Positions 1 to 34,526 of a stretch of DNA of 34,526 nt are shown here, in pieces. Location of the stretch: assembly GCA_024398515.1 (NCBI GenBank), contig JAKSIZ010000028.1, positions 1-34,526 of the forward strand, written 5' to 3'. Position 1 is the first letter of the stretch. Each line of letters opens with the position of its first letter. A program made the position numbers and the translations under genes. This DNA comes from Bacteroidaceae bacterium. Its GTDB lineage: Bacteria; Bacteroidota; Bacteroidia; Bacteroidales; Bacteroidaceae. The notes beneath the pieces are model-generated. The model had not been told where the DNA came from, did not search any database, and saw nothing but the letters and a program-made list of their open reading frames with translations.

Positions 1-110
1 TTTTTCCTGACCATTATACTATGAAAAAATTGCGTTTCTACTTGGACTCTTCGGTTGACTTTTTGTATGTGTGCGATACCGTCTCTGAGGGTGTTCTGTT
101 GGGGGTGAAA

Positions 111-170
111 AAAGTTGTACAACTTTCAACCGAATGTTGTACAACTTTCGCGCGAAAGTTGTACAACTTT
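111..170. repeat. Triple palindrome array TP1
   Basis: Three copies of the palindrome AAAGTTGTACAACTTT start at 111, 133 and 155, a period of exactly 22 bp, with 6-nt spacers (127-132 and 149-154). The middle copy has one arm mismatch. The left flank GGGGGTGAAA and the right flank around 175-195 resemble the flanks of TP5. The array lies just beyond the 3' end of the aldo/keto reductase gene. Seen directly in sequence; function unknown. Confidence 0.9.
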
Positions 171-208
171 TTTTCGACTTTAACGTTCGTCTTGTTGAAC
201 GATATGCT

Positions 209-1204
209 TTATATGTTGATGTTTGTTGCGAGTTGCTGCGTGCTGCTTGCGCCGATGAGCACTGATGTTACGGCTTTCTGCTGCAGGATCCATTGCAGTG
301 CTCGCTGGGCAAGTGTCTTTCCGTCGGCCTCTGCCTCGGCGTTCCACTGGCGCAATTGTGCAAGGAGTTCTGGCGTCAATGCACTCGACTTGAGGAACTG
401 TTCGTGAGCCATGCGCGAGTCTGCTGGTATGCCGTTGAGGTAGCGGTTGGTCAGGAGGCCTTGTGCAAGTGGCGAGAACGAGATGAATCCTACTTGTTCT
501 GCTTCAAGCAGGTCGAGTATTCCTTCGTCGATTGGCTCTTTGTTGAGCATGTTGAGCTTTCCCTGATAGATGAGCAGCGGCACGTGCTGGTCGCGTAGGT
601 AATTGATGGCGAAGCGTGTAGCCTCAAGTGGCCAACGCGACAGTCCTACATAGAGTGCCTTGCCTTGGTGCACTATATCGACGAGTGCCTGAAGTGTTTC
701 CTCAAGCGGAGTGTCGGGGTCGTAACGGTGAGAGTAGAATAGGTCAACATACTCAAGGTGCATACGCTTAAGGCTTTGGTCGAGACTGGCGATGAGGTGC
801 TTTCGACTGCCGAAGTTGCCGTAAGGACCTTCCCACATGTCAAAGCCTGCTTTTGACGAGATAAACAGTTCGTCGCGGTAAGGGCGGAAGCTGTCGTCCA
901 TCAATCGTCCGAACGTCTCCTCTGCCGAGCCGTATGGAGGACCATAGTTGTTGGCGAGGTCGAAGTGGGTTATACCGTGGTCGAAGGCGTAGTGAGTGAT
1001 TTCCTTGCTGCGCTGATAAGGGTCAACGCCGCCGAAGTTATGCCAGAAGCCAAGCGAGACTTGTGGTAGCAATACGCCACTATTGCCGCAGCGATTGTAC
1101 TTCATACCGTTTTCGTAGCGTGACTTGTCGACCTTGTAGATGCCGTCAGACAAGTCGTTTCTGACGTGTTCAAGCTTTACGTCGTGTAGTTGTTTGCTGT
1201 TCAT
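209..1204 (-). CDS. Aldo/keto reductase, YghZ-like, probably truncated at the C-terminus
   Basis: This is an NADPH-dependent aldo/keto reductase of the YghZ (L-glyceraldehyde 3-phosphate reductase) type, cytoplasmic, 331 residues. Recognisable family segments are WHNFGG, HFDLANNYGPP (with the catalytic Asp/Tyr region), SSKAGFDMW, YVDLFYSHR and the cofactor-phosphate segment VLIGASS near the C-terminus. The N-terminus carries about 20 residues more than E. coli YghZ; no later Met before residue 34 fits. The C-terminus stops at LATNINI, whereas from memory E. coli YghZ continues about 30 residues with a final helix. The stop lies a few bases from the flank of array TP1, and the frame beyond it does not encode the missing tail. 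The gene follows ispG by 50 nt and may be its distal partner. Family assignment is firm; activity of the shortened form is uncertain. Confidence 0.88.
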   Translation of the reverse strand: MNSKQLHDVKLEHVRNDLSDGIYKVDKSRYENGMKYNRCGNSGVLLPQVSLGFWHNFGGVDPYQRSKEITHYAFDHGITHFDLANNYGPPYGSAEETFGRLMDDSFRPYRDELFISSKAGFDMWEGPYGNFGSRKHLIASLDQSLKRMHLEYVDLFYSHRYDPDTPLEETLQALVDIVHQGKALYVGLSRWPLEATRFAINYLRDQHVPLLIYQGKLNMLNKEPIDEGILDLLEAEQVGFISFSPLAQGLLTNRYLNGIPADSRMAHEQFLKSSALTPELLAQLRQWNAEAEADGKTLAQRALQWILQQKAVTSVLIGASSTQQLATNINI

Positions 1205-1218
1205 AGTTGTTTGTTTTA

Positions 1219-1254
1219 TCGAGATTTCGAGTTGTCGAGATTTCGAGTTTTCGA
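1219..1254. repeat. 16-bp tandem repeat in the ispG/aldo-keto reductase gap
   Basis: The unit TCGAGATTTCGAGTT(G/T) occurs twice (1219-1234 and 1235-1250), followed by a partial TCGA. It fills most of the 50-nt gap between the ispG stop and the next start on the minus strand. It contains several TCGA self-complementary steps. No function can be assigned. Confidence 0.8.
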
Positions 1255-2415
1255 TTATTTTGCGTCTTCCTTGATTAGTTCAAGCAATCGGTCAACGGCT
1301 TCTTCCTCTGGGATGTTCTTTAGGATACATTCTTTTTTGCGATATAGGCTAATCCTTCCGCGCCCTGCACCTACATAACCATAGTCGGCATCAGCCATTT
1401 CTCCTGGGCCATTGACGATGCATCCCATGATTCCAATCTTAAGTTTCTGCGATTCCATCGGTATATTTTCGGCAACGGCTTGCTTTATTTTTGCTATTGT
1501 TCCCTGTAGATCGTAGAGAGTTCTGCCACAACCTGGGCACGAGATGAACTCCGTTTTGGTGATTCTTGCACGTGCTGCCTGGAGAATATTATAGGCAACG
1601 GGTATCTCGTTTTCGGGTTCTTCGGACAGCGATACGCGTATAGTGTCGCCGATACCATCGAGGAGCAAGGCACCGATACCCACTGCTGACTTCAATCTTC
1701 CGTCTTCTCCTTCGCCTGCTTCAGTCACGCCGAGATGGATTGGGAAGTGCATATCCTCGTTGTCCATCTCTTTCACGAGCAACCTTACAGTCTCAACCAT
1801 AACCGTTGTATTGCTTGCCTTGATTGAGATTACCACATTCATAAAGTCCTGCTTAACGCAGATGCGGAGGAATTCAAGGCAGCTTTCGACCATTCCTGCC
1901 GGTGTGTCGCCGTAACGACTCATGATGCGATCGCTCAGCGAACCGTGGTTCACGCCGATGCGAATGGCTGTATGGTGCTCCTTACATATATTAAGGAAAG
2001 GCACGAAACGGGTTTCTATCTTCTGCAGTTCCGCTGCATATTCCTCGTCAGTATAGTCAAGATGCTTGAACTTACGTGCTGGATCAACATAGTTTCCAGG
2101 ATTTATTCGCACTTTGTCAGCGTAGAGTGCGGCAACGTCAGCCACCTTTGCATTGAAATGTACGTCGGCAATTATCGGAACCATATAGCCGTCGCGACGG
2201 AGTCCTTCCTTAATATTCTTCAGGTTTTCGGCTTCTGCTACGCCTTGAGTAGTGAGTCGCACGTATTCTCCACCCGCATCAACAATGCGTTTTATCTGTG
2301 CTATGCACCCTTCTGTATCCATAGTCGAGCAAGTTGTCATGCTCTGTACACGTATCGGATTGTCGCCTCCCATCGGGAGATTGCCGACCATAACCTCGTT
2401 TGTCTTTCTTCTCAT
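1255..2415 (-). CDS. ispG: 4-hydroxy-3-methylbut-2-enyl diphosphate synthase, short form
   Basis: IspG (GcpE) is the [4Fe-4S] enzyme that reductively converts methylerythritol cyclodiphosphate to HMBPP in the MEP isoprenoid pathway. The N-terminal TIM-barrel domain is typical of the Bacteroidota/plant lineage (NPIRVQSMTT, YVRLTTQGV, GVNHGSLSDRIM, ASNT). The C-terminal cluster domain has CPGCGRT with Cys293 and Cys296, then MGC with Cys332 and NGPGE with Glu339, numbered from the ATG at 2415. Bacteroidota IspG normally has a central insert of more than 200 residues between these domains. Here EIPVA is followed directly by YNILQAAR at about residue 274, so the protein is 386 residues, close to E. 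coli's 372. I chose ATG 2415 because it overlaps the upstream stop as ATGA; a GTG at 2442 is an alternative start. Confidence 0.96.
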   Translation of the reverse strand: MRRKTNEVMVGNLPMGGDNPIRVQSMTTCSTMDTEGCIAQIKRIVDAGGEYVRLTTQGVAEAENLKNIKEGLRRDGYMVPIIADVHFNAKVADVAALYADKVRINPGNYVDPARKFKHLDYTDEEYAAELQKIETRFVPFLNICKEHHTAIRIGVNHGSLSDRIMSRYGDTPAGMVESCLEFLRICVKQDFMNVVISIKASNTTVMVETVRLLVKEMDNEDMHFPIHLGVTEAGEGEDGRLKSAVGIGALLLDGIGDTIRVSLSEEPENEIPVAYNILQAARARITKTEFISCPGCGRTLYDLQGTIAKIKQAVAENIPMESQKLKIGIMGCIVNGPGEMADADYGYVGAGRGRISLYRKKECILKNIPEEEAVDRLLELIKEDAK

Positions 2416-3038
2416 AGGAATAATATTATAATGAATGCGCACACTCCACCGACTATGCTGCCGGCGAAGACCTGTGCTACGGTGTGTTGTCTAAGTATGA
2501 TTCGGCTGCTGCCTACTGCTCCCGAAAGCAGGATTAAGAGGCAAAGCCACCACATAGGATTGAAGTCGAAGATAATGGCAAACGCCATAAGCGCACCAAT
2601 CACGCCACCTATTGCCGCAGAATGAGTGCTGATTTTCCACCAAAGGTTTATTGCGGCACATATAAGTTGTATGAAAAGTGCAGTCAGGAGAATGTTTCCC
2701 ATGAAGTGCGGAATGTGTATTGAATGCATTATATAGATGCATCCAAGGTAACACAATGAGGAAATGATATAAGGGACAACGCGCCTTTCCTTTGCTCCTA
2801 ACTGGAATAATGTCCAACCGTTATACTTACGGTAGAAGTTGATGAGCACCGTCGGCAGCAAGATTGTGAAGCAAGCCACGAGCACAAGAACGATAAGTTT
2901 GTATGCCCAAGGCAACATATTAAGGTAACTGAACAGGAATAGTATTACCATTCCAAGCAATGGAAGGTAGAAAGGATTGAATATAACACTCAATGTCTTT
3001 GCTGCAATGATGATGTCCTTCTCTGTAGTCTTGTTCAT
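2412..3038 (-). CDS. PAP2-like integral membrane phosphatase family protein
   Basis: A 208-residue polytopic membrane protein with about six hydrophobic segments and three regions matching the PAP2 phosphatase signature: KERRVVP (motif 1), STHSA (motif 2, containing the His) and SRIILRQHTVAQVFAG (motif 3, SR-x5-H). The usual motif-3 aspartate that follows the His is Gln here. The family removes phosphate from lipid or undecaprenyl pyrophosphate-type substrates; the actual substrate cannot be told. The start ATG at 3038 overlaps the rpoN stop as ATGA, and the gene's own stop overlaps the ispG ATG the same way. It is therefore translated within an rpoN-PAP2-ispG operon. A role in isoprenoid-lipid recycling next to ispG is inference only. 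Confidence 0.85.
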   Translation of the reverse strand: MNKTTEKDIIIAAKTLSVIFNPFYLPLLGMVILFLFSYLNMLPWAYKLIVLVLVACFTILLPTVLINFYRKYNGWTLFQLGAKERRVVPYIISSLCYLGCIYIMHSIHIPHFMGNILLTALFIQLICAAINLWWKISTHSAAIGGVIGALMAFAIIFDFNPMWWLCLLILLSGAVGSSRIILRQHTVAQVFAGSIVGGVCAFIIILFL

Positions 3039-4510
3039 TTCCTTAGTCTTGCTACTGGTATATTCAACTGTTCTCTATACTTTGCCACCGTGCGTCGTGC
3101 GATAGGAAAACCCTTTTTTGCCAATTCCGAAGTAAGTTTCTCGTCGCTCAATGGCTTCTTCTTGTTCTCGCCGTCAATGATTTCCTTCAGTGCTTGCTTT
3201 ATAGCAATGGTCGAAGTTTCCTCGCCATCTGCCGTGACATAGCCGTCGTTGAAGAAAGTCTTTAGCGGATAAGTGCCCCATCGCGTCTGTACATATTTGC
3301 CATTTGTTGCTCTCGAAACGGTGCTGATGTCCATACCTACTCGCTCAGCAATATCTTTAAGAATCATCGGTTTCATCGACATTTCGTCGCCATCTTCGAA
3401 GAAACGTCGCTGCAACTCTATTATGGTTTTCATCACTGCGTACATTGTCTGGTATCTCAGTCGCACTGCCTCGATGAAATTGTTTGCCGAATCTATCTTA
3501 CTTCGGGCATAGTCGCGTGCTTCTTTAAGCGATTTGCTGTCGCCTTTGTCGTTGAGAATGTCCTCGAACGTGTCTGAGATTGTCAGCACAGGAAGGTTTC
3601 CCCTGTTCACGTAGAAGCTTATCGTGCCGTCATCATTCGTGTCAACTACGAAGTCTGGTGTGATTTGCTGCACGCTTTTGCCCACTACTTCATTGAACGA
3701 AGAGCCAGGTTTCGGGTTCAACCTACGCAATTCACGGAACAATTCGTCGGCTTCTTCGTCGTTAAGTTTCAGTGAGCGTTGTATCTTATCCCAGTGTTTC
3801 AGCGTGAACTCACGGTACATATCAGTGATAACTTGTCGTATTAGAAACTGAAAGGAGGGTTCTATTCTTTCTTTTCTTTCTATTTGAAGTAGCAGACATT
3901 CCTGCAAATCGCGTGCCCCGATGCCTGCTGGTTCCATTGACTGCAACACTTTGAGCATACGGTTGACATCGCTCACGTCAACATCAACGTTATGATAGAG
4001 TGCCAATTCCTCGGCTATCAGTTCCGTGTCGCGACGCAAATAACCATCGTCGTCGAGGCTTCCGATGAGATATTCCAACACATACTTTTCGGTTTCGTTA
4101 AGGTCATAGTCGCACATCTGCTCCTTCAACTCATCCTGGAAACTACGTGTCTCGCCAAAGACTACATCCTGTTCTTCATCAGGGCGATTGCGGAAATTCG
4201 GCATCTCGTCGTCTGCTCCGATGCTCATCAGCACATCCTGCAACGCATCCTGACGCTCTTCTTGTTCGTAGTTGTCGTCAATCTCTTCGCTTGGAGTTTC
4301 GTCGTATGTCGGTTCGTCAGCCTGCAGGTCTGTCTCCTTCTCGCCTATCTCAAGCGCAGGGTTATCGTCCATCTCAAGTCTTACTCGCTCTTCAAGTTCA
4401 TTCAACGACAGTTCAAGCACCCTCACTTGCAACACCTGTTGTGGCGAGAGAGTCTGAACCTGCACCTGCTGCTGGTTTTGAACCTGATATTGTGACAGAC
4501 TTTGCTTCAT
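3035..4510 (-). CDS. rpoN: RNA polymerase sigma-54 factor
   Basis: Sigma-54 directs core RNA polymerase to -24/-12 promoters and needs an enhancer-binding ATPase. The 491-residue product has the expected order. The glutamine-rich region I is at residues 1-50 (QNQQQVQVQTLSPQQVLQ). An acidic linker follows at about 55-120, with many Glu/Asp including EEIDDNYEQEERQD. The core-binding domain is in the middle, then the HTH segment (DISTVSRATNGKY), and the RpoN box ARRTVAKYR is at residues 471-479. Length and start fit the family. A Bacteroidota-type -7 element lies 18 nt upstream of the ATG. It is the first gene of the minus-strand operon with the PAP2 gene and ispG. No enhancer-binding protein is encoded in the window. 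Confidence 0.97.
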   Translation of the reverse strand: MKQSLSQYQVQNQQQVQVQTLSPQQVLQVRVLELSLNELEERVRLEMDDNPALEIGEKETDLQADEPTYDETPSEEIDDNYEQEERQDALQDVLMSIGADDEMPNFRNRPDEEQDVVFGETRSFQDELKEQMCDYDLNETEKYVLEYLIGSLDDDGYLRRDTELIAEELALYHNVDVDVSDVNRMLKVLQSMEPAGIGARDLQECLLLQIERKERIEPSFQFLIRQVITDMYREFTLKHWDKIQRSLKLNDEEADELFRELRRLNPKPGSSFNEVVGKSVQQITPDFVVDTNDDGTISFYVNRGNLPVLTISDTFEDILNDKGDSKSLKEARDYARSKIDSANNFIEAVRLRYQTMYAVMKTIIELQRRFFEDGDEMSMKPMILKDIAERVGMDISTVSRATNGKYVQTRWGTYPLKTFFNDGYVTADGEETSTIAIKQALKEIIDGENKKKPLSDEKLTSELAKKGFPIARRTVAKYREQLNIPVARLRK

Positions 4511-4527
4511 AGTCTCTATTACGAATG

Positions 4528-4535
4528 CAAAGATA
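4528..4535 (-). promoter_or_regulatory. Putative -7 element for rpoN
   Basis: On the minus strand TATCTTTG followed by C fits the Bacteroidota primary-sigma consensus TAnnTTTG. It ends 18 nt from the rpoN ATG, implying a leader of roughly 10-13 nt. No convincing -33 TTTG was found at 19-20 nt spacing. Confidence 0.65.
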
Positions 4536-4731
4536 ATGAATTTTTAGAATTTATCATTTCTCCACACATTATTTTTATATAATTTGTAATTATATTCGAC
4601 AAAAAAGTGTGTTTTTCATTTAATACAGCGTGAAAATTGGGTGATATGAACTGTTGATCTAAAGAAAATGGCGTTAATGTTTTTTATGGTTGAACGCTTG
4701 CGTTGCGCGGGACGAACGCTTAACCCGAAAA

Positions 4732-4794
4732 AACATTGCTGCAATGTTCGACTCAACATTGCTACAATGTTCGGACCAACATTGCTGCAATGTT
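4732..4794. repeat. Triple palindrome array TP2
   Basis: The palindrome AACATTGCTGCAATGTT starts at 4732, 4755 and 4778, a period of 23 bp with 6-nt spacers. The middle copy has centre CTA instead of CTG. The array is enclosed by CGCTTAAC on the left and GTTAAGCG on the right (about 4716 and 4802), a perfect 8-bp inverted repeat. A second pair, TTTGGCGGA and TCCGCCAAA, spans 4793-4845. The array lies between the divergent rpoN and dacB genes. The arm sequence is the same as in TP5, as is the right flank (GAGTTAA, CGCTCGACTTG). The rest of the 4511-4991 gap holds only promoter elements. Confidence 0.92.
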
Positions 4795-4972
4795 TGGCGG
4801 AGTTAAGCGCTCGACTTGAGAAGTCATAAAGGTTATCCGCCAAACTTTATAGTGTCATATCCGGCAGGCATAAAGGAGATGGACGGATAGACATGAGTTG
4901 TCGGCTGGCTCACAATGTACAAAAAATCGTAAATAAATTGCAAAGAGCCAACCATAAATGCTAAAAATTGAT

Positions 4973-4980
4973 TAACTTTG
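4973..4980 (+). promoter_or_regulatory. Putative -7 element for dacB operon
   Basis: TAACTTTG followed by CA matches the Bacteroidota -7 box. It lies 11 nt before the ATG at 4992, so the transcript would have a leader of only a few nucleotides. This is why the in-frame ATG at 4968, upstream of the element, was rejected as start. Confidence 0.7.
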
Positions 4981-4991
4981 CAGTCGAATTT

Positions 4992-6191
4992 ATGAATAGG
5001 TCGATTGTCGATAGGGTGATATTGATTGTTTCGGTGATGGCGACGATGTTGTTGCCGTCGGTGAAAACCATGGCTCAGGAACCGCTGTGGCCACAAAACC
5101 TGCAGCAGGAACTGACCAACCTCTTAGACAATTCTTATTTCCACAAGACTCAGATTGGCATCATGGTCTATGACCTCACAGCCGACTCTACGCTGTTTGC
5201 CTCGGGCGAAAAACAGTTGCTCCGCCCTGCATCGACGATGAAACTGCTGACCGGTATCACTGCCCTTGACCGATTGGGATGGCAATACAACTACACAACG
5301 ACGCTCGCCATTACGGGCGATACGCTTGGTGGTGTGCTGCGTGGCGACGTATATTGCCGCGGAGGGTTCGACCCTTCATTCGGCGATAAGGACATGACAG
5401 CATTCGTCGCAGCACTCCGTGGGCTTGGAATCGACTCGATAAGTGGGAGGATTTACGAGGATCTTACGTTCAAGGACGACAAGAAATTCGGTGCCGGATG
5501 GTGTTGGGACGACAATAACTATACGCTTACACCGTTGCTCATTGACAAGAGAGACGCATTCATGGCGACATTCAAAAGCAAGTTGAGGCAGCAGATACGC
5601 CTTGCCAACGACACAACATTGCGTGGCACAGTGCCAGAGAAAGCGAGGATAGTAGCCACTTGCAGCCACTCTTTGCTCTCGGTAATGAAGCAAATGATGA
5701 AAGAAAGCGACAATCTTTACGCCGAATCAATGCTCTATCAGGTGGCTGCTTCGGCAGGAAAACGAGAAGTATCAGCGCAGGATGGGCTTACACTAGTGCG
5801 CAATCTGATAAACTCAATCGGACTTGATGCCGATACATACAACTTTGCCGACGGCAGTGGACTGTCGCTCTACAACTATGTTTCGGCTGAACTGGAGTGC
5901 ATGTTGCTGAGATATGCGTTCCATAAGGACGACATTTACCGTCATCTTTACCCTACACTTCCCGTAGCAGGACGCGATGGTACGCTCTCCTCACGCATGA
6001 AAAACTCGTCGGCTGAGGGTAACGTACACGCAAAGACAGGCACACTGAAGGGCGTCTCATCGCTCGCCGGATACTGTCAGGCGTATAACGGACACCTGCT
6101 TTGCTTCTCAATCATCGACCAAGGAGTGATGAAACAGAGCGAGGCAAAGATGTTCCAGAACAGAATATGTCAAATACTTTGTAGTATATGA
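4992..6191 (+). CDS. dacB: D-alanyl-D-alanine carboxypeptidase/endopeptidase (PBP4 type, S13)
   Basis: This periplasmic serine peptidase trims D-Ala from peptidoglycan stem peptides and cleaves cross-links. The 399-residue product starts with a signal peptide (hydrophobic SIVDRVILIVSVMATMLLPS, cut near MAQ). It carries the three penicillin-binding motifs in order: S81-T-M-K84 (SxxK, with S81 the nucleophile), S239-D-N241 (SxN) and K348-T-G350. The long gap between SxxK and SxN is characteristic of the S13/PBP4 family. The start is set by the promoter overlapping the longer reading frame. The stop TGA overlaps the typA ATG (ATGA), so the two genes are probably translationally coupled. Assignment is firm; the symbol is by family. 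Confidence 0.93.
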   Translation: MNRSIVDRVILIVSVMATMLLPSVKTMAQEPLWPQNLQQELTNLLDNSYFHKTQIGIMVYDLTADSTLFASGEKQLLRPASTMKLLTGITALDRLGWQYNYTTTLAITGDTLGGVLRGDVYCRGGFDPSFGDKDMTAFVAALRGLGIDSISGRIYEDLTFKDDKKFGAGWCWDDNNYTLTPLLIDKRDAFMATFKSKLRQQIRLANDTTLRGTVPEKARIVATCSHSLLSVMKQMMKESDNLYAESMLYQVAASAGKREVSAQDGLTLVRNLINSIGLDADTYNFADGSGLSLYNYVSAELECMLLRYAFHKDDIYRHLYPTLPVAGRDGTLSSRMKNSSAEGNVHAKTGTLKGVSSLAGYCQAYNGHLLCFSIIDQGVMKQSEAKMFQNRICQILCSI

Positions 6192-7990
6192 AAGATATAA
6201 GAAACATTGCAATCATTGCCCATGTAGATCATGGAAAGACAACTTTGGTAGATAAAATGATGCTTGCCGGACATCTGTTCCGTGAAGGACAGAACAACAG
6301 CAGCCAAGTTCTCGACGCTAACGACCTCGAACGCGAGCGAGGTATAACGATACTTTCAAAGAATGTGTCGATAAACTATAAGGGAACAAAGATAAATATC
6401 ATAGATACTCCGGGACACTCCGACTTTGGTGGAGAGGTGGAACGAGTGCTCAATATGGCCGACGGATGCCTGCTTCTCGTTGATGCGTTCGAAGGACCAA
6501 TGCCGCAGACACGGTTTGTATTGCAGAAAGCATTGCAGATTGGGCTTAAACCTATCGTCGTAGTAAACAAGGTTGACAAGCCTAATTGCCGTCCTGAAGA
6601 GGTTTACGAAATGGTGTTCGACCTTATGTTTGCACTCAATGCAACCGAGGAACAGCTTGATTTCCCTGTAGTCTATGGTTCGGCAAAGCAAGGTTGGATG
6701 GGTGCCGACTTCAATAATCCTACTGACAACATCACATACTTGCTCGATCAAATCATCGATCATATACCTGCTCCGCAATACTTGGAGGGTACTCCGCAGA
6801 TGCTTATCACGTCGTTGGACTACTCTACATACACAGGCCGAATCGCCGTGGGGCGTGTTCATCGCGGCACATTACGTACAGGACAGAACATTACAATCTG
6901 TCATCGCGACGGCACAATGGAGAAAACAAAGATCAAGGAGCTTCATACGTTTGAAGGAATGGGACATACGGTGACTGATGAAGTGTCGAGCGGAGATATC
7001 TGTGCAATCATCGGACTGTCGCATTTCGAGATTGGCGACACAATCTGTGACTTTGAAGAGCCAGAAGCAATGCCTACAATCTCAATCGATGAGCCTACAA
7101 TGAGTATGCTCTTTACCATAAACGACTCGCCTTTCTTTGGTCGCGAAGGAAAGTTTGTCACTTCCCGACATATAAACGACCGCTTGCAGAAGGAGTTGGA
7201 AAAGAACCTTGCACTGCGCGTTGCACCATTCCCAGACTCAACCGATAAGTGGATAGTAAGCGGACGAGGCGTGCTTCACCTCTCGGTTTTGATTGAAACC
7301 ATGCGACGTGAAGGCTATGAGTTGCAGGTTGGACAGCCTCAGGTTATCTATAAAGAGATTAATGGCGTGAAGTGTGAACCTATAGAAGAACTGACCATCA
7401 ACGTGCCTGAAGAGTTTTCAAGCAAGATGATCGACATGGTTACACGCAGAAAAGGCGAAATGACTTCGATGGATACTCAGGACGATCGCGTAAACATTGA
7501 GTTCGACATGCCTTCACGCGGCATCATCGGACTGCGCACAAACATACTTACAGCATCGCAAGGTGAGGCAATCATGGCGCATCGATTCAAGGAATATCAG
7601 CCTTACAAGGGCGACATAGAGCGTCGTACCAGCGGAAGTATGATTTCACTTGAGACAGGTAATGCATACGCTTATTCAATCGACAAGCTTCAGGATCGCG
7701 GTAAGTTCTTTATTGATCCAGGCGAGGATGTGTATGCCGGACAGGTTGTAGGCGAACATATTCATGAGAATGACCTCGTAATCAACGTCTGCAAGGCAAA
7801 GCAGTTGACTAATACACGTGCCAGTGGTAGCGACGACAAGGCAAGGATTGTGCCTAAGACAGAGTTCTCGCTCGAAGAAGCACTCGAATATATTAAGGAA
7901 GATGAACTTGTAGAGGTAACGCCAAAGAGCATGAGAATGAGAAAGACAATGCTCGACCACCTCGCAAGAAAACGTGCAAATAAGGAATAA
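6188..7990 (+). CDS. typA: Ribosome-associated GTPase TypA/BipA
   Basis: TypA is a translational GTPase of the EF-G class that binds the ribosome and supports late 50S assembly and stress growth. The 600-residue product shows G1 AHVDHGKTT near residue 11, the switch/G2 region RERGITI, G3 DTPGHSDFGGEV, G4 NKVD and G5 GSAK. EF-G-like domains II, III and V follow, then the TypA-specific C-terminal domain (TPKSMRMRKTMLDHLARKRA). Length equals the family's usual ~600. The start overlaps the dacB stop, and the stop TAA shares its last A with the ATG of the nitroreductase, so the three form one operon. Confidence 0.98.
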   Translation: MKDIRNIAIIAHVDHGKTTLVDKMMLAGHLFREGQNNSSQVLDANDLERERGITILSKNVSINYKGTKINIIDTPGHSDFGGEVERVLNMADGCLLLVDAFEGPMPQTRFVLQKALQIGLKPIVVVNKVDKPNCRPEEVYEMVFDLMFALNATEEQLDFPVVYGSAKQGWMGADFNNPTDNITYLLDQIIDHIPAPQYLEGTPQMLITSLDYSTYTGRIAVGRVHRGTLRTGQNITICHRDGTMEKTKIKELHTFEGMGHTVTDEVSSGDICAIIGLSHFEIGDTICDFEEPEAMPTISIDEPTMSMLFTINDSPFFGREGKFVTSRHINDRLQKELEKNLALRVAPFPDSTDKWIVSGRGVLHLSVLIETMRREGYELQVGQPQVIYKEINGVKCEPIEELTINVPEEFSSKMIDMVTRRKGEMTSMDTQDDRVNIEFDMPSRGIIGLRTNILTASQGEAIMAHRFKEYQPYKGDIERRTSGSMISLETGNAYAYSIDKLQDRGKFFIDPGEDVYAGQVVGEHIHENDLVINVCKAKQLTNTRASGSDDKARIVPKTEFSLEEALEYIKEDELVEVTPKSMRMRKTMLDHLARKRANKE

Positions 7991-8727
7991 TGAAATCGCA
8001 ATTCAGTCGAAAGAGCATAAGAAAATACTCGGAAAGAGCGGTCAGCGATGAACTCCTGACTCACCTTATCGACGAAGCACAGCACACGCAGACGATGGGA
8101 AATCTGCAGTTGTATAGTGTTGTAGTCACTCGAAATGATGAAATGAAACGCCAGCTTGCACCGGCACATTTCAATCAACCTATGGTGACAGAGGCACCAG
8201 TTGTGCTCACCGTATGTGCCGACTTCAACCGCACTTCGCGTTGGTGCGAGGCGAGGAATGCAGTGCCTGGCTACGACAATTTCCTCTCTTTCCTGAATGC
8301 AGCGACCGATGCATTGCTTTTCACGCAGACATTTTGCAACCTTGCAGAGGAGGAAGGTCTGGGGTATTGCTTCCTTGGCACAACGGTATATATGCCGCAA
8401 CTCATCATTGATGTGCTGAAGTTGCCGCGTCTTGTCATGCCAGTTGCAACGATAACACTTGGATGGCCAGCCGAAAATCCAAAGGTTAGCGACCGTCTGC
8501 CTTATCAAGCAATCATACACAATGAGACGTATCACGATTATTCGCGTGCCGATATCGACACCTTATATAATATTAAGGAGCAACTTGAGGAGAACATTGA
8601 GTTCTGCCGGATAAACAAAAAGGAAACCTTGGCGCAAATCTTCACCGATATCCGCTATACGAAAAAGGACAATGAAGCCATGAGCGAAGGTCTCCTGACC
8701 GCCCTCAAGTCGCAAGGATTTATGTAG
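7990..8727 (+). CDS. Nitroreductase-family FMN oxidoreductase
   Basis: A 245-residue flavoprotein of the nitroreductase superfamily, NfsA/Frp-like, expected to use NAD(P)H and FMN in the cytoplasm. Visible features are the N-terminal FMN-phosphate motif SRKSIRKYSER, the ligand segment QTMGNLQLYSVVV, and the central GLGYCFLGTTVYMPQLIIDVLKLP-like stretch (positions 120-150) followed by PVATITLGWPAENP. The substrate cannot be told from sequence. The start ATG overlaps the typA stop by one base, which fixes the start. The C-terminal 50 residues are charged and helical, as in NfsA-like members that wrap around the dimer partner. GH2 follows after 19 nt. Confidence 0.88.
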   Translation: MKSQFSRKSIRKYSERAVSDELLTHLIDEAQHTQTMGNLQLYSVVVTRNDEMKRQLAPAHFNQPMVTEAPVVLTVCADFNRTSRWCEARNAVPGYDNFLSFLNAATDALLFTQTFCNLAEEEGLGYCFLGTTVYMPQLIIDVLKLPRLVMPVATITLGWPAENPKVSDRLPYQAIIHNETYHDYSRADIDTLYNIKEQLEENIEFCRINKKETLAQIFTDIRYTKKDNEAMSEGLLTALKSQGFM

Positions 8728-8746
8728 ATTTATATCTCTTTGGGGC

Positions 8747-11332
8747 ATGAAAAGATTTGCGATTGTAACAGCCTTATTCGTTGCTTATATTATGGCAACA
8801 AACACGACTGCCACAGCACAAAGTCAAAGTGTGGCTGGTCTGTTCCCTCTTTCCGATTGTGGGAGGATTGTTTATAACTTCAACCAAGGATGGCGTTTCC
8901 ACCTCGGCGATGCTATTGGCGCAGAGGCTGTGGGATTTGACGACAGCAACTGGTCTGTGGTATGCGCTCCGCACACCGCACAACTTGAACCTTCCGAGGC
9001 AAGTGGCGGCAGAAACTATCAAGGTATATGCTGGTACAGGAAGCACTTCACCGTGCCGAATGACATGAGAGGGAAGGATATCGTGGTGCATTTCGAGGCT
9101 ATCATGGGCAAACAGAAAGTGTATGTTAATGGCACACTTGCCGAAGAACACCTCGGCGGATACTTGCCTATAACGATTCACGTGGGCAAGTATGGCGTGA
9201 AGGCAGGCGACGAATGCCTCATTGCAGTTATGGCTGACAACAGCGACGACAAGTCGTTTCCACCAGGCAAGAAGCAGTCGCAACTCGACTTTGCCTATCA
9301 TGCTGGCATGTATCGCGACGTGTGGCTGATAGGAAAAGCCGACGTTTCAATCACCGATGCCGTTGAAGCCAACAAAGTTGCAGGTGGAGGTGTGTTCCTT
9401 CATTACGGAAAGATAAACAGCGAGAAGGCTGAAGTCTATGTAGATGTTGACTTGCAGAAGCCAAACCGAAAGGTGAAAGACATCAGCATAGAAGCAAAAA
9501 TCAAGGATGCAAACGGAAAGACAATAAAGATTATAAAGCAGAAAATTGCCGATTTCATCGGTAGATTTTCTACAACAATAACGCGTCCAAACCTGTGGTC
9601 ACCAGAAGATCCATATCTCTACAGCGTTGAACTTCGCGTATATGAAGGTAAGCGTTGCGTGGATGGAGGCATGGTCCGCATGGGATTACGCAGTGCTGAT
9701 TTCCGAGGAAGCGAAGGTTTTTACCTCAACGGTCAGCCGTATCACAAACTTATAGGCGGCAACCGGCATCAGGACTTTGCATACGTGGGCAATGCCTTGC
9801 CTAATTCCCAACAGTGGAGAGACGCCAAACGACTGAAGGATGCAGGTATGCACATCATCCGTGCTGCCCATTATCCGCAGGATCCTGCGTTTATGGATGC
9901 GTGCGACGAGCTTGGACTTTTCATCATCGTGCCTACACCTGGATGGCAATATTGGAACAAAGATCCACGATTTGCCGAACTGGTGCACAAGAATACACGT
10001 GAGATTATACGCCGCGACCGCAATCACCCAAGCGTTTTGATGTGGGAACCTATACTCAACGAAACGCGATACCCAAAGGATTTTTCGCTTGAGGCACACC
10101 AGATAACCATTGACGAGTTCCCATACGAAGGCAGACCAGTGGCTGCGGCAGACATGAACTCTGAGGGAGTGAAGGAACATTATGAGGTGCTTTATGGTTG
10201 GCCAGAGGATATCGGAAAGGCTGAAACACCAAAGGACAAGTGCATATTCACACGAGAATTTGGCGAGATGGTTGACGATTGGTACGCTCATAACTGCCTC
10301 AACCGTGCTCCACGTTTCTGGGGAGAAAAGGCCATGTTGACCGCTGCATTGTCTCTTTCCAACACTTTCAGCGAGATGATGCCAGCCGATAAACAGTTTA
10401 TCGGCGCATGTCAGTGGCATCCTTTCGACCATCAACGCGGCTATCATCCCGATCCTTATTTTGGTGGAATATACGATGCTTTCCGTCAACCTAAGTACCA
10501 ACTCGCAGCTTTCAAGGCAAAAAATCTCATTGACTCTACACCTTATATATATATAGCGCACGAGATGACGCAGTTTTCCGACGAGGATGTTGTGGTCTTC
10601 ACCAACTGCGACTCGGTTCGCATGACGTTCCTTGAGGACAAACTCACGGCAACTCTTCCTGTCAGCCGCGGCAGTTTGGGGCAGCATGAACCACTGACAT
10701 TTAAGAATTTCTGGAACTTCTGGGACGCTCGTGAAGTGAGTTATAAGCAGCGAAACTGGCAGAAAGTATCGTTGCTTGCCGAGGGAATAAAGGATGGAAA
10801 AGTGGTTTGCAGCGAAAAGAAAATGCCTTCACGACGCTCAACAAAGCTCCGTCTTTACGTTGATAAGCTCGGAAAAGACCTTGTTGCCGACGGAAGTGAC
10901 TTCATAGTTGTGGTAGCAGAAGTGACCGACGACAACGGAAATGTGCGTCGTTTAGCAAAGGAAAGTGTGGTGTTTACCGTCGAGGGAGAGGGTAAAATCA
11001 TCGGCGATGCAAGTATCGGAGCCAATCCACGAGTGGTAGAATGGGGCAGCGCGCCGCTTCTTGTCCGCTCAACCAACACTCCTGGCGACATAACCATCAC
11101 TGCACGTCCACTCTATGAAGGCATACATGCACCGTCGGCAGACACTATAACCATCCACAGCATAGCTCCAACCATGCCGATGTGTTACAAGGAAACCGAG
11201 GTTGAGAGCCAAGAAAACGCCGACTTAAAGCGCTATCAGTCGCAGCCGAAAACCGTTATCACCGATGCCGAAAAGCGTCGTCTCCTCGACGAAGTTGAGA
11301 AGCAACAGCAAGACTTTGGCGTCACAAAGTAA
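8747..11332 (+). CDS. Secreted glycoside hydrolase family 2 enzyme
   Basis: An 861-residue exported glycosidase of GH2 (beta-galactosidase/glucuronidase/mannosidase clan). The signal peptide ends near ATAQ (residue 25). The N-terminal jelly-roll sugar-binding domain is at about 35-200 (FNQGWRFHLGD, WYRKHFTVP, VYVNGTLAEEHLGGY), followed by an Ig-like domain (about 200-310) and the TIM barrel (about 310-600). The acid/base is probably Glu439 in PILNETRYP and the nucleophile probably Glu504 in FTREFGEM. The C-terminal part (about 680-800) carries further Ig-like strands, including the DGNVRRLAKESVVF and GEGKIIGD segments common in GH2 enzymes of gut Bacteroidales. Substrate specificity is not decidable. 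No SusC/SusD pair is nearby, so this is not a classic polysaccharide utilisation locus. Confidence 0.93.
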   Translation: MKRFAIVTALFVAYIMATNTTATAQSQSVAGLFPLSDCGRIVYNFNQGWRFHLGDAIGAEAVGFDDSNWSVVCAPHTAQLEPSEASGGRNYQGICWYRKHFTVPNDMRGKDIVVHFEAIMGKQKVYVNGTLAEEHLGGYLPITIHVGKYGVKAGDECLIAVMADNSDDKSFPPGKKQSQLDFAYHAGMYRDVWLIGKADVSITDAVEANKVAGGGVFLHYGKINSEKAEVYVDVDLQKPNRKVKDISIEAKIKDANGKTIKIIKQKIADFIGRFSTTITRPNLWSPEDPYLYSVELRVYEGKRCVDGGMVRMGLRSADFRGSEGFYLNGQPYHKLIGGNRHQDFAYVGNALPNSQQWRDAKRLKDAGMHIIRAAHYPQDPAFMDACDELGLFIIVPTPGWQYWNKDPRFAELVHKNTREIIRRDRNHPSVLMWEPILNETRYPKDFSLEAHQITIDEFPYEGRPVAAADMNSEGVKEHYEVLYGWPEDIGKAETPKDKCIFTREFGEMVDDWYAHNCLNRAPRFWGEKAMLTAALSLSNTFSEMMPADKQFIGACQWHPFDHQRGYHPDPYFGGIYDAFRQPKYQLAAFKAKNLIDSTPYIYIAHEMTQFSDEDVVVFTNCDSVRMTFLEDKLTATLPVSRGSLGQHEPLTFKNFWNFWDAREVSYKQRNWQKVSLLAEGIKDGKVVCSEKKMPSRRSTKLRLYVDKLGKDLVADGSDFIVVVAEVTDDNGNVRRLAKESVVFTVEGEGKIIGDASIGANPRVVEWGSAPLLVRSTNTPGDITITARPLYEGIHAPSADTITIHSIAPTMPMCYKETEVESQENADLKRYQSQPKTVITDAEKRRLLDEVEKQQQDFGVTK

Positions 11333-11365
11333 GAAGTGAAAATAAAAACTTCTTGAAATTTTTTT
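11331..11365 (+). terminator. Weak possible terminator after GH2
   Basis: AAGAAGT (11331-11337) pairs with ACTTCTT (11348-11354) around a 10-nt A-rich loop, followed by GAAA and a run of T. The stem is short and A/T-rich, so termination strength is doubtful. Confidence 0.4.
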
Positions 11366-11394
11366 GCAAGTTAGAGAATTATTCGCTATTTTTG
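11363..11394 (+). promoter_or_regulatory. Promoter of the LRR protein gene
   Basis: TTTG at 11363-11366 and TATTTTTG (then C) at 11387-11394 are separated by 20 nt, a near-ideal Bacteroidota -33/-7 pair. The ATG at 11444 is about 45 nt downstream of the inferred start site. Confidence 0.75.
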
Positions 11395-11443
11395 CAAAAA
11401 ATATTTACATAGAACTTCGGTTTGACAAGCAAAAAATCCGAAA

Positions 11444-13042
11444 ATGAAAAGGCTACTTATACTAATATGCTTGTGTCTGATGGCTGGAATTGACGCTTTC
11501 GCCTACGACTTTGCAGTGAATAACATCTACTACAACAAGCTTTCCGACGACAAATGTGCAGTGACATTTGGCGACAAATACTACGTCGGAACCGTCAACA
11601 TCCCTACATCAGTTATCTATAAAGGAGCATCGTTGACCGTGATATCCATAGGCGAATTTGCTTTCCGTGGGTGCAAAAACCTCACGGAACTAACCGTAGG
11701 TTCAAGCGTAGAGAGCATTGCACTCAATGCTTTTGCAGGCTGTACGGGCATAGAATCACTCAGTGTTGACCTCGGAAACACCGTCTTCGACAGTCGCGAC
11801 AACTGCAATGCCATCATCTCGACAGCGACAAACGCACTGCAAAGGGCATGTAGCACAACCAAAATCCCAAGCACAGTGACGTGTATTGAATGGGCAGCGT
11901 TCTCGTATTGCCACGGTCTGAAGTCGATTGATATACCTAATTCCGTGACAAAAATAAGGGCAAACGCCTTCCAGGACTGCATAAACCTCACTTCAGTCAA
12001 CCTTCCAAACTCATTGATTTATATCGGCAGCGAAGCCTTTTCGGGCTGTAGTTCGCTCTCGGATATCACTTTGCCTAACTCTGTGATAAGCATCGGAGGC
12101 CGTGCTTTCAACGGTTGCACAAGCATCGACAAGCCTATATTCAACGAAAATGCCTTTGTTTTCATGCCGAAAACATACAAAGGCGACTACACGATACCCG
12201 CAAATGTTGCCGTAATCTCGCAGTATGCTTTCTCCGGATGCACGGAATTGACAGGCGTGACGATACCTTCATCGGTGGAAAACATCGGCAGTTTTGCCTT
12301 CAACGGATGCACATCGTTGACTCAGATAAACCTTCCGAACAGCATACAGAGCATTGAATTATCAACATTTTCAGGCTGCAAAGCCCTTCAGTCGATAGTC
12401 ATCCCTAACTCAGTCGAGACAATAAATGCCTACGCCTTTTCGGGTTGTTCGAGCCTTTCGACGGCAACAATAGGCTATTCCGTGGTTGAAATCGGTGCAA
12501 ATGCATTCAGCAAATGTCCGCAACTGACCAAAGTTTATGCCTGTATGCTCGAACCAAACACACCGACACAAACGCCTTTCGACATTGACGAAAGCGGAAA
12601 AATACCCGCAACCCTATATGCTCCTGCCCAATATATAGGCAATTACACCGCCAACACGTACTGGTCAAAGTTCGCCGACGTGCAAGAGTGGGACGGTGCA
12701 GAAACCATTGCAGCAACAGCAATAACCCTTAACGAAACCGAAAAGACCATTCAAACCGAATACGGAACACAACTCACGGCAACGCTCCTGCCCGAATACT
12801 GTTCGCCAATCGTCGTTTGGTCAACGTCGAACCCAATCGTAGCAACGGTCAGCAACAAGGGTTACGTCATTGCCGTCGGCATAGGAAAAGCCACGATTAC
12901 AGCCACGACGCCAAGCGGATTGACGGCTACATGCCAGATAAACGTCACATCAAACGACGGCAAGACCGACCAGAAAAGCATATCGAAGAAGCTTTCTGCC
13001 ATCGAATCACTCATGTCGAAAACCATAAACCGAATAAAATAA
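11444..13042 (+). CDS. BspA-type leucine-rich repeat protein with Big-2 domain
   Basis: A 532-residue exported protein. A signal peptide (residues 1-20, ending IDAFA) is followed by about 11 BspA/Treponema-type LRR_5 repeats of the form IPNSVTxIxxxAFxxCxxL (AF..C cores such as EFAFRGC, NAFAGC, YAFSGC). An Ig-like Big-2 domain of bacterial adhesins follows at about 425-505 (AATAITLNETEKTIQTEYG, ATVSNKGYVIAVGIGKATIT). The final 25 residues are polar and helical, with no type IX secretion sorting domain. BspA-like proteins mediate adhesion to host matrix or other bacteria; the ligand here is unknown. A 15-nt gap separates it from the lipoprotein gene, probably one transcript. Confidence 0.92.
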   Translation: MKRLLILICLCLMAGIDAFAYDFAVNNIYYNKLSDDKCAVTFGDKYYVGTVNIPTSVIYKGASLTVISIGEFAFRGCKNLTELTVGSSVESIALNAFAGCTGIESLSVDLGNTVFDSRDNCNAIISTATNALQRACSTTKIPSTVTCIEWAAFSYCHGLKSIDIPNSVTKIRANAFQDCINLTSVNLPNSLIYIGSEAFSGCSSLSDITLPNSVISIGGRAFNGCTSIDKPIFNENAFVFMPKTYKGDYTIPANVAVISQYAFSGCTELTGVTIPSSVENIGSFAFNGCTSLTQINLPNSIQSIELSTFSGCKALQSIVIPNSVETINAYAFSGCSSLSTATIGYSVVEIGANAFSKCPQLTKVYACMLEPNTPTQTPFDIDESGKIPATLYAPAQYIGNYTANTYWSKFADVQEWDGAETIAATAITLNETEKTIQTEYGTQLTATLLPEYCSPIVVWSTSNPIVATVSNKGYVIAVGIGKATITATTPSGLTATCQINVTSNDGKTDQKSISKKLSAIESLMSKTINRIK

Positions 13043-13057
13043 CACGCCACGACGAAT

Positions 13058-13507
13058 ATGAAACGATACCTAATCAACAGCATCCTCATTGCGCTATCTA
13101 TAGTAATCACGGCATGTTACAGCGACAGCACCGTCGAAGACATCAACCCAGGCACCCCACTTGAATACAAATGGGGCACCAATCCCGAGACAATAAAACA
13201 AGGACTCGGATACTATGAACTCACCGCCGACGGCAACATAATGTATGTAGAAAACTACATGATATATTGCAAAATTGCATACGAGTTCGACAACAACGGA
13301 CTTTGTACCATATCGCTCGTAGGCCCAAAGTCGCGTATGTCTGATGAGTACATACAAAGTCTGAAGGAAGGCTATACCGAGATAGGCGACTACGACGAGG
13401 GCAAGGCAGTATATACCAACGTCGCAGAGAACCGCCTCATGGAGATAACCACCACTATTGTTGAGGGCATAGAATACTATGCCATAGGCTGGGCAAGCAT
13501 TGAATAA
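13058..13507 (+). CDS. Small putative lipoprotein of unknown function
   Basis: A 149-residue product with a short N-terminal hydrophobic segment ending in IVITAC, a plausible lipobox with the acylated Cys at about residue 20, so it is likely anchored in the envelope. The mature part is acidic, rich in Tyr and beta-prone (YYELTADGNIMYVENYMIY, EYYAIGWASIE). I do not recognise a family. The gene directly follows the BspA-like gene by 15 nt, which suggests the pair is co-expressed. Array TP3 begins 28 nt after its stop. Confidence 0.75.
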   Translation: MKRYLINSILIALSIVITACYSDSTVEDINPGTPLEYKWGTNPETIKQGLGYYELTADGNIMYVENYMIYCKIAYEFDNNGLCTISLVGPKSRMSDEYIQSLKEGYTEIGDYDEGKAVYTNVAENRLMEITTTIVEGIEYYAIGWASIE

Positions 13508-13534
13508 ATCAGAAACGTCCTTTATATCGTTTTG

Positions 13535-13597
13535 CACATTCTTAGAATGTTCCGCCGAACATTCTTAGAATGTTCACGTGAACATTCTAAGAATGTG
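13535..13597. repeat. Triple palindrome array TP3
   Basis: The palindrome AACATTCTTAGAATGTT occupies 13558-13574. Variants lie at 13535-13551 and 13581-13597. The period is 23 bp and the spacers are 6 nt (CCGCCG and CACGTG). The whole array is close to a palindrome itself, because the outer copies run into TTTTGC on the left and GCAAA on the right. Just downstream, AAGCATCGCCCCA (13609-13621) recurs 107 bp downstream of TP5. Apart from the array and the oadG promoter, the 13508-13822 gap shows no gene. Confidence 0.9.
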
Positions 13598-13741
13598 CAA
13601 ACGCGTTAAAGCATCGCCCCAAGAAACGAGAAAGCCCGCGGCATCTACAGCAACTATAGAACCTGCGTCGCCAATAATGCCAATGAAAGCCATAAGCAAC
13701 TTGATTTATCTCTATATTTATACTTTTTTATACTTTCAGAA

Positions 13742-13772
13742 TTGGTCAGGTTGGAATTTTTTTGTATTTTTG
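13742..13772 (+). promoter_or_regulatory. Promoter of the decarboxylase operon
   Basis: TTGG (13742-13745) and TATTTTTG followed by C (13765-13772) are 19 nt apart, matching the Bacteroidota -33/-7 arrangement. The oadG ATG is about 50 nt downstream in an A/T-rich leader. Confidence 0.7.
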
Positions 13773-13822
13773 CACCAAATTCGAATTTGTTAAATAATAA
13801 AAATTTTACATAAATTACAGCA

Positions 13823-14746
13823 ATGAGAAAATTCATATTATCGTTAGCCGTATTGTTGTCGGGAACTTCGATGGTGTTCGGTCAGGGAGCAAACAACATC
13901 AAGATCAACGAAGTGATGACCAACAACACGGAAAACTATCTTGATGAGTACGGTGCGCACTTGCCTTGGATAGAGTTGACAAACAACTCATTCACCACCT
14001 ACAACGTGCGCGGCATGTACATCACAACCAATCGCGACGTGCTCAACGAGGCAATGAGCGTGCCAGAGCGTATCAAGCTCATGAGCATGATACCTAATGG
14101 TTTCGACGCAACAATCCTCGCAGGCCGCCACAAACTATTGCTCTTCCTCAACAGTGCACCCGCAAAAGGTCCGCGTCACCTAAGCCAGACTCTCAACGTA
14201 GGTGAGGAGACATGGATAGCCCTTTACGACGGAAATGCAAAGACACTAATCGACTCTGTAACCGTCGTACCGCTCGGCGAGAACCAAAGTTACGCACGAC
14301 TGCCAAAGGACGGCACGGGAAAATGGACCGTCGCAACAGCCGACAAGGTGACTCCTGACGGTAACAACCAGGTAAAAGCAGAGACATCCAAGATTGCAAC
14401 ATGGAAGGAAAAGGACCCACGTGGCGGACTTCTCTCCATACAAGCAATGACAATAACCTTCACGGCACTCATCCTCCTCTTCATCTTCATGAAGTGTTTC
14501 GGAGCATTCGCAAAGAGATTTCTTGCACGTAAGAAGGTAAATACAAGCGCAGTAATAAATTCTCAAACATCAAGTATTATGGCAAAGAAAGAAACAATCA
14601 AGGAACAGGAAGTGCTCGTAGCCGTTATAGCAATGGCACTTCAAGAGTATCAGAACGACGTTCATGACCAGGAAAGTGGCGTCATCACCATTAAGCGCAA
14701 GCAAACATCATGGAACTTCAAGCAATTCAATCAACTCGGAAAGTAA
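13823..14746 (+). CDS. oadG: Sodium-pump decarboxylase gamma subunit with periplasmic lamin-tail domain
   Basis: A 307-residue fusion. A signal peptide (1-20) precedes a lamin-tail/LTD-type beta domain (about 24-195: IKINEVMTNN, LPWIELTNNS, GRHKLLLFLN, ETWIALYDGN, SYARLPKDGTG). One transmembrane helix follows at about 212-232 (MTITFTALILLFIFMKCFG), then a cytoplasmic OadG-like tail ending in VAVIAMALQEYQND and ITIKRKQTSW. OadG holds the carboxyltransferase and membrane subunits of Na+-translocating oxaloacetate or methylmalonyl-CoA decarboxylases together. Classic gamma subunits are only about 80-90 residues. The biotin carrier and beta-subunit genes follow at once. The periplasmic domain's role is unknown. 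I believe LTD-OadG fusions recur in Bacteroidota. Confidence 0.88.
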   Translation: MRKFILSLAVLLSGTSMVFGQGANNIKINEVMTNNTENYLDEYGAHLPWIELTNNSFTTYNVRGMYITTNRDVLNEAMSVPERIKLMSMIPNGFDATILAGRHKLLLFLNSAPAKGPRHLSQTLNVGEETWIALYDGNAKTLIDSVTVVPLGENQSYARLPKDGTGKWTVATADKVTPDGNNQVKAETSKIATWKEKDPRGGLLSIQAMTITFTALILLFIFMKCFGAFAKRFLARKKVNTSAVINSQTSSIMAKKETIKEQEVLVAVIAMALQEYQNDVHDQESGVITIKRKQTSWNFKQFNQLGK

Positions 14747-14771
14747 TAAACAATTTAACAATATAACAATT

Positions 14772-15215
14772 ATGAAGACTTATAAGTATAAAGTACAAGG
14801 TGTAGAATACACAGTAAACATCGACGAAATCGAAGGTAACATCGCAAAGGTAACAGTAAACGACCAGCCAGTTGAGGTAGAACTTACAGAGCAAATCCGC
14901 CCAACACAGCCTAAGCGCGTGGCAGTTGTAGCACCAGCAGCAGCCGCTGCACCAGCTGCCGCACCTGCAGCAGCACCAAAACCAGCCGCAGCAGCAGGCG
15001 CAGGCAAGAAGGTTGTAGCACCGCTCCCAGGCACTATCACAAGTGTTGAAGTAGCAGTTGGACAGGCAGTAAAGGCAGGCGACACAGTCGTAGTACTCGA
15101 AGCAATGAAGATGCAGAACAATATAGAGGCAGAATGTGACGGCAATATCACGTCAGTTCTCGTAAACAAAGGCGACGCCGTAATGGAAGGTGCCGTTCTC
15201 GTAACAATAGGATAA
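14772..15215 (+). CDS. Biotin carboxyl carrier subunit of the sodium-pump decarboxylase
   Basis: A 147-residue biotinyl carrier protein. The N-terminal part (1-55) is followed by an Ala/Pro hinge (about 56-80). The biotinyl/lipoyl domain contains the biotinylation motif EAMKMQ with Lys113. It carries CO2 as carboxybiotin between the carboxyltransferase (alpha) and the membrane decarboxylase (beta). The start ATG at 14772 was chosen because the longer reading frame from 14664 would overlap oadG and encodes no carrier sequence; the short form begins MKTYKYKVQG as in the family. It sits 25 nt after oadG and 21 nt before oadB. A role with acetyl-CoA carboxylase is less likely given these neighbours. 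Confidence 0.92.
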   Translation: MKTYKYKVQGVEYTVNIDEIEGNIAKVTVNDQPVEVELTEQIRPTQPKRVAVVAPAAAAAPAAAPAAAPKPAAAAGAGKKVVAPLPGTITSVEVAVGQAVKAGDTVVVLEAMKMQNNIEAECDGNITSVLVNKGDAVMEGAVLVTIG

Positions 15216-15236
15216 CACAAACTTACGCCGTAAATC

Positions 15237-16397
15237 ATGAGCGAAACACTCAATTTCCTATTTGAAAACTTTAATGAGTTCCTCACATACACGGGCTTTG
15301 CAAACGGTATGTTGGAGAATTACATTATGATAGTTGTGGGAGCATTCTTCCTATGGCTTGCCATAAAGAAGGACTTCGAGCCACTGCTGCTCATTCCTAT
15401 CGGACTTGGCATAATCATAGGTAACATACCTTTCCGTGCCGATGCAGGACTTGAGATAGGACTCTACGAGGACAACTCAGTGCTCAACATCTTCTATCAA
15501 GGCGTGAAAGGCGGATGGTATCCACCACTTGTATTCCTCGGAATCGGCGCAATGACCGACTTTGCAGCACTGCTCAGCAACCCGAAACTGGTTCTTGTCG
15601 GTGCAGCAGCACAGTTCGGAATCTTTGGCGCATACATGATTGCCCTTGCCCTTGGCTTTGAACCAAACCAGGCAGCAGGTATTGCCATCATCGGTGGTGC
15701 CGATGGCCCGACGGCAATCTTCCTTTCATCCAAGCTCAGTCCTAACCTGATGGGAGCCATTGCAGTGTGTGCATATTCGTATATGGCATTGGTACCTGTA
15801 ATCCAACCACCTATCATGCGACTGCTCACTACGAAGAAAGAACGCGTCATCCGTATGCCGAAACCTCGCCAGGTGACAAAGACCGAGAAGATTCTCTTCC
15901 CTATAGCAGGACTATTGCTGACGACGTTTATCGTGCCTTCAGCATTACCATTGCTCGGAATGTTGTTCTTCGGAAACCTCCTGAAGGAAAGTACAAAGAC
16001 CGATCGTCTGTCGAATACGGCAGGCAATGCGCTGAACAATATCATCGTCATGCTGCTCGGTCTTACGGTTGGATGCTCAACTCAGGCAAGCGAGTTCCTT
16101 ACTCTCAACACAATCTACATCTTCTTCCTCGGTGCGATGGCGTTTGTCATTGCAACTGCAAGCGGTGTACTCTTTGTAAAGATAATGAACCTCTTCCTGC
16201 GTGAAGGCAACAAGATAAACCCTCTTATCGGTAATGCCGGTGTAAGTGCAGTGCCGATGGCAGCGAGAATATCGAACAATGTCGGACTCGAATACGACCG
16301 TCACAACTATTTATTGATGCACGCTATGGGACCGAATGTTGCTGGAGTTATCGGTTCTGCCGTTGCTGCCGGAGCATTGCTCGGCTTCCTCGGATAA
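15237..16397 (+). CDS. oadB: Sodium ion-translocating decarboxylase beta subunit
   Basis: The integral membrane subunit that decarboxylates carboxybiotin and exports Na+. The 386-residue product has about nine hydrophobic helices. It contains the conserved [15 protein letters not shown] segment with the functional Asp, the [13 protein letters not shown] helix, and the C-terminal [13 protein letters not shown] motif. Length fits the MmdB/OadB/GcdB family. Whether the complex handles methylmalonyl-CoA (usual in Bacteroidota making propionate from succinate) or oxaloacetate cannot be read from beta alone. The alpha carboxyltransferase gene is not in the window. Confidence 0.95.
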
Positions 16398-16413
16398 TAT
16401 ATAAATAAGGTGT

Positions 16414-16455
16414 AAATCCTGGATAAATAGAAATTCTATATGTCCAGGATTTTTT
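16414..16455 (+). terminator. Terminator after oadB
   Basis: AAATCCTGGA (16414-16423) and TCCAGGATTT (16443-16452) form a 10-bp stem. The 19-nt loop is itself partly self-complementary, and T residues follow to 16455. Confidence 0.75.
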
Positions 16456-16482
16456 ATAAATAAACATTAATACATAATAAAT

Positions 16483-18645
16483 ATGAATATTCCATTAGTA
16501 TTTTGGCTTGTGCCTATTGCATCAATAGTTGCATTGGCAATGGCGTGGTTCTTCTTTACGCAGATGAAGAAAGAAGATGAAGGTACGCCACGAATGAGAG
16601 AGATTGCAGAACACGTACGTAAAGGCGCAATGGCTTATCTGAAACAGCAATATAAAGTGGTGCTTATCGTGTTCATCGTGCTTGCCGTAATCTTTGCCAT
16701 CATGGCTTACGGCTTCCAGATGCAGAACCCTTGGGTGCCATTTGCATTCCTCACAGGCGGTTTCTTCTCTGGGCTTGCAGGTTTCTTTGGCATGAAGACA
16801 GCCACATACGCATCGGCCCGAACGGCAAATGCTGCCCGCAACAGTCTTAACTCTGGTCTGAGAGTTGCCTTCCGCAGTGGTGCTGTCATGGGTCTTGTCG
16901 TTGTTGGACTTGGGCTTCTCGACATTGCTTTGTGGTTTATCATTCTTCAGGCAGCAGGTGTAACCAAGCTCGTAACAATCACAACAACCATGTTGACATT
17001 CGGCATGGGTGCATCTACACAGGCATTGTTTGCCCGCGTAGGTGGTGGTATCTATACAAAGGCAGCCGACGTTGGTGCTGACATCGTGGGCAAAGTTGAG
17101 GCAGATATACCTGAAGACGACCCTCGTAACCCTGCAACTATTGCCGACAATGTAGGTGATAACGTAGGCGACGTAGCCGGAATGGGTGCCGACCTTTACG
17201 AAAGTTATTGCGGAAGTATCCTTTCAACTGCTGCATTAGGTGCGACAGCATTTGCAATGAACGGCGAACTTCAGCTCAAGGCAGTCATTGCTCCTATGCT
17301 CATAGCAGCTGTTGGTATCTTCCTTTCGTTGGCTGGAATCTTCCTCGTTCGCACGAAGGAAGGTGCGACAATGAAGGACTTGCTCAAGTCGTTGAGCCTT
17401 GGAACCAACACATCTGCAGCACTCATTGCAGTGGCTTCATTCGCCATCCTTTACTTCCTGCAGATAGAAAACTGGCTTGGCATTGGTTTCTCTGTAATCA
17501 CAGGTCTTGCTGCCGGTGTAATCATAGGGCAAGCAACTGAGTATTACACATCGCATTCCTACAAGCCGACACAGGAGATATCAGCGTCTTCGCAGACAGG
17601 TGCTGCCACAGTTATCATTAAAGGTATAGGCACAGGTATGATTTCAACCATGATTCCAGTGGTCACAATCTCTGTTGCCATCATGTTGAGTTACCTTTGT
17701 GCAAACGGTTTCCAGATGGAAATGACTGCTGCAAATCTCTCAACAGGACTTTATGGTATCGGCATTGCAGCCGTAGGTATGCTTTCAACACTCGGTATAA
17801 CTCTTGCAACCGATGCTTACGGACCAATTGCCGATAACGCTGGAGGCAATGCAGAGATGAGCGAACTTGGCGAAGAAGTACGTCACCGTACCGATGCTCT
17901 TGATGCTCTCGGCAACACAACAGCCGCAACAGGTAAGGGATTCGCCATTGGTTCTGCTGCTCTGACAGCACTGGCATTGCTCGCATCTTATATAGAGGAA
18001 ATCAAGGAAGCCATTGCTCGTGTGGGCAAAATGGACATATTGGCACAGATTCAGGACATACCTTCATTCATGGATTACTTCCAGGTAAACCTCATGAACC
18101 CAAAGGTTATCGTCGGTGTCTTCATTGGTGCTATGGCAGCTTTCCTGTTCAGTGGTATCACAATGGGTGCAGTAGGTCGTGCAGCACAGACAATGGTTGA
18201 GGAAGTTCGTCGCCAGTTCCGCGAGATTGCAGGTATTCTCGAAGGCAAGGCTACTCCTGACTATGGTCGTTGTGTAGAGATTTCAACACGTTCGGCACAG
18301 CATGAGATGATACTCCCTTCACTTCTTGCCATCATCATTCCTATCGTAGTAGGTCTTGTACTTGGCGTTGCCGGAGTACTTGGTTTGCTCGTTGGTGGTC
18401 TGGCTGCAGGCTTCACACTTGCAGTCTTTATGGCAAATGCCGGTGGTGCTTGGGACAATGCAAAGAAGATGGTTGAGGAAGGAAACTTCGGCGGAAAGGG
18501 TAGCGACTGCCACAAGGCAACAATCGTTGGCGATACAGTAGGCGATCCATTCAAGGACACATCAGGTCCGTCGCTCAACATCCTCATCAAGCTCATGTCA
18601 ATGGTCAGCATAGTAATGGCAGGACTTACAGTATTCTTCCTGTAA
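16483..18645 (+). CDS. hppA: Membrane pyrophosphatase, K+-dependent type (ion-pumping)
   Basis: A 720-residue membrane-integral pyrophosphatase with about 16 helices that couples PPi hydrolysis to H+ and/or Na+ export. The catalytic signatures are present: DVGADIVGKVE and DDPRNPATIADNVGDNVGD in the first half, DAYGPIADNAGGNAEM in the middle, and GGAWDNAKK, DTVGDPFKDTSGPSLN near the C-terminus. In the GNTTAATGKG segment Ala481 and Gly484 occupy the positions that are Lys and Thr in K+-independent enzymes, so the enzyme is of the K+-dependent class. That class includes Na+ and dual Na+/H+ pumps, known in Bacteroides. No clear -7 element is visible in the 86-nt gap after oadB, so read-through from that operon is possible. 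Confidence 0.96.
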   Translation: MNIPLVFWLVPIASIVALAMAWFFFTQMKKEDEGTPRMREIAEHVRKGAMAYLKQQYKVVLIVFIVLAVIFAIMAYGFQMQNPWVPFAFLTGGFFSGLAGFFGMKTATYASARTANAARNSLNSGLRVAFRSGAVMGLVVVGLGLLDIALWFIILQAAGVTKLVTITTTMLTFGMGASTQALFARVGGGIYTKAADVGADIVGKVEADIPEDDPRNPATIADNVGDNVGDVAGMGADLYESYCGSILSTAALGATAFAMNGELQLKAVIAPMLIAAVGIFLSLAGIFLVRTKEGATMKDLLKSLSLGTNTSAALIAVASFAILYFLQIENWLGIGFSVITGLAAGVIIGQATEYYTSHSYKPTQEISASSQTGAATVIIKGIGTGMISTMIPVVTISVAIMLSYLCANGFQMEMTAANLSTGLYGIGIAAVGMLSTLGITLATDAYGPIADNAGGNAEMSELGEEVRHRTDALDALGNTTAATGKGFAIGSAALTALALLASYIEEIKEAIARVGKMDILAQIQDIPSFMDYFQVNLMNPKVIVGVFIGAMAAFLFSGITMGAVGRAAQTMVEEVRRQFREIAGILEGKATPDYGRCVEISTRSAQHEMILPSLLAIIIPIVVGLVLGVAGVLGLLVGGLAAGFTLAVFMANAGGAWDNAKKMVEEGNFGGKGSDCHKATIVGDTVGDPFKDTSGPSLNILIKLMSMVSIVMAGLTVFFL

Positions 18646-18660
18646 GAAATCATAATACAA

Positions 18661-18696
18661 AAAAACTGCATAGACGCATCTATGCAGTTTTTTTGT
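18661..18696 (+). terminator. Terminator after hppA
   Basis: AAAAACTGCATAG (18661-18673) and CTATGCAGTTTTT (18680-18692) form a 13-bp perfect stem with a 6-nt loop and a T tract. It begins 15 nt after the hppA stop and could act in both directions. Confidence 0.88.
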
Positions 18697-18710
18697 GTAT
18701 AAAGGGAACT

Positions 18711-18850
18711 AAAAAAGTCCACTATTTCACAATAGCGGACTTTTACTAAAAAAATAACCTAAAACTAAAACTTATACTATGAAAACAATCTATTTACTTC
18801 TCTACTTTTCTTTTGTGCCTTTGTGGCTCTTGCAACAATTTCTTGTTTGC
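18711..18850 (-). ncRNA. Candidate small RNA transcribed on the minus strand
   Basis: A minus-strand TACCTTTG (plus coordinates 18856-18863) with TTG 21 nt upstream resembles a promoter but faces no gene. About 110 nt downstream on the same strand, GTCCGCTATT and AATAGTGGAC form a hairpin with a GTGA loop followed by TTTTTT (18744 down to 18711), a good intrinsic terminator. Together they would define an RNA of about 135-140 nt that converges on the hppA terminator. It contains GCC-ACAAA-GGC as a possible internal hairpin. I do not recognise a known family. The hairpin could instead be a second hppA terminator. The rest of the 18646-19079 gap holds the transporter promoter and possible operators. 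Confidence 0.4.
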
Positions 18851-18855
18851 GAGTG

Positions 18856-18887
18856 CAAAGGTACATTCTTTTTTATATATAATACAA
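18856..18887 (-). promoter_or_regulatory. Orphan minus-strand promoter-like element
   Basis: On the minus strand TTG (18887-18885), a 21-nt spacer and TACCTTTG (18863-18856) followed by C fit the Bacteroidota consensus. No minus-strand gene lies downstream before the 3' end of hppA. Confidence 0.5.
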
Positions 18888-18925
18888 CATTTTTGCCTAT
18901 TGTTTGCGCGCACAATAGTGTTTTG

Positions 18926-18957
18926 TTGACTTTTGTCAATGAATTGATACGCGTCAA
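18926..18957. promoter_or_regulatory. Paired TTGA-TCAA dyads upstream of the MFS gene
   Basis: TTGACTTTTGTCAA (18926-18939) and TTGATACGCGTCAA (18944-18957) are two 14-bp dyads with centres 18 bp apart. They lie 35-65 bp upstream of the -33 box of the transporter gene. The arrangement suits a dimeric regulator, but no regulator gene is nearby. Confidence 0.4.
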
Positions 18958-18991
18958 ACAGCCTAAAACTAAAAAAAATCCATATCTTTTC

Positions 18992-19022
18992 TTTGCTATT
19001 ACATTTATTTTACTTACCTTTG
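18992..19022 (+). promoter_or_regulatory. Promoter of the MFS transporter gene
   Basis: TTTG (18992-18995) and TACCTTTG followed by CA (19015-19022) are 19 nt apart, an exact Bacteroidota -33/-7 pair. The ATG is 58 nt after the -7 box. Confidence 0.82.
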
Positions 19023-19079
19023 CATAACATTGTACGCAACATAGCTATTACAAAATTATAACAAAAACAAAAAACACTT

Positions 19080-20537
19080 ATGGCTAATTCAACACTACAA
19101 ACAACAAAGATGACCAATTATCGTTGGGTCATCTGTGCCATGTTGTTCTTTGCCACAACGGTAAACTACATGGACCGACAAGTTCTTTCACTTACTTGGA
19201 AAGACTTTATTGCACCTGAATTCCACTGGACAGACAGTGACTACGGTACGATTACGGGTGCATTTTCGTTCTTCTACGCCATCTTCTGCCTCTTTGCAGG
19301 CAAGTTCATTGACTGGATGGGAACTAAGAAAGGTTACCTTATCGCCATCTTTGTATGGAGTACAGGCGCATGTCTGCACGCTATTTGCGGTTGGGTGACA
19401 ATGAATATTGAGGGCATAGGCTCGCTTGAAGCACTGCGCGCAATTGAGGCTGGATCGCAGACAGCACTCGCTGTAGCATCGGTCAGCGTATGGTTGTTCC
19501 TTGCTTGCCGCATGGTTCTTGCCCTTGGTGAAGCCGGAAACTTCCCTGCTGCCATCAAGGTGACTGCCGAATATTTCCCTAAGAAAGACCGTGCATTTGC
19601 TACAAGTATCTTTAATGCCGGTGCTTCTGTAGGTGCATTACTTGCTCCTGCAACCATTCCATTGCTCGCTCGTGCATGTGGTTGGGAAATGGCTTTCATC
19701 ATCATTGGTGCGCTTGGATACATCTGGATGTTCCTTTGGGTGTTCATCTACGACAAGCCTAACAAGCAGAAACGCGTGAATGCAGCCGAACTTACATACA
19801 TCAACCAGGATGCCGAGACTGAAGGCGACCCTAAGGATGCACAGGATGATGGTCCGGCAATTGGTTTCATGAAGTGCTTCACGTTCAAGCAGACTTGGGC
19901 TTTCATCGTTGGTAAGTTCATGACTGATGGCGTTTGGTGGTTCTTCCTCTTCTGGGCTCCGGCTTACTTCTCCGACCAGTATGGCTACACATCAGACTCA
20001 ACAATGGGTATTCTGCTCATCTTCACGCTCTATGCTATCGTTACTGTGATATCAATAGGTGGCGGTTATCTGCCTACTTACTTCGTTGACAAGAAGGGCA
20101 TGAACCCATACGCAGGCCGTATGCGTGCAATGCTTATCTTTGCTTGCTTCCCTATCGTAGCACTTATCGCCCAGCCTATGGGTGCATATTCTGCATGGTG
20201 GCCAGCAATAATCATCGGTTTCGTAGGCGCAGGTCACCAGGCTTGGTCGGCAAACCTCTTCTCAACAGTGGGCGACATGTTCCCTAAGTCAACCATCGCA
20301 TCCGTAACAGGTATCGGTGCCATGGCTGGTGGCGTAGGTTCGCTCCTTATCAATAAGGGTGCCGGTGTACTCTTCGACTACTCAGCAGAGCAGGGCGAAG
20401 CATTCCAGTTCATGGGCTTCGACGGCAAGCCTGCAGGCTATATGATTATCTTCTGCATCTGTGCCGTGGCTTACCTCATCGGTTGGACTATCATGAAGGT
20501 GCTCGTACCGAAGTACAAACCTATCGTTGTAGAATAA
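19080..20537 (+). CDS. MFS transporter, hexuronate (ExuT)-like
   Basis: A 485-residue inner-membrane transporter with about 12 hydrophobic helices, of the anion:cation symporter branch of the major facilitator superfamily. The opening NYRWVICAMLFFATTVNYMDR closely resembles ExuT-type hexuronate:H+ symporters. The loop 2-3 region DWMGTKKGY and the helix 4-5 segment ALGEAGNFPAAIK (with the substrate-linked EAGNFPAA motif) fit too. Two longer loops, around residues 115-140 and 230-265, are family variation. The substrate is probably glucuronate or galacturonate, but no uronate isomerase or dehydratase gene is in the window, so this rests on family resemblance. It has its own promoter and possible operators. 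Confidence 0.88.
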   Translation: MANSTLQTTKMTNYRWVICAMLFFATTVNYMDRQVLSLTWKDFIAPEFHWTDSDYGTITGAFSFFYAIFCLFAGKFIDWMGTKKGYLIAIFVWSTGACLHAICGWVTMNIEGIGSLEALRAIEAGSQTALAVASVSVWLFLACRMVLALGEAGNFPAAIKVTAEYFPKKDRAFATSIFNAGASVGALLAPATIPLLARACGWEMAFIIIGALGYIWMFLWVFIYDKPNKQKRVNAAELTYINQDAETEGDPKDAQDDGPAIGFMKCFTFKQTWAFIVGKFMTDGVWWFFLFWAPAYFSDQYGYTSDSTMGILLIFTLYAIVTVISIGGGYLPTYFVDKKGMNPYAGRMRAMLIFACFPIVALIAQPMGAYSAWWPAIIIGFVGAGHQAWSANLFSTVGDMFPKSTIASVTGIGAMAGGVGSLLINKGAGVLFDYSAEQGEAFQFMGFDGKPAGYMIIFCICAVAYLIGWTIMKVLVPKYKPIVVE

Positions 20538-20549
20538 AAACAAAAAACG

Positions 20550-20766
20550 GTTCTTTCGCTTTTATCGTCGGTCATCGTGGCTTGCATCAAACGAAGTGAG
20601 TGAAAAAAAACTGCTACAGTTTTCACATCGAAACTGCTACAGTTTTGCATCGAAAACTGCTACAGTTTTCTGCCGAGTAAAAGGCTCGTTCCGTAAAAGC
20701 CAAATGTTCGTGTCAGTAGAAACACAACATCATGAAACCAAAAGGCAACGGCAAAAGCGAAAGAAC
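20550..20766. repeat. Long-range inverted repeat around TP4
   Basis: GTTCTTTCGCTTTT (20550-20563) and AAAAGCGAAAGAAC (20753-20766) are perfect 14-bp inverted copies. They enclose about 190 bp including array TP4, between the MFS transporter and deoC. They could form the base of a large stem-loop or mark the ends of an element. Confidence 0.75.
20607..20669. repeat. Triple palindrome array TP4
   Basis: The palindrome AAAACTGCTACAGTTTT starts at 20607, 20630 and 20653 (period 23, spacers of 6 nt). The middle copy begins with G instead of A. The left flank is GAGTGAAAA, as GGGTGAAAA in TP5. The right flank CGAGTAAAAGGCTCG matches the CGAGTTAAACGCTCG flank of TP5 and keeps its CGAG/CTCG pairing. 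All three minus-strand frames contain stops within the array, so it is not coding. Confidence 0.92.
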
Positions 20767-20831
20767 TAATAACAAACTCCACTCTTGACGCTCCGAAGGA
20801 GTAACCCTGCTGTGGACGAAAAAACATCATT

Positions 20832-21713
20832 ATGGCAAACTACGAAGAAGCATTAAGCAAATATAATCTCGACCTCAACGAAGCCGAGATAGCAGCTGCC
20901 GTGAAGAAGATTCTTACCGAGAAAGTGCCCGAGAACGACACGCTCGACGTTAAGAAGTTCCTCATGGGAAGCATCGAACTTACAACTCTGAAGACTACCG
21001 ACTCCGACACAAGCGTGATGGCTTTCACGCAAAGGGTCAATGAATTCGACAATACATACCCCGATCTGCCGCATGTTGCAACCATCTGCGTGTATCCTTG
21101 TTTTGCAAATGTTGTAAAGGAAACCCTCGACGTGGAAGGCGTAAACATAGCATGTGTGTCGGGAAGTTTCCCTTCCTCACAGGCAGTCATCGAAGTAAAG
21201 ATAGCCGAAACAGCCCTTGCCATCAAGGACGGTGCCAACGAAATTGACATTGTGATGCCTGTAGGCAAGTTCCTCAGTGGCGACTATCAGGGCGTTTGCG
21301 ACGACATAAGCGAACTGAAACAGACCTGTGGCGACTGTGCAATGAAGGTAATCCTTGAGACAGGCGACATCGTTACGCCGAAGAACATCAAGACTGCATC
21401 CATACTTGCAATGTATGCCGGAGCTGATTATATAAAGACTTCAACGGGAAAAGAGAAGATTTCAGCCACTCCGGAAGCAGCATACGTCATGTGCCAGGCT
21501 ATTAAGGAATACTATGACGAGACAGGAATCCAGATAGGATTCAAGCCAGCCGGCGGAATAAATACCGTGATGGATGCCGTGACATACTATACAATAGTGA
21601 AAGAAGTGCTTGGCGAGAAGTGGTTGACAAACCAGTGGTTCCGCCTCGGAACGTCACGCCTTGCCAATCTTCTCCTCTCAGAAATCGAAGGTCACGAGGT
21701 GAAATTCTTCTAA
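20832..21713 (+). CDS. deoC: Deoxyribose-phosphate aldolase
   Basis: DeoC cleaves 2-deoxyribose 5-phosphate to glyceraldehyde 3-phosphate and acetaldehyde in deoxynucleoside catabolism. The 293-residue class I aldolase has the Schiff-base lysine in GADYIKTSTGK (Lys202) and the second active-site lysine in GFKPAGGI (Lys238). The Asp of NEIDIVMPVG matches the third catalytic residue. It is about 30 residues longer than E. coli DeoC, mostly at the N-terminus. Its TAA overlaps the stop of the convergent polyprenyl synthase gene. No clear -7 element was found in front of it; array TP4 lies 160 bp upstream. Confidence 0.96.
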   Translation: MANYEEALSKYNLDLNEAEIAAAVKKILTEKVPENDTLDVKKFLMGSIELTTLKTTDSDTSVMAFTQRVNEFDNTYPDLPHVATICVYPCFANVVKETLDVEGVNIACVSGSFPSSQAVIEVKIAETALAIKDGANEIDIVMPVGKFLSGDYQGVCDDISELKQTCGDCAMKVILETGDIVTPKNIKTASILAMYAGADYIKTSTGKEKISATPEAAYVMCQAIKEYYDETGIQIGFKPAGGINTVMDAVTYYTIVKEVLGEKWLTNQWFRLGTSRLANLLLSEIEGHEVKFF

Positions 21714-22684
21714 TAATTACGTTCGATGACGTAATTCAGATACTCTGACAATGCCGATTTGATTTCATCATTTCGGCATTTTTTAATGTACGACTGCGCC
21801 TGAAGCTTGAACTCTTCCATCTTTTCTTCTGCGTATGCAATGCCTCCGTTCTGCTTGGTGAAGGCTACGAGACGTGCTATCTCGTCTTCAGATATGGTTC
21901 GAGCCTTGACTTTCTTTGCCAAATCCATCATCTCCGCATCGTTGGTCGAGAGCAATGCATGGATAGCTGGAAGCGTAAGTTTGCCTTCAGTCATGTCGTT
22001 GCCAGTAGGTTTTCCTAACTGTTTGGAGTCGAAATAATCGAAGATATCGTCCTTAATCTGGAATATGATACCGAGCGTTTCGCCGAACTTTGCTGCTTCG
22101 TCTATCTCTTCATCAGTAGCGTTGGCAGATATTGCACCTATCTTTGCACATGCTGCAAAGAGTGCTGCAGTCTTCTGGCGTATGACGTTGTAGTATTTTT
22201 CTTCCGAGATTACTTGGTCTGATATGGTCGAAAGTTGGTCAATCTCGCCGTGTGCAAGCACTTGTCCGAGCTCTGCTAAATAGCGGAGAATGTTTATGTT
22301 GCCAGTGTTGCCAACGTAGCACAGGGCTGTGGAGAGTATATAGTCGCCCACGAGTATCGACACCTTATTATTATATATGGCGTTGATTGATGGTTGGCCA
22401 CGACGTTCAAGGCTTTCATCTACTACGTCATCGTGTACGAGACTTGCCGTATGGAGCAGTTCCAGACCTATTGCTCCGCTTAGTGTCACGTGTGAAACTT
22501 TGCCGTAATACTTTGCAATGAGCATCACGAGCATTGGTCGCATCATCTTTCCTGCACGGTTCAGTATATGTTGCAATGCCTCGTTGAGCATACCGTCGGT
22601 ATGCGTCAGCGACTCGCGAAACATCGCGGTAAACTCCTTGAGTTCGTTCTCTATAGGTTGTCTTATGATTTGTGTATCTGCCAT
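21710..22684 (-). CDS. ispB: Polyprenyl diphosphate synthase (octaprenyl type)
   Basis: A trans-prenyl synthase that extends farnesyl diphosphate with IPP to make the long side chain of menaquinone. The 324-residue product has GKMMRP (IPP binding) and the first Asp-rich motif D85-D86-V-V-D89 in LLHTASLVHDDVVDE. The LERRGQPSIN segment follows, then GDYILSTAL, and the second Asp-rich motif IKDDIFDYF. The residues before the first motif (LELLHTA) lack bulky aromatics, which suits a long-chain product, but exact chain length cannot be fixed. It is functionally linked to ispG in the same window. The stop overlaps the deoC stop tail to tail. Confidence 0.93.
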   Translation of the reverse strand: MADTQIIRQPIENELKEFTAMFRESLTHTDGMLNEALQHILNRAGKMMRPMLVMLIAKYYGKVSHVTLSGAIGLELLHTASLVHDDVVDESLERRGQPSINAIYNNKVSILVGDYILSTALCYVGNTGNINILRYLAELGQVLAHGEIDQLSTISDQVISEEKYYNVIRQKTAALFAACAKIGAISANATDEEIDEAAKFGETLGIIFQIKDDIFDYFDSKQLGKPTGNDMTEGKLTLPAIHALLSTNDAEMMDLAKKVKARTISEDEIARLVAFTKQNGGIAYAEEKMEEFKLQAQSYIKKCRNDEIKSALSEYLNYVIERNY

Positions 22685-22704
22685 CTTTTTCTTGAATTCG
22701 ACTG

Positions 22705-22712
22705 CAAAGTTA
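22705..22712 (-). promoter_or_regulatory. Putative -7 element for ispB
   Basis: On the minus strand TAACTTTG followed by CA lies 21 nt upstream of the ATG at 22684. No matching -33 box was found at the usual spacing. Confidence 0.6.
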
Positions 22713-22840
22713 GTAAAAGTTTACGAAAAACAGTTCATTTGATGTTTACTATTTACGTTTTTACTACTTGTTTTAACTACTTTAACTCCTAAATTTACCT
22801 AAACAGCCGAACAAAACAAAGCCAAAGGTAGATGTAGGGA

Positions 22841-22883
22841 CAAAAAAAAACCGTGCCGTTCAGTGTCACTTGAACGGCACGGT
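22841..22883 (-). terminator. Terminator of the 311-residue protein gene
   Basis: ACCGTGCCGTTCA (22850-22862) and TGAACGGCACGGT (22871-22883) form a perfect 13-bp stem with an 8-nt loop. Read on the minus strand the stem is followed by nine T residues, so it terminates the gene ending at 22909. Confidence 0.9.
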
Positions 22884-22908
22884 AAATGTGCGGTCTTTAG
22901 ATAATTTA

Positions 22909-23844
22909 TTAAAAACCTACAGTTGGTCCAGTTTTCAGTACTTTTTTGTTTAATTGTCCTTGTGTATTATTGTTAGACGTTGCATTGGATTGTAATCCAC
23001 CAAAATCGATTAATTGAAGATAACCATTTAATTCACCACTTTTAACAAGCATCTTCACTGCACCCTGGTTACTGAACATGTCCCCTTTACATTTCATTAG
23101 ATTATCTGCGGAAGATATTGTCATTTGTGGATTCAACTTATCTATTTTATCAAACGCTCCTGAGTTTTTTACATTGCCTAACGACTGAACATTGCCAACT
23201 TTATCGAGCCATGATACAAACTTTTCCTCTGAATTATTGAGCACGGCATCCTCAATGCAATATACTGACCATTCGGCTGTAAGGTTTGCCATATCGTCGT
23301 ATGCTTCGCCACTCTTGTCCTTCAGGAAGTTTACTGCTGCATCAACAAACTGCTTTGCTACGTCGAGAGCATTCTCTATGCGCATGAAACCTGTGTAGCT
23401 GTTGTCTGCTGCTTGCTGATACTCTGGTGCCTTTTCGCCCTTTTCTATCTTCTCAAGACTCTTCATTGTTTGGTCGAGAGCGAGTGAACTGTTGTACGAC
23501 TTTGCCTGAAGTGAACGTATTCCCTTCATTGCCTCTTGCAACTCAGGCACTTCGTCGCACATCTCAACAGTGCGGTTTGTCAGGTCGGAAAGAATGCTTG
23601 TACGCTCCTTCAATGCCTGAACGCAGAGCTTTGTCTGGTTCATGAATGCAGTATCGTTCTGCAATTGTTCTACCGTCAACGCCAGTTCTGGGTCTTCCAT
23701 TTGGTTGCTGTAGAGGTCAACCTTGCTGATGTCACCGCTAAGCTGGTCTTTGTTTGCACCAGGTATTCCGAAGAAATCACCTAATCCGTAGCCTACTACC
23801 AATGCTATTATAGCAATGATAACTAAATTCTTTTTGCTTGTCAT
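22909..23844 (-). CDS. Unknown membrane-anchored helical protein
   Basis: A 311-residue protein that I do not recognise. Residues 6-20 (NLVIIAIIALVVGYG) form one hydrophobic segment, either a signal anchor or an uncleaved leader; there is no Cys lipobox. The rest is largely helical and acidic, with repeated Leu/Glu patterns (TVEQLQNDTAFMNQTK, LQEAMKGIRSLQAKS), two or three isolated Cys, and a Gln/Asn/Ser-rich tail ending in PTVGF. It is probably in the periplasm or facing it. It has its own promoter and a strong terminator, so it is a single-gene transcript. It is divergent from the LamG/OmpA gene about 300 bp away, which hints at an envelope role but does not show it. Confidence 0.8.
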   Translation of the reverse strand: MTSKKNLVIIAIIALVVGYGLGDFFGIPGANKDQLSGDISKVDLYSNQMEDPELALTVEQLQNDTAFMNQTKLCVQALKERTSILSDLTNRTVEMCDEVPELQEAMKGIRSLQAKSYNSSLALDQTMKSLEKIEKGEKAPEYQQAADNSYTGFMRIENALDVAKQFVDAAVNFLKDKSGEAYDDMANLTAEWSVYCIEDAVLNNSEEKFVSWLDKVGNVQSLGNVKNSGAFDKIDKLNPQMTISSADNLMKCKGDMFSNQGAVKMLVKSGELNGYLQLIDFGGLQSNATSNNNTQGQLNKKVLKTGPTVGF

Positions 23845-23919
23845 AATTACTTTTTTTAATTGTTATACATTATTTATTTGTGTTTGTTATTTATGTTTGT
23901 GGTTTTGCATTTGCTGGTG

Positions 23920-23950
23920 CAAAGGTAACGACGAAAGTTGTATTTTGCAA
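23920..23950 (-). promoter_or_regulatory. Promoter of the 311-residue protein gene
   Basis: On the minus strand TTG (23950-23948), 20 nt, then TACCTTTG (23927-23920) followed by C. The inferred leader is about 70 nt. Confidence 0.72.
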
Positions 23951-24106
23951 TACCAGCATGTATTATTTGTTGAATTGTTGCATGTTTTTTGTTTATTTGT
24001 TCCGTTTTTTACGGATTGTTCCATCAAATTGTTTGATTGTTCGTCTATTTTTACGCCTTAATATAAAAAAAACTCTCATTTTCTTTTTTATTCTCAAAAG
24101 ATAGAT

Positions 24107-24114
24107 TATATTTG
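24107..24114 (+). promoter_or_regulatory. Putative -7 element for the LamG/OmpA gene
   Basis: TATATTTG fits TAnnTTTG and lies 34 nt before the ATG at 24149. The -33 region is only a T run. Confidence 0.55.
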
Positions 24115-24148
24115 TATCGTGAATAAGAATTATTAATTTCTAACTAAT

Positions 24149-25444
24149 ATGAAAACAAAAATGATTACAAGAGCAAACAGTTTTTTTAGCAGAATAAGCA
24201 AGACGGTATTCGTGTTTTTAGTAATGATGTCGTTAAGTTCTGTAAATGCCGACGCACAGTTTGGCAACCTTTTGAACAAAGCAAAGAACAAGTTGAAGGA
24301 AAAAGTAGAGAACAAGATTGACCAGAAGATAGACAAGATAACGGACAAAATTGTCAATGGTCCTGAGGAAAGTATAGAAAATGCAACAAAGAGCGATGCA
24401 AAAGATAAGGTCACAAAGAAGTCGGCACAGGTTGAAGATGTAAAGAGTGACTTTGTTCGCGGCTCGCAGATAATCTTTTCAGATGATCAGACAGGCGAAA
24501 CCATCGGTGAATTTCCAAGCAAATGGAACCTTCAGCGTGGCAATGCAGAGGTTGCAAAGGTAAATGGACGCAATGTGATACTGATGAGCAGTCCAGACTC
24601 GTGGATAGAACCGCTTATCAAAAACGACAGCCATGAATACCTTGGCAACATCTTTACTATGGAATTTGATATCATGTATCCGGAAAACTCCGAGGGTGGT
24701 TTCGAATGGGACTTCATGGAACCTCAGTCAAATCGAGATAATGAATGCTTTACAGTCAATTGGTATGGGGAAAATGACGACCAGAATGAATATGATGATA
24801 TTCACACAGGTTGGAGATTGTCAAACGGAGATTTATCCAGTAACACTGCCAAAGGCCCTTGCATCTCTGACGGCGACTGGCATCACATGGCTGTTTCGTT
24901 TAATCAGCGTGCACTTAAAGTTTATGTCGATGGAAAGCGTGTGGCAAACATCCCTAATGCTCCGGTCAATCCAGGTTGGGTTACTCTTTGGAGAAATGGT
25001 GGCGGCAACGTATTCATCAAGGACATAATTATTGCCAAAGGTGCCAAGGATCTTTACGGTCAGAATGCAACCGATGCGGATGCCATAACCAAAGCAATGG
25101 CAGAAACTGGCAAGTTTGTCACAAACAATATTCTGTTTGAAACTGGTAAAGCCGACCTTAAGGCGGAGTCAATGGTCGAGATAATGAAGGTTGCCGAATA
25201 CATGAAAGCCAACCCATCGGTACGTTTCGAGGTTCAGGGCCATTGCGACAATCAAGGTTCCGACAAGGTGAACGATCCGCTTTCACAGAAACGTTCCGAG
25301 GCAATCGTCAATGCTCTTGTTAAGCTTGGAGTTGACGAGTTCAACCTCAAGGCCGTTGGTAAGGGCAGTCACGAGCCTGTTGCCGACAATTCAACCGAGG
25401 AAGGCAGGGCAAAAAATCGCCGTGTAGAGTTTATCAAACGATAG
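24149..25444 (+). CDS. LamG-like and OmpA-domain envelope protein
   Basis: A 431-residue exported protein in three parts. A signal peptide (1-36, ending NADA) is followed by a Lys/Glu-rich helical stretch (38-95, LLNKAKNKLKEKVENKIDQK) that looks like a coiled coil. A concanavalin/LamG-type beta-sandwich spans about 108-300 (EFDIMYPENSEGGFEWDF, DGDWHHMAVSFNQRALKVYV, NVFIKDIIIAKG). The C-terminal OmpA-like peptidoglycan-binding domain spans about 318-431, with ILFETGKADLK, VQGHCDNQGSDKVNDPLSQKR and NRRVEFIKR. The OmpA domain should hold it to the cell wall while the LamG domain presents a binding face. The ligand is unknown. Related sandwich-OmpA proteins occur in Bacteroidota. Confidence 0.9.
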   Translation: MKTKMITRANSFFSRISKTVFVFLVMMSLSSVNADAQFGNLLNKAKNKLKEKVENKIDQKIDKITDKIVNGPEESIENATKSDAKDKVTKKSAQVEDVKSDFVRGSQIIFSDDQTGETIGEFPSKWNLQRGNAEVAKVNGRNVILMSSPDSWIEPLIKNDSHEYLGNIFTMEFDIMYPENSEGGFEWDFMEPQSNRDNECFTVNWYGENDDQNEYDDIHTGWRLSNGDLSSNTAKGPCISDGDWHHMAVSFNQRALKVYVDGKRVANIPNAPVNPGWVTLWRNGGGNVFIKDIIIAKGAKDLYGQNATDADAITKAMAETGKFVTNNILFETGKADLKAESMVEIMKVAEYMKANPSVRFEVQGHCDNQGSDKVNDPLSQKRSEAIVNALVKLGVDEFNLKAVGKGSHEPVADNSTEEGRAKNRRVEFIKR

Positions 25445-25465
25445 ATTGTTTTTCGCCATACGACG

Positions 25466-27043
25466 TTAATCGTTTTGCGGCACGAACGATAGCTTTTCGC
25501 AATACTTTCTGTTTGTATCGGAAAAAACATTGGTATAAGTGAAGTTGCTGAAGGTGACGCTGCCGCCATCCTCTTGGGTGTTGTAGTTGAATAGTGCTAC
25601 ACGTGCACCCTTCCAGAAACCATTGCGCATGGCAAATGTTGTGGCGATGCTGCGCAACGGCTTGCCCTGTTTTGCGGCATACGACAGGCAGAACTCGTTG
25701 CGTTCAGTGTCGTAGTCGAGTGCAAGCAATACGCGTTGGCTATTGTATGGCTGCATGGCAACGGTGAGTTCGTCGTGTTCTTCATAAAGGTAGAGCGCAC
25801 CGCCACGCTTCATGATGCCAATGAGCATGTTCTGCTTACCCATGCACGAGAGGCCGCAACGCTGTCCTTCCTGCATCTGTGAAAGGTCGAGCATTACCTC
25901 GGCATGCCGCTTGTAGCCTATGATTTTTTGTGTAAACGTGTTTCTTGCCTGCTTGAAATCGTTGGCTTTAAGTGCCGTCAGCGTCAGCGATTGCTTGTCT
26001 GGGCTGATGCTCCAACGGTCGTTCACGGGATTGTGATTCCACTGCCAGTGCAGTCCAAAGCCTTCTATCTTGGCAAACGACTGGTCGATGCGCTTGCCTT
26101 TAGGCATCTTGCACTCATCTACAGGCTCTCCTATGCCGTTGCTATCAACGTCGTGCCCCATCACGGGCCAGTTCTCTTCCCAGTGCATAGGCTGTAGATG
26201 CACCACACGACCAAGGGGTGATTTCTCCTGGAAATGCAAGAACCACCACTCGCCTTCGGGCGTATCGACTATTGCACCTTGGTGAGGACCGTTGGTTTTA
26301 GTCGAGCCTTGCTCAAGCACAATGCGACGTTCGTATGGTCCGTAAATGTTCTTCGAGCGAAGACAAGTCTGCCATCCTTGCCCTACACCGCCTTCAGGAA
26401 TGCACAGATAATAGTATCCGTTGAGCTTATAGAACTTTGTTCCCTCAGCCACAGGGCCTCGATATACCTCAACACCATCGTCGAGAAGTTGCTTTCCATC
26501 GGGGCTCATGCGGTGGACAATGATTGGTCCTGCCCCATGCTGACTGCGTCCGAGGTATGCCTGACCGTCCTCATCCCAGAACGGACAAGGGTCTTCCCAC
26601 TTCTTTACACCCTTGACGAGGTGCAGCGGAGCCCACGGTCCGTCGGGGTTTTCGGCACAAGTCATGAACAGACCTTCGTCAGGTGTGCAGAAAAACACCC
26701 AGAACTTGCCGTCGTGATAACGTATTGCCGGTGCCCAAGAGCCGCCGGCGTAGTGTTTGTTTTCGTTCCATCCAGGGAAGTCGAGGCGTGAATATATCTG
26801 CGAAATAATCTTCCAGTTGACCAGATCATACGACTTGAGCACCTGCATTCCCATAAAATGGAAGTCGGATGCAACCATATAATACGCATCGCCAACCCTT
26901 ATAGCATCGGGGTCAGAGTAGTCTATCGGGAGGATTGGGTTCTTGTAATAACCATTCCCAAGGTCGCCCCAAGCGTATGTCTGCGCTGTGGCGACGAGAG
27001 TTGAAAGGCAAAATGCAATGGAGATAACAGTCCTGTGGAGCAT
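25466..27043 (-). CDS. Secreted glycoside hydrolase family 43 enzyme
   Basis: A 525-residue exported enzyme with a signal peptide ending near TAQ (residue 21). It has a five-bladed propeller GH43 domain (about 33-320) and a C-terminal beta-sandwich (about 335-515). The catalytic set is visible: base Asp44 in DYSDPDAIRV, pKa modulator Asp151 in KKWEDPCPFWDEDG, and acid Glu200 in VAEGTKFYKL. GH43 enzymes act as beta-xylosidases or alpha-L-arabinofuranosidases on plant xylan or arabinan; the layout with a C-terminal sandwich suits either. It starts 3 nt after the manC stop, so the two share a transcript, an unusual pairing. It converges with the LamG/OmpA gene with a gap of only 21 nt. Confidence 0.93.
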   Translation of the reverse strand: MLHRTVISIAFCLSTLVATAQTYAWGDLGNGYYKNPILPIDYSDPDAIRVGDAYYMVASDFHFMGMQVLKSYDLVNWKIISQIYSRLDFPGWNENKHYAGGSWAPAIRYHDGKFWVFFCTPDEGLFMTCAENPDGPWAPLHLVKGVKKWEDPCPFWDEDGQAYLGRSQHGAGPIIVHRMSPDGKQLLDDGVEVYRGPVAEGTKFYKLNGYYYLCIPEGGVGQGWQTCLRSKNIYGPYERRIVLEQGSTKTNGPHQGAIVDTPEGEWWFLHFQEKSPLGRVVHLQPMHWEENWPVMGHDVDSNGIGEPVDECKMPKGKRIDQSFAKIEGFGLHWQWNHNPVNDRWSISPDKQSLTLTALKANDFKQARNTFTQKIIGYKRHAEVMLDLSQMQEGQRCGLSCMGKQNMLIGIMKRGGALYLYEEHDELTVAMQPYNSQRVLLALDYDTERNEFCLSYAAKQGKPLRSIATTFAMRNGFWKGARVALFNYNTQEDGGSVTFSNFTYTNVFSDTNRKYCEKLSFVPQND

Positions 27044-27046
27044 TTT

Positions 27047-28123
27047 CTACGTGAAATTTTCGTATTTTATCTGTACTTCGTTGACGTATTTGCGCACGAG
27101 TGCCGACGAATTTTCCTTCTTTGTGATAAGCAAAACGTCGCCATCGTCAACGACAATATAGTCCTTCAGACCATTTATCACGGCGAGTTTGTTCGGCGCA
27201 ATCTTTATCATATTGCCCTCGCAGTCGTCGAGGATAACCTTTGAATCGAGCACAACATTGCTATTTGAGTCTTTCGGCAGCACCTCATATACGTTGTGCC
27301 ACGTGCCGAGGTCAGCCCATCCAAACTTGCAAGTCATTACATAAACCACGTCAGACTTCTCTAATACGCCGTGGTCGAGGCTCAGGTTAGGGTAGAGAGA
27401 GTAATGGTCGCGCATGAACTTTGCCTCTTCGTCCTCGCTGAGACCAGGCTTTTCCTGACGGATATTGCGGAAGATTACCGGCAGAATGCGGTCGATGGAT
27501 TGCAGGATACCGTTTGCGGAACTGATGAAAACGCCCGTGTTCCAGAAAAACTCACCCGTCTTAATGAACATTTCAGCGAACTCGATATTGGGTTTTTCCG
27601 TAAACGACTTCACCTTATATATATTATAGGAAGGAGTCTCGCCGTCGGTTTGTATGTAGCCATACTCCGTTTCCGGTCGGGTTGCCTTGACGCCAATGGT
27701 CAATAATTTGTCGGTTCCATCGACAAATTCCAGTCCTTCGTGCATGTTTTTTGCAAACTCTTCCTCATTCAAAATCAACATATCGGCAGGTGTGACCACA
27801 ATGTTTGCGTCGGGTTCACGGTCGCGGATCTTGAATGCAGCCCACGCCATACTTGGCGCAGTGTTGCGTTGAATGGGTTCAGTAAGTATGTTTTCGGCAG
27901 AGATTTCGGGCAGTTGCTCCTTCACTTGGTCGAGATATTCCTCGTTTGTAGTGATGTAGATGTTCTCTAATGGCACTATTTTCGTAAATCTCTCGTATGT
28001 CTGTTGCAGAGGAGTCTTGCCGAAGCCGAAGATGTCAACAAACTGTTTAGGTTTGTTTTCGCGGCTGCAAGGCCATAGGCGCTTGCCCTTTCCCCCCGCT
28101 AAAATTACACAATAATTGCTCAT
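27047..28123 (-). CDS. manC: Mannose-1-phosphate guanylyltransferase
   Basis: The cytoplasmic enzyme makes GDP-mannose from GTP and mannose 1-phosphate for mannose- and fucose-containing glycans. The 358-residue product has the nucleotidyltransferase signature LAGGKGKRLWPCSRENKPKQ at the N-terminus and ITTNEEYLDQV. It also has EPIQRNTAPSMAWAA, the FTEKPN motif (residues ~170), GEFFWNTGVF and KFGWADLGTW. It lacks the C-terminal phosphomannose isomerase domain found in bifunctional ManC. Length matches the monofunctional form common in Bacteroidota. Confidence 0.95.
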   Translation of the reverse strand: MSNYCVILAGGKGKRLWPCSRENKPKQFVDIFGFGKTPLQQTYERFTKIVPLENIYITTNEEYLDQVKEQLPEISAENILTEPIQRNTAPSMAWAAFKIRDREPDANIVVTPADMLILNEEEFAKNMHEGLEFVDGTDKLLTIGVKATRPETEYGYIQTDGETPSYNIYKVKSFTEKPNIEFAEMFIKTGEFFWNTGVFISSANGILQSIDRILPVIFRNIRQEKPGLSEDEEAKFMRDHYSLYPNLSLDHGVLEKSDVVYVMTCKFGWADLGTWHNVYEVLPKDSNSNVVLDSKVILDDCEGNMIKIAPNKLAVINGLKDYIVVDDGDVLLITKKENSSALVRKYVNEVQIKYENFT

Positions 28124-28527
28124 ATTTGTTGGTCAGTAGTTTTAACTTTAAGTCATTTTTATATTTCTATAACGCAAAACTTCCGTTTTTGTTGTGCGAT
28201 GCAAATCATTTTTTCACCCACCTTCTTGTCCGTTGCAAAAGTAATCATAATATACGATTTGTATTAGCTACACCTTATTAATAAACGCGCGCGTGCGTGC
28301 GCGCGCATACAAATAATCATAATTTTAACATTCGAAAGTTTCAATTTTCTGGAATTATTTTTCAAATACTATGCTTTTTTAACATTCACAGCACAAGTGA
28401 CAATACCGCTGTAAAAACAAAAAAACACGATAAATGGAAATAAAACCTTTTTGCGTGCTATTATGATTACATCGATAATTGTACGGGTAAGCCTTTCAGG
28501 ATATGATTTAGCGGATGCTGAAAATTT
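28124..28527. other. Intergenic gap upstream of manC with Z-DNA-like tract
   Basis: About 400 bp without a gene. It holds the manC -7 element and an alternating purine/pyrimidine tract (28285-28311) rich in GC steps. ATTTGTAT (about 28257) and ATACAAAT (28307-28314) flank the tract as an 8-bp inverted repeat, and TAATCATAAT occurs as a direct repeat on both sides. The remainder, up to the DUF721 stop, is A/T-rich with no clear terminator. Confidence 0.7.
28236..28243 (-). promoter_or_regulatory. Putative -7 element for manC
   Basis: On the minus strand TACTTTTG followed by C fits TAnnTTTG. It would give a leader of about 105 nt. No good -33 box was seen. Confidence 0.5.
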
Positions 28528-28818
28528 TTAAACAAATCGGATATCTACGATGATATTTGAGTTTACGGCGGCGTTTAGGAGGGCGACGTACTTGCTGCGG
28601 GACATGGTGAGGTCGGCTCGCAGGGCTGGATTCTTTACGTGAACGAAGAGGACTTGATTCTTTATGTATGGGTTTTCGAGGTATGCGGCAAGCGTTTCGC
28701 CCATTACTGTGGGGATGGAATCAACGAGTCGCTTCTGCAAAAGCGGCGTTTCGAGTCCTTGCTCACGTATGTATTGCTGCAAGACTCCTCCGATTAATTC
28801 TGATTGCTTTCTAAACAT
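28528..28818 (-). CDS. DUF721 (DciA-like) protein
   Basis: A 96-residue protein of the DUF721 family, recognised from the N-terminal helix FRKQSELIGGVLQQYIREQGLE and the central LFVHVKNPALRADLTMSR, where the family's valine-rich strand and R-x-E/D-L motif occur. DUF721 includes DciA, the ancestral loader of the replicative helicase, although Bacteroidota members are short. Its ATG lies inside recF and the two overlap by 25 nt, which fixes the start and indicates translational coupling. The recF-DUF721 pairing is common in Bacteroidota. A role in replication or repair is an inference from family and context. Confidence 0.85.
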   Translation of the reverse strand: MFRKQSELIGGVLQQYIREQGLETPLLQKRLVDSIPTVMGETLAAYLENPYIKNQVLFVHVKNPALRADLTMSRSKYVALLNAAVNSNIIVDIRFV

Positions 28819-29945
28819 TCTATGTGTCCTCCTGCGACGTGGAAGATTCTGTAGTCGTATGGACTGCGCTTGAGTATCATGTCAAGGTGCTCACGATTAG
28901 TGTCGGTGATGAAGATTTGCCCGAATTCATCGCTTGAAACCAGCTTTACTATCTGCTCAACCCGATGCGCATCGAGCTTGTCGAAGATGTCGTCGAGCAG
29001 CAGGATTGGCGTCTTTTGTTGCGTCTTTCCTTTGAGATATTCGAACTGCGAGAGCTTTAGTGCGAGCACGAATGTCTTGTTTTGTCCTTGCGAACCTTCC
29101 TTTTTCAGTGGGTATCCGCCTATTGTCATCTCCAGTTCGTCGCGATGAACACCATGCAGGGAATAGCCCATGATGAGGTCTTTGAGCCTATCGCGTTGTA
29201 TCGTTTCGAGCAATGGTCCGCGCTGGCAATGCGATGTGTAGGCGAGCGAGACCTGTTCCCTGTTGTCGGCTATCAGGTTGTAATAGCGTTGGAAGAGGGG
29301 TGTTATCTCTTCGATGAACGCATTGCGCTTGGCGAATATCACTTCTCCGTATGCAGCCATTTGCTCTTCGTAGAGTTCCATGAGGCTTATCATCGACTGA
29401 TCTGGGCACATTGCGCTGTGTCCGCCATGCTCGTCGCATGCCTTTTTCAGCAGTACGTTACGCTCTTGCAGTGCTTTGCCATAGCGTGCGAGTGCATCTA
29501 CGTATTCACGGTCGTGCTGTGAAACGGTCACGTCAATGAGGTGCCGTCGCTCGTCGCTTGCGCCTTCGATGACCGAGACGTCCGATGGCGCAACGAGAAT
29601 CACGGGTGCAAGTCCGAGATGTTCAGACAGTCTGCGGTATTCCTTCTTGTTGCGCTTGAAGTGTTTCTTCTTGCCTTTCTGCATGCCGCAATATATATCC
29701 TCAAGGTTTCCGTTGCTGTCTGAGTACTGTCCTTGCAGCATGAAGAAGTCCTGGTCGTGCTTCATCACTTGCGAGTCGATATGGTTGAAAGCGCTTTTGC
29801 AGAACGATAGGAAGTAGATGGCATCGACAACATTTGTCTTTCCCTCGCCGTTGTTTCCGACGAAGCAATTGATGTTTTGCGAGAACTCGAGTTGAGCCTC
29901 GGCAATGTTCTTGAAGTTAGTTATCGAAAGTTTGTCCAAGTGCAT
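28794..29945 (-). CDS. recF: DNA replication/repair protein RecF
   Basis: RecF is an SMC-like ATPase that helps RecOR load RecA at gaps. The 383-residue product has Walker A GNNGEGKTN near residue 32 and the ABC signature-like GSQGQNKTFVLALKLSQ. Walker B is ILLLDDIFDKLD, with the usual D-loop after it. I set the start at the ATG at 29945 (MHLDKLSITNFKNIAEAQ) because a -7 element lies just upstream at 29954-29961 and the longer frame would read through it. This leaves a leader of only about 2-5 nt. The 3' end overlaps the DUF721 gene. Confidence 0.95.
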   Translation of the reverse strand: MHLDKLSITNFKNIAEAQLEFSQNINCFVGNNGEGKTNVVDAIYFLSFCKSAFNHIDSQVMKHDQDFFMLQGQYSDSNGNLEDIYCGMQKGKKKHFKRNKKEYRRLSEHLGLAPVILVAPSDVSVIEGASDERRHLIDVTVSQHDREYVDALARYGKALQERNVLLKKACDEHGGHSAMCPDQSMISLMELYEEQMAAYGEVIFAKRNAFIEEITPLFQRYYNLIADNREQVSLAYTSHCQRGPLLETIQRDRLKDLIMGYSLHGVHRDELEMTIGGYPLKKEGSQGQNKTFVLALKLSQFEYLKGKTQQKTPILLLDDIFDKLDAHRVEQIVKLVSSDEFGQIFITDTNREHLDMILKRSPYDYRIFHVAGGHIECLESNQN

Positions 29946-29953
29946 TTCATCTG

Positions 29954-29984
29954 CAAAGTTAGTGCAAATCGAAGACAATACAAA
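29954..29984 (-). promoter_or_regulatory. Promoter of recF
   Basis: On the minus strand TTTG (29984-29981), 19 nt, then TAACTTTG (29961-29954) followed by CA. The ATG at 29945 is 8 nt beyond the -7 box, so the mRNA is nearly leaderless. The promoter overlaps copy 1 of the tandem duplication at 29958-30117. Confidence 0.8.
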
Positions 29985-30117
29985 ATAAAAGTCAAAGATT
30001 TTTATTTTTATTGTTAAGATGCCGCCTAACTTCGACGCAGTCAGCGTTAGTGCTTATCGAAGACAATACAAAATAAAAGTCAAAGATTTTTATTTTTATT
30101 GTTAAGATGCCGCCTAA
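29958..30117. repeat. Tandem duplication with 88-bp period upstream of recF
   Basis: 29958-30029 and 30046-30117 are 72-bp direct copies with two mismatches, separated by 16 bp. The 62 bp from 29968 are identical. The copy includes the recF -33 box and spacer and part of the -7 box; the second copy lacks the full -7 TTTG. Confidence 0.92.
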
Positions 30118-30134
30118 TGTTATAGATAAAAATA

Positions 30135-30267
30135 CATTTCATTATGTGTGTCTGCCTTTGGCAGCCTTGATGTGACGGTTGCAGTTGTGCTTATATGAAC
30201 AAGTTCATAACGCGCAGCTGCAACCATCACATCGCTCTTCATACGAAGAGCCACACATAATAAAATG
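30135..30267. repeat. Cross-shaped inverted repeat element E1
   Basis: A long imperfect inverted repeat centred at 30201. The basal stem pairs 30135-30150 with 30252-30267 (one mismatch). Each arm then carries its own hairpin (CTGCC-TTT-GGCAG at 30152-30164, GCTCTTC-ATAC-GAAGAGC at 30234-30251). The apical stem pairs 30169-30184 with 30218-30233 and ends in TATGAAC-AA-GTTCATA. Folded, this is a four-way junction. The apical part shares sequence with E3 in reverse orientation. No coding frame is supported. Confidence 0.88.
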
Positions 30268-30306
30268 AAAAAATACCTTACGGTAAAAAATGTGGCCGTT
30301 GGCCAT

Positions 30307-30425
30307 AAAAAATAAAGGAGCCCCCCTCTGTCCCCCCAAGGGTGGATGATAGGTTTCCATTCTCTTCCCCCTGGGGGAGTTGGAGGGGGCTGTTTGGGGG
30401 GAACGAGGGGGCTCCTTTATTTTTT
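30307..30425. repeat. G/C-rich inverted repeat element E2
   Basis: AAAAAATAAAGGAGCCCCC (30307-30325) and its exact inverse (30407-30425) enclose TCCCCCCAA (30331-30339) pairing with TTGGGGGGA (30394-30402), and a CCCCCTGGGGG hairpin near 30367-30377. The outer stem has a T-rich tail in both directions, as a bidirectional terminator would. I recall similar C-run/G-run intergenic repeats in Bacteroidota genomes. Confidence 0.85.
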
Positions 30426-30454
30426 ACGAACGAAGTGAGATATTTTTTATGCGA

Positions 30455-30602
30455 AGCACATTTTGTATATGATGTATGGATGGCCACGTCAGTGGTGTCT
30501 GTGTGTTGTATTGCAGCGCAAGAACTTGTTCTTTAGCACTGCAATACAACACACAGACATGGGCTTCAGTATGAAGCACACCATACATCATATCATTTTG
30601 CT
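30455..30602. repeat. Cross-shaped inverted repeat element E3
   Basis: Same layout as E1, with different stems. The basal stem pairs 30467-30479 with 30581-30593 (13 bp, perfect). The side hairpins are CCAC-GTCA-GTGG (30484-30495) and GCTTCA-GTA-TGAAGC (30563-30577). The apical stem pairs 30496-30516 with 30539-30559 (21 bp, perfect), with tip AAGAAC-TT-GTTCTT. The tip region 30511-30544, read in reverse, matches the E1 apex (TTGCAG, TGCT, GAACAAGTTC, GCG, CTGCAA in order). Its right end recurs at 32447-32484. Confidence 0.88.
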
Positions 30603-30722
30603 CTAATAAACAACACTTGAGGTATGAGTTAGGCACTCTTTGCTTATTTTTGTGGGTATTGACGGGTATATTTGGCGGGTGTTTGCGGTTGGGGGTGGGA
30701 GGTCGTGCGTTATGGGTGAAAA

Positions 30723-30785
30723 AACATTGCTGCAATGTTGACTCTAACATTGCTCCAATGTTCGGACCAACATTGCTGCAATGTT
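30723..30785. repeat. Triple palindrome array TP5
   Basis: AACATTGCTGCAATGTT starts at 30723, 30746 and 30769 (period 23, spacers of 6 nt); the middle copy has centre CTC. The left flank holds GTTGGGGGTG (also at TP1) and GGGTGAAAA; the right flank is GAACGAGTTAAACGCTCG. It shares arms and flanks with TP2. AAGCATCGCCCCA, also next to TP3, occurs at about 30890. The array lies between the divergent recF and TPR genes. Confidence 0.92.
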
Positions 30786-30973
30786 TGAACGAGTTAAACG
30801 CTCGACTTGCGAAACGTATCCCATCAACCTCGGAAAGACAAAGCGTCGAACTATCAAACGACATGCAACGATATTTTGACCGATAAACAAGCATCGCCCC
30901 AGAAATTACAATAAAAATACCATGCAAAAACAAAAAAAAATTAAAATCTATGCGCTAAATGACAAATATTTCT

Positions 30974-30981
30974 TAACTTTG
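30974..30981 (+). promoter_or_regulatory. Putative -7 element for the TPR/ribH operon
   Basis: TAACTTTG lies 50 nt upstream of the ATG at 31032. It shows that the longer reading frame beginning at 30981 is not the true start. Confidence 0.62.
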
Positions 30982-31031
30982 TGCCGATTTTGCATATAGG
31001 CGAAAGAAATCATAAAAATTATAAAACAAAT

Positions 31032-31706
31032 ATGGCAAACAAAAAGAACACTCAGCCTTCCGCAATGGAAGAGACACTGAACAAGTCTGAGGCATTCGTA
31101 CTGAAGTACAAGAAGCCTCTCATGATTGCACTCGTAGCAATCATCGTAATCATCGCAGGTGCGATACTCGTAAACAACTATGTAATCAAGCCAAGGGCAG
31201 AAAAGGCAAGCACAATCCTTGCAAAGGGCCAGGAGTATTTCAACAACGAAGACTTCGACAAGGCTCTCAATGGCGACAAGGTAAACTTCCCAGGCTTCGT
31301 TGCAGTGGCTAACGACTACAGCTCAACCGATGCAGGCAACCTTGCAAAGCTCTACTGCGGACTCTGCTATGCACAGTTAGGCAAGTACGAAGACGCTGAA
31401 AAGTACCTCAGCGACTATAGTCCAGCCGACGACCAGATGGTATCTCCGGCTGCCATAGGCGCTCTCGGCAACGTATATGCACACTTGAACCAGCTCGACA
31501 AAGCCGTTTCAACCCTGAAGAAAGCAGCTGAAAAAGCCAATAACAATACGCTTTCGCCAACATTCCTTATACAGGCAGGCGAAATTCTGGAAAGCCAAGG
31601 CAAGAAGGCCGACGCATTGAAACTCTACCAACAGGTAAAGGAACAGTACGTCAACTCAATGGCTTATTCAGAGATTGACAAGTATATTGAGCGCGTGACA
31701 GAGTAA
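31032..31706 (+). CDS. Membrane-anchored tetratricopeptide repeat protein
   Basis: A 224-residue protein with a short cytoplasmic N-terminus, one transmembrane helix at residues 29-47 ([19 protein letters not shown]) and a helical TPR-like domain of about 170 residues. The repeat pattern shows in [42 protein letters not shown] and [20 protein letters not shown]. The layout resembles YfgM-type TPR proteins that work with envelope assembly factors, but the partner is unknown. The start at 31032 gives [10 protein letters not shown] and lies after the -7 box. Its TAA shares a base with the ATG of ribH, so the genes are coupled. Confidence 0.9.
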
Positions 31707-32182
31707 TGGCAACACTTTTTCACAACCTTTCTGATTATAACCCTAACGAAGTGCCAAACGCATCGAAGATGTGTTTTGGCATTGTCGTTAGTGAGTGGAA
31801 CGCCGAAATAACAAGCGCAATGCTCGACGGATGCGTAGGAACCCTCTTGCGTCATGGGGCACTCGAGGAGAATATACGCGTCAAGTCAGTTCCCGGAAGC
31901 TTTGAACTCGTCTATGGTGCACACCAGATGGCACTGCGCGATGAGCTTGACGCAATCATCGTAATCGGCTGCGTAGTGCGTGGCGAAACCCCACACTTCG
32001 ACTATATATGCCAAGGAGTGTCGGCAGGAATAGCACAAATCAACGCTACAAGCAACATACCAGTCATCTTCGGACTGCTCACAACCGAAAACATGGAGCA
32101 AGCCAAAGACCGCAGCGGAGGCAAACTCGGCAACAAAGGAGACGAGTGTGCGGTCACTGCAATAAAGATGGTAAAGTTCTGA
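31706..32182 (+). CDS. ribH: 6,7-dimethyl-8-ribityllumazine synthase
   Basis: RibH condenses the ribityl-pyrimidine with dihydroxybutanone phosphate in the penultimate step of riboflavin synthesis and usually forms an icosahedral shell. The 158-residue product has the expected [10 protein letters not shown], the [14 protein letters not shown] substrate loop, [17 protein letters not shown] with the catalytic His (H of TPHFDY), and the C-terminal [19 protein letters not shown]. Length is typical. Other rib genes are not in the window; linkage to the upstream TPR gene by stop/start overlap is notable but seen in relatives as far as I recall. Confidence 0.96.
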
Positions 32183-32229
32183 ATTTTGTTAAAAAAATAA
32201 AAAATAATAGACAAATTGCCGATTAAAAA

Positions 32230-32259
32230 TTGTCAATTGTCAAATATTTTATACCTTTG
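32230..32259 (+). promoter_or_regulatory. Promoter of tRNA-Phe
   Basis: TTG (32230-32232), 19 nt, then TACCTTTG (32252-32259) followed by CA. This is a strong Bacteroidota match about 37 nt before the tRNA 5' end. Confidence 0.8.
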
Positions 32260-32295
32260 CATCCGCTTTTGGAGAAAAGCATAGAGAAACATAAT

Positions 32296-32368
32296 GGTGC
32301 CATAGCTCAGTTGGTAGAGCAAAGGACTGAAAATCCTTGTGTCCCCGGTTCGATTCCTGGTGGTACCA
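32296..32368 (+). tRNA. tRNA-Phe (GAA)
   Basis: A 73-nt cloverleaf. The acceptor stem GGTGCCA pairs with TGGTACC (one G-T pair). The D arm is GCTC-AGTTGGTA-GAGC, the anticodon stem AAGGA/TCCTT has loop CTGAAAA and anticodon GAA at 32329-32331, and the T arm is CCCGG-TTCGATT-CCTGG. The discriminator base is A and CCA is not encoded. Confidence 0.97.
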
Positions 32369-32388
32369 CTTTTTTCCTCCTTTCATTG

Positions 32389-32428
32389 ATCCTCGATAGT
32401 AACTAAGGTTCTATTGAGGATTTTTTTT
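32389..32428 (+). terminator. Terminator after tRNA-Phe
   Basis: ATCCTCGATAG (32389-32399) and CTATTGAGGAT (32411-32421) form an 11-bp stem with one G-T pair, followed by a run of T residues. Confidence 0.85.
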
Positions 32429-32446
32429 CGTCGTTCTGCCCAATTT

Positions 32447-32484
32447 CACACCATACATCATATTATTTTGCTCTTATAAACAAC
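32447..32484. repeat. Isolated copy of the right end of E3
   Basis: These 38 bp match 30577-30614 with two mismatches, and weaker similarity (GTATGGGTTGG against GTATGAGTTAG) continues about 25 bp further. Only the right end of E3 is present; there is no inverted partner. It sits 19 bp after the tRNA-Phe terminator. The rest of the 32369-32729 gap holds the pckA promoter and leader. Confidence 0.85.
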
Positions 32485-32646
32485 GCGGTAGTATGGGTTG
32501 GTCAATCTTTTCATAAAACAACTTGTCTTACCCGAGTACAACATTATTTTTTCATTGAACCTTGATTTGTGTTAATTATTCGTGGCTGATTTTTTGTTTT
32601 TACTGCATTTCGGCGCGAAAAATTACCGTTTGTCGAATAAATTTAT

Positions 32647-32654
32647 TAACTTTG
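32647..32654 (+). promoter_or_regulatory. Putative -7 element for pckA
   Basis: TAACTTTG followed by C lies 76 nt before the pckA ATG. A TTTG at 32629 is only 14 nt away, so the -33 box is unclear. The A/T-rich leader of about 70 nt shows no obvious riboswitch. Confidence 0.65.
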
Positions 32655-32729
32655 CCCCAAATAGAACTTAAATTCAGTATATATATAATAAGGTATAAGG
32701 AATAACATTTAGATAATAATTTACAAGAT

Positions 32730-34334
32730 ATGGCAAATTTGGATTTAACAAAGTATGGGATTACCGGAACTACAGAAGTAGTCTATAATCCATCGTGGGA
32801 AGACCTCTACACAGAGGAAATGAAGCCAGAACTTACAGGTTTTGACAAAGGTCAGGAAACAGAACTTAGTGCCGTAAACGTCATGACAGGCGTCTATACA
32901 GGCCGTTCTCCTAAGGACAAGTTCCTCGTATATGACGAAAAGTCAAAGGACACAGTATGGTGGACAACACCTGAATATCCTAACGACAACAAGAAGTGCA
33001 GCGAAGAAAGTTGGGCAATACTCAAGGACCTTGCCGTAAAAGAACTCTCGAACAAGCGACTTTTTGTAGTTGACGGATTCTGCGGAGCAAACAAGGACAC
33101 CCGCATGAAGGTACGTTTCATCATGGAAGTAGCATGGCAGGCACACTTTGTAAAGAACATGTTCATCCGTCCTGTTAACCAGGAAGAACTTGACCAAGAG
33201 CCAGACTTCGTAGTATATAACGCATCGAAGGCAAAGGTAGAGAACTACAAGGAACTGGGACTTAACTCTGAAACCGCAGCAGTGTTCAACGTAACAAGCA
33301 AGGAACAGGTTATTCTCAACACATGGTATGGCGGCGAAATGAAGAAGGGATTGTTCTCAATGATGAACTATTTCCTCCCTCTCCAGGGCATAGCATCAAT
33401 GCACTGCTCAGCAAACACCGACATGAACGGCGAGAACACAGCCATCTTCTTCGGACTTTCAGGCACAGGAAAGACCACACTCTCAACCGATCCTAAGCGT
33501 CTCCTTATTGGCGACGACGAACACGGATGGGACGACAATGGCGTATTCAACTTCGAAGGCGGATGCTACGCAAAGGTTATCAACCTCGACAAGGATGCAG
33601 AACCTGACATCTACGGTGCTATCAAGCGCAACGCATTGCTTGAGAACGTAACAGTTGATGAAAACGGAAAGATCGACTTTGCCGACAAGAGCGTGACCGA
33701 AAACACTCGCGTATCTTACCCTATCGACCATATTGAGAAGATAGTAAAGCCTATCTCACACGGTCCGGCAGCAAAGAACGTCATCTTCCTTTCGGCAGAT
33801 GCATTCGGAGTATTGCCTCCAGTATCAATACTCACACCAGAACAGTGCAAGTATTACTTCCTCTCAGGCTTCACTGCAAAGCTTGCAGGAACAGAGCGTG
33901 GCATTACTGAACCGACACCAACCTTCTCGGCATGTTTCGGACAGGCATTCCTCGAACTTCACCCAACAAAGTATGCTGAGGAACTCGTTAAGAAGATGGA
34001 GAAGAGCGGAGCAAAGGCATACCTCGTAAACACAGGTTGGAACGGCACAGGTAAGCGCATCTCAATCAAGGACACACGTGGCATCATCGACGCAATCCTC
34101 GACGGAAGCATCAAGGAAGCACCAACGAAGAAGATACCATACTTCAACTTCGAAGTGCCTACACAGTTGCCAGGCGTTGACCCAGCAATCCTCGACCCAC
34201 GCGACACATACGCTGATGCTTCAACATGGGAAGAGAAGGCAAAAGACCTTGCAGGTCGATTCATCAAGAACTTCGCAAAGTACGAAAACAACGAGGCAGG
34301 TAAAGCACTCGTTTGCGCAGGTCCAAAACTTTAA
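32730..34334 (+). CDS. pckA: Phosphoenolpyruvate carboxykinase (ATP type)
   Basis: PckA interconverts oxaloacetate and phosphoenolpyruvate with ATP/ADP. In succinate-forming Bacteroidales it runs mainly in the carboxylating direction, making ATP. The 534-residue product has TGRSPKDKF, the Arg/Lys substrate loop, [11 protein letters not shown] (kinase-1a/P-loop) at about residue 240, and [22 protein letters not shown] with metal-binding Asp. [14 protein letters not shown] and NTGWNGTG are near the C-terminus. Length matches the family. It supplies the oxaloacetate route that precedes the decarboxylase operon seen at 13.8 kb, though the two are not in one transcript. Confidence 0.98.
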
Positions 34335-34359
34335 TAATAGATTAGAATAAAACACAAAA

Positions 34360-34396
34360 AATAACCCCGAAAGTCATTACGACTTTCGGGGTTATT
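34360..34396. terminator. Terminator after pckA, probably bidirectional
   Basis: AATAACCCCGAAAGTC (34360-34375) and its inverse (34381-34396) form a perfect 16-bp stem with a 5-nt loop. Read on the minus strand it is followed by a T run, so it may also serve a convergent gene beyond the window. Nothing else is recognised to 34526. Confidence 0.85.
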
Positions 34397-34526
34397 AATT
34401 ATTGGTCTTTGGTCATACAAAATGGTTGTTGGTTATATGTTATGGGGTGAAAAATGATGCAAATGGCAATGTTACGAAAGATTTGAACCGTAATATTTTG
34501 TCAATTCAATATAATTCGCTAAATTT

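Follow-up and report, generated by a model that had tools for sequence, protein, structure and literature searches.

What are the rows of three short palindromes that recur in intergenic DNA with one geometry and different letters? The window, that is, the whole 34,526-nucleotide stretch analysed here from the genome of a gut Prevotella, contains five such arrays, and direct reading of the sequence confirmed three palindromic units at each locus, as predicted (coordinates are given without strand). The family A array (AAAGTTG-TA-CAACTTT, three times) consists of units 111-126, 133-148 and 155-170, with spacers of 6 and 6 nt; the first family B array (AACATTG-CTN-CAATGTT, three times), of units 4732-4748, 4755-4771 and 4778-4794, with the spacers CGACTC and CGGACC; the family C array (three units of the AACATTC-TTA-GAATGTT type), of units 13535-13551, 13558-13574 and 13581-13597; the family D array (AAAACTG-CTA-CAGTTTT, three times), of units 20607-20623, 20630-20646 and 20653-20669; and the second family B array, of units 30723-30739, 30746-30762 and 30769-30785. 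The units are 16 nt long at 111-170 and 17 nt long at the other four loci, both spacers are exactly 6 nt, giving a period of 22 or 23 bp, all in agreement with the original prediction. The 7-nt arms it described are perfect in 11 of the 15 units; the remaining four have one mismatch each (the middle units of 111-170 and 20607-20669 and the two outer units of 13535-13597). The arm letters do differ by locus, but they are not free: they belong to four discrete families, one of which is shared by the arrays at 4732 and 30723. The array at 4732-4794 sits in the divergent gap between rpoN (minus strand) and an S13 peptidase gene (plus strand), and that at 20607-20669 has an MFS gene on one side and a DeoC/LacD-family aldolase gene on the other. 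In an Rfam search of the window, a tRNA was the sole match at the gathering threshold, and the arrays match no curated RNA family.

The arrays are abundant beyond the window. Altogether, 71 elements were counted in 729 kb of this genome, which scales to about 258 per genome, in line with the hundreds expected. In the whole 2.65-Mb assembly (88% complete), forward matches to unit pairs of the three families searched numbered 142 for B, 77 for D and 37 for A. Among the 71 elements, there are 66 triples, three doubles, two elements cut by contig ends and none with four or more units, so that unit number is effectively fixed at three in this genome (66 of the 69 uncut elements) and arrays of two, four or five units are not found as often as triples; in all 66 triples, both spacers are exactly 6 nt. 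A letter-blind scan for tandem palindromes with perfect 6-bp arms yielded 33 clusters in 391 kb and no pairs in order-2 Markov controls, and a chain finder that under-detects the elements, applied to two Markov versions of this DNA, produced five two-unit chains and no three-unit chain. The letters of the elements fall into the same four families, of which A, B and D were absent from every other genome searched. Families do not clearly cluster along the chromosome: 12 of 61 neighbours are of the same family, vs 17.0 (SD 3.4) when shuffled.

The expected intergenic bias is pronounced, with 62 of the 71 elements located between genes; six of the others are at contig edges, and three overlap a gene call (in two cases the overlap is with the 5' end of the gene; the third lies inside an ORF that begins at a contig end). 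The elements are also evenly spaced. The mean interval is 10.3 kb and the minimum 4.1 kb (n = 61), with a coefficient of variation (CV) of 0.40 compared with 0.86 for random intergenic placement; none of 5000 null placements was as even. The orientation of the adjacent genes follows the share of intergenic length, as shown by a first sample of 33 elements (11 in divergent, 19 in tandem and 3 in convergent gaps); across all contigs, 62 elements occupy 17 divergent, 40 tandem and 5 convergent gaps.

The three-unit core is the centre of a longer, mirror-symmetric series of sites that weakens outward in 22-bp steps. Conservation of G in the flanks peaks at -18, -40 and -62 (64 of the 66 triples), and GAnCG words repeat at 22-bp steps, with conservation falling outward across the whole set. 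In the same 64 triples, no sharp outer end was found, conservation being small beyond about -66. For the element at 4732, the zones delineated by set-wide conservation are 4666..4731 on the left and its mirror image, 4795..4860, on the right (no strand), and the other four arrays of the window are flanked by similar zones. The original prediction did not include the regular distances between elements, the additional sites at 22-bp steps in the flanks or the return of the design in relatives.

The array design recurs, in other letters, in the related genomes G010, G073, G016 and the pair G144/G158, with periods of 21, 22 or 23 bp. Two of the eight genomes of the genus that were scanned by lag, G004 and G009, showed no excess at lags 20-24 (100 kb each). 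Constancy of unit number and spacing, as originally proposed, holds in this genome but not among its relatives: in G073 (period 22 bp, spacers 5 nt), 23 of 36 elements were scored with four units and 13 with three, and in G016 the scored arrays have three to six. In G010, 15 arrays were found with words chosen by eye; a letter-blind five-unit dyad score returned none in the same genome and hence lacks power. Spacing in G010 is even (CV 0.34 vs 0.84, 2 of 5000 nulls as low, minimum 8.1 kb). Among the 36 elements of G073, the minimum distance is 6.8 kb, a width reached in none of 20,000 uniform draws (nulls not confined to intergenic gaps), with an interval CV of 0.91, that is, a minimum distance is kept and regularity is not. 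In G016, the spacing is not more regular than expected at random (CV 0.72 vs 0.77, 1948 of 5000 nulls as low). Given the behaviour of these last two genomes, the ruler is not general. At the OAD-beta loci, taken as the best 80 of at least 592 relatives among 594 stretches and split by identity into 18 close and 62 distant ones (two of the latter, L147 and L156, bear Prevotella titles), several hits at lags 20-24 were AT-rich or otherwise unconvincing, and cases were judged one by one.

G144 and G158 form a close pair, with 95% identity. Of the 12 testable arrays with a lag of 22, 11 hold the same positions in both genomes. Arms of family F1 carry no substitutions in 112 sites compared with 7 in 196 sites of the inner bases and spacers, a count that is partly biased because the units were picked by arm match in G144. 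In G158, the 46 listed F1 elements on C1 are at least 3.9 kb apart (P about 0.009 under a uniform null not confined to intergenic gaps).

The best reading of these observations, to which we assign a probability of roughly 0.4, is that the arrays are platforms for a candidate dimeric DNA-wrapping or architectural protein. Each element would be a DNA-level platform for a putative dyad-recognising dimer, whose assembly would be cooperative along sites that follow one another at about two helical turns. The three central palindromes would be the strongest of these sites, and to either side weaker ones, arranged as mirror images, would fade over about 66 bp. Such platforms, placed in intergenic gaps every 10 kb or so regardless of the direction of the neighbouring genes, might organise the chromosome through DNA wrapping or as boundaries of loops or supercoil domains, and the protein, or proteins in view of the four families here, would have to change specificity as the letters change between species. 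The proposal that the dyads lie on one face of the helix is only approximately correct: at 10.5 bp per turn, 23 bp correspond to about 2.2 turns, and relatives use 21, 22 or 23 bp. The fixed geometry, the stepwise decay of the flanks, the even spacing, the intergenic placement and the neutrality of the gaps with respect to orientation all support a protein platform, as do, in our assessment, the kept positions and the invariant F1 arms in G144/G158 and the binding mode reported for archaeal Lrp proteins (see below). The chance-like spacing in G016, the CV in G073 and the lack of a lag excess in G004 and G009 count against it. In a synteny comparison with G073, a thin sample, five element gaps had both orthologues, in one case adjacent, and no G073 element was there. 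As for the protein itself, Lrp, the obvious ligand, is not singled out: Lrp-family genes are present in 10 of the 10 genomes tested (one match in this genome), so their presence does not discriminate genomes with arrays from those without. Matches to HU-HIG (PF18291) number 6 to 30 in eight genomes with arrays and 4 and 3 in two without; this is a lead only, with ordinary HU genes probably among the matches.

The main rival of a protein platform is dispersal of short non-autonomous mobile elements that are copied around the genome, with target immunity of the Tn7 or Mu type keeping copies kilobases apart and the 22-bp units serving as enzyme sites. The ends of Tn7 and Mu contain repeated 22-bp sites, and both display target immunity. 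Dispersal would fit the approximately 250 copies in four homogeneous families, the letters private to species as far as searched and the minimum distance between copies in four species. Centre orientation patterns are common to the copies of one family (the same in 7 of 7 for C), which looks like copying. No array was seen by eye at the same place as the rpoN array in 19 relative loci or as the aldolase gene array in 29. Furthermore, family F3 of G144 behaves like a longer dispersed repeat, its copies resembling one another over 220-510 bp (81-85% identity), and the twelfth testable array, an F3 copy near 14010 in G144, lies inside a stretch of roughly 1.3 kb missing from G158 at that place. 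The shared orientations, the behaviour of F3 and the two loci lacking arrays in relatives count against a platform as well. However, because the decay is stepwise and has no sharp end, MITEs with well-defined ends were rejected for this genome, and 5-nt direct repeats in the flanks are no more common than in shuffled pairs (best k = 5, identity 0.331 vs a mean null maximum of 0.342, for ill-defined ends and equal offsets on both sides); identity is higher for k = 2, 4, 6 and 8 at -16 to -39, inside the conserved flank, where these values come without a null. BLAST comparison among the 71 elements with 300-bp flanks gave a median match length of 44, a 99th percentile of 139 and a maximum of 257; in G073, nothing beyond the units was seen to recur (by eye, 14 of 36 elements); this genome contains a single broken match to a Y1 transposase; and 11 of the 12 arrays stayed in place in the close pair. 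On balance, we regard dispersal as a serious though rather improbable explanation; if true, it would be unusual too, since the copies of such an element visibly exclude one another and, in this genome, lack clear ends.

Distinctly less probable is local gene control, whereby each array would be an operator, insulator or attenuator for the neighbouring genes and operon length would incidentally set the spacing. In its favour, the elements are intergenic, in 28 of 33 cases the nearest gene end called is no more than 250 bp away, and the longest element-free interval (C12:53-81 kb) contains a run of long ORFs; against it, the three types of gap (divergent, tandem and convergent) are occupied roughly in proportion to their length, and placements drawn at random from the real gaps are much less regular than the elements. 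Intrinsic terminators were rejected given the same dependence on intergenic length and the lack of a downstream preference.

Action through a folded strand, whether as one extended RNA hairpin, as three hairpins or as a cruciform, is very improbable. The predicted RNA folds of three elements are stable (z of -6.4, -3.1 and -5.2) owing to the nearly palindromic sequence of the entire element, but they form one long rod in which unit 1 pairs with unit 3, not the three hairpins in a row that had been suggested. Moreover, of 41 units with non-consensus letters, 40 lose arm pairing with no compensatory change (many of these variants recur, and the 41 are not independent events), the flanks pair less well within an element (left-right identity over the inner 22 nt of 0.472) than in within-family shuffles (0.537), and gene orientation follows intergenic length. 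Broken dyads in variants, together with flanks that do not covary, are what would be expected of protein sites, and RNA or cruciform hairpins were accordingly rejected. Equally hard to credit is site-specific recombination, with a 6-nt spacer and its two flanking inverted arms forming a tyrosine-recombinase core site: Xer sites have 6-bp centres, and the spacers are of two types, I and II, with one of each in 42 of the 66 arrays (a classification made after viewing the arrays), but both orders are about equally frequent (23 I-II, 19 II-I) and the G073 spacers are 5 nt. No relation of the polarity so defined to GC skew was seen (positive for 10 of 23 I-II and 9 of 19 II-I arrays). With regard to a phage origin, the family B pattern had no exact match in viral_contigs.

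Returning to protein platforms, a broader and rather improbable generalisation is that Prevotella, and probably much of Bacteroidales, possess chromosome-wide platforms defined by geometry rather than letters (dyads every 21-23 bp, a small number of units and kilobases of mutual exclusion), the ruler staying as the code turns over completely between species. In current views, the bacterial chromosome folds into domains of about 10 kb, and we know of no boundary elements with a regular layout. A repeat that, if the generalisation is true, keeps its geometry and spacing while its letters are replaced would allow domain formation to be tested from sequence. It would also imply that a partner protein binding its DNA evolves fast in common gut and oral bacteria, and some repeats now classed as MITEs could be reinterpreted.

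Among the classes compared, no named repeat fits, as originally surmised. CRISPR repeats are separated by unique spacers of about 30-40 nt, whereas the array spacers are 6 nt and recurrent, which rules this class out. REP, BIME and REPIN sequences are dispersed intergenic palindromes present in hundreds of copies; unlike these, the arrays have three phased units, even spacing and four families. A RAYT partner was rejected, the sole Y1_Tnp match being partial and interrupted by an internal stop (in an assembly of this completeness, a RAYT could be missing), and REPIN-like hairpin action finds no compensatory changes in the arrays, an indirect test. The matS and parS sites are also dispersed palindromes, bound by proteins and linked to the organisation of the chromosome, as the arrays might be, but are single, short, confined to a chromosome region and conserved in letters among relatives, whereas the arrays are multi-unit, chromosome-wide and different between species.

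In the open-access literature searched, no description of these arrays was found, and among the closest known systems is BrickBuilt of Porphyromonas gingivalis, from the same bacterial order, which is likewise intergenic, dispersed and species-restricted, with 23-nt tandem units and predicted stem-loops (PMC4596501). BrickBuilt has 19 copies per genome, 1 to 22.8 units, a leader and tail, and terminal inverted repeats (PMC4596501); the arrays, with about 250 evenly spaced copies, palindromic units, constant 6-nt spacers, no terminal boundary found and three units in 66 of 69 elements, do not belong to it. According to a review of archaeal Lrp proteins, dimers bind imperfect palindromes of 13-17 bp two or three helical turns apart, and three interacting dimers wrap about 100 bp (PMC2995911). 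On that account, Lrp/AsnC operators, such as that of Ss-LrpB, share the dyad size and phasing of the arrays; they differ in being sites of transcription regulators, whereas the arrays are hundreds in number, evenly spread and species-specific in letters, and Lrp gene number does not track them. If the letters are indeed replaced while the ruler is kept, the arrays and their proteins would resemble, in bacteria, rapidly evolving centromere satellites with the proteins that bind them.

The original prediction of five intergenic arrays in the window, each a row of three palindromic units with 6-nt spacers, held for all five when the sequence was re-read and scanned for units; the 7-bp arms are perfect in 11 of the 15 units and have one mismatch in the remaining 4. 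Contig C21, which contains the window, belongs to an assembly of 2.65 Mb that is 88% complete; the genome falls in one large genus, probably Prevotella. We scanned two samples of this assembly, 391 kb (contigs C1, C12, and C2, entire) and 338 kb (C3, C4, C8, C9, C10, and 100 kb of C23), in a search restricted to four families of unit sequences (A, B, C, and D); because the contigs were picked with the knowledge that each contained B units, the sample is not content-blind. The first sample yielded 37 elements and the second 34. These 71 elements comprise 66 triples, all with spacers of 6 and 6 nt (23 of family D, 22 of B, 14 of A, and 7 of C), 3 doubles, whose one spacer is likewise 6 nt long, and 2 single units at contig ends. 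Two letter-blind scans of the first sample, for which only counts were obtained, produced 33 and 34 clusters, and a separate palindrome-chain scan found one AT-rich triple outside the four families. Across the entire assembly, pattern searches with unit pairs gave 142 forward matches for B, 77 for D, and 37 for A. Arrays also sit at several contig starts or ends (C12:62, C2:20, 151264 of 151332 at the end of C12, and window 111), as repeated sequences would be expected to.

Using gene calls from a simple in-house caller, 62 of the 71 elements lie between called genes, 6 are at contig edges without two flanking calls, and the other 3 overlap called genes, in two cases at the 5' end of the gene and in the third within an ORF that starts at a contig start. 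The gaps at 33 first-sample elements (11 divergent, 19 tandem, 3 convergent) track intergenic length in their proportions, and about a third of the large gaps are occupied (62 elements against 174 gaps that measure at least 100 bp). The elements are evenly spaced: across all sampled contigs of this genome, 61 inter-element intervals have a mean of 10.3 kb, a range of 4.1 to 28.0 kb, and a coefficient of variation (CV) of 0.40, compared to a mean CV of 0.86, and never under 0.61, in 5000 draws in which equal numbers were put at random, weighted by length, into called intergenic gaps of at least 100 bp. The CV is 0.43 in the first sample (null, 0.85) and, as a descriptive figure, 0.33 in the second. 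The longest element-free interval of the sampled contigs (C12:53042-80989; L041-L043) contains a run of long ORFs, mostly of about 600 to 1090 aa, sizes suggestive of SusC/SusD-type loci. Large imperfect palindromes other than arrays are also present, with 43-51 of 80 positions paired versus shuffled maxima of 38-39; those at about 30120-30280 of the window, 72702 of C1 (L034), and 107831 of C12 (L044) are each about 0.5-0.6 kb from a triple array, and three others, at about 8891, 111529, and 112192 of C12, are less near to arrays.

The two spacers of an array tend to be unlike, being of the GACTC and GGACC types in family B and the CAAGTC and CGATC types in D. Under a typing devised after the arrays had been viewed, 42 of the 66 arrays combine both types, 3 carry type I twice, and 21 have at least one unclassed spacer. 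In the 64 of 66 triples with sufficient flanks, the sequence around the core is mirror-symmetric, with a GAnCG word at -18, -40, and -62 whose conservation drops outward and is slight past about -66. Therefore, the element is a row of roughly nine sites, with the center strongest. The conservation profile of these 64 triples has no sharp boundary, and 5-nt direct repeats, such as a target duplication would leave, are not enriched over shuffled pairs in their flanks, in which element ends are ill-defined. When the elements of this genome were compared by BLAST together with 300-bp flanks, the median aligned length was 44 bp, the 99th percentile 139, and the maximum 257.

Several other genomes of the genus have the same design in other letters. 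The B pattern was absent from 29 relatives and from all contigs of the genome_contigs set, which may omit this genome and others close to it; D pairs and A pairs were each absent from the 298 other genomes. Search words for G010, G016, and G073 were picked after inspection of their repeats, so the following counts are descriptive. In G010, whose RpoN is 55% identical to that of this genome, elements mostly consist, by eye, of three core units 22-23 bp apart with outer units flanking at 22 bp, except for one with apparently four core units and one with the outer type only; there are 15 in 200 kb, all intergenic and evenly spaced (CV 0.34 versus a null of 0.84; 2/5000). G073 contains 36 elements in 800 kb (four units scored in 23, three in 13), with steps of exactly 22 bp in 94 of 95 cases and a CV of 0.91, yet a minimum distance of 6.8 kb. 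The 17 arrays of G016, all intergenic, were scored as having between three and six units in steps of 22 bp, and no even spacing was found among them; several further dispersed intergenic repeats, such as AACTCGGTACGAGTT- and CAAGCGAAGC-type words, accompany them (L074-L083). In a letter-blind scan of intergenic self-similarity, the commonest lag was 22 or 23 bp in this genome, G073, G010, G016, and G003, and 21 in G008, with no comparable excess in G004 and G009. Loci of G004, G008, and G009 (L099-L108, L109-L113), with few or no 22-bp arrays, instead contain many intergenic hairpins of 7-9 bp tandem words, for example, GGAGTTAAG or AACTGTG.

More widely, we surveyed the loci of the best 80 of 592 relatives of the window's oxaloacetate decarboxylase beta protein. 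Among these, 18 have 84-86% identity; their genomes bear the titles Prevotella, Prevotellaceae, or Bacteroidales, and many of the titles point to ruminants. These 18 close loci gave 15 matches at lags 20-24 versus 15 at the 24 other lags, and the 62 distant loci gave 29 versus 42. Arrays with dyads at lag 21-23 were recognized by eye, with dyad scores that lack a control, in Prevotella or Prevotellaceae (L116, L125, L193) and, at greater distance, in Tannerella (L146), Bacteroidaceae (L149), and Bacteroidales (L152), and in Porphyromonas (L132), where 23-bp arrays occur at two places 12.3 kb apart; the remaining matches at these lags are unconvincing. Arrays are likely to occur throughout the order.

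The main rival to the reading of the arrays as protein-binding platforms is mobile dispersal with mutual exclusion of copies, which accords with the homogeneity of copies within families and with array positions that differ between species. By eye, no array occupies the same position at 19 relative loci of rpoN or 29 of the aldolase gene; synteny with G073 is too thin for a comparison of positions. That no element ends were detected in this genome speaks against dispersal, as does retention of positions in the close pair G144 and G158 (95% identity over 49 kb of aligned DNA), where 11 of 13 lag-22 matches in G144 have a syntenic partner. The match at 59453 is outside the aligned part, and that at 14010, a member of family F3, falls within a stretch of about 1.3 kb without a counterpart at that place in G158, a case that favors dispersal. 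Self-comparison of the joined G144 stretch places F3 copies at 7750-7974, 13897-14400, and 49143-49649 (L289-L291), mutually alike over 220-510 bp at 81-85% identity; this family looks like a longer repeat, perhaps a mobile one. Units are also gained or lost in 22-bp steps, as in the family F1 element at 18749, with a 22-nt gap in G158. Identity between the two genomes is 0.952 in arrays, 0.928 in other intergenic DNA, and 0.954 in coding DNA; within F1, changes affect 0 of 112 arm sites, 1 of 70 inner bases, and 6 of 126 spacer sites. The F1 pair has 72 forward matches in the entire G158 genome and 78 in G144, and none with the reversed pattern; the 46 F1 elements listed on contig C1 of G158 are at least 3.9 kb apart.

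The phased dyads, the outward decay, the absence of pairing covariation, and the slow change of the arms point to a protein on double-stranded DNA, and the row of dyads would be bound by such a candidate, a dimeric DNA-wrapping or architectural protein under the preferred reading. The regular intervals, the lack of preference for any gene direction, and the occupation of roughly one in three large intergenic gaps point to a role for the chromosome rather than for single genes. As to candidate partners, Lrp genes do not follow array presence across genomes; HU-HIG (PF18291) follows it weakly. The entire genome of G003 has 30 HU-HIG matches, compared with 3-11 per genome in nine further members of the genus.

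Target duplication aside, the arrays of this genome lacked the tested defining features of MITEs, BrickBuilt, REP/REPIN, terminators, CRISPR, and Rfam families. Passages of the open-access literature yielded no description of such arrays, the nearest being papers on BrickBuilt (PMC4596501) and Lrp (PMC2995911). Judging from passages of the latter, the Lrp family would be the nearest published working model for the arrays.
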